Of a DNA stretch of 64,000 bases, positions 1 to 64,000 are shown in pieces. Source of the stretch: Lepidostoma basale (lineage: Eukaryota > Arthropoda > Insecta > Trichoptera > Lepidostomatidae); contig JAHDVF020000890.1 of assembly GCA_022606425.2 (NCBI GenBank), positions 86,001-150,000 of the forward strand, written 5' to 3'. Position numbers and translations under genes: made by a program. The notes under the pieces are model-generated. The model was not told where the DNA came from and searched no databases. It saw only the letters and a program-made list of their open reading frames with translations. The number at the start of each line of letters is the position of its first letter. Within the stretch, counting starts at the first letter, position 1.

Positions 1-593
1 TCCCAAAGGCTGCCCAACCCAACTGAATTCTTCGGTTGGCTTCTTTCTCGAAATTGTTTCGTCCTAATTGTATGATTTGGCCAAGATATGGGTATTCTTG
101 TACCACTTCGAGAGCCGACCCATCGACGGTTACTGATCCCGGGATAATATGTTCATTATACATGACTTTCGTCTTGTCCAAATTCATCCCGAGACCCACT
201 CGTCTGGATGCAGTGTTCAGTTTATCTAGCATGCCTTCTAGATGCCCAGCAGATTCCGCCAGAATATCAATGTCATCCGCCAAACGAAGGTGAGATATGT
301 ATTCGCCATTTATGTTGAGGCCACGTTCAGACCAGTCCAAAGTTTTAAATATATCTTCCAAAGCACAAGTGAACAGCTTCGGAGATATCACATCCCCTTG
401 TCTGACTCCCCGCTGCAGCTCAATCGGTTTGGTCTTCTGGTTTTGGATTTGAACGGACATTGTGGCGTTATTATAGAGGCATTTCAACACCTGTACGTAA
501 TTCCAATCAATCTGGTTTCGCTGCAGAGACTCCAGAACAGCCCAGGTCTCGACAGAGTCGAAGGCCTTCTCATAGTCCACAAAGGCAATAAAT
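1..593 (-). mobile_element. LINE reverse transcriptase fragment, family L1a, copy A (runs off left edge)
   Basis: Read on the minus strand from about 593 to the left edge, one frame stays open for about 196 codons. It shows RT motif A (IAFVDYEKAFDSV), a GVRQGDVISPKLF block and the catalytic box as LADDIDIL (usual F/YADD, so one change before ADD), then a GLGMNLDKTKVM block. This is the palm of a non-LTR retrotransposon RT. The 5' side ends at about 593 in unrelated AT-rich DNA, so the copy is 5'-truncated. The lack of stops suggests a fairly young copy. The clade was not decided. Confidence 0.85.
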
Positions 594-664
594 TAATATT
601 GATTATGATAAAGAAATGATTTTACCGAATGGTAAAAGCTCGCATGATTACGAACACAACCCCC

Positions 665-868
665 TCAGAACTTGAACTCTATAAACCTGTAGATGTTTTT
701 TCCTTTATTGGTTTCAATTATATGATCCTTGTTGGTGTTTAAAACAAGGATAAAAACCTGAAAAATGGAGAAGATGGCCAGGGACAGCAGCCAGAGGAGG
801 ACTGCTGTAAACGAGGCCTTATCCCAATCCGGGATGTAAAGTCGATAAGAAGTAGAAGAATATTTCAT
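665..868 (-). other. Small hydrophobic ORF, possible exon or chance
   Basis: A 67-codon minus-strand frame begins MKYSSTSYRLY and has one strongly hydrophobic stretch (AVLLWLLSLAIFSIF) at about residues 21-35. The patch is richer in G+C than its surroundings. It could be a signal-anchor or signal-peptide exon, but the only possible donor, after TTTTTCAG, reads GTTTTT, which is poor, and no clear acceptor precedes it. It does not resemble the known membrane segment of DE-cadherin. Not recognised. Confidence 0.15.
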
Positions 869-1379
869 TAAAACAAGAATTTAAATTATTTGAGATCAAA
901 TACAAAAGTAGATGTGCATGTTAAATCTATCGACAAAAGTGTTCCTTTATCTTGATACGCAAGCAGTGATTATAAAAATTATTGGTTATTTAAATAGAAG
1001 AAAAAACGTAAAAATAACGTAGAACAAAGGGATACTCTAACACGCCATACTACGGAAACAGTAATCAGCGTAACATGTTAACTGCTAGGGGTGGTACAAT
1101 ATTAATTTACCCCCTTTCTCATAATGCAATATATTAATTTAATAAACATCTCACTTGGGAAAATAAAATTACATATTTTTAACGTGGAACAATATATTTA
1201 AGCAACAATTACTATAAACATACATACATAAATAACGTATTTACGTGAATATATCGTGGGGTCGATAATTTAACTAGGTAACTACCATCACTATGCCGTA
1301 ACTAAAAAAAATCCTTTAGGACTCTTCTGAACCCTTCTTTTCACATATTTTTTAAATTGAAACAAAAACAATATTTTAT
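869..1379. other. AT-rich non-coding stretch
   Basis: No open frame, RNA gene or recognisable repeat seen. Confidence 0.5.
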
Positions 1380-2150
1380 GTTATTCTTCCTTTTCTTCTT
1401 CAGCCTATTTCTGTCCACTCCTGGACAAAGGCCTCCTCCATTTGCTTCCACTTTACTCTGTCTTGTGCAGACTGCATCCAGGTTATTCCGACATGTCTGT
1501 TTAGGTCGTCCTCCCACCATTATTGCAGTTGCCCTGCACTTCTCTTTGCCGTCCATGGTCTCCAAGTCAGCAGCCTTTTTGTCAATTTTTCGCTAGAGCT
1601 TCTGGCTACGTGACCTGCCCATTGCCACTTCAGAGTCGCTACCCGATGGATGATGTGAGTGACCTTTGTTTTTTCTCCCACTAAATCGATTATTTTTCCA
1701 AATACATGAGTTTATTTATATTGTCTCTTAGGCTACTAATATAGTGAAGCTATGAGCGGAGCGGCGCGCAAAGCGGTGCTGCTTCGAGCGGAGCGGAAGG
1801 AGCTTATGCTTCACAAACAGCTTCGCTTCACTGTGTGCACTCTCATTTGATTATACGTGGGCAGTTTTGTAGTTAGCTGTGCAACGCTTTGCACACCGCT
1901 TTGCGTGCTGCTCGGTTCATAGCTTCACTGTGTTCGTGGCCTTAGGCTTATTCCTAACATGGCTCTTTGGGTCAATCGTAGTTTCTCTGCACTTCGTTTG
2001 ACAATGTTATAGATTCAAGGCCATAAGCAGCAACTGGAAGAACACACGCTTCATAGACTTTTCTTTTCAGGTGATCGGTATTTTCCGGTTTTAAAAGATG
2101 TAACCCATTTTTCCGAAAGCTGCCCAACTTAATCCAATTCTTCTCAATTT
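1380..2150 (-). mobile_element. LINE C-terminal region, family L1a, copy B, decayed
   Basis: The minus-strand translation, with frame changes and stops, gives RAMLGISLRDNINN, then THIIHRVATLKWQWAGHVAR, then a tail DRVKWKQMEEAFVQEWTEIG ending near 1390. This is the usual C-terminal segment of an insect LINE ORF2. The right end near 2110-2145 matches the left edge of the window (copy A), so both belong to one family truncated at different points. It is interrupted by the 206-bp element at 1735-1940. Confidence 0.75.
1735..1940. mobile_element. MITE with inverted ends and 8-bp target duplication (hAT-like)
   Basis: CTTAGGCT occurs at 1727-1734 and again at 1941-1948, directly flanking 206 bp. 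The ends are inverted repeats of about 45 bp (AGTGAAGCTATGA near the left, TCATAGCTTCACT near the right) and share GCGCGCAAAGCGGTG or its close complement. There is no ORF. An 8-bp duplication fits hAT-type integration, which is an inference. It lies inside LINE copy B. Confidence 0.8.
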
Positions 2151-3415
2151 TTAATTATCTTGTGCTAAATAGAAAATAGCAAAAATAATTTTATAAATCT
2201 TATTTGTTTTTTATATACCCATATAGATAAAAATGTGCTTTTACCAATTTTACCAGAAAGCTAAATTTAATAATATTTCAGAATACATTTTACTGTTACC
2301 TACAATAAATGATTGACGTGATATAAATACTTACCTGGCAATGTAGCTACTTTTTATATATTTAAAAAAAAATTAGATCAAAATGTGTCTAATAATCTGG
2401 CAGAAATTGAAGCAGGTCAACCGCATGCATTGCAAAAAAAATTGTTTGATGTAATCGCAAATGTTTTTATTAAAAACTAGCACCACTAGCGAATGTGTAC
2501 TTTTATAGGTAGATGGGAGTGTAGAGTGTAGCGTGCAACAATAATTTGTATGAAATTTAAATAAAAGTAGATTTTTCGGTTCGTTGCAAATTTGCTACAC
2601 AATGAAATGAAGGACTAATACTAATTAGTTTGGCAACCCTAACCGTCGTGTTTTGACGAAAGCTCACAAATTCGGAAAAAATACAGTCAACATCCCACCC
2701 AAATGAAACGCCCGAGGGCTGTTCGGACCAATTAAAGTCGCACGTTAACCATCGTTAAACTTTCGCAGAGTTGTAAAACTTAGTTTAGTTAGTCCGTGAT
2801 CGGGGAGATGCGAGGCGGTAGGAGCGATCACTAATAGCACATTATGTTATATCACCGTTGAGTAGGTTCGAGTTTTATGGCCCAAGACAGCGCGGCCGGG
2901 CTCACCTCGAGCGCGGTACATCCCTACGCGTTCATCCCTCATAGGGCAGGTCGTAAGTCACGCCATTCTGGGATTAAACAGCCCTGGGAGTGTTAAAATT
3001 ACGTTTTACCTGATTGAGATGTTCTCATATTAAGACTTTAATTAACATGTCTAATTTCTTAGGATTAAGCGCCCTTTTGACACGACGTAGCTCACATAAC
3101 ATTCCCGCGCTCATTTCACTCAGCATTGGATCTAAAAACTTTTCTAAAATGAACGCAAACGTCACCCCCAGAAGTTATACTACACAATCTTGTTATAAAT
3201 TACGAAAACTCACAATTATGTTAATAATATCACGTTTTAAAATGCCAAGAGTATTCATAAACTTAGATTTAAGTTTTTATTGATAAACTTAAGTCATTTA
3301 AAATATAAACTTCAGTCATTTCAAATACGTATCACTATTTTTCCAAATACATGAGTTTATTTTTATTTATCTTGATATATTTTGAAGGCAATATTGTTCC
3401 AACATCGGAAATACT
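2151..3415. other. Unannotated region with a GC-richer block at 2690-3000
   Basis: 2151-2690 is AT-rich with nothing recognisable. 2690-3000 is clearly less AT-rich and appears only once in the window, with no long ORF. It may be conserved non-coding DNA or an old repeat; the sequence alone does not say. Confidence 0.3.
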
Positions 3416-3419
3416 GGAC

Positions 3420-3460
3420 CAGTCTGTCGATGCCAGTTAGCCTGGTGAAACCGGTCGCTG
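3420..3460 (+). ncRNA. Hammerhead-like ribozyme motif, class D
   Basis: CTGTCGA (3424-3430) is followed by stem II GCCAG/CTGGT (3432-3436 with 3442-3446), GAA (3447-3449), palindromic stem III ACCGGT (3450-3455) and C (3456), giving a GUC cleavage triplet. Stem I pairs CAGT (3420-3423) with GCTG (3457-3460). The core differs from CUGANGA at A6 (U here). All class D copies with a readable core share this change, so activity is doubtful. Confidence 0.55.
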
Positions 3461-3499
3461 TCGAAATAAAGATAAAGGTGGAAATAGTAGACATAAAAG

Positions 3500-4434
3500 C
3501 AATAATAGGAAACATAACTTTTTATTATTATTTTTTTAAATGAACTTCCATTTAAAGATTTCAGTAAAATCATTTCTCAATTTAAATAAATGAATATCAT
3601 CTAGTACTTGCATAGAAGAGTTTTCGCATTTTTAAGTAAACAAGTATTGAAAGCCATTAATTTACCAGAGAAAAAGTTTTTTTAGTCTGTACTCTGTAAA
3701 CATTTTCGGGTGAACCCTGTTGGCAAAAATATGCCTAAACTAAAATGAAGATAAAAATTTATAATAACTTTCATCCTGCTGTGTCTCGCTATCTCTTGAA
3801 ACATTTCGAAGGACCCCCCGCGTAATTTATTATGTCCAGAGTCGGACGGGGTGTAAAGGTGAAACACTAATTCGGGTTCAAACAGTTCAGGGTCGAACTT
3901 TAATACAGCGATAGTAAAAATACCCCTTAAATGTAAAGTTAACTTGATTTTCACGATTAATATTAGTGTTTGGATGGCTTAAAAATTATCAAAATAATTA
4001 CAATAAATTATTAAATAATACGCATTATATATTTATTGAAATTTCTAATGATAATAAATACGTGTAAGGATAAACCTGAATAGATATAGTATCAAAAAAG
4101 TGATACAGGGGACAGAAAGTTCGATTTTAGATACTTTGCTCCTCCAAAGCTATTAGTAAGAGTATTGTTTTCTCTCACTTGAATGATTGTTTCTCTCTTA
4201 TACGTGGTACTGGAGTTTCGGAAAACGTTCATGTATCTTTATCATCGCCCTGTGAGATGATACTATTAAACCACGAGTAAATCCGAGAACCGAAATTAAT
4301 CCAAGCCAATCTTTATTTATTTATTGATCATTTACAAAGTACACGGTTTTCACCCCTATCAACTGCGGTAACCCCTTATTGCAACGATATCAAGTTACGT
4401 ATCCGAATTCCGTATAACCGACAGCCTAAATTTA
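3500..4434. other. Intronic or intergenic sequence, no feature seen
   Basis: A 90-codon minus-strand frame at 3682-3954 has no recognised motif and is treated as chance. The remainder is AT-rich. Confidence 0.4.
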
Positions 4435-4640
4435 AGGAAATCCACACTTCTCTCGGCGCAATCTCCGGCAATACGTAGATTAGTTGAGCTTAGACGTTGC
4501 CCTATCACTATTTTCAAGAATCAAGCCTTCACGGTAGTTAGCCCATCAGCTTGGAACCAACTCCCTTCAAATCTTAGGTGAAAATTATCCGGTAGATTCC
4601 ACGTTTAAGCTGAAAACCAATAATTTTCTTCTTTCATATT
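4435..4640 (+). mobile_element. LINE ORF2 extreme C-terminal fragment
   Basis: A plus-strand frame reads RRLVELRRCPITIFKNQAF then TVVSPSAWNQLPSNLR. The pattern of a core ending FxVxxPSAWNQLP is typical of the last part of CR1/Jockey-type LINE ORF2 proteins. Short and decayed. Confidence 0.5.
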
Positions 4641-4717
4641 CAAATTAAAGTTTATAATTATTATTTTCTATCATATCGCGAATATCAAATGTAGCGATCG
4701 TATAAAATTTAAAACAT

Positions 4718-5182
4718 GTTTCTTCTTCTTTCGGTGCCATGTCAGGTCCCCCCAACGTTGGCGATCACTACAGCAAAGGCATCTCTATCCGCGACATTTG
4801 GAACAGGTTCTAAACTCCTGTCCACTCTTTGTTGTTCTGATTACGGAGCATTCTGCGGTATATCCACATCTCGAGCGCTTCCAACCGGTTCATTACAATC
4901 ACTTTCAGAGTCCAGGTTTTGCAGCCATATAGTAGAACAGACCATATATAACATTTCATCATTATTTGTCGGAGTTTCAAGTTAAGATTATCGTTGCGAA
5001 AGAATGTTCTCATTTTATTAAATGCAGCTCGTGCAACTTTTTTTTCAACAACAATTCTGCATTTTATTTCAATGTCCGGGTCAAGCGCTTTAGTGATAAT
5101 GCTGCCAAGGTGTTTAAATTGTTCGACCATTTTAACATTCGCACCATTCAGTTGCAGAGTGGATGAAGAATACCATAGTTAA
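4718..5182 (-). mobile_element. LINE ORF2 C-terminal fragment, family L2a
   Basis: The minus strand encodes QFKHLGSIITKALDPDIEIK, then IWSVLLYGCKTWTLK and NRLEALEMWIYRRML, the standard post-RT region of an insect LINE. A frameshifted tail reads DRDAFAVVIANVGGT followed by a stop. The same tail occurs at 52780-52850 and near 62040, so the family has at least three copies here. Confidence 0.8.
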
Positions 5183-5975
5183 GTCGTTAAAACATGTTTA
5201 AATGCGTCTTAAAAATGATCACATTATAAAACTGCGGTTTAAAAATCAGCAAATTTATTAGGAAGGCAATACAAACGAGTATACAATGAACACATGTAAA
5301 ACGAGAAATAAAAAACGAAATTTAGCTTCACTTTTAAAAAAATTGTTTTATACATATATTATCGTTCCACGAAGCAATTATGTTTATTATATTAATTATT
5401 ATAAATTATTCTGATTACTTGTGGGTATTATTTTTTTTTTTTTCATTAGAGAAGACATTTTAATTATCTCTAATTCATTTGCTTTTTCATACGAGTTTTA
5501 TCATATTGTGTTCGTCGTTGATATTTTTGTATGTTAATGTAATATTATAAAGTTCGCAAAAAAAAATATGCTACGTCTTGGTTTATAAGAAGTTTTCGTC
5601 GTCAATACTATATGGTTATGTCGAGTGTTGTATGTTTATTGAATATAAAAAATAGTGCGTAATTATTTTTATTCTGCAAATATCATATAAAAGAAATAAT
5701 CCTGCTTGAAATATTATGATTATCAATACAATGGCAGGAAAATAATTATGATTATAAAGTGCGAATAACATAAAATAGTTATATATACCATGATAAGTGT
5801 TTTATTGTAGGGCGAATAAAAGAATTGACCTTACATTAACCTGAAACAAATCAGCAATAAGTTTATGAAAGCTCTTTAAACATTTCCCAAGTCGATAATA
5901 CCAACTTCATGCAAACTCGCAAAGAGGAAGGATATTTGTAGAATTAGCATAATTTAATTTTAATATTTTTTTGCT
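5183..5975. other. Very AT-rich sequence
   Basis: No ORF, repeat unit or RNA signal was recognised. Confidence 0.4.
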
Positions 5976-5978
5976 ATT

Positions 5979-6242
5979 AAAAGGCGGGCCACACTGTTTT
6001 AAACAAGCTCTCCACATCGGTCTCCACCGGCGGTTTAAAACTGTGTAGACACTTGTTTGAAACCAAAATTCGTTTGACCTTCAACAAACTTTGTGGACGG
6101 ACGCGCGTTTAAACACGCATTCCACGTGTGGAGAGCTTGTTTACAACAGTGTGTGGACGCTACACCAACCGTGGGCTCCACAGCTCTCCACCAAGGTCAC
6201 CCCTGTGGAGAGTTTTTATCAAACAGTGTGGCACGGCCTTTA
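5979..6242. mobile_element. Inverted-repeat MITE (~262 bp)
   Basis: The ends are imperfect inverted repeats: left GGCGGGCCACACTGTTT, right AAACAGTGTGGCACGGCC. Further internal pairings involve CTCTCCAC/GTGGAGAG blocks, so the whole unit folds back on itself. Flanks read TTAA on the left and TTTA on the right, suggestive of but not proof of a TTAA-type target. No ORF. Confidence 0.7.
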
Positions 6243-6768
6243 GTTCATTTGACGAAGAAACGAATCAGCTAGGTATGTTTTCAATGATATTGAATATTTG
6301 TTTCACATTATAAAATATCGTTACATTGAATATATTACAAAGGGCAAGTAAGATGCCTCCAAGCGTTGTTTTACTATGTATTACTATATGCCCCTGGAAA
6401 CAACACAGTCGGTCAAACATTCCACCACAATGACAAGAAAAGAGGAGAGATGTGAGCCTTTTTAGTGTCATTTCTACATGCCATTGACACGACACTACAT
6501 TTTCAATGATTCTCGCAAATCATAGCGGTGTTCTTGTACCGACCCTTATGTATGGAAGCGAAGCATGGAACTAGCAAAATAGGATAAAAGTAGAATAAAT
6601 GCAGTAAAAATGAGATCTCTTAGACGAATGTGTGGATACTCTATGTATGATAGAGTTTCGAATAAAAATATAAGAAGTGAATGCGGTACGAATGATGGTG
6701 TTATGAACAAAATAATGAAAGAAGCATTAAGATGGTTTAAACACATGGAAAGAATAAATGAAGAAATA

Positions 6769-7682
6769 CATAGGGGTGTTATTTGAAGTTTGCGGGTTTT
6801 ACTCATAGATGTCGCTAGAGATATGTATACATTTCTATGATTTGGCATCTATGTCATATTTTTCTATGGACATTAACCTTCAAAAATACACAAGTTACAT
6901 TCTGCCAAAATAATAGTGTCATAGTTGTTTACCTCAGTGAATATGTCGAGTTTCGTTCCAAGTAAATCGCATTTGCGGCATTCGTTGCTTTTCTTATTTC
7001 ATCAAAAGAAAAAAGCAGTTGAAGCTCATCGGTTGCTGGTAGAAACTTATGGTGAACATGCTCCAGTGATAAGAACATGTGAGACATGGTTTCGTCATGG
7101 TTTCGTCATGGAGATTTCGATTTAACAGACAATGAACATCCTGGTGCAACGAAAAAGTTCGAAGACGAGGAATCGCAGGCGTTATTGGATGAAGACCCAA
7201 CCCAATCGCACCAACAATTGGCCCAAACACTTAATGTGACCCGAGGAGCAATTTACCAACGTTTAAAAACCATGGGAAAGATCCAAAAGTATGTAAAATG
7301 GGTACCACACCAAATGAACGAGAAAAAAATCGAAAATCGAAAAACCATTTGTGAAATGCACTCACACAAGAACACTCTCAAAGCATTGAATTGGGAAATA
7401 TTATCGCACCCGCCGTACTCAGACCTTGCCCCGTCCGACTATCACCTTTTCGCATCGATGGGACACTCACTATTTTGAAAAAGTCGAAAAGTGCCTCGTC
7501 GAATGGTTTGCCTCGAAAGAGAATATTTTTTTTTGGAATGGTATCCATGATTTGCCTCAAAGATGGGCAAAATGTATAGAATCCGATGGTCAATACTTTG
7601 AATAAAAAAAAAATGAGATTCCCTTGAGAATTAAGCGTTTTCTTTATTGAAAAAACCGGCAAACTTCAACTAACACCCCTGG
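6769..7682 (+). mobile_element. Internally deleted mariner element
   Basis: The terminal inverted repeats (AGGGGTGTTATTTGAAGTTTG at the left, CAAACTTCAACTAACACCCC at the right) match except for one base over about 21 bp. A TA sits on each side (6767-6768, 7683-7684), the target duplication expected of Tc1/mariner. At 914 bp it is several hundred bases shorter than an autonomous mariner. It interrupts the RTE fragment, so it is the younger insertion. Confidence 0.92.
6943..7605 (+). pseudogene. Mariner transposase remnant, catalytic core deleted
   Basis: It starts MSSFVPSKSHLRHSLLF and keeps the paired helix-turn-helix DNA-binding region (AHRLLVETYGEHAPVIRTCE, LLDEDPTQSHQQLAQTLNVT, MGKIQKYVKWVPH). 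It then jumps from ENRKTICEM to LKALNWEILSHPPYSDLAPS, losing the first two acidic residues of the D,D34D triad; only the third (APSDYHLF) remains. A duplicated 11-base unit near 7087-7110 and a second shift near 7478 put the tail ending SDGQYF out of frame. It cannot encode an active enzyme. Confidence 0.9.
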
Positions 7683-7948
7683 TAATGGTAAAAAAAAAAG
7701 TATATGTTAACGGTGTAAATGGAACAAGAAATAGAGGAAGACCGAGGAAAACGTGGCACGGTCAAATAAATCAAATATTGAATGTCGGCCATGTGAGGAG
7801 TCAGAGAAATCGACGCGCGTGCATGACACGATGTATGAATGTTGCGGAAGCAAGAGAAATATGTCAGGAAAGAAAAGTGTGGCAGTCCATTTTATCTGCC
7901 TACCCCTTCGGAGAGACGGCATGATGGTTAGTTAGTTAGTTAGTTAGA

Positions 7949-8415
7949 TGATAAAAATGAGGCTCGTTTTATTGAGTGATGAACTGTATATATAGATATT
8001 CGACCTGCTTCACGTTTTACGTAAATACTCTTCTCATCTACTTCTAAAGAACACTTTAAAACTCCCCATTACCAAATCTGGAGTTTCCTAATTTAGCGGA
8101 GCCAAATTGAAAACAAAACGAGCAGACAAAAGGGCAAGAGCCGACACAGGCTTGAAGAGGGAATAAAAAAACACTGAATATTGACATAATTCTGTAGCAG
8201 AACTGAGACAATGCCTTTGCTTATCAAACTGAAAATAGCGGCTTGTAATATAGATGCGTAAGAGTGAAACCTTCAAATTAATCATGATCCGAGTGCGTAA
8301 TTAAATTGAACTTTGACATTCTAGACAAATTATTGGAAAAACATATTTTTCAGATTTTTTTTATTATTATTAATATTTTCATGAATCGCTCTTTACGTCA
8401 TCACAGCATTAGACA
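7949..8415. other. No feature seen
   Basis: AT-rich, no ORF or repeat recognised. Confidence 0.4.
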
Positions 8416-8607
8416 AAAATCGATGTAAAGGGTATTATATCTGGCATAGTGATTCTTGTGACATGTGATAGGTAGCTAATCTATCGCCATTTTATTGTCA
8501 CGTGAATTTCACACCAAACCAAAACAGTGTGACAATCACTCTGCCTTCGGGGAATCCAGAACCTTCGGGGTGGCAGTCTAATATTTACCACTCGGCCACG
8601 AAGGTCG
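8416..8607 (-). mobile_element. tRNA-derived SINE, family S1, copy 1
   Basis: On the minus strand a tRNA-like head carries an A box TGGCCGAGTGG (8588-8598) and a degraded B-box region. The body contains ATGGCGATAG followed by AGCTACCTATCACAT, shared with the copy at 44553-44750. The shared body beyond the tRNA-like head marks a SINE rather than a tRNA gene. Confidence 0.8.
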
Positions 8608-8894
8608 TTTTTAATTAACAGTTATAAATCTTTAGATAATCAAGATATCATGAATAGAAAGAGTGAAAAATGAAGAAGTGTATATAAATATGTGAACGGA
8701 TCGTCAGCTGTTGAATAGCTAAAACAATAAGAAAAACTGCATACTTAGGCCAAATTAATTGCGCATAATATGAGGTTATAAACTCTTACTATTTAAATTT
8801 TCTTTATTATTTATTATTTTCATATATAAGCTGCTTTATTGGTGAAATTAAAAAAAGGGCAGTTTTTATCATATTATGTGTCATATTATGTATG

Positions 8895-9048
8895 TGTTTG
8901 ATGTGTTTTTGGGTAACACCGTGTGATAACTCCTTCTCGACCGACGATGAATGGAATCCATTACCCTGAAGATGGAGACTGCAACGATCTCCGAAACGTC
9001 GGTCGAGAAGGAGCTATCACACGGTGTTACCCAAAAACACATCAAACA
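8895..9048. repeat. Fold-back element with a hammerhead at its apex
   Basis: Two 52-bp arms (8895-8946 and 8997-9048) are inverted copies with one mismatch. The loop between them holds the class F hammerhead core, and the right arm begins inside its stem III/cleavage site. The arrangement recurs in degraded form at 21560-21690 and 45770-45870. Confidence 0.85.
8963..9003 (+). ncRNA. Hammerhead ribozyme, class F, intact core
   Basis: ACC (8963-8965) pairs with GGT (9001-9003) as stem I. CTGAAGA (8966-8972) gives the C3-A9 core. Stem II is GGAGA/TCTCC (8974-8978 with 8988-8992). GAA (8993-8995) precedes palindromic stem III ACGT (8996-8999), and C17 is 9000, so the cleavage triplet is GUC. All invariant type I hammerhead positions are present. 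Stem III is only two base pairs without a loop in the monomer, so cleavage may need a dimer, as proposed for other minimal hammerheads. Confidence 0.75.
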
Positions 9049-9349
9049 TATTGTTGCCAACCGTGAAAATCTACGCATATTATGTACATGTATATCACAA
9101 CAAACATTTATTTTTAACAAATATAAACAAAAGATCTAATTTCAAATTTCGAACAGGATGCAAATTTGGAATCTGCTGTTGGGTGTTTATAGTTTTCAAA
9201 ATATCTGTTAGTCAGATTTTTTCGTAAAATAATTTAAATTGTGTTTATTTTACAACATTTCCTAAAGAAATATAAAATATTGAAAGCTGAATGAATGTGT
9301 CATTAAGAAAAAAGTCACATGACTACGATGATTTGTGTAAATGGAACAA

Positions 9350-9520
9350 ATGAATTTAGGAATAGTGGTTGAAAAATGTGTAATTTGAAGATGGCCTAGG
9401 AAATCGCGGCATGACCAAATAAAACAAATTCAAATTGTGAACATCTTCGGAGTTGAATTTTACGATATCGTAGAAAAAAATTACCAGGTGAATGTCGGGA
9501 TGAAACCGGTAGTACTTTAT
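9350..9520 (+). mobile_element. RTE remnant, strongly decayed
   Basis: A block reading GAAGATGGCCTAGGAAATCG then CATGACCAAATAAAACAAAT resembles the RPRKTWHDQINQ coding segment of the RTE family. No frame is open. Confidence 0.4.
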
Positions 9521-9528
9521 TCATAACT

Positions 9529-10701
9529 ATGTATGTTATGGCCAAAAACCGTAAGCTTTTCTGTGCGTTTGTCGATTTGCAAAAAGCCTATGATCGAGTG
9601 AACAGAGAAAAACTGTGGTCAATCCTGTCCGAATACGGAGTGAGCACAAAACTAATACGGGCGGTTGCTTCTCTCTACGAAGGGAGCACTGCCAGTGTTA
9701 GGGTAAATGGGGACATCACGCCCTGGTTTGATATCACGAAGGGTGTTAAGCAGGGCTGCGTGATGTCCCCTTGGTTGTTCAATCTGTATATGGACAAGTG
9801 TATGAAAGAACTTAAAGGTATAAATGCTGGTGCTAAGATGAGTGATCTGTCTGTAAACTGTCTGCTTTACGCGGACGACGCCGTTCTCGTTGCGGATAGT
9901 GCGGACGAATTACAAGTCTTGGTGTCGAGAATGTATGAGGTATGCAAGTCGAACGATTTAATGATGAATGTCGGAAAGTCAAAGGTGTTAGTTTTTGAAA
10001 GGGAAGAGCAAATGACAGTTTGTAATATAAGTGTAAATGAAGAGAACTTGGAACAGGTGAGCGAATTTGTGTATTTAGGTAGCATGTTCACAGCGGATGG
10101 CCGAACGGACAGTGATATTGAAAGAAGGGTTGGTGCGGGTAACAAAGTGAATGGAGCTTTAAAAGTAGTTATTGGAAACAAGAATTTATCAATGAAAGCG
10201 AAAATGGCCGTTCACAATGGAGTTCTGGTTCCAACCCTTATGTATGGAAGCGAAGCATGGAACTGGCAGAAGAAAGATGAGAGCAGAATAAATGCGGTAG
10301 AGATGAGGTCCCTAAGACGTATGTGCGGTAGAACGATGTACGACAGAATCTCAAATGCTGATATTAGGAAAGAGTGTAGAGCGAAAGAAGGTATTATGAA
10401 CAAAATTATGAAAGGTTCGCTTCGTTGGTTCGGACATATGGAGCGCATGGGTGAAGAAAGAATGGTTAAAAAAGTATACGTTAACAATGTAAATGGAGTA
10501 AGGAGTCGAGGTAGACCGAGGAAAACATGGCATGACCAAATTAATCAAATATTAAAAGTTGGTCATGTCAGAAGCCGGAAGAATCGACGTGCGTGTATGA
10601 CTCGATGTATGAATGTGGAGGAAGCTAGAGAGGTGTGCCAGGATAGAGTAGTGTGGCGGTCCATTCTCTCTGCCTACCCCTGCGGGGAAACGGCGTGATG
10701 G
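9529..10701 (+). mobile_element. RTE-type LINE, RT C-terminal half with open frame
   Basis: This is the longest RTE frame of the window (389 codons to a stop at 10696-10698). It begins inside the RT at motif A (FCAFVDLQKAYDRVNREKLW), with GVKQGCVMSPWLFNLY, the catalytic YADDAVLVAD and the thumb block GKSKVLVFEREE. The conserved tail follows: MYGSEAWNWQKKDESRINAV, RGRPRKTWHDQINQILKVGH, ILSAYPCGETA. The endonuclease and the N-terminal RT are missing, so it is a 5'-truncated insertion. The 3' end continues into (GTT)n rather than (GTTA)n, marking a second subfamily. RT catalytic residues look intact. Confidence 0.95.
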
Positions 10702-10738
10702 TTTTGTTGTTGTTGTTGTTATGTATGTTCTACGATAT

Positions 10739-10915
10739 AAGGCGTGAGATTTAGCTTGTTAGTTAAAAAAATCACAAAGTATATCAGATTATAACTGGTA
10801 GTTCTTCATAACTACCCACTACTAAATAAGGCGTGATAGTTGAAAAATCGCAAGGTGTATGTCAGATTAAGACTGGTTAGTTCTTCATAACTACTTACCA
10901 CGAAATAAGGCGTTA
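10739..10915 (+). repeat. Imperfect tandem repeat, ~80-90 bp unit, two and a part copies
   Basis: AAGGCGT starts near 10739, 10828 and 10907. The units share AGTTCTTCATAACTAC and TCAGATTA blocks. It lies directly downstream of the RTE tail and may be part of its 3' flank. The next ~850 bp hold nothing recognisable. Confidence 0.65.
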
Positions 10916-11779
10916 TACTCGTAATAATAATAATAATATGCTAAGTTTTATAGCGCCATTTTTGTGATGTAATCACCTCAAGGGTTTCACCATAAAAGTT
11001 TCAATACAATAACTATTGAACTCATTGACAATATAAAAAAATACAAAAATGCTGAATGTATGTGGAGACCCTGTACTCTAAACTCAGTAACTAAATATGT
11101 GGGAAATAGAAAACAAGCAAGTGAATCCAAGAAGCGAATAAGTTGGCTTGTAAATAAATCTGGAATCGTATGACAGACTTAGCGCAAGAGCTTTTAAATT
11201 TTGAATCCTATTCGGGGTGTTTTATAACGTAACATTTCTATTTTTGTAACGACAGATTGCTTCCGTCTCAGGCCAACGTCGGAGTTCTCTATTTTCGTTC
11301 CTTCTGGTTCAGTGCATTCTTCGGTATAAAAGACTTTCAAATTTTTTTCCTCTCCGTATATCTACAAGACGTGAATTTCTCATCATTATAAATGTGACGT
11401 CGGGCCATGGAACATTTAAAGATCGCGATAAAGAAATGTATAAAGTTTACTACACACTTAACACATTGTACGCAGGCGTTTCGTAAAACTAGCAACTGGA
11501 GATTTTTCTCTATATAATATAAATGCGTCTTCTCTGTTTTTACGTATCATTATTTATCTATATCACACAAAAAGAACAATGTATAAGTTTTTTTTTTTAT
11601 TACAATACTAAAACGATAACGACCCTTATAAAAAAACAACATAATTGAATGGATATGTTCTTCAGTAATGAATAATATATATTTACATACAATAAAGCAA
11701 AGATATAAAAGGTATTTTAAAAAATACGAGATAATCCATTTTTTGGAATCTTGTGAATATCAGAGTATTATCTTCGACC

Positions 11780-11814
11780 GACGTTTCCGAGATCGTCGCA
11801 GCCTCTATCTTCAG
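11780..11814 (-). ncRNA. Hammerhead ribozyme, class F
   Basis: The minus strand gives CTGAAGA, a stem II with GAG/CTC and one or two mismatches, then GAAACGTC ending at 11780. The core and GUC triplet are intact; stem II is weaker than in the copy at 8966. Confidence 0.6.
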
Positions 11815-11889
11815 GGAAACGTGAATGTCAAGGGCAGTTTGACGATAATATGTAGATTGCAATGGTCTTCGAAATTTCGAAAATGATAC

Positions 11890-13560
11890 CAGGATACATG
11901 GAAGTTACCTAAGATTCCAAAAAAAAAACATGTTCCTACCAAAAGTAAAAATCTATGCACAATATAGAAAATATACTAAAATATATTTTGACAAAAAAAT
12001 GTTTGTAACTATTGTTTAACCTTGTAACCCCATATAGGTTATAAATTATCAATCAGGATATTTAATTAGTATACAATACCTATTTTATTACTGGTACTTA
12101 CAAAAAAGATTAACATATTTATAAGAGTTTTTTAGTTTCCCATTTATAAGAAAAACATTGGTTGCTTTTACGTTTCCCGCACACAAAGTGTAAAGCTTGA
12201 GAGATTGCCGTTATTTCTGTGATATTTTAATGGAACCATATACATTAAGTGTTTATTAGAATATTAAACACTATCATTATTTTGAAGGTGTAAAATAACT
12301 CGTTATTTTGGAAAAATGTTTACTACCTAACTAACATTCTTTGATTTTTTTGATTACTCATCAAGTAAATGGCTGGTCTACCTCTCAACTCTGTTAACCA
12401 ATTTTAGGTAGGAATTCAATAACGAATATAGGTCGAAATAAATAAAAATCCTATTATGAAACACTTCCCATTATATACGAATTATTTAAAAATCAACTTG
12501 TAAGTGTCTAATATATTTGATAATACCGTAGTCAGGCTAAACATATCATTCCCATAAATTATAGTTAAACTTCTAGAAAACAGACATTTTCATTCATATT
12601 AATTATACAGAATCATGTTAAAAAAATAACAATGGAGCGATCATTTTAACTAAGCTTCCGGAAAAAAAGACGTGATGATTAACTAGATACATAATATTTT
12701 TTGATATATCAATAATGATTGTACCCTGTTTCGCCAGGGTCTTAAATATCAAAATTTAAATTCAGTAAATTTAAAAACATTATTTTAATATTATTTTCGT
12801 ATAGAATCATGTTAATCACCCCTGATATTTATGTATATAAGTGAGTCAGTTTATAATAGTGTCACCAGACTATTGATGCCAGCGAATATAAAGTCAAAAA
12901 TGGTAGTAGCTAAAAAAGACATCGTTTTATTTCATTATTATTTAAAATTAACTTCCATTAAGAGATTTCAGTAAAAATCATTAGATTATTTTTGTTAGTA
13001 AAAAAATGCGAGGGTATATACTGAACATGTAAAAATAGTTTTGTAGACATCTTCGAATCTGTCTATATATAGTATTAAAGTTTTTAGGTTACCAGTTTGA
13101 GGGGCCGATGGAAGACCAAGTTTTAATTGAAAAAGCTGAAAGTTACTTTGCCAGTGGAAGGTAGGGCAATTAAATTAAGCGGTATCCGAATCGCCTAAAT
13201 TATACGTAACAACGCGAGTTCTGGTCAGCTGCGGAAGCCAGTTAATGATGGCTTAGTTTCGGGCGAAGTTCGGGCATTAAGATGGAGGAAAAACCCCAGA
13301 AGGTCTTGGGTAATTTGACAAAACCAACAAAAGAGCTTAACGCGAAAAGTCTGTAAGGATATGATTTAAAACAATGGCAAGTAGTTTGAGAAATGGTTTG
13401 ATTGGCCCGTATAAAATCATCATTACATTGGCCAAACATAAACATCACTTATATTTAAAATTCTCACATAGTTTCAAATTCTATTCACTTGCTTAAAAAA
13501 ATCATCATTTATTCAAAGTTAATTAAACAAGAGAATATTTAATTGCTTACATTTGTTAAT
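11890..13560. other. AT-rich region with scattered ribozyme-element scraps
   Basis: A class A tail (TTCTAGAAAACAGAC block) lies near 12570-12615 and class D debris near 12850-12980. No gene was seen. Frames at 13242-13448 and elsewhere show no motif. Confidence 0.45.
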
Positions 13561-13564
13561 AATT

Positions 13565-13680
13565 AATAAGAATAAAACCATCTGTTTTCTAGGAGTTTTA
13601 TTATATTTAAGATGAAATGACATGTTTCGTCTTTCTAAGGCATAATCAAATGGCATTTAAGAATGCCTTAGAAGTGCAAT
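13565..13680 (-). repeat. Class A ribozyme-like element
   Basis: The minus strand reads TTGATTATGCCTTAGA then GACGAAACATGTCATTTC, with the conserved flank that includes AAAACTCCTAGAAAACAGA. The core is the class A variant (see findings). A partial inverted arm follows at 13660-13670. Confidence 0.55.
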
Positions 13681-13742
13681 GTTTCTTTTTTGTATACTTT
13701 GTACACAACACTCCCATTTATTTAAAAAAAAAATTAATATCA

Positions 13743-13774
13743 AACATGGTTCGGACTAACCAGCCCTTCATCAG
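13743..13774 (-). ncRNA. Hammerhead ribozyme, class B, tandem unit 1
   Basis: Minus strand: CTGATGA, a loop-closing GG/CC stem II, then GAACCATGTT. A15.1 is replaced by C, so stem III is imperfect. First of three direct repeats. Confidence 0.5.
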
Positions 13775-14006
13775 TGATATTATTTTATATAAATATTTAA
13801 AATATTTTAAAATTGTTTACAAATATGTTCAGTTTTGACAGATTATTTTAACATCTGTAAAAACTCACCATATTTGTAAACATTTTTTAAAAATCTTCTA
13901 TGTTCGCCATACTTTGTGTTGTAGATGTTTTATATTTTTCGTTTACTTTTTTATATTCTTTGTGTATACAACACTAACTTTTTAAACAAATTCAAATTAA
14001 ATATCA

Positions 14007-14038
14007 AACATGTTTCGGACAACCCGGTCCTTCCTCAG
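14007..14038 (-). ncRNA. Hammerhead ribozyme, class B, tandem unit 2
   Basis: Minus strand: CTGAGGA, stem II GGAC/GTCC with loop CGGGTT, GAA, palindromic stem III ACATGT, then T at the cleavage position (GUU triplet, weaker than GUC). It is a near-identical inverted partner of the motif at 15010-15041. Confidence 0.65.
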
Positions 14039-14129
14039 TAAAATTATATACGAGTAGTTATTTAAAATATTATAAGATTGTTTACAAATATTATCAGATT
14101 TTGACAGATGTTATAAAAATTTATTTTTA

Positions 14130-14161
14130 AAATATGTTTCGGACAAATAGTTATTCTTCAG
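14130..14161 (-). ncRNA. Hammerhead ribozyme, class B, tandem unit 3
   Basis: Minus strand: CTGAAGA, an A/U-rich stem II region, then GAAACATATT. The core is kept, stem III is degraded. It follows unit 2 by 123 bp and shares the flanking TTACAAATATT and TTTGACAGAT blocks. Confidence 0.5.
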
Positions 14162-14199
14162 TAAAGATACATTTTTTTTAAATGTGAATGAGGGAAACC

Positions 14200-14365
14200 T
14201 TTTACAATCAAATAAATCAAATATTGAATGTCAGCCATGTGAGGAGTCAGAGAAATGACACGACACGATGTATTGATGTTGAGGAAGCGAGAGAAATATG
14301 TCAGGAAAGAAAAGTGTGGCAGTCCATTCTTTCTACCTGCCCCTTCGGGGAGACGGCGTGATGGT
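14200..14365 (+). mobile_element. RTE 3' end, truncated
   Basis: It encodes, with small deletions, NQILNVSHVRSQRN and EEAREICQERKVWQSIL, ending in the GGCGTGATGGTTAGTAAG tail. The 5' break is just after a ribozyme-type repeat. Confidence 0.8.
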
Positions 14366-14439
14366 TAGTAAGTTTTAAGTTTTATAAATAAACCATCATA
14401 ACAACACAAAGTATGGCGTATATAGAAGAAATTTTATAA

Positions 14440-14935
14440 TATTTTAAAACTACTAAACTAACCATCACGCCATTTCCCCGGAGGGGTAGGCAGAGAGGAT
14501 AGATCGACACAATGGCCTGTCCTGGCATACCTCTCGGGCTTCATCTACATTCATATATCGTACCATGCACGCACGTCGATTATTCCGACTTCGAATGTGG
14601 CCGCCTTTTAGTAATTGATTAATTTGGTCATGCCATGTTTTCCTCGGTCGTCCTCGGCTTCTTTTCCCACTCACGCTGCTTGTGTACAACTTTTTAACCA
14701 TTCTACTCTCATCCGTTCGTTCTATATGTCCAAACCATCTCAGGGATCCTTTTTTAATTTTATTCATGATGCAGTCATCTGCCTTACATTTCTTTCTTAT
14801 TTCATCGTTCGGTATTCTATCATACAACTTTTTCCCGCACATTCTTCTTAGTGATCTCATTTCTACGGCGTTTATCCTGCTTTCATCCTTCTTTTGCCAG
14901 CTCCAAGCTTCACTTCCATACATGAGGGAAGCAAG
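14440..14935 (-). mobile_element. RTE C-terminal fragment with open frame
   Basis: Minus strand, open for 152 codons (14923-14465): MYGSEAWSWQKKDESRINAV, then KKLYDRIPNDEIRKKCKADD, RSRGRPRKTWHDQINQLLKG and ILSAYPSGEMA. The KKLYDRIPNDE segment marks a subfamily seen again at 33990-34345. 5'-truncated, no RT motifs left. Confidence 0.92.
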
Positions 14936-15009
14936 TTACTGAATTTACGTATCTGGGAAGCATGTTTACAAGAGACGGAAAAAATATTTTAAATATCTAT
15001 ACAATATCA

Positions 15010-15041
15010 CTGAGGAAGGACCGGGTTGTCCGAAACATGTT
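15010..15041 (+). ncRNA. Hammerhead ribozyme, class B
   Basis: CTGAGGA (15010-15016), stem II GGAC/GTCC (15018-15021, 15028-15031) with loop CGGGTT, GAA (15032-15034), palindromic stem III ACATGT (15035-15040), cleavage base T (15041). The following 60 bp are an inverted copy of 13945-14006. Confidence 0.65.
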
Positions 15042-15119
15042 TGATATTTAATTTGAATTTGTTTAAAAAGTTAGTGTTGTATACAATGTATATAAAAAAA
15101 GAAACATTAGACAGTGTTG

Positions 15120-16380
15120 GTTTGGAGCTAAGCTGACATATTGTCAACTGCAATTTTGTGAAGCCTTTGAGGCCGCAATACGCTCACTTTGTGTGGCGCA
15201 CGACACAGGAGGCGGCGGTGGACACGGCACGTTTCGTCATCATTGTTGTATTTTAGGGTTGTTTTCAGACATTTCGGGAGCACTTGGGTCACGCCACGTC
15301 CGGGGAGCGTGGCGCCCAATTTACACAACAATAGAGGGTGAATAAACGGAATTCCATAATGTCCCATGTATACTATACGTATACATACATTTTTTTTCAC
15401 TTTTGATGGAGTCCTAATTACGCGTTTGAATAAATTAATTCTAATTCAGATCGATTATGTAGATTACACAAAGATGGAAAATTTTCTTTAAATTATGTAA
15501 AAATTTTCGTGTCCGCCATTCAACCGTGTGATGTGATTGAAGCAATTTGAGGAATTCCGATATTATTTACGTTAAAAAGCAGCATTTCGCATCGAGCGAC
15601 TAAATACCCGAATAAGGGAGAACTCGAGGAATATTACACGAAAGAAACGGAGGAATCATTGGGAAATCAAAAAACGATAGCGAAATTCTAACATCTAAGG
15701 ACGGTTGATTAATTTTCACGGAATAAGACGATAAGCGGGTTTGTAAATTAAATTTATCTTAAATATTGCTCTAGCATGCGAACTGGGTGTCTGCCGTGAT
15801 GCCGCTTCGGGCATCAGTCTAATTAAAGCGACAAACAGATTTATCAAAAAAGTGTCGCTCGCTATAAATCGCGGATTTTTTCTCTTCGTTAATTTCACTT
15901 AGCGGTTGAAAAAGCTTATCGCTGAAGCGCGCAGATGTATACAGGTAAAAACGTATTTGGCATCCCTTTAGACAGCAGCCCGGAATATTTCGAAGCGAGT
16001 TTTAATCACGTTATAGATACAGCGCGGTCCTGTAATAGATGATGATAAATATCATGGTCCTCTTGCTTCTAATTCGCGACGTCGTAACTTAAAAGCATTA
16101 ATGTCAAACTTGACTATGGCAACACAAATTGCCTTACCTGTAAAGGAGTTGCAAGTTTCAGTAAAATGATTAGTCTAGACGTGAAATAAAATAATACAAA
16201 ACATGAGAAGCCGCGAACAATACTTGTCGCAAAACAGCTTATATATAACTAAGCGGGACAGTCAAGTTTGAAATGCAGTTCGAACCAAAAACGGATTCAA
16301 ACACAAATTACACGTGAATGTTAACTACAAGAAAGTACAATAGGATAACAATTTTTATGAATTAAAACACTATTTATCCA
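15120..16380. other. Low-repeat block with GC-richer patches
   Basis: 15120-15400 and 15590-16150 are richer in G+C than the surrounding DNA and are not repeated elsewhere in the window. No frame shows cadherin or other known motifs (frames at 15128-15400 and 15716-15898 were examined). Candidate conserved non-coding DNA in a large shg intron, by inference only. Confidence 0.3.
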
Positions 16381-16384
16381 CTTT

Positions 16385-16650
16385 TAAGATAGGTTCGGAC
16401 ATATGGAGCGCATGGGTGAAGAAATAATGGTTAAAAAGAATACGTTTACGATGTAAATGGAGTAAGGAGTCGAGGTAGACCGAGGAAAACATGGCAAGAC
16501 CAAATTAATCAAATATTAAAGGTTGGTCATGTCAGAAGCCGGAAGAATCGACGTGCGTGTATGACTCGATGTATGAATGTGAAGGAAGCTAGAGAGGTAG
16601 GCGGTCCATTCTCTCTGCCTACCCCTGTGGAGAGACGGCGTGATGTTTTT
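16385..16650 (+). mobile_element. RTE 3' end fragment
   Basis: From RFGHMERMGEE through a one-base shift to RSRGRPRKTWQDQINQILKV and ACMTRCMNVKEAREV, then a short deletion before the SILSAYPCGETA-type end at 16641. It resembles the 9529 copy most closely. Confidence 0.85.
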
Positions 16651-17765
16651 TTTAAGATTATTTTTCTCGAGATGTATCTATGGTGTAACTCCTTCATCAT
16701 CGGGAAAACTATATTATTATTTTTTTACCAAGTACATGGTTTTAATACCTCCCAACTGGGGTAACCCGTTCTAGGGAGGCAGATAAACCCAATAATAACG
16801 ATATTAGTTTATACCAATGATAAATGCGTAAAACCTTCGAAAAATAATCTTAAAAATGGAACAAAAAAAATGTTTTATAAAATAAATAATTATCAATGCG
16901 TTCGTTCAATGATAAAGATTTAAAAGCTTGAAAATATGTCGAGAAAAATAAACTCAGAAGGGAGAAAACTGTGTTTACGTTCATAAAAAATCATCATTAT
17001 TGACAACGAAAGTTAGAAGAGAACTCAAATTGTCAGTTTCCGCATTGCAGTAATATAACGTAAAAATTCAAAACAATTACAAAATATCTCGAAACAATTT
17101 CTGGCATTTCAAAAACATTTTAATGTTGTCTGTTTATTGATCACACAATTCTCATATACAATACTTAATAGTGTATTATAATGCACACAAATATTATAAG
17201 ATAATCGTTTACCATAATGACTATCTGTTTTAATTCGGTTTCCTCACAAAACAGCATTTTTACGTATAATTCTTATAAATATGTGCGTGACATTTACGTT
17301 GGAATTGTTGTGAAAATACGTAAGGAAGGTTTGGCACGCAACATTCCATATTATATGGTACCTACCAATATCTTCGGTAGAAATATACGTTATTACCTAA
17401 TAAATTCGAAATAAAACCTATAAGGAGCAGTAAACGCAGTAGCGTTCTCTGACACACGATTTACGATTTTTTTCTCTGTAACAAATGTTACAATACGTTT
17501 TGAAGAATTCATTATTTACAAAGTTTTATGAATGACAAAAATATATTTAACTATACAAAATACATTTTTCAATTATATTTGGACTATATACTTATAATGT
17601 ATTTAATGCTGTCACAATTCACAACAAGTGACAAACTGTTATTTTGTTGAAAAGTATATGTAGATCAGAAAAAATGTTCAGTAATTTGTGAAGGACAAAG
17701 AGGTGTGATTATTTAATTTATAAATAAAAACTTCAAATAATCAGCTTCACACTGTATTGTTGATT
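16651..17765. other. AT-rich region, class H ribozyme debris
   Basis: 16680-16945 holds split pieces matching the class H element near 44848 (GCGTAAAACCTTCGAAAAAT, then ATATGTCGAGAAAAATAAA). The rest shows no gene or recognisable repeat. Confidence 0.35.
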
Positions 17766-17769
17766 TTGA

Positions 17770-18320
17770 AGAAAAAAAATAATCGGGAGTTAGAGAAGTT
17801 GACATGCGTGCATGACACGATGTATAAATATTGAGGAATAGTGAGAAATGCAGTAAGGAAAGAGCAGTGTGGTAAACTATTTTTTCTGCATATCTCTTAT
17901 GGGATGATTAGTCTTGTGAGTGAATTCGAAGAAATCGACGTGCGTGTATGACTCATTGTATGAATGTGGAGGAATCTTGAGAGATGTGTAAGAATAGTTA
18001 AGTGTGGCGGTCCATTCTCTCTGCCTACTCCTGCGGGGAAACCTCGTGATGGTTTGTTGTTTTTGTATGAATATTAAAATTCGAAAGAAAATAGATGTTG
18101 GAGAAAAGAGACGAAAAGCGCCGCTGCGCCTATAATAGCTTCGGGTAAGCGGAGGGAGCTCTCTATGGCTCGGTCAAAAAAAAAAGATGTTGGAGAAATC
18201 GACGTGCATGCAAAACACGGTGGATGAATGTTTAGGAAGCTGGAGAAGTATGTCAGGAAAGAATTGTGCGGGAGTCCATTATTTCTGTCGACCCCTTCGA
18301 AGAGACAGCGTGATGGTAAG
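17770..18320 (+). mobile_element. Three successive short RTE 3' ends
   Basis: 17770-17910, 17925-18060 and 18185-18320 each encode a decayed version of the last ~45 codons of the RTE ORF (NRRACMTRCMNVEEAREI to SAYPFGETA) and end near the GTGATGGTT tail. All lie in the same direction. The piece at 18085-18175 between them is unrelated. Confidence 0.75.
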
Positions 18321-18329
18321 TTAGCTAAG

Positions 18330-19650
18330 AAAAAGAGATGTTTAAGTAAAATGACTACCCCTCACTGAGATAAAGCATACGCCAAACAATGACAAGCGAT
18401 ATTGTAATGTATTGAATCTGTATTATGGCTTAATACATTGCTGAAGCGGTCATAAATAATGTAGTATTTTGGTAGCAGATAGCCGTATTTTATTTTATTT
18501 GTTTTTACCGATACAAGCATCACTTATACATATATAGACACTTGAAAATATAAGAGTAAATAAAATACGAAGTTGATTGAGTTTTATGGCTTGAGTGACG
18601 AAAATAACATTATATATATTTTTCTATATTCGTTATTATTTTATGTTTAGTTTAATAATTTTTTTTTAATATCTTATTTTCACAACAATGCACAGAAAAT
18701 GTCATTTTTTTACCATCATTTTGAACTGTGGATATTCATATTTGAATAAGTTTTGTAAAACATAATATTTTCACGACAATGTTATTTTACGAGTCCGTAT
18801 TTGTGTTAGTTTTGAAAACTATTGTATTTTAAACTTTACTTGAGAAATGTTTTCAAAAATATTTGAATAATATAATATTATTAATTTTCTGAATAAAGCA
18901 AATGGCTCGATTATAATATTTTTGTGACTTTAAATTATATAATATTTTGTATTTAATTAGTTGCCGCATTTTTATTTAGAGTTAAAAACTATTAACAGTT
19001 TAAAAATATCGTTTTATTCAATTATTATATATAATATTTAAAAACTTAATAGTTCTCATAATTATAGAAATAGAATTTTTGGCATTTAAATCATTAATAT
19101 GAAGGAAAACATTTCTTCACTAGAAGTTTCATTATATTCTATCAAATGCAAATGGCGTGGCGAAATGTGTCTTTTTTGAAAAAATAAAATAAAACATCTA
19201 GAAAACAGACTTTATACTTCAATGTTCAATGTTTACTTATACATCTAATGATTTACTCAAATCACATTGTGAAATTGGATTTTCTTTAAAAATTTCAACT
19301 ACTCCAATAGTTTGGTAAAATACCGATAGATGTCGTATATGACTTCATTTAAAAAAATGTTAAATTTTCTGCCGAATTATATTTCCAATAATGTTTCCAA
19401 CAGATGTAAATGGAATAGCCCTAAGGGCTGAATATATACGGTTTGCGTAAAGATTCAAGTCCAAGTCCAACTTGACTAAATTATATTTTTAAAAAGTAGA
19501 TATAAGAATATAATTTCTGTACAACATACATAATTATTGCATCTAATTCCGTGCCTCAGAAATTTAAATTAATTCTGTCTTCAAAACAAAAGACTGACGG
19601 AAGTATCGTTTCTTAATTGAAAAAATATACATATAACAAAGTAAACTCAC
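18330..19650. other. shg intron sequence, very AT-rich
   Basis: No repeat or ORF was recognised apart from simple A/T runs. Confidence 0.4.
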
Positions 19651-19804
19651 CATTGATGTAGAATTTGCGTCTGTGGTCTTGTGTCGCGGAGTCATCCAAA
19701 GCGAACGAGAATGGTGGACCATTCTTGCTGGAGTCGTAGTCGTTAGCTGTGAGGTTCACAATTGGTCCAGGCTCCTGATTCTCATACCAGATCACGGGCA
19801 TCGG
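19651..19804 (-). CDS. shg: DE-cadherin exon: start of EC7
   Basis: Last recognised exon (154 nt, phase 0 in, phase 1 out). It reads PMPVIWYENQEPGPIVNLTA then NDYDSSKNGPPFSFALDDSA and stops after FYING. This is the A-to-C strand part of the seventh cadherin repeat. The acceptor is ATTTGATTAG, the donor GTGAGT. The next exon should supply the middle of EC7 (an FDRE block), but no such frame was found in the remaining 19.6 kb, so the intron probably reaches past the window. In Drosophila the corresponding segment also begins just after the EC6 DINDNAPFL motif. Confidence 0.92.
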
Positions 19805-20802
19805 CTAATCAAATAGAAATTACAATTTTTAATATATCTCACTACCCTTTTTTGGTTTTTAAAACATACTTAAAGTTAACATACAAACTTAAAATACTTT
19901 TGTATACCATCCAGAAAATGTTATTAAACTTTTAACATTCCAAGTTTTTTTAAAGGTCTCACTAAATCTTTAGCTGAATATTACAAAATATATTTAATTT
20001 ATTTCACTAACTTCGTTAAAATTATTAAAATTTATAAGCTGATAAACATTAAATCTACTTAACGTATTTAAATAAATGTTTAAAATACGATGAAAGTAAT
20101 AATTGTTTTGGCCGAAACACTATGATACCTTAACATTTCAAACTGTTCAAATAGCGTAAAATAAAATACAATTGTGATACAAAAAACAAAGTTATTTAAT
20201 TTAACAGTTTACGATGAAAGTAATTAATTTACATTATTAATTTATAGAACTTGGTTCATAATTGAAATATTCAGAAATAAATTATGTATTTGAAATAAAT
20301 GGGAAAATAGAGTTCTACTTATTCTTTTGAACATAGTATTTATGTCATATAAGACAAAGAATTGTATGTATGTCATACAATACAAATAATTGTATATATG
20401 GCATTCAAAATCAAGTTTTGTATGTACGAGTATGTCGTACGAGACAAAGAATGGTATATAATATATGCTATTCAAGACCAAACATGATATGTATGCCGTA
20501 AATGACCAAACATGATGTCTTTGTATGCCATACAAAACCAAACATTTTATGTATGCCATACAAGACCAAACATGGTAGACATGGCATTCAAATATAAGAA
20601 TGAAAATAATGTCAGAAATTTTGTATGGGATATTTACCAAGAATGGTAAAAATCCCATGCAAAACCAAGCTGACATATACCATATGTTATATGTCCAACA
20701 TTAAACAACATACAGGTATATACATTTCAAAATGATTTCACAGCAATTCGTTGGGCGCTTTTTACATAAATTAAGGAAAAATAATTAAAATATACTACTT
20801 AC
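19805..20802. repeat. shg intron with degenerate minisatellite at 20335-20690
   Basis: At 20335-20690, blocks such as GTATGCCATACAAGACCAAA and CATGGTAGACATGGCATTCA recur six or more times at roughly 30-40 bp spacing with many changes. Upstream, 20108-20210 shares a class C flank (GGCCGAAACACTATGATACC) with 23405-23440, but no complete ribozyme core. Confidence 0.7.
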
Positions 20803-21081
20803 GTTCGTTAGGAAAGGTGCATTATCGTTAATATCCGTAAGCTCAAGAATTACTTCCGTTGTGGATCGCAGGCCAGTGACACTTCCATTTTCGTCCATGG
20901 CTGCTATAAGGACCTGCCATTTGGAAAAGCCGTCTGGGGGATCACGATTCAGCGGTTTGATGAGTTTAAGACATCCGTTTTTATCAATGGACATTAATTT
21001 CTGTTGATCCTGTTTCACTATGAAGTATACAATTCTCTGATCGGCATTTCTATCAGCTATGTCGGGATCATACGCTTCCAC
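20803..21081 (-). CDS. shg: DE-cadherin exon: EC6
   Basis: 279 nt, 93 codons, phase 0 at both ends, with acceptor TTTTTTAG and donor GTAAGT. It begins VEAYDPDIADRNADQRIVYF, which contains the calcium-binding DxD motif (DPD). It continues with KLIKPLNRDPPDG and ends with the inter-repeat calcium motif LTDINDNAPFLTN. This is nearly all of EC6. The odd A/VEAYDPDI...RNADQ stretch is a particular mark of insect DE-cadherin as opposed to N-cadherin. Confidence 0.95.
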
Positions 21082-21581
21082 CTAAAAAATGTTTTCATGT
21101 ATAAAATAACATTAACTATCGTAATAAAAAATAGTGATATTCTAAACAGTGTGTAAAAGCGCAAAATTAGTTTTTCTGAAGCTTTAAATAAAAAAATTCG
21201 CCAAACATTTTTTTTTTTAAATTATCAAAAACTTAATATGTATGTCTTATATGATATGAATGAAAGAACTTTTATTATATTTTATGGAAATGCCTTGTTT
21301 CGTCATGGTGAGGCATTATCAAAAGTTTTAGCAGGCGAATCATGTATTTTCTTATTTATTTATTTAAATTCGACATTCGAAACTGTAAAAATGATATCAT
21401 TTTCGGATAGGTCAATTAGACGTGAAATATATTTTTTTTAACGGAAAATCGGGTAACTAAATTCAAAATGCATTTCCTTGATGAGCAATTAATTATTTTT
21501 GGAGTGCGGATATTTTCACGATTGGTAGCAATTTGATTTTTTGGGATCTTGGAAATATTCGTGTAACTCGTCTTTCTCGAC

Positions 21582-21617
21582 CAATGTTTCGGAAAGCGTT
21601 GCAGGCTCCATCTTCAG
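21582..21617 (-). ncRNA. Hammerhead motif, class F, shg intron
   Basis: Minus strand: CTGAAGA, a stem II with GGA/TCC, then GAAACATTGG. The core is intact but the GUC triplet is replaced. An inverted plus-strand partner at 21645-21680 has CTGAATA (G8 lost) with a good GAAACGTC. Both sit in the 0.7-kb intron between EC5 and EC6 exons. Confidence 0.45.
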
Positions 21618-21781
21618 GGTAGTTAGCATAGCTACCATACCTACCCTGAATATGAAGTCTGCAACGATCTCCGAAACGTCAGACAAGATTCAAAAGCATA
21701 TTTTTTTGTGTTTTGGACAAATAAATAGCGATTTTTTACATTTGCTTTTACATACTGATATGAATAATAAAGGTCACTTAC

Positions 21782-22053
21782 GGTGGCGACGCATCCTGGG
21801 TATAAATCTTCCTCGGCAATAATATTGGTTATGTTGTCCTTAAAGACCGGAGGATTGTCGTTAACGTTGTCGATATTGATTACAACTTTGGCAAAGTCTT
21901 CGTGGATTCCGTCGAAAGCTCTTACAGTTAAAGTGTAAGTTGTCAGATTCTCGTAGTCGAGTTTGTTGTTAACCCTTATCACGCCGGTCAAGTTCGCGAT
22001 GACGAAGGCGTTGTACGTGTTTCCCTCAATGATATTGTAGTTCACGGTGGAAG
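21782..22053 (-). CDS. shg: DE-cadherin exon: EC5 and start of EC6
   Basis: 272 nt, entered in phase 1 and left in phase 0, donor GTAAGT, acceptor TTACAG. The codon split with the exon at 22827 gives Ala. It contains GVIRVNNKLDYENLTTYTLT, the RAFDG motif, and VNDNPPVF, the calcium linker to EC6, then NIIAEEDLYPGCVAT. It joins directly to VEAYDPDI in the next exon. Confidence 0.95.
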
Positions 22054-22826
22054 CTGTAAGAGGTAAATATTTAAATTAATTAAATTCAAGCAGATTAATT
22101 AATTAGTTGTGTCACAGGTTTATTAGATTTTTTTTCGTTTAAAAGGATGGCATAACATACATATTTAATATTTGAATTATCTCAAACTAATACAGGTATG
22201 TTTATGTTCAATAAGTTTATAAAATGTAACATTTTCTACACCGCTCTTGAGATGTTAATTCATAAAGCGATATATAAATCATTCAATTTATCATAAATTT
22301 TCTCATGACTATGAAAACGAACGTTTTCTATAAGTTTTATTATATAATATATCATGGTAGTGAAATATTTCGTTTGTTTTGTCTTTATCAAATGCTGAAA
22401 TTTTTTTGAATTTCGATTAAAAAAAGACAATGCCTTAGTAAGCCAAAACAAGTAACTCATATAAAATGAAATACAATTCAAAGAAAACATACGTTTTCAA
22501 TAATATTACACCCGAATATAGAGTTTAACAACATTTTTCAAGATACAATATATGGTATAACATAAATAACCTAAATCATCTCTATAAGACCAAATAATTT
22601 AAATCCTCCTACAATTTTCTATTAGACTAAAAGAACTTGCTGAAATCCACAGGCGCAAGTTTACCTGTTAGCGGACACTTTGCTTAAATAAACAAATCAT
22701 TCAAACATTATTTTAAATTATCCAAGTACAAAGAAATGCTTATACGAATTTCAATATATTTTGTATGATAATAAGCTAATTTCTTTAGATTTAATTTGAA
22801 GATGTGATTTTAAAATATTCTCTTAC
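22054..22826. other. shg intron, 0.77 kb
   Basis: AT-rich; nothing recognised. Confidence 0.5.
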
Positions 22827-23319
22827 CTGTATCATTATCCAGGGCTATAACTTCAGTCACCATTTCGTTCGTATTTGCGTCTTCAGCGATCGCATCGGCA
22901 ATGTACGTGTCCTGGGAGAATTTGGGACTATTGTCGTTGGTGTCGGCAATTTCTATCCTAAACACTTGTTGTCCCATGTTATGTTTTCCGGGAATCAGAG
23001 CGGAGGGAGAGTTATCACTAGCGATGACTTTAACGTTGTAAAAATCCCTCTCTTCCCTGTCGAACTGCACTAGAGTTGTGATGTTTCCCGTAATAGGGTC
23101 GATGGTGAAGAGATCAGGGTGATCGGCTAATTCGTAAGTCACTTGGTTATTTGCTGATGTGCCGTCCAAATCGATTGCTCGCACCTGCATCACAGGCGTT
23201 CCAGGAGGTTCATTCTCAAGCACACTGCCAGTTCTGACTTCGGTAAAAACTGGTATATTATCGTTTACGTCTTCGATTTCGATTTGTACAATGATTTCAG
23301 CGGCCAAATTATATTTATT
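22827..23319 (-). CDS. shg: DE-cadherin exon: end of EC3, EC4, start of EC5
   Basis: The largest exon (493 nt, phase 0 in, 1 out), acceptor ATTTACAG, donor GTAAGA. It starts NKYNLAAEIIVQIEIEDVND, closing EC3. EC4 follows whole: SVLENEPPGTPVMQVRAIDL (LENE and DxD calcium ligands), DPITGNITT, FDREERDFYNVKVIASDNSP (DRE and the A-x-D motif). It closes with EIADTNDNSPKF. EC5 begins with DAIAEDANTNEMV and EVIALDNDT. The EPPGTPVMQVRA block is the strongest single match to DE-cadherin. Confidence 0.97.
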
Positions 23320-23489
23320 CTGTAAATAAAATAAAAAGTTTAAAACTATTCCCAAAAACACTTTTTTTAAATAAGTTAAATAATTAAAAAGTCCATTGTT
23401 TTGGCCGAAACACTATGATACCTTAACATTTTAAACTGTCAACTTAAAGGACTTTGTTTTTTGTATCACAAATGTATTTTATTTTACGC

Positions 23490-23525
23490 GACAGCTGTTT
23501 CATCGACCTATGTTGACATCATCAG
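23490..23525 (-). ncRNA. Hammerhead ribozyme, class C, minus-strand member of a palindromic pair
   Basis: Minus strand: CTGATGA core, a six-base-pair stem II with loop ATAG, GAA, palindromic stem III ACAGCTGT and C at 23490. All core positions are present. It lies on the transcribed strand of the 0.7-kb shg intron between the EC3 exons. Confidence 0.8.
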
Positions 23526-23569
23526 GTGTTACAATAATATATCAAAATTTTCATATATTATTGTAACAC

Positions 23570-23605
23570 CTGATGACGTCAACATAGGTTGATGAAACAG
23601 CTGTC
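23570..23605 (+). ncRNA. Hammerhead ribozyme, class C, plus-strand member of the pair
   Basis: CTGATGA (23570-23576), stem II GTCAAC/GTTGAT (23578-23583 with 23588-23593, loop ATAG), GAA (23594-23596), self-complementary stem III ACAGCTGT (23597-23604), C17 at 23605, GUC triplet. It is an inverted copy of 23490-23525; arms of about 90 bp meet at a 12-bp centre near 23542. Confidence 0.82.
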
Positions 23606-23729
23606 GCGTAAAATAAAGTACAATTGTGATAAAATAAAACAAAGTTCTTTAATCTAACAGTTAAAGTTAAATAATGTTTTTAAATAAGAAAAATAGGTAA
23701 TGTTTTTTAATAAGTACTTTCATTTTTAT

Positions 23730-23790
23730 CTTTATTTCGACAGCGACCGGTTTCGTCAGATCGTCTTTATTTCTAAATACCAGTCTGTCA
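23730..23790 (-). repeat. Class D ribozyme remnant
   Basis: Minus strand: CTGACGAAACCGGTC followed by GCTGTCGAAATAAAGAT. Stem III and the GUC triplet are present, but the stem II hairpin is collapsed onto the core by a deletion. The flank with CATTAGATTTCAGTAAAAT-like sequence recurs in other class D copies. Confidence 0.45.
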
Positions 23791-24043
23791 AAAAAACAAA
23801 GAGGAAGTAATTATTTTTAAAAAAATGTTTTCTTAAAAATTAGCTTCCAGGAAAAGATTTCAGTAAAATCATTAGAAGTTAAATGTTAACTATAGGAATG
23901 AAAACGTCTATTTGAATTAAATATTGATAGCATGGCGATACATGTCATTGCCATAAAATATAATAAAACAGACGTTTTCTTTCGTATTAATTATTCAATA
24001 TGGACTTTTACATCATAGTTCAAGAAACAATAACTTTTAGTAC

Positions 24044-24221
24044 CTGTACTCGCACGGTAAGAGTATAGTCTGTGATCTTTTCGTAATCCAAATGTTTCCC
24101 AAGTTTTATATACGCCGTGTCCACATCGGATTCCATTACAAAAGTGCTCCCCTTATTAGTTTGCTCCGTTTGTCCGGTTACTAGTTCAAATAGCAGCTCT
24201 TTCTCTTCCGGAATATTGGAA
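24044..24221 (-). CDS. shg: DE-cadherin exon: EC3, middle
   Basis: 178 nt, entered one base before a codon and left in phase 0; acceptor TTTTACAG, donor GTACTA (a weaker donor). It reads SNIPEEKELLFELVTGQTEQ, then AYIKLGKHLDYEKITDYTLT and VRVQ. The VTGQTEQTN block and LDYExITDYTLT match the third repeat of Drosophila shg. The split codon with the preceding exon gives Ile (ATLKAI-SNIPEE). Confidence 0.94.
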
Positions 24222-24845
24222 CTGTAAAAGATGGAACAAACACATTCGTTACAGCACTTAATCCAATAATGAATATTGATATAAATTACGTATTTAGTAA
24301 ATGCCGGGGCTTAATATTTTAAATCCGAAGAATGAAGGCCATCGATTATCCATTATTCCACGGGAACATTTATTTTCCTTATTCCGTGAATAAAGCACCA
24401 CCAAATCCACTGCGCCCGTTAGAGAGACGCCGCCAACCATAAATAGCCCGGGGCGATATCGCGTTTGTTTGTTAAAAAAAACATAGGCAATATTGTGTTT
24501 GTTGTCTTATATAGCCGGCTACGGATAAATAGGGTACCATTAGGCAAACGGGAGCCTATTTAAAACCTCTACTCGGCTGGCTCGGCTCAAATCTTAATAG
24601 CGCATTACTTTATCCGGCAAACTGTGTTATGAGAATGCAAAACATTTTGAATGAAGACATTTTGCAGCGAGAAACAGCGGGAAATAGGGAGAATCAGCTC
24701 AAATATCAGACGAAATTGAAGTTCATTTGGATTGCTGTATTTTTTTATTAAATTACGAAAAATGTATCCGTTTAAGGGACGTCGAACAAAAGAGGCAGGA
24801 CAATACTTATTCTGAAGAAAAATAAAAGAAAACAAAATATTACAC
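24222..24845. other. shg intron with a GC-richer unique block
   Basis: 24300-24600 is not repeated elsewhere in the window and is richer in G+C than the rest. No exon signal. Possible conserved regulatory DNA, unproven. Confidence 0.3.
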
Positions 24846-24849
24846 AAGG

Positions 24850-25075
24850 ATTAATTTTTATCTCAATAGAGACGAAGATGCAAACTAGAAACTGAATACG
24901 GTGATCGAGGTGTTTACAGGACTTATGACCTGTCATTGGTTGGGTTAAGCGCACGCTTTATGTAATTACAACATTCCCCATTCCACCTTTCTTGTGACCA
25001 CCTTGTCTGACAATTTTTTGGAAGTTGTATATATATGTTAATATCCAACACCACAATTCTCATTACACAAAGTAT
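24850..25075 (-). mobile_element. Retroposon family R3, copy 1 (5'-truncated)
   Basis: Shares GACAGGTCATAAGTCCTGT, TGCGCTTAACCCAACCAATG and a common end ATCTCAATAGAGACGAAGAT (minus strand reads towards ATTGAGATA) with copies at 41278-41600, 42400-42720 and 61128-61265. One end is constant and the other varies, as expected for 5' truncation of a LINE or SINE. Confidence 0.7.
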
Positions 25076-25099
25076 TACACATTTTGGTAATAAGAAAAA

Positions 25100-25385
25100 A
25101 AACATTTAAGTATCCTAAGAACCATCTGAGATGGTACGGCCTATGCGGCGGCTAGCAGACCATATTACAAGAAAAGTGTTGGAAACAGTCCAACGACCAC
25201 TGAGGACGTGGTAGGTTCAAGTTGGCGTAGATATGACTTATTCCAAGTAGTCTTGATAGATATCGGATCCCACCAGACGCTACCCAGGACAGACAGTATG
25301 CTATACGAGAACAGCGGACCCCAAGTAAATAGGACAAGGCTAGAAAGAAGAGAAGATTTGACTATCACAAAGCTTGGTAATTTTT
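25100..25385 (+). mobile_element. LINE C-terminal remnant
   Basis: The plus strand reads PKNHLRWYGLCGG, then RPLRTWVGSSWRR after a frame change, resembling the LRWYGHVRRM ... RPKLRW tail of a LINE ORF2. Several stops. Its family match to other pieces is not clear. Confidence 0.4.
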
Positions 25386-26195
25386 ATGACGCTGTAACAA
25401 AAATTGTAATTTGAAAGTAAGTTCACAAAAAGCAAAAAAAAAATTATTTATGAACCGGCAAAAGAACAAAAGTATTGAACAAAATACCAGAGAACTAAAA
25501 TAAGATATCGAGAAAGGTTGTAAAGAAATTGATATGAAGTCGCTCGGGTCTTTGCTCTCAATCGCGATAGGGCGGTCAGTGATTCCTGAACAATAACATA
25601 TCGTTGCCGGGTCTTGCCGACATTATACTCGAGCGGTGCGTTAGAGTAGGCACATGAAAAACAAACGATACTCGTATTAGAGAAGCACATTTAATTTAAA
25701 TGTCATATTGATAACGAAGAATTTTTAGCAATTCAACATCGAAAAACGGCCCTACTGTACAATTTTGAATTAACTTTGGTGTTGGGTCCAAATCCCTAGC
25801 CCTTTTGTAACCCAATATCGGATTACTGTTTAGAAATAAGCTTCGAGTGGATTTATTGAAAATGTGGGTATTTCAAAAAGAACAATATGGAAAATGGACG
25901 AATATTGTGGAAAATTAAACGACGGGATTCAACCGCGTGTCGTTGGATTAATCAATAAATAACTATAAGTTTATTTTTATTTTCGTGTCTGATAGAAATC
26001 ATGGTATAGCGATGAATCGGTGACGATGAACTGGTGGTGATGAACTAGTGGCGAAGAATTGTTGGCGAAGAATTGGTGGCGAATAATTGGTGGGGAAGAA
26101 TTTAGCGGCGAAGAATTGGCGATAAAAATTCTGAAGCGAAAAATTGACTAGAATACTTAATAATATTAAAATTTATCAAATATAAATAAACTTAC
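25386..26195. repeat. shg intron with 15-bp minisatellite at 26008-26150
   Basis: GAAGAATTGGTGGCG-like units follow each other about nine times with changes (GATGAACTGGTGGTGATGAA at the left, GAAGAATTGGCGATAAAAAT at the right). The rest is AT-rich with no feature. Confidence 0.75.
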
Positions 26196-26398
26196 ATTGC
26201 TTTCAGGGTTGCGATGTTCAGGTTGAAGTCAGAGAGGTTCTCCTTGAGGCTGATGCGTGTAGGGGGCGGAACAGTAAATGAAGGACGCTTCTTATTGGAT
26301 TCTACCACTTGAATATCTAGAGCTATTGAGCTGGTCTGCACTGGATCACCCATATCTCTGACATGAGCACTCAATTTAAACTTGTAACCGGGTGGTTT
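26196..26398 (-). CDS. shg: DE-cadherin exon: end of EC2, start of EC3
   Basis: 203 nt, phase 0 in and two bases over at the exit; acceptor TTTAAACAG, donor GTAAGT. It starts KPPGYKFKLSAHVRDMGDPV, continues SSIALDIQVVESNKKRPSF (an EC2 linker in which the usual DxNDN is replaced by VVESNKK, as in the fly protein's VVESSIK) and ends RISLKENLSDFNLNIATLKA. The loss of a standard calcium motif between EC2 and EC3 appears to be a family trait, not decay. Confidence 0.94.
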
Positions 26399-28085
26399 CT
26401 GTTTAAAAAAAGAACAATCATTAGAACACACGTTACCTATTTGAATATTATAATTGTGTAGAGTAAATATTTGAGAGAATATTTTCTCTGTTCTCTTTTC
26501 CGCGAAAATATTATGAACATAACCTCAATGTTACAATAATTTGTGTGTTGTTTATTCATCCTTACGTTATTTTACGAGTTACTGATTGTTTGTATGTAAA
26601 TATGTAACAATAAATATTGATAAAACACGGGGCACTATATTGTAAATGTATCAAATAATTAAGAAATACTCGTAAATAAAAACGTATATATGAAGGTGAA
26701 GCTTCAGATTGTGAGTACTCGATTAAATAATTAAAAGTGACAATTTAACCTCAAAAGATAGGAATATCCTCGTTAACAACTCAAAAAGTACCCCCAAGGT
26801 TGGCAAACATTCCCCTAACATTACATAATCCAATTGATATTCACGGGGATAATTTAAAATAAATTGGAACAACCGAGTGAGGATGTTTTGGTAATAGTTA
26901 CGTCATAAAATTAATCGCTTTTTAAAATAAGAATGTCTCCTTAAAAATCATATTATTAATAATAATAAAATATAAAACATTTTTTAAAGTTCTTAAGGCT
27001 AGATTTTCTTTTGTTTTTTTTATCCCTGACTTTTTTAATATACCCGTATGTTAGCCAGAATAATCACACAACTCATTTAATACAATCTGTCCTTGTTATT
27101 CTCTTACTTCGATGATCATAATGACAAAGGTATGGAGGATATCAAAACCAGTAAACATATTAAATGTTCAAACAAAAATGGAAATATTATATTACAAAAC
27201 ATGTTTCGGAGAGCAGACGCCCTTCTTCAGTGCAGAATTTTTAAATATTAAATAAATTATTCGAATATGAATGTACAACCTGTATTGATGGCAAATATTG
27301 AAGAAATAATAAAGTTTTTAAATAATACAACATAGCGCTGAATCAATTTTATCAAAAAAATGCACAATCAATTTACTACATTAATATATTATACATCTGT
27401 TGAGTCCAGCAACAATATTTAACTTACTACTGTTTTAGAATCGAACAACGGACTCCAATAAAAACAAGATTTATGTACCACCTTACCATAAACGAGTCAT
27501 AATTTATGAAGCCATTTCATATTTCATACATTATATTTTAAGGGGTTGTTTTCCATGAATACATGAGTCTGTGTATTGATTTTGTGGGATTTAACCCTTT
27601 TTATGCCACTTTAAAATACTCAATTAATATGGGTAGTAAAATTGGACGAAAATCATAAGATAGAACTTTATTTAAGCTCATTTCATTGCAGTGAAATCAA
27701 TGGACGCGCATTACTATATTTAGAAAAGAAGTATAATTAAGATTTCATTGAAAACCTTTTTTTATTTATCAATTTTTATAATTGTATGTTTTTTAATACG
27801 CTTAGTAATTATATTTTACTGTTTTTCATCGGACGGAATAACAATTAATTGTTTATTGATCTCGTGTTTTTTTTTTAATTTTGTGGGAATGATATGCTTT
27901 GGTTTTCAAAGGTATTATCAAATGTATATAACATTAACATTTGATAATGCTTAAGTAAGGCAAAACATGTCATTCACACAAAATGTAATGAATTTCCAGT
28001 AAACAGACGTTTTCATTCACAATATTGAATATATTACGCTATTTAAAACGCGATACTCAATTTATTTATTATTATTATTTAAATG
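26399..28085. other. shg intron, AT-rich, with class A debris
   Basis: At 27930-28030 a class A ribozyme-like stretch (TTGATAATGC, then AAAACATGTCATTC, then AAACAGACGTTTTC) is seen on the plus strand. Otherwise nothing beyond the class B motif listed separately. Confidence 0.45.
27198..27230 (-). ncRNA. Hammerhead ribozyme, class B, shg intron
   Basis: Minus strand: CTGAAGA, a weak stem II (GGG...TCC), GAA, stem III ACATGT, then T. The core is intact. It is on the transcribed strand of the 4.4-kb intron between EC2 exons. Confidence 0.5.
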
Positions 28086-28089
28086 ACTT

Positions 28090-28385
28090 TTACTTTAAGG
28101 GCGCTGTTTTGTAAAATCAATTACTCCAAGGGGGCACTAGGAAATGACTGACCGAACAGTGCAGTCTTTAGAAGTTTCTTAAATTTAACGTCACTGTCCT
28201 CATACTGATACTAACATAAGCCAACGGACCCACAACGCTGAAAGCACGATCATAGAAACTTGCTGCATTGGCTCTGACTGGAAATGTTGTTGTTTACACT
28301 TGTTTCTACTAATCGGAGTGAACGTTGCCTGTCATTGCAAGAGTTAAAGAGATAGTTGTATAAATAGTTAATTAAAAGTTGTACA
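28090..28385 (-). mobile_element. LINE ORF2 extreme C-terminal remnant
   Basis: The minus strand contains FPVRANAASFYDRAFSVVGP then IS and RTVTLNLRNF. The SFYDRAFSVVGPLA core resembles the terminal block of CR1/Jockey-type ORF2. Decayed. Confidence 0.4.
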
Positions 28386-28989
28386 TCGATTTCTAGATCG
28401 CAATTATTTCAAACGTTTGTTCTCCGAAACTGATATTGACTTGAAAATATATATTTTTTAAAACAACCGTTATACATCAGTCGCTAGAAGTTTTGGACTT
28501 TTCGATACACTCAAGACATGTTTCGCTGTAGGTGTGTTTTAACTAGGTTTTAGAACGTCTATGCATTATTTTCTTAACGACTAAAATTCGATTGTTAACT
28601 TTCTGCGTGTCCAAAGTATAGTAGCTTTCCTCACACGAATGCGAGATAACATAACAATTAGAGAAATGTAAGCGTTCTATGTGCCTATCGGTACAATGGA
28701 ATCTCAACAGGCGCAATTCGCAGAAACAAAGTTTTCATTATCAAAACTAATTCTACGTGGGAAGCTCTTGAAGTGGAATAACTTTCCCATCAATTGAATT
28801 GGGAATTTTATTCCCACATCAAACGGAATGAGTTTATCCCGCCATGTTATTACTATTATTTCCAAGGCAAAAATAAAAATGACTTTTATTGTTTGAAACG
28901 ATTTAACAATAATAACAGAATTCTAGAATAAACAGTAAAATATGATTTTATTAAATATACTCGTACAACTATAATACTATATTCAATAA

Positions 28990-29790
28990 AATCATATTTT
29001 ACTTGCAGACAACGAGCATGAACTACAAGTCCTGGTGAATAGTATGTATGAGGTATGCATGCGAAATGATCTGATGATGAATGTGAATAAGTCCAAAGTA
29101 ATGATTTTTGAAAAAGAAGAAATCATGACAGTCTGCAACATAAGCGTGAATGGTGAAAATTTGGAGCAAGTACATGAGTTCGTGTGTTTGGGTTGTATGT
29201 TTACAAAATATGAGCGAGTGGAGAGGGATATTGAAAGAAGGGTTGGAGCAGACAACAAAAGTGAATGGTGGATTTAAAGTTGTCATCGCAAACAAAAAAC
29301 GTATCCAAAAAAGCTAAAATGGCAGTGTACAATGGTGTTCCCTTATGTATGGAAGCGAAGCATGGAACTGGCAAAAGAAGGATGGAAATAGAAGAAATGC
29401 AGAAGAAATGAGATCTCTTTAGACGAATGTGGTGATACTCTGCGTATGATAGAGTTTCGAATGAAAATATAAGCAGTGAATGCGGTGCGAATGATGGTGT
29501 TATGAACAAAATAATTAAAGGATCATTAAGATGGTTTGGACACATGGAAAGAATGAATGCAAACATAATGGTAACAAAATTATATGTTAACAATGTAAAT
29601 GAAACTAGAGGAATACCGAGGAAAACGTGGCAGATCAAATAAATCAAATATTGAATGTCGGCCGCGTGAAATGCCGGAAAAATCGACGTGCATGCATGAC
29701 ACAATGTACGAATGTTGAAGAACCGAGAGAAGTATTTCAGGAAATAAGAGTGAGGCAGTTCATTTTTTCTGCATGATGGTTAGTTAGTTA
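28990..29790 (+). mobile_element. RTE fragment from the RT thumb to the 3' end, decayed
   Basis: An 80-codon open stretch (29035-29277) reads SMYEVCMRNDLMMNVNKSKV then EKEEIMTVCNISVNGENLEQ. It continues with several frameshifts through YGSEAWNWQKKDG and RWFGHMERMN to a short GGTTAGTTAGTTA tail near 29790. It starts just after the YADD box. Confidence 0.85.
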
Positions 29791-29973
29791 TAGAAATGAA
29801 ATTAGTTAGGTATAGAAATCTAATATTTATTTAGTCTATATTTGCCATCACTTTGAGTTGTGGATTTACATTTCCATAACTTATTGAAAACATTGTATAT
29901 ATTTTCACTCGTCATTTAGTATATAAGTAATGGCTGTCTTCCATTTGACTGATTATATTCATTTATTCATACA

Positions 29974-30007
29974 CTGAAGAAGGGAAGTCTGTGTTCTGAA
30001 ACATGTT
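29974..30007 (+). ncRNA. Hammerhead ribozyme, class B
   Basis: CTGAAGA (29974-29980), a four-pair stem II (29981-29984 with 29994-29997, two G-U pairs), GAA (29998-30000), stem III ACATGT (30001-30006), T at 30007. Confidence 0.5.
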
Positions 30008-30419
30008 TGTGAAATGTGCAAAAAAGTTTTGTGAAAATACAATGTTTTCAAAAACGTCTGTTTTTTAGACAACAGAGTAGTTACTATAATAGCTCTGTTT
30101 CTTTTTTGTATCTATTATAAATAATTAATTAGAGTAATGATAAAAAGTGAAATTGTGAAAATTGGTAGTCAAAATTGATATATGATAAGAAAATCATTTG
30201 GAAAAAACGAAAAAATTTGGAAGTATTAGCGTAAATTAATTGTTTTTATTTCATTTCTCGGTTAAAATAACCAACGACATAAAATTTACCACATAATATA
30301 AGTATTTCCTCATTCGATAATCGTTAAATGGCATCTAAATCCAAGGATTACATAACTTTTTTTTAATTTAGGAAATATCATGGAAACACGACTTATTTTC
30401 TATTTTGCGATCTTGGGAA

Positions 30420-30500
30420 AATCCGTGTAGTTCATCTTTCTGGACCGACGCTTAGGCTATCGTTTCCGTCTCCATCTTCAGGGTGGTTATCATGTCAAAT
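30420..30500 (-). repeat. Class F ribozyme remnant
   Basis: Minus strand: CTGAAGATGGAGACGGAAAC then AAGCGTCGGTCC. The core's first half and the GUC are present, while the stem II loop and GAA are disrupted. Confidence 0.45.
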
Positions 30501-30750
30501 TTAACTACCATTTTTTACAGCGTCATTTCTAATATATTCAATTACTATAATTATTTGTTTAAAATAACAAATTTGTGCCAACCCTGCCTCACAGAAAAAA
30601 CTGTTTTTTAATGAACAGCTAAAATAAGACTTTATTTATGAAACAAGAGATAAAAACGTATTAAAATTATATTGTACCTTTATTTAAAAATATCTTAAAT
30701 ATATTTTTTTATTGCAACAAACCAAAAATATTAAAAAAAAGTTTACTCAC

Positions 30751-30936
30751 GTCTATGGTTTTGTTGAGGAATATAACTCCAGTATCTGGCGATATGTGGA
30801 AATAAGTATGGTCCGGTGAAGTGGTGTCTAAACTATAACGCACTATGGAGTTATTCCCGTCATCTATATCGGTGGCCGATATCCTCATCACCTCCCTCCC
30901 ACTCATCAGATCCTGAGGGACCGACTCTAAATAGGA
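30751..30936 (-). CDS. shg: DE-cadherin exon: EC2
   Basis: 186 nt, 62 codons, phase 0 at both ends; acceptor TTTTTTCAG, donor GTGAGT. It begins SYLESVPQDLMSGREVMRIS and has ATDIDDGNNSIVRYSL with DxD ligands, then FHISPDTGVIFLNKTID. The DIDDGNNS block corresponds to DFDDGNNS in the fly protein. Confidence 0.95.
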
Positions 30937-31269
30937 CTGAAAAAAAACATGACGTTAAAAATGCAAAATGAGTACAAATGCAAGAAACATCGAAAATAGT
31001 ATTATATAATTTTGTGATCACAAAATAAAAATTACGCAGCACATAATTGTAATCATGTTTTGAGTACAGATGATTTGAAAACAACAAAAATACAGTATTT
31101 CCAAACGACCGATTTTTTTTTTTAACTTTCCACGCATATGTTCAGTTATATTATCTGATATTCTCTCATATGGCGTTTACATAATGTTTGAACTCATTGT
31201 GTTTACTTATTTATAATGTAAAATTTCAAACCAATATATATTTATTACCTATATATTTAGATAAATTCC

Positions 31270-31375
31270 AATTAATTTTATGGTTTCGACCAGTTTTGGG
31301 AGCTCGCTACCATCATTTGGTCGACAAGATCAGTATGCTGCCGAAACCGGTTAAAGCTAAAATGATTTTTGATGT
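31270..31375. repeat. Class E ribozyme-like inverted pair, decayed
   Basis: GGTTTCGACCAGTTTTGGGA at the left and CTGCCGAAACCGGTTAAAGC at the right are inverted versions of one element. Both cores are changed (CAAATGA and AGATCAGTA in place of CUGANGA). Confidence 0.5.
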
Positions 31376-32729
31376 AATATAAAAATATTTTTTAAATTTC
31401 TTCCAATCATTACCACATTTCATTAATGTGGTTTTAAACGTAGGCAGAAATTTTATCAAATAAAACGGTCCCAAAATAAAATGTTATTACTACACAAAAA
31501 ATAATTCATAAAAAGAACGTTGCTCATAACAAACGTTGCTCGTATTAATTTTATTATGCGATCACAAATTCAACTATCAAATAAAATCACACCAACCACA
31601 ACATCTATTATATTTCGTGAGGATGCTTTTAAAATTGCAGTTTCTAATACAAAAACATAATAAACCGAATAAAAATGTGTATAAACGATAACGAAATTGA
31701 ATAAAATATAACATTAAAAAAAACTGTGAAGGATTTTTTTGAATCATGCAATCGTCACTAAAACAAAAAAAAAACAACAAATCAAAATATTCAATTTTCT
31801 TTTCGACCAACCTTCCAAATGCCCCCACGAAAGACCTGGTTGATAATTGCAAAATATAAATAAAGCTACTTTTATGTGTAATAAGAAAAAAACAATATTT
31901 AACATTTAAATATTAAAAACAGAAGCAAATCGCCCAATAAAAATATATATATTATCTAACGGAATTTCATAGAAAATAATTTAATGATGCGAGTTCAAAT
32001 AATTATTAGAATTTCTTAAGTTTTAATTTTAATGTATGAAGACATTATAAGTTAAACTCACCAAGTACATTATATTATTTATAAATAAACAAATTAATTA
32101 GACAATCAATTGAGTTCTTGTACCTAGCACCATCCAGAAGTTAGCAGAATAGTTTATATTGTAACTTTCAAAGTGATAATCTATATCCAAAATACCCCTG
32201 GATAAACCTTTCAGTAATATACGTATAAGGAGTATTTGATCCAATTACTCCTGTTACGTTTGTTGAATAATTTAAACTGATTAAATAAATACTTAGAAAT
32301 TCCACAAATCAGAGTTTTTCACTATTAAATCGGCTTATATTTCAATTTGTTTTCGTCTTCGTTCACGTATAATCATGTCCATGTACGATCTTCACAATAT
32401 AGCAAGTTTTTATACTATGTAAATATAGTATCGTTAAATTATTTAAAATTTAGTTTTTTTCTGATGAAGTTAAGTACCTACCCATATATATTATGATTTT
32501 GAAAGCGTATTACTAACTAAGAACATTAGTTATTAAAAACATAATTATTATAATAATCACATGAATAACGCAATGAATTAGAAAGAAGTAAAACTATTGT
32601 ATTTAGAATTTGAAACGAAGAGATTATGAATCTTACTAAAAAAAATTAAATTGAAAATGTTCCATTATACGAATGAACTGGGAAGCTCAAAAGAAATATA
32701 CAGTTTATAAAATTGATTCAATAACTTAC
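31376..32729. other. shg intron, AT-rich, no feature
   Basis: No repeat shared with the rest of the window was noticed. Confidence 0.4.
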
Positions 32730-32879
32730 CACTTTGTCGAAAACCGGGGGATTATCGTTTATATCTTCAATAACCACCTTTATTGTACAAACGTCGTCCA
32801 ATTGTGGCTGACCATTGTCGCTTGCTCGTACTGTGAAGTAAGCTTCCTTTTCTCTGGCCGGCTCATCTCTGTCGAAACG
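32730..32879 (-). CDS. shg: DE-cadherin exon: end of EC1
   Basis: 150 nt, 50 codons, phase 0/0; acceptor ATTGTGCAG, donor GTAAGT. It reads RFDRDEPAREKEAYFTVRAS (FDRDEP, the DRE-type calcium motif), DNGQPQLDDVCTIKV and ends IEDINDNPPVFDKV. The DDVCT...IEDINDN stretch matches fly EC1 closely, including the Cys. Confidence 0.96.
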
Positions 32880-33004
32880 CTGCACAATAAAAAAAATGCA
32901 ATTTAGAATAACATAATATATAAAAACATTTTTCATTCATTTTAATTAGTCTATATAAATAAATTCGGGAGAAAAATAAAATCAGAATAGAAAACTTTCG
33001 AAAA

Positions 33005-33470
33005 TAGATCAGTCTCCCCGTAGTTGTAGGCAGAAAAAATGGACTGCCACAGTTTTATTTCCTGACATATTTCTCCCGCTTCCTCAACATTTATACTCGT
33101 ACATGGTTTCAAGCACGCGCGTCGATTTCTCTGACTCCAATTTTTGATTTATTTTATCGTGCCACGTTTTCCTCGATCTTCCTCTATTTCTTGTTCCATT
33201 TACAACATTAACATATACCATTTTTGCCATTCTTCTTCATTTATTCTTTCCATGTGTCCAAACTATCTAAATGATCCTTTAATTTTTATTTTCATAACAC
33301 CATTCGCACCGCATTCACTTCTTATATTTTTATTCGACACTAAATCATACACACATTCAAGAGATCTTTTTTCTACTGCATTTATTCTTTCATCCTTTTT
33401 TGCCAGCTCCATGCTTCGCTTCCATACATAAGGGTCGGTACAAGAACACCATTGTGTACTGCCATTTTTT
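33005..33470 (-). mobile_element. RTE C-terminal fragment, decayed, 5'-truncated
   Basis: Read minus, from MAVHNGVLVPTLMYGSEAW near 33465 to the SAYNYGET-like end near 33010. It has several frameshifts and no long open frame. Belongs to the (GTTA)n subfamily by its SRINAVEK...RSECG block. Confidence 0.8.
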
Positions 33471-33549
33471 TATAGACTCTTTATTATATGCGATAATTAA
33501 GTATTTGTAAAAACGTATTAAAATGATTTTGAAATAAAAAGTCCAAAAC

Positions 33550-33990
33550 TAAAACTAACTCACCATCACGCCGTCTCCCCGGAGGGGTAGGCAGAAAGAA
33601 TGGAACGCCACACTGTTCTGTTCTGACATACTTCTCTCGCTTCCTCTACATTCATACATCTTGTCATGCACGCACGTCGATTTCTCCGACTCCTCACGTG
33701 ACCGACATTCAATATTTGATTGATTTGATCGTGCCACGTTTTCCTCGGCCTTCCTCTATTTCTAGCTCCGTTCACGCCGTTTACATATACCTTCTTTACC
33801 ATTCTGTCTTCACTCATTCTTTCCATGTGTCCAAACCATCGTAATGACCCTTTCCTTATTTTGTTCATAACACTTTCATTCGCACCACATTCACTTCTTA
33901 TACTTGCATTTGTCACTCTATCATATACATATTTGTCACACATTCGTCTTAGAGATCTCATTTCTACTGCATTTATTCTACTTTCATGCC
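33550..33990 (-). mobile_element. RTE C-terminal fragment with open frame, 3' half of a chimera
   Basis: Minus frame open from 34012 to 33566: RPRKTWHESRINAVEMRSLR, then VYDRVTNASIRSECGANESV, RNRGRPRKTWHDQINQILNV and ILSAYPSGETA. The first nine codons derive from the neighbouring piece (33990-34345), so the frame crosses the junction. Confidence 0.9.
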
Positions 33991-34345
33991 ATGTTTTCCT
34001 CGGTCGTGCCATGTTTTCCTCGGTCGTCCTCGGCTTCTTTTCCCACTCACGCTGCTTGTGTACAACTTTTTAACCATTCTACTCTCATCCGTCCGTTCCA
34101 TATGTCCAAACCATCTCAGGGATCCTTTTTTAATTTTATTCATGATGCAGTCATCTGCCTTACATTTCTTTCTTATTTCATCGTTTGGTATTCTATCATA
34201 CAACTTTTTCCCGCACATTCTTCTTAGTGATCTCATTTCTACGGCGTTTATCCTGCTTTCATCCTTCTTTTGCCAGTTCCGTGCTTTACTTCCATACATA
34301 AGGGTCGGCACAAGAACACCATTGTGCACTGCCATCTAGGCTTTT
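33990..34345 (-). mobile_element. RTE fragment of a second subfamily, 5' half of a chimera
   Basis: Minus frame 34335-33973: AVHNGVLVPTLMYGSKARNW, KKLYDRIPNDEIRKKCKADD, KRSRGRPRKTWHD. It stops in the RPRKTWH codons and has no 3' tail of its own. A partial duplication of the CGAGGAAAACATGGC block marks the junction near 33985-34015. Confidence 0.9.
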
Positions 34346-34784
34346 TTCTGAAAAGTCTATGGAATAAACCAAAGCAAACGCGGCGAAATATTGTATATTT
34401 ATGGGCTGATCGATCTAAGAATTATCTGTGGTCAGTTTTTATGATGATTAATGACTATGAAAGAAAGCCGTATATCTCATTAATCGATGATGTATTGCGA
34501 GCATTAATCTCCCGCATCTTAATCAGAATCTCACGAGAAGAGATCCGCTAATAGATGGTTATGTACGTACGACCCGGGGATCTCGGAGCCGCCAGGCTAA
34601 GACCAATCTACAACTAATTAGATTCAACACTAATAACTCCACAATTTCACACAGCCTGGATTCGTGATGCAAATGCTGTGAGATCACGTATAGTGCTTCC
34701 TCCAAAACAGGAGTGATGCTATGTTATGCAAAGAGCACACCTGTCAGTAGGCAAAGAGGATGAACCGCCACACTGTTCTACCCT
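34346..34784. other. Unique low-repeat block
   Basis: Balanced base composition, no repeat within the window, no long motif-bearing ORF. Candidate conserved intronic DNA. Confidence 0.3.
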
Positions 34785-35125
34785 TTTTTTTTTTAAGGAA
34801 CATAGAAGTTCCCGCCACATTACCGAGGCTGTTATAGAGCGTAGAGGCGCCCTTTTGTCAGCCTCGCTCGAACACTCCCTGGGCCTGTCCCCGGTTCATC
34901 CGGGACTTACATTTAAATACGGCAACAACAAGGGGGTGCCAGACCACATTTAATCTACCCCATCTTACTTCTATGCTCCGCTGTACTTTATTGAATAAAT
35001 AAGCGTAATATATAATACATTAACATTTTAAGAACATTATATAAAAGAAAAAAATAATGATACAACCACAGGAATATACAGCGGGAAGAACAGGAGAGGC
35101 AGAGGAGACAAATGCGGGATGGGAA
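34785..35125 (-). mobile_element. A-tailed retroposon family R4, copy 1
   Basis: Shares about 240 bp with 47393-47665: CCGGGACTTACATTT, GGCAACAACAAGGGGGTGCC and GCTGTACTTTATTGAATAAA. The left end is a run of T (34787-34797), that is, a minus-strand A tail after GTTCCTT. A plus-strand frame ending GNNKGVPDHI is shared by both copies and is probably incidental. Not recognised. Confidence 0.65.
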
Positions 35126-35255
35126 AAAAAATGTGGAGTACAGTTTTTTTGTGTGTAATGGTTAGCACTCTGGACTCTCTGTTCTAACCTTTATTATAAT
35201 TAATCATTTAATTAAACGATGATTTTTTTATAAACAGCTTCCACATATTGTCATA
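35126..35255. other. No feature seen
   Basis: AT-rich spacer. Confidence 0.3.
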
Positions 35256-35266
35256 ATTTTGACAGC

Positions 35267-35295
35267 GACCGGTTTCGCCAGACTAGCTGGCACAG
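35267..35295 (-). ncRNA. Hammerhead-like motif, class D
   Basis: Minus strand: CTGT, stem II GCCAG/CTGGC with loop CTAGT, GAA, ACCGGT, C. The core is shortened (CTGTG before the stem). A second class D half (AACCGGTCGCTGTT) follows on the plus strand at 35299-35312. Confidence 0.45.
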
Positions 35296-35689
35296 GCTTA
35301 ACCGGTCGCTGTTAAAAATAATGACAATAAGTGTAAGTAGTTATTTAAAAAAAACATCGTTAACGAGTAACTTGGGTCAAAAGAGGTGCCTCCATGTGAG
35401 GTGTAGTTATCTATAATGCCCAACGCCCCTGGAAACAACATCAAAGGCATGAGAAAGAAGACAAATAAGATTTATCTTCTATATTCACTTTCACTTTGTG
35501 TTGTGTATTCATATTTGAATAAACATAATTACACTTGGTATTACAACACTTTATTTCACCAAACACAGACATGTTTCAGTTATAATACATATTCGCACCT
35601 TCGGTAAGACAAGGGCATAATTGTTATAAATTCTCAAAATGAGTTAAGTATGCCAATGTATTTTAAAAACATCCTATTTATTGTTTCTT

Positions 35690-35875
35690 GAACAATGATG
35701 TAAAACTCCATTATAAATAATTAATATGAATTAAAACGTCAGTTTTCTAGAGGTTTTATTATATTTTATAATGCCTTAGAAGGGCGAAACATGTCATTCC
35801 CATAAAATATAATAAAACTTCTAGAAAACTGACGTTTTCATTCGTATTAATTATTAAAAACATCCCTTTATCTGG
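35690..35875 (+). repeat. Class A ribozyme-like element
   Basis: An inverted flank CGTCAGTTTTCTAGAGGTTTTATTA (split by the motif) precedes ATAATGCCTTAGAAGGGC, GAAACATGTC (C17 at 35795) and AAAACTTCTAGAAAACTGACG. Stem II GCC/GGGC, stem III ACATGT and GUC are present; the core upstream of stem II is incomplete (TATAATG). Confidence 0.6.
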
Positions 35876-36520
35876 AGGAACAAAGACGCTCATTAAGTTC
35901 AGTCTCATTTTGCCATAGGGCGATAGTGTATGATCAATATAGCCAGAATAACACGATTAATATTATTTATTTAATATTAATAGTCTCTAATGAAAAATTA
36001 CAAAAGTGCAATTGTGCCCTTGTCTTACCGAAGGTACGATATAACCGAAACGTATCTGGGTTTAGTGAAGTGATGTAATACCAAGTGTAATTATATATAA
36101 TATATTCAAAAATAAAATAAAAAGGTCTTAATAAGAATTGCTTGCCATTGACAGCCAGAAGAAGACGACTGACATAAAAATATTACGTCATAATGTGTAT
36201 TGTAAGATATTTCCACTTTTTTAAGTCGGTATGAATAATACAAGCAAATTCTAAAAGCTCGTGAATCCGGAATCAGAGGGTGTGTTGCCATAAAAAGATG
36301 TCTGATAAATAATTCTCACTGGGTACAAAAAATATCATACAAAGCGAATGCAAGAAAATCCTTTTTGTACTCGTTAAACATTCCCGTTTGACATTTTGTT
36401 TGGAATACGGCAACAAAGAATGAGAATAAAATAGTAGAATTTTTGAATTACAGTTTATATTCATAATTAGTTAAATAATAATTGAATGAAAATATGTTTT
36501 TTCAACTACTTCGGCTTTTG
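35876..36520. other. Intron sequence; no gene
   Basis: 35980-36100 shares short blocks with 35500-35640 in inverted order (TTGTCTTACCGAAGG/CCTTCGGTAAGACAAGG), so 35510-36100 may be one larger fold-back unit enclosing the class A motif. Otherwise nothing. Confidence 0.45.
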
Positions 36521-36536
36521 TCTTTATTTCGACAGC

Positions 36537-36569
36537 GACCGTTTTCGCCAGGGTCGCTGGCATCGACAG
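36537..36569 (-). ncRNA. Hammerhead-like motif, class D
   Basis: Minus strand: CTGTCGA, stem II GCCAG/CTGGC with loop CGACC, GAA, AACGGT, C. It has the same A6-to-U change as the copy at 3424. Confidence 0.5.
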
Positions 36570-36939
36570 ACTGGTGACACTATTGCAAACTGAGTCTTTT
36601 ATAAACATATAAATGATTCTTAAAAATAATCTTAAAATAATTATGTAAAATTTACTGAATTTAAATATTGGCAGTAAAGTTATTTAAGATGATTCTTATT
36701 CAATACAATGGATTTTTGAATTTTATTATCGCTGACATATGTATGTAACGTTTGAAAATTATGTATACACTCATATATATATATAACGTTTGAAAAAAAC
36801 ATAATAATGTTTTTAATATTACTGAATTTAAATATAATGTAATCTTGGTCCATTAGGTTGGCAACGCCTTATATTTTTTCCATCCATTAGTACCTTAACG
36901 TTTTAAGAAAAAATAAATTACTTCAAAATTAATTAATTA

Positions 36940-37127
36940 GAATTAAAACGTCTGTTTTCTATATATTTTTGTGAATGACATGTTTCACCTATCGAAGCCA
37001 TTATCAAATGTATATGTAATTTATACATGTGATAATGCCTTAGACGGGCGAAACATTTCATTCACATAAAATATAATAAAACTTCTATAAAACAGACATT
37101 TTCATTCGTATTAATTATTTAAGATGA
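36940..37127 (+). repeat. Class A inverted pair, interrupted at 37127 by a LINE
   Basis: The left half (36950-37010, minus sense) and right half (37020-37110, plus sense) are inverted copies around ATGTATATGTAATTTATACA. The right half reads GTGATAATGCCTTAGACGGG then CGAAACATTTCATTC. The downstream flank of this element resumes at 39471, after the Jockey insertion. Confidence 0.75.
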
Positions 37128-39458
37128 CTTGGACTTAGATCTTCTGGCTTACAGAGGTTCAGCTCATGTGGCTATTCCTCTTACGTCTGATGGGAACATT
37201 GTTGGAAGGTGATTTGGTGGGTTGTTAGTTTATTCGGGGGCATGATTTGTGTGGCCCGGAGTGTTCCTCTGAAGGAGAATCGATTTTGGGCGCTTGTGGC
37301 GGCTGGAAGTGTTTGGGTCGTAATTAGAGAGGTCTTTTATTGTGGGGTTGGGATGTGAAGGGAGTCCTTTGTAAAAACGTTCGGCAAGTTTCAGAATGAA
37401 TTCATCTATCATCGGGATTCCCGATTCTAGGTGCAGTTGTGTAATCCTGGTCCATGAAGGCGCACCAAGCGATAAACGGATAGCCTTATTTTGCAGGGTT
37501 TGGAGTGTTTGTATGTGACTCGAAGCTGCATAGCCCCAGATTGGGGCTGCATAAGTGAAGATCGGCCTTATAACCGTTTTGTATATCAGGAGTTTATTGT
37601 CGATGCTTAGTTTACTGTTTCTAGCTAACATTGGGTAGAGGGCTGAGATTGCTTTTGACGCGGCTTTGACTTTATTTGTAATGTGTGGCCTCCATGTCAG
37701 CTTAGAATCCAAGGTAACCCCAAGGTATTTGATTGTTTTGGTCCAAGGAACGTCTTGGCCGAACATTTTTATGTTGGGAATGTTTGGAGGAATGTGTCTT
37801 TTACTGAAAAGGGTCGCTGCGCTTTTACTCGGATTGATGGTAATGCACCAGTTTCTGCACCACACCTCTAGCACATCGGCCTGTTTTTGCACCCTGCGGG
37901 TCGCGAGAAGCGGCCTTTTAGCACTGGAGATGATGCCCGTATCGTCAGCGAATTGGGCAATGTGGGTGTTCTGATCTCGGGGAAGAGGGATATCACTGCA
38001 GTAGATGTTGAACAGAGTAGGAGCCATTACTGAACCTTGGGGAACTCCTGCTCTGATAGGGCGTACAAGGGATTTGGCCTTGTTGATTTTGACGCTGAAA
38101 AGGCGATCGGACAGAAAGCTGGCTATGAGTTGAATCATAGGCAGTGGGATGTTTGCTTTTCCCATTTTGTATAACAAGCCGGTGTGCCAGACGCGGTCGA
38201 ATGCTTTACTGACATCTAGGGAAAAGAAAGTGGTGAATTTGCGCGTGTTAAAGTTTGTGGCAATAAGTTCAACTACACGAAGTAGCTGATGTTGTGTGGA
38301 GTGTTGGGCACGGAAACCGTGTTGAAAATCTGGAATGATACTCTGTTCGTGAAGTGTTGTTTTGAGTCTTGATTGTATGAGTTTTTCCAACAATTTACCA
38401 GTGCAAGGAAGAAGACTAATTGGTCTATGATTTGAAGGAGCTGTTGGGTCCTTGCCTGGCTTGGGAAGAAGGATAACGTCTGCGATTTTGTAGGGTTTCG
38501 GGAAGTATCGGAGTCTAAGGGATGCGTTGAAGATCGCTGTCAGGGCACAGATGCCTTTGAGAGGGAGAGATTTGAGAATTTTGTTAGATATTGAGTCAGG
38601 ACCTGGTGATTTGCGGGTATTAAGATATTTTATTTGTTGTTTCACCTCTCTAGGTGAGGTGAATGGGATCGGTGGGGATGAAGGAGTTTTGGCTAAGAGT
38701 TGTGAAACGTGAGATTCGATCGAGGCCACGAATAATGGATTGTCATGTTCGTTATTTGTCGTGAATTGATCTTCTAGGCTCGCTGCAAATGTTTCTGCCC
38801 TGTCGGCGTCGGAGTACACTAATCCATTTGGACCTTGTAACGGTGTGATTCTTGAGTGGGGTTTGCGAAGATTTTTGGATAATTTCCAGAAGGCTGTCTT
38901 GTCGTCATCGTTTAATGACTCTAGATAATCCATCCAGCGGTCATTGCGTAAGTCGGTGATGGCTTTTTTGACGTCAATGTTTAGTTTGTTGAGAAGTGTT
39001 TTATCCTGAGGTTGTCGATATTTTTGCCATCTTTTTCTAATGGTATTTTTGTGGCGTATTATCTGTTGGATATCGGCAGGTAGATTTGGTCTGTATATGT
39101 CGTTGTCTACAACTGTGGTTGCATTTTTAGAGCAGTCTGTAGGATAAATGTCATTTCATTCGTGACCTGATCGAGAGATTCTGGGTCTGCAATTTTTGTT
39201 GGGATTTTGATCATTTCGTGGATGATTTCGGGAAGAGAATACCAATTAATTTTATTTCTGGTGGGGAAATGGGGGTCACGGTGGAATGGTTCATCAGAGA
39301 TGTAGATAAGTATAGGGATATGATCAGAGGATAGTTCGTCTACTACCTGTAGGGTGAGAGGGAGGGTAAAGTTTTTAGTCATGACAATATCGATGACGTC
39401 CGGGGAATGTTTTGGATTTTTATTGAAAATTGTCGGAGTATCGGGAGCTGTGATGAAA
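37128..39458 (-). mobile_element. Jockey-type LINE, 5'-truncated, with 12-bp target-site duplication
   Basis: TATTTAAGATGA occurs at 37116-37127 and at 39459-39470, directly flanking 2331 bp. The element runs on the minus strand, from the C-terminal part of an APE endonuclease (VIDIVMTKNFTLPL, ELSSDHIPILI) into a complete RT. The flanks join into a class A ribozyme-like element when it is removed. The truncation and duplication are as expected of target-primed reverse transcription. No A tail is evident at the 3' end. Confidence 0.93.
37230..39130 (-). CDS. Jockey-type ORF2: RT and C-terminal domain, nearly intact
   Basis: A minus frame is open from about 39130 to a stop at 37230; the first Met is at 38933 (567 codons). 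It contains RKSPGPDSISNKILKSLP, HRPISLLPCTGKLLEKLIQS, motif A FFSLDVSKAFDRVWHTGLLY, RAGVPQGSVMAPTLFNIYCS, the catalytic AQFADDTGIISS and the thumb block IKYLGVTLDSKLTWRPHI. The end is LIYKTVIRPIFTYAAPIWGY and SHIQTLQTLQNKAIRLSLGA. One frameshift near 39115-39130 separates it from the endonuclease remnant, whose frame ends at 39107. All RT catalytic Asp residues are present. Confidence 0.95.
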
Positions 39459-39666
39459 TATTTAAGATGAAGTTTTACTTAATTGTTCAAGAAACACATG
39501 TCACGAACTTTATAGAAATTAAACGAGCAAATTTCGTAATTTCATATAAAGAACTTAATTTGTGTTGTGACATTTTTAAAAATAATAACACTTTTCTTCG
39601 TGTTATTTACCACTTTATTTTATCAAACCAACCGGTTTCGTTGCCAGTATGTTTTAACCCTGAACC

Positions 39667-39702
39667 CTGACGAACCTCCGGCGGGAGCGAAATCAGCTGG
39701 TT
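39667..39702 (+). ncRNA. Hammerhead ribozyme, class G
   Basis: CTGACGA (39667-39673), stem II CTCC/GGAG (39676-39679 with 39684-39687, loop GGCG), GAA (39689-39691), a five-pair stem III ATCAG/CTGGT (39692-39701), cleavage base T (39702). An inverted, degraded partner lies at 39625-39660 (ACCGGTTTCGTTGCCAGTAT). Confidence 0.6.
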
Positions 39703-39904
39703 TGATAAAACAAAAGTAAAGTGGTAAAGAAACATGTAGAAAAGCGATTGTAAATTATTTAGAATAAATTTTGATAAAAAAAATCAAATAAAGCAGTTAA
39801 TAATTTTTAGTATCATAGAGCTACGACGAAACAATGGAATACGAAACAAAATATTTTTTGAAACGCAAATTTAAAAATTTCAAGGAATGAAAAAAGTGAT
39901 CACT

Positions 39905-40350
39905 ATTACAAACAAACAAACCATCACGCCGTTTCCCCGCGGGGTAAGCAAAGAGAATGGACCGCCACATTAATTTATCCTGGCAAACCTCTCTAGAATC
40001 CTCCACATTCATACAACGAGTCATACACTCACGTCGATTCCTCCGACTTCTAACATGACCAACCTTTAAAATTTGATTAATTTGGTCATGCCATGTTTTC
40101 CTCGGTCTGCCTCAACTACGTACTCCATTCACATCATTAACGTATACTTTTTTAACCATTCTTTCTCCATCCATGCGTTCCCTATGTCCGAACCATAGCA
40201 GTGATCCTTTCATAATTTTGTTCATAATACCTTCTTCCGCTCTACATTCCTTTCTTATATCAGCATTAGAGATTCTGTCGTATAACGTTCTACCACACAT
40301 ACGTCTTAGGGACCTCATCTCTACCGCATTTATTCTGCTTACTATTATTT
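39905..40350 (-). mobile_element. RTE C-terminal fragment, (GTT)n subfamily
   Basis: Minus strand: RMCGRTLYDRISNADIRKEC, GSLLWFGHRERMDGERMVKK, then a frameshift before RPRKTWHDQINQILKV and the GETA end near 39925. Most similar to the 9529 copy. Confidence 0.88.
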
Positions 40351-41277
40351 TCTAGAAAATTCTTAATGACCGTCGGTGAACAAATGTACTATTTACGTAT
40401 GTGTTTATTTACATGTGTACACAATTAGGGGGGTTTTAATGAACAAAGGACACGAAAAACCAATTTACTCAAAATTAAATGGAAAAGAAGGCCGGTGTTG
40501 GGACAACAGAGCTATTCCCCGGTGTAATCAGAAATAATTCCAGAAATTTATTTAAATCAGTACCTATTCAAGAAATTCATTCAAATACAGAATGACGGAG
40601 CTGGGTACATCGCGGAGTCGACAATAGCGCTCAAAAAGTCATTTCGACACTTTCAATTATGAACGTTATACCGTGTTAGTCTTATATTATGTTCATATAC
40701 TCCACCGGGAAGGAGTAAATCTCATCACATAAACTATGACGGTGTACATTAGTACTAGTGTTGGGACTATTTCGAAATGTTCAAGTAATAATCGAAATAA
40801 TATCGTTATCGTTATTATAATATAAATAAATATTTATGAAAACGTCTCTTTTTTAGATATCTTATTTCATATGCTATAAAATATAACAGAACTTTTGAAA
40901 AGCAGACGTGGTCATCAATATTAAATATAATAATTTATACCATAGCAACTCTCTCATTGAATTTATTTTAGATTATTTATTTTAATTTATTGATTCTTGA
41001 AAACATATGAAAAATTTTAATGAAAGGTTTTTTTTTCTACTCTTTATAAATAAAGACCTTACCAAGGCATTATAAAATATTGATGCCCTATAATATTATA
41101 AACTTTATAAATAATAATAAAAATGATATAAAGGTATTTTATGTTTTCCCATAATAATGTAGAATTCAATATCGCTTTCCAACTTTTCAGGAGTGATATC
41201 TCCAGGCGGCTTCTAAACAATGCGTTAATGGCGATAGCCTTCACATTGTGTTAATAAAGTAGTTTGCTAAATGCTAA
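40351..41277. other. Intron; unique block 40420-40740, then AT-rich
   Basis: No ORF with a recognisable motif. A class A tail (TTTTGAAAAGCAGACG) is visible near 40880. Confidence 0.35.
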
Positions 41278-41600
41278 AAATTAATCTCCATAGATGGCGT
41301 TAGTGTGTGGATTATATAGATTAATCTTAAAAAGATTAACATATGTAATCAAATCTACATAGATGGCGTATTGAAACTGCTATGTGAAGATAAGTATAGA
41401 TTTGTAACATATATACAACCTCCAAAAATTTGTCTTACATGGTCATAAAGAAATAGGTGGAATGGGGAATGTTGTAATTACATAAAGCGTGCGCTTAATC
41501 CAACCAATGACAGGTCATAAGTCCTGTAAACACCTTGATCAACCATATTCAGTTTCCAGTTTGCATCTTCGTCTCTATTGAGATACAATTAAATTTCATG
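41278..41600 (+). mobile_element. Retroposon family R3, copy 2
   Basis: From ATAGATGGCGTTAGTGTG to the family end ATTGAGATACAATTAA. It contains CATAGATGGCG twice about 75 bp apart. It is an inverted near-full-length match to 42400-42720. Confidence 0.75.
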
Positions 41601-41770
41601 AATTAATCACCCACCATGGGTGAAATCCAGTATTCGTATACAAGTATATGTATACATTCACAAAAAAAAATATTAATAAAATATTGTTTAAACAAAACGT
41701 TTTATTCAATTATAAAAGAGTTCAAAATCAATAAATTGATACAATAAGTCTTAATTTTATAGTTATAGAT

Positions 41771-41940
41771 TGGGGTGGTGGTCTAGGGGGTAGAACGCTT
41801 CGCTCTTGATCCAGGGGAAATGGGTTCAAGCCTGGACACGATCAGATTCCTTCTTCGTAATAATCTATTTTCTGCTCATATTGAAGATTGTAAAATAAAT
41901 TCTAATTTGAATCCTTGATGTTAATCTATAAAAACAATCA
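41771..41940 (+). mobile_element. tRNA-derived SINE, family S2, copy 1
   Basis: The A box TGGTCTAGGGG (41779-41789) and B box GGTTCAAGCCT (41823-41833) are spaced as in a tRNA gene. The downstream AGATTCCTTCTTC and TAAAATAAATTCTAAT blocks are shared with the copy at 42836-43010. The anticodon arm is not tRNA-like enough for a gene. Confidence 0.78.
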
Positions 41941-42399
41941 ATGCGCTTAAACATTCGAGAATAATCGATTATAATCGATTTTGCATTTGAAACTCCCCAC
42001 CACTAGCGGACGAGACTCGTTCAGTGCTTTCCTAAAGCGCCGTCTACATCCCAGTTTACAATCTCCTATGAAAATTTACATCAAAATGTAATCCGCGTCT
42101 GCTTTAGGTTTCATTTGACACTCCTCCCCATATAAACTTAATGGGTACTTCAGCGCGAAGCAATATCTGGATTAAACCTGTGTCATTGAGAACGCGCGCG
42201 AACTACAAGCATTACGCCGGCTTAGTGCGCGCGTGAGCGGGCCATGCAGCCGCGGGGCTAGAGGACACACTCTGCCAATAGCTGTTTCGCCTTACGGGCC
42301 CGTTTGCTTATAATGCAAATACGTATAATTATCAAGCACATCTGTAAATAAATTCCATGCCAATTCATATAGCAATGAAATCATATCATGATTTAATTG
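41941..42399. other. Unique GC-rich block (42000-42330)
   Basis: The most GC-rich unique stretch in the window, with runs such as GAACGCGCGCGAACTACAAG and GCAGCCGCGGGGCTAGAGG. No ORF or splice-flanked exon found. Candidate conserved non-coding element in the 12-kb shg intron. Confidence 0.35.
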
Positions 42400-42720
42400 T
42401 ATCTAAATAGAGAAGAAGATACAAATTGGAAACTGAATATGGTTGATCAAGGTGTTTTCAGGACTTATGACCTGTCATTGGTTGGGTTAAGTGCACACTT
42501 TATGTAATTACAACATTCCCCATTCCACATTTCTTATGACCATGTCTGACAAATTTTTGGAAGTTGTATATATGTTAAAGTCCAACACCAGAATTCACAT
42601 GTCAGTTTCAATGCGCCATCTGTGAAGATTTTGATTATATATGTTAATCTCTTAGATTAATCTATATAATCTACATACTAACGCCATCTATGAAGATTTA
42701 TGTTTATTAAGCATTAAGCA
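42400..42720 (-). mobile_element. Retroposon family R3, copy 3
   Basis: Inverted relative to 41278-41600. Same constant end (minus strand ATTTAGATACAATTAA) and the TAGATGGCGTTAGTATG start. Confidence 0.75.
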
Positions 42721-42835
42721 TTCAATCATTTCACATTGTTTGCAAACGATGCACTACTGATTTGCTGTTGTTCAAGGAAATGATAAATTTTAGACATTCA
42801 TAAAAAAAACTGGAAACCAACGGAAAACTACCACT

Positions 42836-43010
42836 TCGGGTGATGATCTAGGGGACAGAATGCTTGGCTCAGGGGACATGGGTTCAAGCCTGGTTACGAC
42901 CAGATTCCTTCTTCATAACCATGAGGTATTTTATTCTCATATTAAAGATGGTAAAATTAATTCTAATGCGATTGATTCAAATCCTTGGAATTAATATTTT
43001 TTAAATATAT
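42836..43010 (+). mobile_element. tRNA-derived SINE, family S2, copy 2
   Basis: A-box region TGATCTAGGGG (42844-42854), B box GGTTCAAGCCT (42881-42891), then CCAGATTCCTTCTTCATAAC and TAAAATTAATTCTAAT as in copy 1. Confidence 0.78.
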
Positions 43011-43299
43011 ATAAAAGGCCCAATTAGCATAAAAAACAGCAAAATTCAATCCCTAGAATTGAAACTTCGAAGACATGTACATATATGGGTGGCAACCATT
43101 AGATGTAGCCATTATACTTACGATAATGGGAACAAAGACTTGAATATCTAGTTCCTATAAATGTAGAGATATTTTTTAAATATAAAAAGAAAATAAACAC
43201 TTTCTATATTAACTACGAAATTGTAATAATACGTGACGTCAACTACTTTTGCTTGTGACCTAGCTTCATAAGGGAAATATAAAAACGCTTTTACATTAA

Positions 43300-43600
43300 G
43301 GATCATGAAGATGGTTTGGACACATGGAAGTAATGAATGAAGAAATAATGAAAAAGAATGTACATGTTATCAATGTTAACGGATCTAGAAAAAGAGGAAG
43401 ACCGAGGAAAACGTGACACGATCAAATAAACAATTTATTGAATGTATTGAATGAGGAATCGGAAAAATCGACGTGCATGCATGACACTATGTATGAATGT
43501 CGAGGAAGCGAGAGAATTATGACAGGAAAGAACAGTGTGGCGGTCTATTATTTCTGCCCACCCCTTCAGTGAGACAGCGTGTTATTTAGTTAGTTAGTAA
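43300..43600 (+). mobile_element. RTE 3' end, decayed
   Basis: RWFGHMEVMNEEIM, then RGRPRKT, RKNRRACMTLCMNVEEAREL and a short TTAGTTAGTTAG tail near 43590. Confidence 0.8.
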
Positions 43601-44120
43601 GAGTAACAATATGTGATTTTTGCAAAAGACTTCAATAAATCAAGAAGATTTTCAAATGAAATGGAGCGAATAAAAAGTCAGCCACGTGTGCAGTTTTCTA
43701 GACCGGCATCATCTGATAAATCGGTGTAAAAATTCACCTCAGCTGAGAAGAAATACGTTTATGTTGGCTGCATGAAAGGAGGAATAAATCTAGAATGCGA
43801 ATTTTCCACATACATCGTTTATTCTCTTTTCCTGTGAAAGTTTACAGCGCCTTTCAAGAACTGCAATCCTTCAAGGATTCCACAGTAACAATGATTCATC
43901 CGAACTATCCACAAACTGCGTCATCTCTCTGATATTTGCGTCCACAAGAAAAATATAGCAAAACTATTGACGTACAGTGTAAACAAAATGTAACATTTTC
44001 AATATCATTGATAATTTATTGAAGAGATACTTGTTATTGAGATGATTAAATTTGTCCTTTGAGATAATTAATTCATTAAAACTGTGCATAACAATTCGTC
44101 TAATTTTTAACCATATATTA
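43601..44120. other. Unique intron sequence, nothing recognised
   Basis: No frame or repeat found. Confidence 0.35.
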
Positions 44121-44124
44121 CTAT

Positions 44125-44255
44125 TATTATTAATTGCTTCTACTTCTTCTTCTTATCTATCAGCCAGTTTCTCTCCACTGCCAAATATAGGCCTTTTCAA
44201 ACCTTTTCCAAATCTCTTTATCCTAATCACACTGATTCCAACCTTGTAATTGTTT
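44125..44255 (-). mobile_element. Short LINE 3' end
   Basis: Minus strand: GKGLKRPIFGSGEKLADR then stop and a GAAGAAGAAG run. The segment resembles the terminal residues plus trinucleotide tail of an insect LINE. Confidence 0.35.
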
Positions 44256-44552
44256 TTAAAATAAAATATAGTAACACAAAAACATAGTGTTTTTAACACT
44301 GTTTGTTTTTAACGCTTTCATACAAACTGCTCCTACTTCTTATACCTGTATTTGACATTCAATTATATATGGAATTTAACACTCATTCATCGAAGAGACT
44401 CACATCCATCACTTTTAATATAAATTCATCATACAATGCATATTAATAAGTAAATAAAAATAATAACTTCTTATTTTGTTTAGTTCGACGTGCAGTAATG
44501 GTACTATGGAATTCCATAATCACGATGTTTTTATGAATTAAAACAATATATG

Positions 44553-44750
44553 ACGACCTTTGTGGCAGAGTGGTAAGTGCTTTGACAGCTACCCCAAAGA
44601 TTCCGGGTTCGATTCCTGGCAAAAGCAGTGTAATTGTTTTACTGTCTTTGTTCTGGGGCAGAATTCATGTGTCAAAAAAATGGCGATAGATAAGCTACCT
44701 ATCACATATCACGAGAATCAATGTGAACCCTTTACACCGATTAAATATTT
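44553..44750 (+). mobile_element. tRNA-derived SINE, family S1, copy 2
   Basis: A box TGGCAGAGTGG (44563-44573) and a perfect B box GGTTCGATTCC (44606-44616), 43 bp apart. The body ATGGCGATAGATAAGCTACC and the end GAACCCTTTACACCG match the minus-strand copy at 8416-8607. Confidence 0.85.
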
Positions 44751-44847
44751 TTTCCTTTTCTAAATTTAATTTTTTTAACGTGCTTCGAAGGTTTTTCCAT
44801 CTACATCATCAGGAGAACGATATATACTTATTTATATTGTTCTCCCC

Positions 44848-44879
44848 ATGATGAAGGCGTAAAACCTTAGAAACATGTC
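44848..44879 (+). ncRNA. Hammerhead-like motif, class H
   Basis: ATGATGA (C3 replaced by A), stem II AGG/CCT with loop CGTAAAA, a TTA bulge, GAA, ACATGT, C at 44879. An inverted partner upstream (44795-44815) reads CTGATGATG on the minus strand with an intact core but a poor second half. Confidence 0.4.
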
Positions 44880-44899
44880 GAGAAAAATAAAATCAATGC

Positions 44900-45181
44900 T
44901 GGAAAAAAATGTGTTTAAATTAAACTTTGATACAAAGCCATTACTTGGTGGTTTGACATATTTCTAAATTAAATACCTTTTCACTTATTATAAACAACTT
45001 TATTTAAGTAAGTAGCCCTACAAATTTAAATAAAGTGGTTTATACATACAAAGTAAAAGGGTACTTAATTTTATTTTTTAAAGTGTTTTATTTCATAAAA
45101 AAATCGTTGAAAATGTGAAATTCCTTAGCTCTCGTCTTTGTAGGGATAAAATCAACACAAAATGATTAGGGTTGTACTTAC
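44900..45181. other. Intron, nothing seen
   Basis: AT-rich. Confidence 0.4.
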
Positions 45182-45307
45182 ATAAGCAGTCTTGATAACC
45201 CCCGTCTGGGGATCAATAGTGAACTTGTGTTTTTCTCCCAGCGTCGTCACGAACTGATACCGGACCGTGCCCCCGCTCTCGGGGGGATCCTTGTCTTCCG
45301 CTTGAAC
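45182..45307 (-). CDS. shg: DE-cadherin exon: EC1, middle
   Basis: 126 nt, 42 codons, phase 0/0; acceptor TTTGGAAG, donor GTAAGT. It reads VQAEDKDPPESGGTVRYQFV (with the DxD-type calcium ligands), then KFTIDPQTGVIKTAY. It joins to RFDRDEP in the next exon 12.3 kb away. Coding identity rests on the match to fly EC1 (VEAVDPDP ... INPSTGVIF). Confidence 0.95.
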
Positions 45308-45759
45308 CTTCCAAAAAAGAAGAAAACAAAAGTTAGAAAAAAACAGCACAAAAACGAATAACCTTACATTACAAGATTCCTTAAAAGGAAAAACCAAACT
45401 TAAAAATGGAAACAATTATGACAACTTAACCCCCATAGTATTTATTGCTGGCTACATTTGCAGTTTAAAAAAATGGTTTCAAACTACGCCCTACATATAT
45501 TAAATTAACTACAACTAAAAATGCAGGTAGCAGTTCTGGTGGAAATTGATAAATAAAAATGATGTTTCAAATCATTTTAAACAAAAATATTTGAATCACG
45601 GATTTATAAATAAATTTAATTATGAATGTAATTGCGTAGATTTTCATAGTTGATAGCAATCTTTGGGTATATCGCTAGATAATTGAGAGTCGTGTTCATC
45701 TCTAGTTCATTCATTTATCAATCGTTCATTTTAGAATTCATTCTGTCAATAAAAAAAAT

Positions 45760-45870
45760 TCAATTGTTTTTCTCGACCGACGTTTAAGAAATCGTTGGAT
45801 AGAATCGATAATCATAGCTACCCTAAAAAGTTCGAGACTGCAACAATCTCCGAAACACAAGATCCCAAAA
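45760..45870. repeat. Class F ribozyme remnant, inverted pair
   Basis: TCTCGACCGACGTTT at the left and GACTGCAACAATCTCCGAAAC at the right match the class F unit at 8895-9048, but neither half keeps the full core. Confidence 0.5.
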
Positions 45871-46089
45871 ATAAACGAAAGTGTGATTCTCTTTGAATAA
45901 ATATAAATACTCATATGTTTCAATTTATACATCAAAACTAGTTGAGTCACAACCGAAACATGTCTTTAAAAAGTGTTGTAAAAATACGAAGTGTAGTATT
46001 TATTCAAATATGAACCTACAACACAAAGCGAAGGCGAATATAGAAGTAATTCTCTGTAATCACATGTCCATCAAAATTAAAACATTATT

Positions 46090-46320
46090 TTAAATGATGT
46101 ATCTTGACACGTTAAGATGGGGAAGAAGCAGAAAGTGCTTTTGGAGGGACCACGTGAACCGCATGGAGAATACAAGAATTACAAAAAAATTTAAAGATGA
46201 AAACCCAAGCAGCAAGAGACTACCAGGAGAGCCGCCAAAAGATGGAGAGATGGCTGGACATCATCATCCCAGGACAACTCACCGTCACAAACAGGTCATA
46301 TGACCTAAACTAAGAGAAAG
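46090..46320 (+). mobile_element. LINE ORF2 C-terminal remnant, family L3
   Basis: Plus frame: LRWGRSRKCFWRDHVNRMEN, then KRLPGEPPKDGEMAGHHHP. The tail CACCGTCACAAACAGGTCAT recurs at 56095-56150. Similar in layout to 58566-58877. Confidence 0.7.
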
Positions 46321-46908
46321 AAGATGTATTTTAATTATTTATTAATATTTATGAGAAAGGTCTAAATCAGTATAGACTGAAACAACATTGTTAAACTGCA
46401 CATAAAAATAATTGAAACATTATACGTCTTAAATAACAATCATGCTCGTATCATTTTAACGAGAACATATAAAGGCAGATACGGACTTCTCCCTATTCCC
46501 GAAAGAGCTACAAATTTAATCGGCAGATTATTTTGTTGATAATATAATGTTACATGATCTGTGAATGTATCGAGCGGAGCCTCCCACGGCGTCTCGCATA
46601 AACTCGGTAAATAATAATAAATGTATCTATAAAACCATTGAACAACAATGCTATTGGAATAAAGGGATGTGTTACACCCGAATTATTGCGATATAAACGG
46701 CACAGCTCACTAGATCACAGGACCGTTCTCGATCTCTTGTCTAACACCTCTCAGGTGTTTGGGCATAAAATGTACCAAATTGCCTAATGATTCGGAAATC
46801 TTTGTCATTTCTTGAGGCATTTATTTTCACAGTAAAAATGAGATTTAGTTATGTATTTCAAAAGATCATTATATTTGTATCGGGTAGAACAAAAGAAACG
46901 GGAAATAC
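46321..46908. other. Unique shg intron block
   Basis: 46440-46790 is not repeated here and has balanced composition. No ORF with recognisable motifs. Confidence 0.3.
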
Positions 46909-47265
46909 AGTAATCCCTCTCCACTTTGCGGCTTCACTGTATTGTGTGTTTTTTTTTTTTTTTTTTTTAACCAAATGTTAATTCTACGGAAATACGAAGA
47001 CAAGCTAATGCGAATATAGTGCATGTACTTTTATGGCGTATTTAACAAGAATAATACCATTTGCGTAGTAAAAAATAATTTCGTATTAAATAAATCAGTT
47101 GCGTATTGAACACAGAACCATTAACATTGGATATTTGTTGCATATTGTTCTCTTGTTTTTTGTATCACACGGACGTAAATTATTATATTAAAAGTGAAGC
47201 TGTTTTTGAACGTTTCCTTTTCAATTTAATTAAGTTTGTAATTACCTAAAAGTCTAAGCCCGAAG

Positions 47266-47391
47266 ATGACTCCTAAACGTGCTGCTTCTTCTAAGCCTTC
47301 TGGCGATAGAACAAAGCACCGGAGGAAGATGCTTACCATTCAAGAGAAAATGGAACATTTGTATATGATCAAAGATGGCAAGAAAATCTAG
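47266..47391 (+). pseudogene. Tigger/pogo transposase N-terminal fragment (CENP-B-type DNA-binding domain)
   Basis: 41 codons from ATG to TAG. It reads MTPKRAASSKPSGDRTKHRR then KMLTIQEKMEHLYMIKDGKK. The basic start followed by KxxTIQEKxxxLxxIKDGKK is the first helix of the CENP-B-like helix-turn-helix of Tigger transposases. The frame ends just where the R4 repeat begins, so the rest of the protein is absent. Confidence 0.65.
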
Positions 47392-47392
47392 A

Positions 47393-47665
47393 GTTTTTTT
47401 TTTAAAGGAACATAAAAGTTCCCGCCACATACCCGAGGCTGTTACAGGGCGTAGCGGCGCCCAGTTATCAGCCTCGCTCGTACACTCCTTGAGCCTGTCC
47501 CCGGTCCATCCGGGACTTACATTTGAAGACGGCAACAACAAGGGGGTGCCAGACCACATTTAATTTACCCTACATTACTTTTATACTCCGCTGTACTTTA
47601 TTGAATAAATAAGCAAAATATATAATACATGACCATTTCAAAAACAAATGCGGGATTGGAAAAGT
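47393..47665 (-). mobile_element. A-tailed retroposon family R4, copy 2
   Basis: Same sequence as 34785-35125, with its minus-strand A tail at 47395-47404. It interrupts the Tigger transposase fragment. Both copies share GCGGGATxGGAAAA near the right end. Confidence 0.65.
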
Positions 47666-47889
47666 TGTAGAGGTGTCAAAAATAGGTTTTCTATGTTCTG
47701 ACTACGAAAATATTCAATGTAATTAACAAAGAATCCTACTTCTCGGAAATTCATTTATCGCGGTAGAGAAAAAAATGGTGCCAAATCATGAATCCGCAAA
47801 ACAAAGTAATGGTGAATATAGAAGAAATTGTATATGTTTTTAACATTAACCGCTTATTTGAAGGTATTATAATACATGAACTCAGATTT

Positions 47890-48090
47890 ATTTTGTGGAC
47901 ATTGGACGATCGAAGTGTGCGCGGGATATGTCTATTGGTGGCGATGAGGTTCGCAACCCATCACACCGCGTCTCCCGCGGGGGCGAAAATAGAAGGATGG
48001 AGTGCCGCATCGGTAAAAGTGTGGCAGTCCATTATTTCTGCCTACCCCTTCTGGGAGACGGGGTGATGGTTAATTAATTAGTTAGTTGAA
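47890..48090 (+). mobile_element. Short non-autonomous element using the RTE 3' end, family N1, copy 1
   Basis: Starts near TTTTGTGGACATTGGACG, contains GAAGTGTGCGCGGGA, GGCGATGAGGTTCGCAACCC, CGCGTCTCCCGCGG and GGATGGAGTGCCGCATCGGT. It then joins the RTE end (GTGGCAGTCCATTATTTCTG, GGGTGATGGTTA) and a TTAATTAGTTAGTT tail. About 200 bp. Two further copies lie at 56245-56455 and 62945-63155. Confidence 0.8.
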
Positions 48091-48298
48091 CTTAGATTCA
48101 CCGCTAGAGGAAAACGAAATCAAATAAAGCCTATAGATCTTATTTTTAAAAATCAAATGGTTTCAAAAAATATATACGAGTATATTGTTATTTGAAATTT
48201 CATGGAAGAAGTTCATTGTAAATAATGAAAAAAAAAAAATTATGTAAAAAATCTTTTTAAAATATATCTTGTTAAAATCACTGATGTTTGCGTCTTTA

Positions 48299-48375
48299 AC
48301 CGGTTTTGGCAGCACGTTTTCATCTTCTGGTTGAAGATTTCACCAGAATATGGCAGCGAGCTGCCGAAACCGGTC
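48299..48375. ncRNA. Hammerhead-like class E pair (minus 48299-48330, plus 48344-48375)
   Basis: Plus half: CAGAATA, stem II GGCAGC/GCTGCC, GAA, ACCGGT, C at 48375. Minus half: CAGAAGA, TGAAAACGTGCTGCC, AAAACCGGTT. Stem II, stem III and the triplet are good in the plus half, but class E has A at position 4 where U is expected. Confidence 0.45.
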
Positions 48376-48769
48376 GAAGACAAAAACATCAGTGGATTTT
48401 ATAATGTAAGATTTTTTACATTTTTATTTTATTTTCATTATTTCAAATTGTTTCGTTGAAGTTATGATTTATTTATATTTTGGTATTTGGTGATGACATG
48501 ATAAAATAAATCACAGGACAAGACAGGAAATTAAATTTGAACTGAAAAGATTTTTTGTACGAACGTAAGAGATCTTTGATAAACTAAAGGCATGTACTGT
48601 GAAAATTCACAAAATTTGTATTCATAATATTCAAAGTGAATAAATCATTAAAAATGAACAACTGAATTTAAGAAGAATCATAACATGAACATAATATTCC
48701 AGTGAAACGAATAATCATTGTATTACAAATATTAAATAAATATACGAGTATGTCATATATGTCGGAATA

Positions 48770-49160
48770 ATCAAATCAAATCAAATCAGTTTATTAACTC
48801 AAAAGACATTACAAAACAGCAAAATGTTTAAGGAATATATTGAGTACAAGAAAAATATAACAAAAATACAACATAATACCAGGAACGCATTAGAGGTGGT
48901 TCGACATTAGGAAGACAAGATACTCTCCAGAATTAAGAGTATTTGTCTCCTGAACGTACCTTCACTAATATGAAAGACGTCGATCTCCGAGGAGACCGCA
49001 TTCAACAGACTAATTGCTATTCCCACCGGTGTCACCAGAGGCAGATTGGTTCTGGTGGCCGGTAGGTAAAACAATCTGTGCTGCGCTGTCGGAGAAATCT
49101 ATCAGGGACAAATGACCAACGCCCTCTAGCACGGCCGAGTTCTCGAAATATTCCCCGATT
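48770..49160 (-). mobile_element. LINE C-terminal remnant, decayed
   Basis: With one shift the minus strand reads FCKLIGEYFENSAVLEGVGH, then TRTNLPLVTPVGIAISLLNA and FHISEGTFRRQILLI. This looks like degraded LINE coding sequence, followed on the plus-strand left by repeats of TCAAA (48771-48790). The family is not certain. Confidence 0.4.
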
Positions 49161-50024
49161 AATTTACAGAAATGGACAATGAGATGCCCATCAATAATGA
49201 AGTATAGTATGTAAAATTCTTTGTTAAATGCCCCTCTATCATACTATAAATTTTACCTGGAAAGCAGGACAAAAACACAAGAAATCTATCTAAAGTAAAA
49301 TGTTATCTAAAACATATAAAAAATACATATTAATTTACAAATATTTAAAATATAATTTTCCACGTTCTGCCACATCATCGTAATGCAATAGAACTTCGAG
49401 GTATTTTCCATTCAACTCTATGACATAATATCATCAGGTGAATTATGTTATATAATTATGTCTAATGAATATGTGTTAAAATAATTAATATTAACAGTGT
49501 GAATTTTCTTTTTAAAGGAAAATAAATAAAAGATCTCATCCATTTTGAAACCGTTTCTTTACACTCCGTATCAAGTTTCCGGAAAATCGGGGCGAAACTT
49601 CTATGTTGTTTTCAAGTATTAACAGGTAAGAAAACTGTATATATTTAGGAAAACTCTTCAAAAAAAAGTTACGAGCAGAACTCATTAGGCAAATTGAAAT
49701 TGTTATAAAAATCTAAAACACATCAGTGTTATGGAAATGTTCTTTAATCAAGCGAGGCAGGGAAAGTTCATGATTGATGTTATGTTTAAGGCTTTTCATT
49801 ACGGCCATTTATCAAACAAATTTAAATATCGGGCAAAGTCAAATTACTCGACCATGCGAGGGCGGTTGACGGAATCATTTCGCCGGCGCGGGACTCCCAA
49901 ATTGCCGGGTCACGTTCGTGATATTTGCCAGCAATCAAAAAGACAAAGTTATATCGCAGGCCATCAGTCCCCTTGTTGTTTTCAAGGCTTAAGCTACAAA
50001 TACAAGAGAAACTACTGTACGTAC
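49161..50024. other. Intron, nothing certain
   Basis: 49370-49445 has CACATCATCGTAATG and ATATCATCAGGTGAATTATG resembling ribozyme-type inverted halves, too decayed to class. 49731-50024 is unique. Confidence 0.3.
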
Positions 50025-50159
50025 CGTGAACACATATGTTCCTATGTCGGAGTCCTCTAGTACCGAAGGGTGCTTCACGGGACAATTCGTAATGATTGGT
50101 TTGTGATTGTTCTTTATGGAAAATTTCGCTATTCCCTTGAAGTCCTCTGGTCTCCCGTG
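50025..50159 (-). CDS. shg: DE-cadherin exon: beginning of EC1
   Basis: 135 nt, 45 codons, phase 0/0; acceptor TTTGTTTCAG, donor GTACGT. It reads HGRPEDFKGIAKFSIKNNHK then PIITNCPVKHPSVLEDSDIG and TYVFT. The KPxxxNC...VxE...TYVxTV pattern matches the start of fly EC1 (KPAFKNC ... ENTYVLTV). There is no signal peptide, so at least one exon lies at higher coordinates. The neighbouring frame starting MLIYFIIF is a shadow. Confidence 0.9.
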
Positions 50160-50199
50160 CTGAAACAAAAATAATAAAATAAATTAACATTTGAATGTC

Positions 50200-51330
50200 A
50201 AAAATTTGTCTACGGCCATAATTTGTTTACGGGTCTTGAGAAAATTTAAAGCGTGCCGAAATGTGTTGACATTTGGATGGGTACATTATCATCAGGCACA
50301 TGAGAGGGTTATTAACGCGCCTTTCTCTAAAGTGTTGCGATAGTCTCGTCTCCTCTTCGGTGTTGAGCTCCGAACATTCCAAAGGTCAGGGGAAAGATTT
50401 GCCGGGCGGAATTTTCAATTAGGTACAATAATTAATTATATATTACAACAGTGTAAATGTCAGTAGGTAACGCCGCCGGAATGGTGTGAACTTTCAGCGC
50501 GGAAATGTGAGAAAATAAAGTATGAACTGCGTAGAGAATAATAGAAATATTTCCAAGACGTCACCCTCAAGAAAGGCTGAAATGTCACTCGGGCTATAAA
50601 AGCCGCGATTTCGCTAACAAAACTACGGAACCATTTCATAAATCACCTTCCAGAATAAGCAATGCCTTTTCGAAACGAGAAATAAACGCGATTATGTAAA
50701 ATATGAATTTGTTTTCTGAGAAATTCGGCGAAAATTACCAGGAAGATATTGTTCCCTGATCGGGCTCCTCTTGCGAGATAAGGAAACATCGTGATAGCCT
50801 TAGGAACCTAGCTACTTCACCCATAAAGAGGTTACGCGATGACAGTGATACGCCATTTCAATATATCGGTTACAACTCAAACAAGCAGAAAACAATTGTC
50901 TTCAAACGTAGCTTATTATGTCATAAGTTTTCAAAACTTCCTTCATTTTGCTATCGAGAACCTCTCCGAAATTATAATTAGATAACTTCTCAGGCATCCA
51001 AATGAGAGTAAATACGTATCTTAATAGAAACATATCAAAGTATAAAACTTTTTACAAAAAAAAAATACTTCTCAGCAACGTATAATTTTTGTTGTCTTTC
51101 AAAAGTCAGACAAATTATCAAATAGTACTTACTTGATAAAAGTATGAAAACGTAATCAGATTGTGATGGGGGAAAAAACTTTTTTTAATCAAATATGCCG
51201 CATGAATTGTAAACAATATTATTTCTTCCGTAACGAAGTATACAAATCGAGTGACGGTATCATGCCCCGAATAGAATAAGTTCCGGACACCTGGCAACAC
51301 TATTTAAATTACTTTTTGAAAACACTGTAT
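50200..51330. other. Unique region upstream of the first recognised exon
   Basis: 50200-50950 has balanced composition and no window repeats, so it is a candidate for intronic control sequence. 51000-51330 is AT-rich. Confidence 0.3.
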
Positions 51331-51334
51331 TTTC

Positions 51335-51450
51335 TAAACACTTTTTTGCACTTTTCGGAGGACTAACGCCCTTCCTACGCCGAGAAAGGGCGTCTGTGTC
51401 CAAATACATGTCTGTGAAAAGTGCCAAGAAGGGTTGTGAAAATACAATGT
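51335..51450. repeat. Class B-type inverted pair, decayed
   Basis: TTTTCGGAGGACTAACGCCC at the left and GAGAAAGGGCGTCTGTGTCC at the right pair with each other, with ATACATGTCTGTGAAAAGTG following. The GAAAC is lost in the right half. Confidence 0.4.
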
Positions 51451-51935
51451 TTTCAAAAAGTTATTCAAATGTGATTTCCCAACACAAAGTGATGGCGAAT
51501 ACGGAAGTAGCTGCCAACACCAGTTTGCCGACCCAAGTACCTGGAAGGTGCTTGGCTTGATTAGCATTAGCGCGAAAAGCGGAGAACATTTAATATTTCA
51601 CCGCCTGACATCGTCGTGTGAAGTAATATATATTGGATAATTGTGGAAATGCCATCGATATTAGAAACTGCCAAGTACTTCCACGTAGTCATTATCCTCG
51701 CTCACCTTTGAATCGAGAGCTACTACTCGTGTGGTTATCTATTCACGCCACTCTTGTGTGTACCGAAACACCTTAGATGGAAATTTCCCTGTGAAACTAT
51801 TCCGCGGTGATTTGTGACTGTATTTATTACACGGTTATGTGCTACTGCGAATCAACTTACAAAATATGAATAGAGATATTAACACATGGTTAGTATAACC
51901 TGATCTGATGATATTGAATAACATATAATCTACTG
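51451..51935. other. No feature seen
   Basis: No recognisable ORF or repeat. Confidence 0.3.
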
Positions 51936-51939
51936 CACT

Positions 51940-52502
51940 TAAAGTTGTCAACGCAAACAAAAACCGATCCAAAAAAGCTAGAATGGCAGTGCACAATGGT
52001 GTTCTTCTACCGACCCTTATGTATGGAAGCGAAGCATGGAACTGGCAAAAGAAGGATGAAAGTAGAATAAATGCAGTAGAAATAAGATCTCTTAGACGAA
52101 TGTGTGGATACTCTGTGTATGATAAAGTGTCGAATGAAAATATAAGAAGTGAATGCGGTGCGAATGATGGTGTCATGAACAAAATAATGAAAGGATCATT
52201 GCGATGGTTTGGACATATGGAAAGAATGAATGAAAAAAGAATGGTAAAAAAATTATATGTGAATGATGTAAATGGAACCAGAAATAGAGGAAAACCGAGG
52301 AAAACGTGGTACGATCAAATAAATCAAATATTGAATGTCGGCCATGGGAGGAGTCAGAGAAATCGACACGCGTGCATGACACGATGTGTGAATGTTGAGG
52401 AAGCGAGAGAAATATGTGAAGAAAGAAAAGTGTGGCAGTCCATTCTTTCTGCCTACCACTTCGGGGAGACGGCGTGATGGTTAGTTAGTTAGTTAGTTAG
52501 TT
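51940..52502 (+). mobile_element. RTE C-terminal fragment, open frame, (GTTA)n tail
   Basis: Open from 51983 to a stop at 52477 (164 codons): MAVHNGVLLPTLMYGSEAWN, SVYDKVSNENIRSECGANDG, RNRGKPRKTWYDQINQILNV and ILSAYHFGETA. Five GTTA units follow at 52480-52502. Among the (GTTA)n copies it has the fewest disruptions, so it is probably the youngest. Confidence 0.95.
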
Positions 52503-52779
52503 ATAATCTACTGAACTCAAAAAATATATATTCGAGTGTTTATTGACTGTACAGTCTAAAATATAGGTTCCCAACGGAGGCGCTGCATCCTTACGTGGGG
52601 GCGGTAGCAGGCCCAGTGACAAATAGGCGTTAAGACAGTCAAGGGGGCGGCCGTGAGGCAAGAAATTAACAATGAAATATCCTATATAATCATTCACTAT
52701 CTACAATCATAAACATAAACAACTCCTTGTTGTTTTCGTATAAAAAAATCCAAATATGTAAAGTCTGCCGAAAGCTGAC
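52503..52779. other. No feature seen
   Basis: Unique spacer. Confidence 0.3.
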
Positions 52780-52850
52780 AGAGACAGAGATGAGAGTAGC
52801 TCAGGTGATAGTCAATGTCGGAGGGACCTGACATGACACCAAGAGAATAA
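52780..52850 (+). mobile_element. LINE 3' end, family L2a
   Basis: Plus strand encodes RDEMRVAQVIVNVGGT and stop, then CATGACACCAAGAGAATAAT, the same tail as 4718-5182 (minus). Confidence 0.6.
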
Positions 52851-53775
52851 TAAAATATGTAAATTTGTTATATTGGCATCTAATTGGTTTTTAAACAATA
52901 TGTTCAACGTGACATTTGCTTCAGTTTAAACATTTCGATGCAAGAAAGTCCGTGGGTATGATATATAAATTGTGTCGCTTATTTTTTGGTTGGTTTTCAA
53001 ATGCTTGGACAGTCACACTCCCACACGAATGTTTCGTTTTGAACGCTTGAGGTTTGCAAAGAATCAAGCGACCGGGAAACCGTCGATGTTTTAAAGATTC
53101 TCCACCGCTCGTACAAATGCAGAAATGATTTAATAAAAGAAGAAACATCGCGAACAATGAGAAACTGGGTCAAAACGAACCACGTTTTGAAATAAGTAGC
53201 TTACTATTATATTCTTTCAATATGTGTCGCGGTACACAATGCTACGGTTATTGGATCTGGGCGGATATGAAATATAACAACATATTTGTACAGGCGATAT
53301 CAGATAATATCGATCATACAAACAAGAGGCCGGTAAAGATGAAAAATAATAAATCGGACTGATATTGTAATACCGTTTGCGAAGCGCAGTTTTGACAGAA
53401 TATACAAAAACGTATTATTAAAACTAAATACAATATTTTTTTATAATAACTATTTTATGCAAATACATTACAAATAATTCAATAACTACCAATAAATATA
53501 TGAATGATTGAAGCACTCGTAAAATAGACACTTAATATAGTATAGTAGAACAAAACTGTAAATTTCGTCATTTGGTTTTTTTTTTGTACTTAGTACCCAT
53601 TTTACTTCAACCATATATTAATAGTCATTTTCATCAAACCCCCATGATCGCATCTTTGATAATGTATACTACAGATTAATTGCTTCTTGAAATATTATGT
53701 AAAAATCTACATATACGAAATAATTTATTTACTGTAAAAATCTTTGTTATAAATATCACAGCTGATTAAATTTTG
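52851..53775. other. Unique sequence, then AT-rich
   Basis: 52930-53400 has no window repeat. The 78-codon minus frame at 52921-53157 shows no motif. Confidence 0.3.
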
Positions 53776-53779
53776 TCGC

Positions 53780-53815
53780 GACAGTTGTTTCGCTAACCGA
53801 TGTTAGCATCGTCAG
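53780..53815 (-). ncRNA. Hammerhead ribozyme, class C, single copy
   Basis: Minus strand: CTGACGA, perfect six-pair stem II GCTAAC/GTTAGC with loop ATCG, GAA, stem III ACA/TGT with loop AC, C at 53780, GUC triplet. It differs from the 23.5-kb pair at several paired positions while keeping the pairing in stem II, which is strong evidence for RNA function in the family. Confidence 0.82.
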
Positions 53816-53929
53816 GTCTGACAATCAACTGAAAATAATTTCTTGTTATAAAAACCCCCGTTTCTAGCAGTTTTATTATAGTTTATAATAGTAAACAAAT
53901 ATATAAAAGTAATCTTAGTAAGGGGGATC

Positions 53930-54300
53930 CTATTGACTCTTCGAGCGGTGCATGGCCATCACCGTGGTGATGGGCATGCTACGCTGGAGGATTGATCTGA
54001 TCCCAAGTACCTATCCACACCTCCTCGACTTTGGTCTCCCCTGGAAACTATGCGAAATGTTAGAGATCGAGTGTAAATAACCAGGGTGGATAATATTGAT
54101 GCATAGGCTAACGTGGAAGGACACCTCGCCAACCCGTCTGGCAAGCGTGGCGTTGTAATGCCAACCACCCCCCGTATGACATGTCATACAGGCGTTGTAA
54201 TGCCAACCACCCCCCGTATGACATGTCATACATGGAGAAGTATGGGGAAGGCCTATGTCCAGCAGTGGACGACAACGGCTGTTAAAGAAGAAAGAAAAAT
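53930..54300 (+). mobile_element. LINE 3' end with a 42-bp tandem duplication
   Basis: The last part reads MGKAYVQQWTTTAVKEERK, a widespread ending of insect LINE ORF2. Upstream at 54149-54232 a 42-bp unit (starting GGCGTTGTAATGCC, ending GACATGTCATACA) is present twice in tandem. Confidence 0.65.
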
Positions 54301-54673
54301 CTTTGTTACTATTAGCTTTGAGCAATCGCTATTTGCTCCCATATCCCTTTATTACTTTATTCCTCTAATACTTGCTTATATTAATTTAAGAAAATGAATC
54401 TCGACAAAATCAATTTAAAATCAAACTTCATTAAGAAATTAATCACATTTATTAAAAATAAAAACTTGTTTCATTTCAAATTGTTTTAAGAGATTAATAA
54501 AAAAAATGGTTCACTTGCTCAAATAACTGAATTAATGATTAACTATCTAAAGTATCCCCATATATTCAAAGAATGTCAAGAGAAGACGCATCGCATAATC
54601 CGTCATCATAGGCTTCTTTTCAGATCCAGCACTTTACCTTCTTATGAAAAAAAAAATATTGAAATATACTTAC

Positions 54674-54774
54674 TACCCCTAACGAGTCGTCGGCTCTTAG
54701 TGAATCTAGATGTCGCAGGTGTCGCAATTTGGGCAAGTGATGCTGCTGCCATCTTAAGCTGGGGCTGGAGGATT
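54674..54774 (-). other. Candidate exon upstream of shg EC1
   Basis: On the minus strand 101 nt lie between an acceptor-like TTTTGCAG and a strong donor GTAAGTAT, richer in G+C than the flanks. Two frames are open; the one leaving in phase 0, as needed to join 50159, ends LRHLDSLRADDSLGV. Another contains an in-frame ATG (MAAASLAQIATPATSRF). Neither has a signal-peptide-like core. Could be a 5' exon of shg or chance. Confidence 0.25.
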
Positions 54775-54922
54775 CTGCAAAACAAAGAGCAAAACGTTAT
54801 GAAATCGGAAGAATGGAATCAATAAGTCTTGACAATGATGATAAACTCTATGTACAACAATTTTTTTTTAATAATTTCTTGATTATTATGCATTTAGTGT
54901 GCTTCCACTTGTGTTTATGTTC

Positions 54923-54954
54923 GACCGGTTTCAGCAGCTTGCTGCCATCTTCTG
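54923..54954 (-). ncRNA. Hammerhead-like motif, class E
   Basis: Minus strand: CAGAAGA, stem II GGCAGC/GCTGCT with loop AA, GAA, ACCGGT, C at 54923. As in the other class E copies, position 4 is A. Confidence 0.5.
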
Positions 54955-55229
54955 GTACCTACATCAAAATTTATTTGGTTTATATAATAAAAGATGTGGT
55001 GGGGGTTAAAAATTCAAATATTACTATTACCAAAAAATAATGAATTTTCATTGTATAGAATCATTTCAACTACAACTTAATAACAGTAATACATTATTTG
55101 AAGACTACAGGGGGAAAACAAACAAAAGTGGAAGCACTTTTTTAATTATTATTTAAAATGAACTTCCATCAAGAGATTTCAGCAAAAACATTTGATAATC
55201 TCATTTATTGGTTTTTAACTTTCATGCTT

Positions 55230-55500
55230 AGATGACGGTGCACAATGTTTGGACTTGTATCGATCCTTATGTATGGAAGTGAAGTTTACTGACAAAAGCA
55301 GGATGAAAATAAATTAAATACAGCAAAAATGAGATCTCTTAGATGAATGTGTGTTTAATCTGAATATGAAAATGATGTCAAATGCAAATATAAGAAGTGA
55401 ATGCGGTGAGTGTTATAAACAAATTAATGAAAGGGTCATTAAGATGGTTTGGACATACGAAAAGAATGAATGAAGACTAACGAATAATAAAAACATTTGA
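55230..55500 (+). mobile_element. RTE remnant, strongly decayed
   Basis: VLTMYGSEVY-like, AKMRSLR, IRSECG and GSLRWFGHTKRMNED blocks in shifting frames. Confidence 0.6.
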
Positions 55501-55568
55501 TTTTTTGTCTTAAATTATGTTACCATAAAAGTGAATAATATGTACATACAATTAAAGATATTTAACAA

Positions 55569-55856
55569 ATGTTCACATATCAGCACTGCTGTTCGCCTAT
55601 GTTACCCGACGCTAGTAGGGTAGCTAATCGAAAATCAATACCAGTATTCAATTATTCATCTAAGTTGATTAGAAAAGTATGGGCGGAGCAAGCAACAATG
55701 AGCTCTAAAGCATTTATAACCAACAACGGTATAATTACAGAAGCAAATGATGATTCTAAAATACGGTACAAATTATTGAAGCAGTTATCATATGAAAGCT
55801 TGTTTAATTTATTCAATAATGATTATTGCTTAAACATGGAATCTATACTAGATTAA
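55569..55856 (+). CDS. Unrecognised 95-codon ORF
   Basis: Plus frame MFTYQHCCSPMLPDASRVAN to NDYCLNMESILD, with a mixed, protein-like composition and no simple repeats. Possible content: VFNYSSKLIRKVWAEQATMS and KIRYKLLKQLSYESLFNLFN. It is unlike the surrounding elements. It could be an exon of a host gene, a piece of a DNA transposon, or chance. No function is proposed. Confidence 0.25.
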   Translation: MFTYQHCCSPMLPDASRVANRKSIPVFNYSSKLIRKVWAEQATMSSKAFITNNGIITEANDDSKIRYKLLKQLSYESLFNLFNNDYCLNMESILD

Positions 55857-56094
55857 TTTTTAAATAAAACACAATTTTAATATACTAACTTTAAAAATAA
55901 ATCGTATTATCGCGGTAAAATGTAAATGGTTTTAAATGGTTATTTTGTACGCCGAAAAAACAATAAGAACCTTTCGAAAAATATCTGTGAATAGTGCAAT
56001 AAACATTGTTTTAAAGTTATACAAATGTGACAACAAGAAGTAAGGGTGAATATAAAAGAAAAAAAAAACTCGAAATATAAATCTGAATAATTAT
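55857..56094. other. AT-rich spacer
   Basis: Nothing seen. Confidence 0.3.
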
Positions 56095-56155
56095 CCCAGG
56101 ACACCTCACCGTCATAAACAGGTCACGCGACCAGAACTAAGAGGAAGTAAAATAA
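56095..56155 (+). mobile_element. LINE 3' end, family L3
   Basis: CCCAGGACACCTCACCGTCA and ACAGGTCACGCGACC match the end of the 46090-46320 fragment. Confidence 0.5.
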
Positions 56156-56244
56156 ATTATCCGGGATAATCATCGTTATCCGATGCTGCAGTATTTACTC
56201 ATATTAGCTACAAGCATTAATACTGCTTAATTTATCTCACAAAT

Positions 56245-56455
56245 ATTTGAAATTTAACTAACTAACTAACTAACTAACCATCACGCCGTCTCCCCGAAAG
56301 GGTAGGCAGAAAGAATGGACTGTCACACTTTAACCGATGCGGCACTCCATCCTTCTCTTTTCGCCCCGCGGGAGACGCGGTGTGATGGGTTGCGAACCTC
56401 ATCGCCACCAATAGGCATCTCCCGCGCACACTTCGATCTTCCAACATCCACAAAA
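56245..56455 (-). mobile_element. Non-autonomous element family N1, copy 2
   Basis: Minus-strand equivalent of 47890-48090, with a (GTTA)n tail at 56255-56278 (plus-strand CTAACTAACTAAC) and the RTE-type GGCAGAAAGAATGGACTGTC end. Confidence 0.82.
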
Positions 56456-56554
56456 TAAATCTAAAACAAATAATATAAAATACAATGATATAAAATAAAA
56501 TAACAAAATAAAAATAATTTAATACAAAATGTTATTTTTAGATGGTGCACATTT

Positions 56555-56765
56555 GTCTATTTAATTTATGTTCCACGAATCCACCGTTTTTTGAAATTTA
56601 GCACATAATGTAATAACACATAAAGTTTTTCCGATGTTGCACATGTTGACATGGACGATCCGGACTTTTGTGTTTCTTTAATTTATGTTACACGTATCCA
56701 CCGTTTTTTAAATTAGCTGTTATATGATTTAATTAATGTTCCACGTATCCACTTTTTTTTATTTG
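56555..56765 (+). repeat. Imperfect repeat, three units
   Basis: TTAATTTATGTTCCACGAAT, TTAATTTATGTTACACGTAT and TTAATTAATGTTCCACGTAT, each followed by CCAC and a T run, begin near 56559, 56678 and 56731. Confidence 0.6.
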
Positions 56766-56999
56766 GCAGTAATTAGGCACTCAAAACCAACTAACACCAG
56801 CAAGAACTTTAAAAGAATATTGAAGAAAATATTCAAATTGTCATTGGAACAAATGAAAAAATTATTTTTACACCTGTCAAAATTTTTTATATAAACGAAA
56901 AAATAATAAATAATTGAAATTTCAAATAACCCAATTAAAAATATTTTGTGAAATTTCCGGGTTTTTAAGATAAAATACACTAAATTCTAACTAACAAAC

Positions 57000-57290
57000 T
57001 AGCCGACAGACTGCCACACTCCACTATCCTGAAATATAATACTTCTCTTGATCTTCAACATTTTCACATTGTGCCACGCACGTGCGTAGATTTATCTGAC
57101 ATTTAAAATTTGATTTAATTGGTCGTGCCACGTTTTACTCAGTATTCCTAAATAATCTTATGTGTATATTTAAAAAAACACTTATTTAACTATAACTTCG
57201 TCAGTTTTCTACGAGTGTCCAAAGCATTGAAGGATCATTTTATTATTTTTAAACGCTATTATTCGCCTTGAATTTATTTTGTTAATTGAA
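57000..57290 (-). mobile_element. RTE remnant, decayed
   Basis: Minus-strand RKTWHDQLNQILN-like, CMARCENVEDQE-like and ERMVEWSL-like blocks with many changes. Confidence 0.55.
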
Positions 57291-57299
57291 GTTTAACAT

Positions 57300-58560
57300 C
57301 CTATATAATAAAAAATTCATACTTAACCACACATTCGTCAACTAAACCTATAATAATTAAAGCAGTTTTATTTTAAAACTTCTTTTCCAGAAAACAGTTT
57401 TGTTTTTTAGTGCTCGCATAGAGATGGTAAAATTGAGATTTTTTGTATCATTTTTAAGCGTGCAAACTGGAAAATAAACACGTAACTTCGAACCAAAAAT
57501 GTGTACAGATGAACTGAAAAACTGGCTCTCGGTACAAAAACTAGGGGCGAACTTTCATAATATGGTGGTTTCGGTGTGGAGGACTCTCATCGCCTCGTGT
57601 CCGGCGAGTCGCCGGTAGGAAGGGGTAGTTTTAGAGAACTAGGCCTCATAGATCCTGTAACTATGGTCTACGAACCACAACAAACACCCAAGTTATCATC
57701 AAAGACAAATTATTAATTCAAAAATGTTCCATTATTCTACGATCTCCTTGAGAGAAAACATAGTTAAATGCAGAATAAATAAATAAAAACATGTATCTTA
57801 AAACAAAAGCTTTAGTAACGAAACGAGTTACACATACGACTAGTTCAGAAGATTCTAGACATCTGTGAATATATCAAATTGAATTGTTAAATTGTTTCAA
57901 CTACATGGCCTATGTTGAAGCAAGGTACAAAATATCTATTATTTCTTGAACAAAGATGTAAAACTTCATATTAAATAATAAATACGAATGAAAACATGTA
58001 TTTTCTAGAAGTTTTACGAAGGTCATACGATAAGTATAGAATATCGTATGGCCACAATATTGAATAAAATTTTATATTCACACCACATAATTACCTTTTT
58101 TGCAAACCGGTTTCGACCTAAGTATGGTTACAAAAAATCATAAAATCATGTGAAAATCAAATGAGATAAAATAAACCTCTTATTTCAACGAATGCGTAAT
58201 TATTTTCCCCTATATTTCAATTATAATAAAATGTATGTCAAAATATAAATTTTCGAATTTTTATAAATACGTCAGTACTACAGAATTGCATAAGGACTAT
58301 TTTTGTTTTAATTTAAAACACTTTTTTCCACGTTTAACTTTATTTTTCGAAATATTTTATGAAGGTTTTATGCCTTCATTGTTCAGTACAAAAAAAAACA
58401 CAAGTGGAAAAACAGTGCTACAAAATCCATAATAATTTCGGTATGATATTTAATTGGTTATTTACTTTACAACACAACATTTAGCAATGCCCACAAATAA
58501 TATAATTTTAACTTCATTTTTGAAAATCTTCAATAATATGCGTATCACATTGATGAAATT
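57300..58560. other. No gene; class A and D debris
   Basis: Unique block at 57480-57740. A class A tail near 57985-58020 and GCAAACCGGTTTCGACC near 58105, without complete cores. Confidence 0.35.
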
Positions 58561-58565
58561 AAGAA

Positions 58566-58877
58566 ATGATAGAAACGAGAGCTGACACCACAGAAATGAA
58601 GACTCTCCGATCCGTTGCGGGAACGACACTCCGAGACAGAATAAGAAATTCTGAAATAAGAAAGATCTGCAATGTGGAAGATGTCGTGCGATGGGGAAGA
58701 CTGAGAAGACGCTACTGGAGAGATCATGTGGAAAGAGAATGTTCTGAAAGAGTGATCAATATAGCCGTAAATAAAGTACCATCAGGAAATCGACCGGCAG
58801 GAAGACCACCTAAAAGATGGGGAGACAGTTGGACATCTGTATCCCAGGAACAGGCTCCGAGAAAAAACAGGACATAG
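58566..58877 (+). mobile_element. LINE ORF2 C-terminal fragment, family L3-like, open frame
   Basis: 103 codons: RADTTEMKTLRSVAGTTLRD, RIRNSEIRKICNVEDVVRWG, RRRYWRDHVERECSERV and NRPAGRPPKRWGDSW, followed by a GAAGAAGAAGAAGAA run at 58895-58912. The standard post-RT segment and trinucleotide tail of an insect LINE. No RT motif is left. Confidence 0.88.
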
Positions 58878-58919
58878 TCCTAAATAAAGCAGAAAAAGAA
58901 GAAGAAGAAGAAATGATAA

Positions 58920-61125
58920 CATTTAAAAAAAAGTTAATATTAATAATTGTACGCAACAAAATACGAAGAAACATCAAACTATTCAACGATAGCAAAAAAA
59001 AAATGTGCAACTTTAAATTCTAGTCACGTAAAAAAACTTTAAAGGTTGTCAAACATAAAAAAACAATTTTATTAAAAAAATTTCATTATCGTTATCAATG
59101 GAATTAAATCGAATAGGAACAAATTAATTCAAAGCAATGACGAATTAATAAAATTAAATACATGTATCTTAATTGAAATAGTAAAAGGGATGAATCTACC
59201 CTCATAAATGGTTAACGGGGGTAAAATATAAAATTACCAAAAAGTTGAGTGATCCCTGAAAAAGTGGAAACAGGAAAGTCGCCTAATATCAGGAAATTGG
59301 ATAAGCTGAATGCGGAGTGCTCTATGTTCGGCTGTGGGTATTGGATGTCGGAGAAGAGATGTGGTTCATACATGATTAAACCATAAAACATAACGGGATT
59401 TTCTGTACGTTTCCTGATTTTCGGTGATTTATTGAATGGGATTTGAACAGCAGAATAAATCATTTCGTTTTCGAATTAATACATTTTATTAGGAAATGAT
59501 AATAAAATCGATGGAATAAAAACCAAGTATGTATTGTAGTATTTCTTAAATAAAGAAATAAAACTCCATATTAAATAATCAATACGAATGAAAATGTCTG
59601 TTTTCTAGAAGTTTAATTATATTTTATGTGAGTGACAAGTTTCGCCTGTCTAAAATTTGATAATGCCGACTACGAAAAGACATTAAAGGACTAGAAAACT
59701 AACATTAGACTTGAAAACTAAGGGGAAAATAAGTTGTGGCATAATAAATTTAATTAAAAAATAATGTATCCAATGTGATATGAAACTCCATATTTAATAA
59801 TATATTTAGCATTGATTAAAAATTCCGTTTTCAAGATGTTTAAGATTTTTCCCCTTGCTACGCAGTACCAAAGGAAACATGTCATTCCTATTAAATATAA
59901 AATAAAATTTCTAGGTTAATATGGAGTTGTACATCATTGTTCAAGAAACATTTAATATATTTTTAAAAGGCTAGAATTAAATTAAACTTCAATAGCGTAA
60001 CACAGAATTTTATATGACCCGACCGCATTAGGAAGAACAAAAGCTATCCGAGAACAAAAAGCATTAATTTCTGAAAAATAAAATGTACAAATATATTCAG
60101 TGTTATATAATGAAAATACGTTAATTCTATTTATAAAAAAAGTAGGTTAAAAAATATTATGGTGAATAAAATAAATATTTTTAGAACGCATGTACATAAA
60201 TATTTTGGGGACGTTAGACCTGTCAAAATAAAGAGGTTTAGCGTGAAAATGTTCTTTTACCCCTAGCTTAAGAATTCGCCCTAAACGTAACGTTTTTACA
60301 TATTTAGACATTTAGGAAACCCTTTTTTTTTACTAAAACCAAGAATTTTAATGACACGAAACAACACATCATAATTACGAAAGCAGCATTAAATGGAGTC
60401 GTTATGAAACGTAAACCAATTAGACAAATGGTGGGGTTGACAAAAAGAGCTTTTTTTAATTCAAATATGTACGCATGTGTATATGAAATAAATAGTTTTG
60501 GGGACAAAAAAAACATTTACATAAAACAAAAATTCGTTAAAGGGGAGAAAGTATACGACGTTATTAGATTGGATTTGATGTAAAAATATGGGTTATGTTC
60601 CGGGAAGCACATGTTTGACTGCCTATTTTCATCAATAAAAACAATCCTTTCTTCATCAGATCGAAGTATTATATTCACCTCCTATCTTCTTCAGTCGAGT
60701 AATCCTCATTCATGCCTAAGTTGTATCTAAACCAGCCATGATGCTGATTAAATTCTTCACATCTGATGAAAGTATAACAATGCCTGGAGAAAGGAGAAAT
60801 AACCATTTCATTCTAGACCCCATAGCCATTGTGGTATTCTCGCGAGGGATATGTGAATTTCGTTATTCGATAGAAACCGGCGGGAACTGAAATCGGATTG
60901 AATATTTTGGATCAGTGAACAATAATTCAAATACGTGCCTGAAAACGAATTAATGGAATCTCTGGTATAGAAAAGTTTAAGAATTATGTTCGATTATCAC
61001 ATTTGAAAAACTATTCAATTAAAAAAATTAATATCGATGGAAAAGTCAGATTCAATACGATCAAATTTACTATATGATCAAATTGATCATAATACTCCCA
61101 TACAATACAAATAAACTTCTAAGAA
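58920..61125. other. AT-rich and unique sequence; class A debris near 59590-59665 and 59870-59925
   Basis: The class A pieces share TTTTCTAGAAGTTT and GGAAACATGTCATTCC. 60180-61020 has no recognisable feature; a 70-codon minus frame at 60304-60516 carries no motif. Confidence 0.4.
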
Positions 61126-61127
61126 GG

Positions 61128-61265
61128 GTGGAATGGAGAATGTTGTATTACATAAAGCGTGCGCTTAACCCAACCAATGACAGGTCATAAGTCCTGTAAA
61201 CACCTAGACCACCATATTCTGTTTCCAATTTGCATCTTCGTCTCTATTGAGATACAATTAATCCT
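61128..61265 (+). mobile_element. Retroposon family R3, copy 4 (shortest)
   Basis: Runs from GGGTGGAATGGAGAATGTTG to the constant end ATTGAGATACAATTAATCC. Confidence 0.7.
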
Positions 61266-61309
61266 TAAAAAAACTTCTATTAATCTGATGTTTTAATCAA
61301 TACATCTAA

Positions 61310-61590
61310 CCAAAACACCGTTTCCCCGAAGGGGTATGTAGAAATAATGGACCACCACACTTCACTTTCTTGAAATATTTCTCTCACTTTCTAAACATTC
61401 ATTCATCGTGTCATACCCGCACGTCAATTTTACGTGGCCGATATTCAATGTTTAATTTATCTGATCATCCACGTTTTCTCGGTCTTCTTTCATTTCTAGT
61501 TCCGTTTACATCTTTAACACATATTTTCTTAACCATTATCTCTTCGTTTATTCTTTCCATGTGTTTAAACCATATTTGAAATCCCTTTTT
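61310..61590 (-). mobile_element. RTE 3' end, decayed
   Basis: Minus strand: WFKHMERINE, GRP.K.W, then ACGYDT..NV and the YPFGET-like end near 61318. Confidence 0.65.
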
Positions 61591-61594
61591 ATTA

Positions 61595-61855
61595 TTAATA
61601 TGAATGAAAACGTCTGTCTTCTAGGAGTTTGATTGTATTTTAAATGGAATGACATGTTTCGCCCTACCAAGGAATTATCAAATGTCTCAGAAGGGCTAAA
61701 TATAAATAATTACGAGTATTTGGAATGAATTAGAAGGGCGAAACATGTCATTAAAATTTAAAATATTATATGCTAAATATAAAACTCCTTATATAATAAT
61801 ATCTAAATATAAAACTCCTAGAACACAGACGTTTTTCTTTATATTAATTATTCAA
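61595..61855. repeat. Class A ribozyme-like inverted and tandem copies
   Basis: The left half (minus) has GACATGTTTCGCCC. Two plus-sense halves follow: CAGAAGGGCTAAATATAAA and GAAGGGCGAAACATGTCATT. Outer flanks are AACGTCTGTCTTCTAGGAG and CTCCTAGAACACAGACGTT. Confidence 0.6.
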
Positions 61856-62075
61856 TATGGAAAATACCACCTCCTTCGACTGATTTTAATGGGTAAAGTG
61901 GAGAGACGTCGGGGTGTTGATAAAGCAGTTGTCCTGGCTGCGGAACATTAAAGCATGGACAAGAATGACAAGAATTCAGAACCTGTTCTAAGTGGCGCAA
62001 GACAGAGATGCCATTACTGTAGTGATCGCCAACGTTGGTGGAACCTGACACGGCACCGAAAGAAGAAGATGGAAT
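61856..62075 (+). mobile_element. LINE ORF2 C-terminal remnant, family L2a
   Basis: KYHLLRLILMGKVERRRGVD, then after a shift DRDAITVVIANVGGT and the TGACACGGCACCGAAAGAAG tail. Same family as 4718-5182. Confidence 0.7.
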
Positions 62076-62635
62076 TTTACATCGTTGTTCCAGAAAGAAT
62101 AAATAATCATTTTTCTCATTATTATATACTCAAAACACTTCTTACGTAAACTGAAGGTGTTAAAGAAAATTATAGAATTCTAGATATTATAAGCCTTTTG
62201 AATATGCCTTATAATAATGGATATAAGAAAAATTCATTTTATTTTTCAGACCTTTCCTAGTGAGACATATGATACATAGTTTATTCATATTTCGAATTAT
62301 TGTATTATATTAATTCATGGTGAAAGAGTATGATCACATCTGTGAAAATGTGTCTCGGCGAAAAGACGTAGAAATATTCAATTTCCCCAAAGTGTGGATC
62401 GGTAGTAAGCGGTCAGTTTTCCTTATTGGATACGTGATTCTGGTCCACAGAGATCGTTCTCTCCGGCAGAGGCTGGGCGAGAGAATAGTGGATCCAGGAT
62501 CTAATATACACTTGGCACGAAATTGGAAATCCTAAAACTCCACGGATGCGATTCAAGTTATAATTGATTATAACTGTTTTGGCACACAAGTGTAGAATAC
62601 CTTTCTCAAAAGTTTTTTTTAGAATAAAACATTAT
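62076..62635. other. Unique block
   Basis: 62310-62540 has balanced base composition and a 72-codon plus frame without a recognisable motif. Nothing else. Confidence 0.3.
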
Positions 62636-62639
62636 AATA

Positions 62640-62720
62640 ATGTAGGAAAGCTTATCCAAAAAAGCTAAGATGGCAGTACAAAATGATGTTCTTGTGCCAA
62701 TCCTTATATATCTATGAGAT
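62640..62720 (+). mobile_element. RTE scrap
   Basis: LSKKAKMAVQNDVLVPILI is the 5' part of the RTE C-terminal segment. Confidence 0.55.
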
Positions 62721-62944
62721 TACTTCTAGAAAACAAACATTCATGTCAAAAATAAATAATGTTTAAAACAAAAAGCTAATATTCAATATAATCAAATGAT
62801 TTTACTGAAATCTCTTGATAATATAATAAAAAAATAACGTTTTTTAAGAACCACTTCCACTTTTGATTTGTTTGATCTGTCGATGTCAAAGAGTTGTCGA
62901 AATAAAGGCAAAAGTGGAAATATTTCCTTAAAAAAAAAAGTTTT

Positions 62945-63155
62945 ATTTAATTAACTAACTAACCATCACGCCGTCTTACCAAAGGGATAGGCAGAAAGAA
63001 AGGACTGTCACACTTTAACCGACGCGGCACTCCATCCTTCTCATTTCGCCCCCACGCGTGGCCACGGGAGACGCGGTGTGATGAGTTGCGAAACTTATCG
63101 CCAACAATAAGCGTATCTCCCGCGCACACTTCGATCGTCCAATGTCCATAAAATA
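62945..63155 (-). mobile_element. Non-autonomous element family N1, copy 3
   Basis: Minus-strand equivalent of 47890-48090 with a small insertion (GGCCACGCGTGGGGGCGAAA) in the middle palindromic region. It has a GTTAGTTAGTTAATTAA-type tail at its 3' side (62946-62963). Class D scraps (GTCGAAATAAAGGC) lie just to the left at 62895. Confidence 0.82.
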
Positions 63156-63159
63156 AAAA

Positions 63160-63815
63160 TAATTATAATTTAAGATTTTTAAAGTTTTCGCCATGTTTTG
63201 CAATTGTCCCAAATTTAACACATTTATTGTATTTTTCATGTGAAATATATTTATGCTGCTGGATTTTATAATACATGGTTAAAAATAACGTTAAACAGTA
63301 TGTAATTTAGATATTTCAATTGTGTTTTTTGTTCGCCTTTTGTGTATTTCATTTTCAAATATTTTATCTGATTTCCTCAATACAAACAACCCACGATAGT
63401 TGGTACTTAAATCAGAATCTATGTTTCTATCTAAAGCTAACCTGAAAAGAAATGTTTTTTTTTCTTCTACAACAATGCTTCGTGGTCATAAAAAAGTATT
63501 GGAGTTGCCCTGACCAAACCTACCGTTTTAGGATTAATTCATGAAACCTATTGTGTATTTCTTCCCTTATTCAGAAAAGGGTTGCGTTTAGCATTCTCTA
63601 TTTGGAATGTATTCATCTATTAACCTAGCGGTTAAAGGATGGAGCTTTTTATTTTCCGAGGAAGTTACGTTAATATTTAAGAAACTTTCGCTTGGAAAAG
63701 TGAAGCGAAACGATACTCCACTATCACCCTAAATTTTCTAAGTAATAAGAATTTCTGAATAAATAATCTTAATATTATTTATTGATTCTTAAATAATTAT
63801 GTAAAACTCCATATA
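63160..63815. other. Unique sequence
   Basis: 63380-63740 is not repeated in the window. No ORF with a motif. Confidence 0.3.
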
Positions 63816-63819
63816 AAAC

Positions 63820-63995
63820 AAATAATGCGAATGGAAACGTCTGTTTTCTAGAACTTTTATTATAATTTTTGGCAATGATATGTTTCTCCTTTCTAAGGGA
63901 TAATAAAATGTTAATTGATAATACCTTAGAAATGCGAAACGTGGCATTCCTTCAATTTAATTTAATAAAATTTTAGAAAACAGACGTTCGGATTA
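63820..63995. repeat. Class A ribozyme-like inverted pair at right edge
   Basis: Left half (minus) GATATGTTTCTCC. Right half reads TTGATAATACCTTAGAAATG then CGAAACGTGGCATTCC. Flanks AACGTCTGTTTTCTAGAAC and TTAGAAAACAGACGTT. Confidence 0.6.
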
Positions 63996-64000
63996 TTATA

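Follow-up and report, generated by a model that had tools for sequence, protein, structure and literature searches.

Why does a 64-kb stretch of Lepidostoma basale DNA (the whole stretch analysed here, termed the window) carry so many motifs of the hammerhead ribozyme type? The original prediction saw in them separate repeat families, without any shared flanks, that converge on a single RNA fold in an unusual neighbourhood. The analysis confirms the underlying observation, and the interpretation turned out to be partly right: the motifs are most likely hammerheads from the pseudo-LTRs (pLTRs) of Penelope-like elements (PLEs), scattered leftovers of mobile elements that fill the whole genome.

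Hammerhead-type motifs in the window

The heptamer CTGANGA occurs 34 times on the two strands of the window, compared with 18.45 times per dinucleotide shuffle. The extended motif CTGANGA.{8,26}GAAAC was found at 12 sites versus 0.43 per shuffle (maximum of 3 among 200 shuffles), and its CGAAAC-ended version at 7 versus 0.1 (maximum of 2). A scored descriptor combining a core of at least 4/6, a stem II with 0 or 1 extra base before it, a self-complementary stem III and H17 returned 11 sites with a score of at least 20, compared with 0.275 per shuffle; two earlier, stricter descriptors, with just 1 and 4 window matches, were too strict. An immediate Watson-Crick palindrome of at least 6 nt follows GAAAC in 27 of 197 cases versus 3.04 of 161.7 in shuffles, and 4 of the 12 CTGANGA..GAAAC sites (53815, 30481, 21617, and 14161) have no perfect palindrome. 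A chance origin is ruled out by these shuffle counts, which together with the palindromes and the covariation of stems I and II bear out that hammerhead-type motifs are repeated on both strands. All of the predicted self-complementary blocks (ACATGT, ACAGCTGT, ACCGGT, ACGT, and ATCAGCTGGT) are present, and many sites are arranged as head-to-head inverted pairs.

Eight motif groups, A to H, were told apart by eye (Table 1), in agreement with the predicted minimum of seven classes. The CUGANGA ... GAA core, with one extra base after A9, is present in A, B, C, and E and altered in D (A6U), F (C3U and G8A), and G (U4A); H is mixed. Class F, the largest group in the window, has the core TTGATAA outside the CTGANGA consensus, and a profile of its arm gave 26 window matches at an E value of ≤0.05, 10 of which are the training arms. 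The stem II and stem III sequences vary from class to class, but the arm following the cleavage site, GAA.ATAAA...GTGGAA, is common to D, G, and H (by eye); the classes are therefore not all devoid of flank similarity. The proposed covariance search had a divided outcome. No hammerhead match in the window was obtained with the Rfam models at the gathering threshold or at an E value of 10, whereas a model built from A, D, and G recovered the held-out groups B and C with its first matches outside the training set, if weakly (E values of 0.03 to 0.06).

Table 1 Motifs, pairs and insertions in the window
Feature	Position	Strand	Remarks
B1, class B insertion	8893..9077	+	head-to-head pair; short left arm (to ~8895), long right arm
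B1 hammerhead core	8966-9000	+	block ACGT; predicted cut before 9001
B1 target duplication	8884-8892 and 9078-9086		TATTATGTA, read by eye
B3, class B pair	21582..21681	both	hammerhead - (21617 to 21583), degenerate one + (21646-21680)
B2, class B motif	30447..30481	-	decayed
B4, class B motif	11780..11814	-	
C1, class C head-to-head pair	23431..23665	both	one large palindrome; self-alignment 89.8%
C1 hammerheads	23570-23605 (+) and 23525-23490 (-)	both	block ACAGCTGT
C3, class C motif	53780..53815	-	block ACAACTGT, not a perfect palindrome
D1, class D motif	3424..3456	+	core CTGTCGA, block ACCGGT
D2, class D motif	36537..36569	-	
D3, class D motif	35261..35303	-	degenerate core, within inverted pair 35215-35361
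Class E pair	39555..39745	.	outer limits approximate; right motif + 39667-39702 with self-complementary ATCAGCTGGT; left arm ACCGGTTGGT
G1, class G motif	54923..54954	-	core CAGAAGA
G2, class G head-to-head pair	48220..48443	both	right motif + 48344-48375
Class H head-to-head pair	44778..44879	both	motifs + 44845-44879 and - 44812-44778
A1, class A motif	15010..15041	+	block ACATGT, 7-bp stem I
A2, class A motif	14007..14038	-	inverted partner of A1
A6, class A motif	14161-14131	-	upstream of A2, same strand
A3, class A motif	13743..13774	-	
A4, class A motif	27198..27230	-	
A5, class A motif	29974..30007	+	
Class F insertion	35675..35855	.	long tailed left arm, short right arm
Target duplication of this insertion	35665-35674 and 35856-35865		AAAAACATCC, read by eye
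Class F head-to-head pair	36930..37130	both	
Class F head-to-head pair	27865..28026	both	
Class F head-to-head pair	63776..63994	both	close to window end
Class F pair	61587..61863	.	
Class F single arm	13556..13655	-	
Class F single arm	12507..12622	+	
Class F single arm	59532..59663	-	

Two details concern class C: the hairpin of C1 matches Rfam miRNA families below their cut-offs, and an arm, C2 (20154), begins exactly at the predicted cut.

Stem pairing and covariation

In nine window rows, stems I and II are paired in 88.9% of the cells, versus 25.0 to 50.0% when slid, and the covariation score of the same rows is 0.837, versus ≤0.222 for the slid controls. Pairing of stem I reaches 80.6% of the cells in the nine A, D, and G rows and amounts to 0 to 3 bp in the B, C, E, and F sites returned by the scored descriptor; stem III could form solely by pairing of the palindrome across two RNA molecules. 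Within class C, stem II is GCTAAC/GTTAGC in C3 and GTCAAC/GTTGAT in C1. In all 11 best-scoring window sites, A9 is separated from stem II by one additional base. Among 100 genome matches, stem II is paired in 89% of the cells when one extra base is placed after A9 and in 36% when there is none, and the proportion falls to 53% when the 3' arms are dealt out anew. Compensatory change thus keeps the pairing of stem II, and the loss of pairing that had been named as evidence against a hammerhead fold was not found, because changes in stem II preserve pairing genome-wide.

Abundance across the genome

Exact matches to the pattern CTGANGAN{9,26}CGAAAC number 53,418 in the 769-Mb genome, compared with 465 for the reversed pattern. 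With a genome mean of about one match per 14 kb, the 7 matches per 64 kb of the window are near the mean; this ordinary density makes the window typical, in contrast to the predicted unusual neighbourhood. Class F alone accounts for 4398 exact copies. A very abundant natural class of hammerheads is missed by the Rfam models. Three motif patterns searched in viral contigs gave no match. The extra base after A9, class F, the head-to-head inverted pairs, the ordinary density, and the shared arm of D, G, and H are additions or corrections to the original prediction.

Anatomy of the insertions

Neighbouring units of class B are arranged head-to-head in 60 of 62 cases; the other two are '--', and none is '++'. 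Arm ends in this class lie at about +50 and +80, and with limits for long and short ends that were fixed after the ends had been seen, the 60 pairs comprise 42 long+short, 0 long+long, and 1 short+short combinations and 17 with another end. For class F, 29 of 46 neighbouring units are head-to-head (17 are not), with 17 long+short, 0 long+long, 2 short+short, and 10 other pairs. Pooled, both classes yield 59 long+short, 0 long+long, 3 short+short, and 27 other pairs, and tail use looks exclusive. Recent D copies likewise bear the tail on one end (by eye).

A target duplication of at least 8 bp flanks 31 of 50 class B pairs, versus 0.46 expected, and the lengths of the supported duplications range between 8 and 13 bp. 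The centres of the class B pairs carry filler and differ at each of 39 loci (by eye), and truncation on the inner side affects a single arm, not both, in 13 of 39 well-kept pairs. Both arms belong to one subfamily in all 48 assignable pairs (out of the 60), which rules out the idea of heterodimers with arms from different RNAs; at L008, L026, and L060, the difference is a 20-nt deletion (by eye). Rare variants are common to both arms of a pair 13 times, versus 2.6 expected.

Link to Penelope-like elements

Pfam scans of 28 window ORFs, out of 113 of at least 75 aa, revealed RVT_1 in two ORFs, a cadherin, a weak HTH, and no GIY-YIG. The two RVT_1 ORFs presumably represent non-LTR elements, to judge from their resemblance. 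The Penelope reverse transcriptase (RT) that the original prediction did not see nearby sits elsewhere in the genome: a 757-aa ORF with RVT_1 (1.4e-13) and GIY-YIG (6.6e-5) has class D motifs on both sides, i.e., the class of the window motif D1. The arms of two PLE copies, at loci L124 and L125, are 99.5% and 98.8% identical, and in each copy the D motifs lie about 0.5 kb after the endonuclease. A D motif is located downstream of GIY-YIG on the same strand at 4 of 12 GIY-YIG loci (L116, L117, L118, and L122). At L114, a motif follows a GIY-YIG fragment, which may be coincidental in a genome so dense in motifs.

Direct linkage to RT/GIY-YIG was found for class D only. Classes B and F share the PLE anatomy with recent D copies, i.e., head-to-head pairs, a tail of 30 to 40 nt on one arm, and short target duplications, and for A, C, E, G, and H a PLE origin is suggested by motif and pairing.

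Minimal type I hammerheads of PLEs (Cervera and De la Pena 2014; Lunse et al. 2017, as cited in PMC7761336 and PMC6155905) have the same core, lack helix III, and occur as dispersed metazoan copies by the thousand, some of them in PLE pLTRs, and a dimeric action has been proposed. Compared with their description in these citing papers, nearly all motifs studied here carry one additional base behind A9, stem III is palindromic, and the D and F cores are non-canonical. In Poseidon of Anolis carolinensis (PAc), as described in PMC11167929, a hammerhead is likewise located at the junction of pLTR and ORF, two adjacent RT starts define a tail of 30 to 40 nt, and both strands are cut and extended. 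The long end of class B lies about 109 nt after an ATG inside the motif (counted on L013), compared with RT starts 111 to 118 bp into the ORF of PAc. The ATG frame is open to the arm end in the class B unit of L013; in recent class D, a stop codon ends it after 11 codons (both by eye); unlike PAc, the copies of L. basale are mostly short and non-coding. The Penelope of Adineta vaga (PMC3846280) has comparable head-to-head inverted pLTRs, one with a 31-bp tail, and target duplications of 8 to 10 bp; the word "hammerhead" has no occurrence in the main text of that paper, and tail use has now been counted over dozens of insertions.

Competing explanations

We consider it very probable that the motifs are minimal type I hammerheads of PLE pLTRs that derive from numerous old insertions, both of several PLE subfamilies and of short non-autonomous copies. 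Head-to-head pairs could also arise by self-priming, as proposed for the A. vaga Penelope (PMC3846280), if the end of one cDNA or antisense transcript were to fold back and be extended on its own sequence. The almost perfectly symmetric centre of L124 (by eye) with its nearly identical arms, the perfect palindrome of 58 nt located innermost in one arm of L125, the single subfamily per pair, and the shared rare variants all fit such copying. It does not predict the regular difference of the outer ends (42 long+short, 0 long+long), and the one-sided inner truncations and the filler at the centres also argue against it, so that self-priming appears rather unlikely.

Metazoan retrozymes, i.e., short tandem repeats that contain type I hammerheads and spread in the form of circular RNAs, resemble the motifs in their type and in their location within short non-coding repeats (PMC7229834). 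A6 and A2, 124 nt apart on one strand, and the close neighbours in the general genome list (3/10 '++' and 1/10 '--') point in the same direction. However, the retrozymes described there are direct tandem repeats, whereas the units of L. basale form head-to-head pairs with target duplications and a PLE tail; class B neighbours do not show the expected direct tandem arrangement, and single direct pairs exist. A retrozyme origin is hence very unlikely. Convergence of unrelated families in one unusual neighbourhood would account for the different stem II and stem III sequences of the classes, but hardly for a genome-wide density of the same order, the arms common to D, G, and H, or the identical insertion anatomy of B, F, and D, and is even less credible. 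Least plausible of all are foldback DNA transposons (MITEs) with inverted repeats that would resemble hammerheads by descent: shortness, palindromic structure, and short flanking duplications would suit them, but the centres differ from locus to locus, a fixed tail distinguishes the two ends, the duplications vary in length, and the same ends are found on GIY-YIG-coding copies.

Possible modes of insertion, dimerisation and catalysis

If the motifs are PLE remnants, a unit would consist of a short leader, CUGANGA with one further base, stem II, GAA, the palindromic stem III, the cleavage-site base, and finally an arm that measures about 50 or 80 to 100 nt. Stem III could pair only with a second RNA, presumably in a dimer. 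The PLE endonuclease would cut the two strands of the target with an offset of a few bases; reverse transcription might be primed by one of the resulting target ends at an upstream start, yielding the short arm, and by the other at a downstream start 30 to 40 nt away, yielding the long arm with its tail. Joining of the two cDNAs in the middle would leave two head-to-head copies flanked by short target duplications. The build of the leftovers, two head-to-head copies of which one has an extra tail, is thus informative on PLE insertion.

The role of minimal hammerheads in PLEs is termed a mystery in a passage of a review (PMC7761336). A doubtful, more far-reaching proposal is that insertion is obligately asymmetric, in that the upstream RT start serves one strand, the downstream start serves the opposite one, and no event uses the downstream start on both; like RNAs would be paired via the palindromic stem III, and the hammerhead would mainly be a dimerisation and packaging signal, with D and F still spreading despite altered cores. 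The tens of thousands of matches in this genome make it testable whether the two RT starts are always combined on opposite strands, and also whether catalysis is needed, because the very numerous F and the recently inserted D have altered cores (UUGAUAA and CUGUCGA, respectively). Positions C3 and G8 (PMC11167929) and A6 (PMC3088659) are held to matter for the hammerhead in these sources. The occurrence of D in recent copies and the copy number of F suggest that cleavage may be dispensable for the spread of both classes, and self-cleavage is putative for any unit.

Only 3 of 14 units (A4, C3, and G2R) had a predicted dimer gain that ranked with the 10 lowest in a set of 100 shuffles, and the single-strand energies of three units were no better than those of shuffles. 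Cleavage-defined 5' ends were rejected as an explanation of the truncated arms in the 60 class B pairs, just 1 of 25 of which begins at the predicted cut, and the templates of reverse transcription therefore look mostly uncleaved. Nine of these 25 arms start between -9 and -6, where stem II has its 3' foot; an RT stop may lie there.

Hammerhead-like motifs exceed chance and covary

On both strands of the window, CTGANGA occurred 34 times versus 18.45 per shuffle (20 shuffles), CTGANGA.{8,26}GAAAC 12 times versus 0.43 (200 shuffles, maximum 3), and the CGAAAC form of the latter 7 times versus 0.1. A scored descriptor that permits 0 or 1 base between A9 and stem II recovered 11 sites at its cut-off of ≥20, compared with 0.275 per shuffle (40 shuffles), and the extra base was present in all 11. 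Counted independently of the hammerhead core, a perfect palindrome of ≥6 nt directly followed 27 of the 197 GAAAC occurrences in the window, versus 3.04 of 161.7 per shuffle (50 shuffles, maximum 7); it was absent at 4 of the 12 CTGANGA..GAAAC core sites. A covariance search of the window with the Rfam hammerhead models returned nothing at the gathering threshold and nothing at E 10.

Eight motif groups (A to H) can be distinguished by eye. They had been described as sharing no flanking sequence, which does not apply to D, G, and H, since the arm following the predicted cut is, by eye, common to all three. Every group from B to H includes members arranged as inverted pairs with the motifs facing outward, and A1 and A2 form an inverted pair with other repeats in between. 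Motifs A6 (14131-14161) and A2 (14007-14038), both on the minus strand, are separated by 124 nt in direct orientation, the tandem form expected of dimeric hammerheads. The most numerous group, F, reads TTGATAAT-GCCTTAGAAGGGC-GAA-ACATGT-C, and its core combines C3U with G8A.

Nine sequences from the window, belonging to groups A, D, and G, were picked by eye as well preserved. Their stems I and II were paired in 88.9% of 72 cells versus 25.0-50.0% in slid alignments, 7 of 8 stem pairs showed two-sided changes, and the covariation score was 0.837 versus at most 0.222 in the slid controls. Groups B and E were excluded from this alignment because MAFFT misaligned both; H1R was also excluded. With filters off, the nine-row model placed D3, A6, B3 (E 0.028), C1 (0.03), and B1 (0.056) directly after the training rows and ahead of weaker hits, so that held-out families rank high, with weak E-values. 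Twelve of the first 15 non-training hits were sites of groups A-H described here, the other three, which are unassigned, lying at 57171 (-), 61822 (-), and 14097 (+).

Genome-wide abundance

In the genome searched (768,829,600 bases in 1572 contigs; window at C1528:86001-150000), CTGANGAN{9,26}CGAAAC had 26,852 + 26,566 exact matches, versus 234 + 231 for the reversed control. The class B pattern gave 613 + 585 and the class F pattern 2169 + 2229 matches (controls 0 + 0 each). The general pattern occurs once per 14.4 kb genome-wide versus 7 times in the 64-kb window, whose density is thus about 1.6 times the genome mean.

The 100 genome matches examined for stem II were taken from the first among those listed, and all lie on contig C1. 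With one extra base, their outer four pairs were standard in 89.0% of 400 cells, compared with 36.0%, 48.5%, and 22.8% for none, two, and three extra bases, and with 53.0% (maximum 59.8%, 500 rounds) when the 3' arms were dealt out anew. All four outer pairs were standard in 73 matches; pair 2 was CG in 38, GC in 38, and TA in 10, pairs 3 and 4 included all four Watson-Crick types, and the extra base was A (49), T (49), C (1), or G (1). Neighbors of the general pattern closer than 400 nt, among 100 matches on this contig, were head-to-head with motifs outward ('-+') in five cases, '++' in three, and '+-' and '--' in one each.

Many class B and F insertions are asymmetric inverted pairs

Within the window, B1 and F35 (class F) are each a complete insertion with a short arm and a long arm, and the target duplications, read by eye, are TATTATGTA at B1 and AAAAACATCC at F35. 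A scripted duplication search, given approximate ends, detected just one shifted duplication at B1 and none of note at F35, the class F pair F37, or the head-to-head pairs G2 and E.

For class B, 76 loci of 85 distinct places among the first 100 matches listed were analyzed. Neighbors within 400 nt were '-+' in 60 cases and '--' in 2, with no '+-' or '++'. Measured from the cut, arm ends show peaks near +50 and +80. With limits fixed after seeing this distribution (long, ≥+76; short, +44 to +56), the 60 pairs comprised 42 long+short, 0 long+long, 1 short+short, 12 long+other, and 5 other+short. In class F (29 distinct loci from a list of 30, two of which coincide), the 46 neighbors within 300 nt were 29 '-+', 11 '+-', 5 '--', and 1 '++', and the 29 pairs comprised 17 long+short, 0 long+long, 2 short+short, 6 long+other, and 4 other+short (long, ≥+85; short, +48 to +66). 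Summed over both classes, there were 59 long+short, 0 long+long, and 3 short+short pairs and 27 with another end. Class F insertions often adjoin one another, as the 11 '+-' neighbors illustrate, as if F inserted into F.

Exact duplications of ≥8 bp within 8 nt of the ends were found in 31 of the 50 class B pairs with both ends ≥+40, versus 0.46 with flanks of different loci. The centers of 39 well-kept class B pairs, inspected by eye, differ, with filler that often repeats pieces of leader and core, and the pairs were therefore probably formed afresh at every insertion. Of the 60 pairs, 48 could be assigned, and in all 48 the two arms belonged to one subfamily (20 B1, 24 B2, 4 Bp); rare variants were common to both arms of one insertion 5 times versus 1.24 expected (15 B1 loci) and 8 times versus 1.36 (17 B2 loci), which indicates either one kind of donor RNA per pair or subfamilies active at different times. 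Only 1 of 25 truncated class B arms starts at the predicted cut; 9 start at -9 to -6. Inspection by eye of three class B loci (L008, L026, and L060) showed one identical 20-nt deletion, flanked by two ATCACAC repeats, that affects the long arm and not the short arm and is attributable either to slippage during reverse transcription or to a second RNA.

Relation to Penelope-like elements and mechanism

A genome search for the GIY-YIG endonuclease domain (PF01541), with 150 of 541 candidates scored, gave at least 62 matches, and the five neighbor pairs closer than 3 kb among those listed were all '-+' by eye. On contig C742, a 757-aa open frame with RVT_1 (1.4e-13) and GIY-YIG (6.6e-5) is flanked by class D motifs, the left one in inverted and the right one in direct orientation. 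At loci L124 and L125, endonuclease-coding parts form head-to-head pairs; the arms are identical at 99.5% (2283 nt) and 98.8% (980 nt), and D motifs follow the endonuclease after about 0.5 kb. By eye, each locus has a tail of about 37-39 nt on one arm, with flanking duplications AAGTTAAG and CATAAAGCGAT. A D motif lay downstream on the GIY-YIG strand in 4 of the 12 GIY-YIG loci L111-L122 (L116, L117, L118, and L122) and in none of the other 8; L114 has a different motif, which alone proves little because hammerhead-like motifs are dense in the genome. From the D motifs at these loci we conclude that CUGUCGA is the core of recent Penelope-like element (PLE) copies.

The kind of element is known. 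According to excerpts of PMC7761336, minimal type I hammerheads occur in thousands of dispersed copies in metazoa; some lie in PLE pseudo-LTRs, and their role is given as unknown. For Adineta, excerpts of PMC3846280 report inverted head-to-head pseudo-LTRs, a tail of 31 bp, and duplications of 8-10 bp, for which self-priming was invoked. Self-priming may apply here too, most of all to symmetric copies like L124. For the Anolis PLE, excerpts of PMC11167929 report that reverse transcription starts at two adjacent RNA sites, the tail being the stretch between them, and that the two target strands are each cut and extended. The best-supported reading of our insertions is two-ended target-primed reverse transcription, which would start once per strand and end with joining in the middle.

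According to the same excerpts, Anolis PLE insertion in vitro did not require hammerhead cleavage, and the hammerhead cleaved in vitro only with protein present. Catalysis is putative in our motifs, and classes D and F have spread with altered cores. Since a palindromic stem III can pair only between two RNAs, a role in a dimer is plausible. The predicted dimer gain ranked ≤10 of 100 mononucleotide shuffles in only 3 of 14 units, and the single-strand energies of three units were not better than those of shuffles. In the partial texts of the literature searched, we found neither a count of tail use per insertion nor a hammerhead family with a U3/A8 or U6 core; both may be new, with weak evidence because two key PLE-hammerhead papers lay outside that literature.

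Other features of the window

Other annotated features of the window
Feature	Position	Strand	Basis
Long reverse transcriptase ORF	9457-10698	+	RVT_1
Cadherin-domain exons	20785-24310 and 30709-30954	-	Domain matches
Long reverse transcriptase ORF	37230-39155	-	RVT_1
tRNA-like match	44556-44627	+	Rfam RF00005, 33.9 bits
Exact 42-bp tandem duplication containing TATGACATGTCATA	54149-54232		

Both reverse transcriptase ORFs are presumably of the non-LTR type, by resemblance, and more than 10 window fragments are similar to the plus-strand one. Several window repeats lie between the cadherin exons, probably in introns. ARAGORN found no tRNA at the tRNA-like match, which may be a tRNA-derived repeat, given its similarity to 8450-8608 on the opposite strand. 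The Rfam families MIR6274 and MIR9560 match a head-to-head hammerhead palindrome (23497-23598) below their cut-offs, and some miRNA hairpin annotations could be head-to-head hammerhead pairs.
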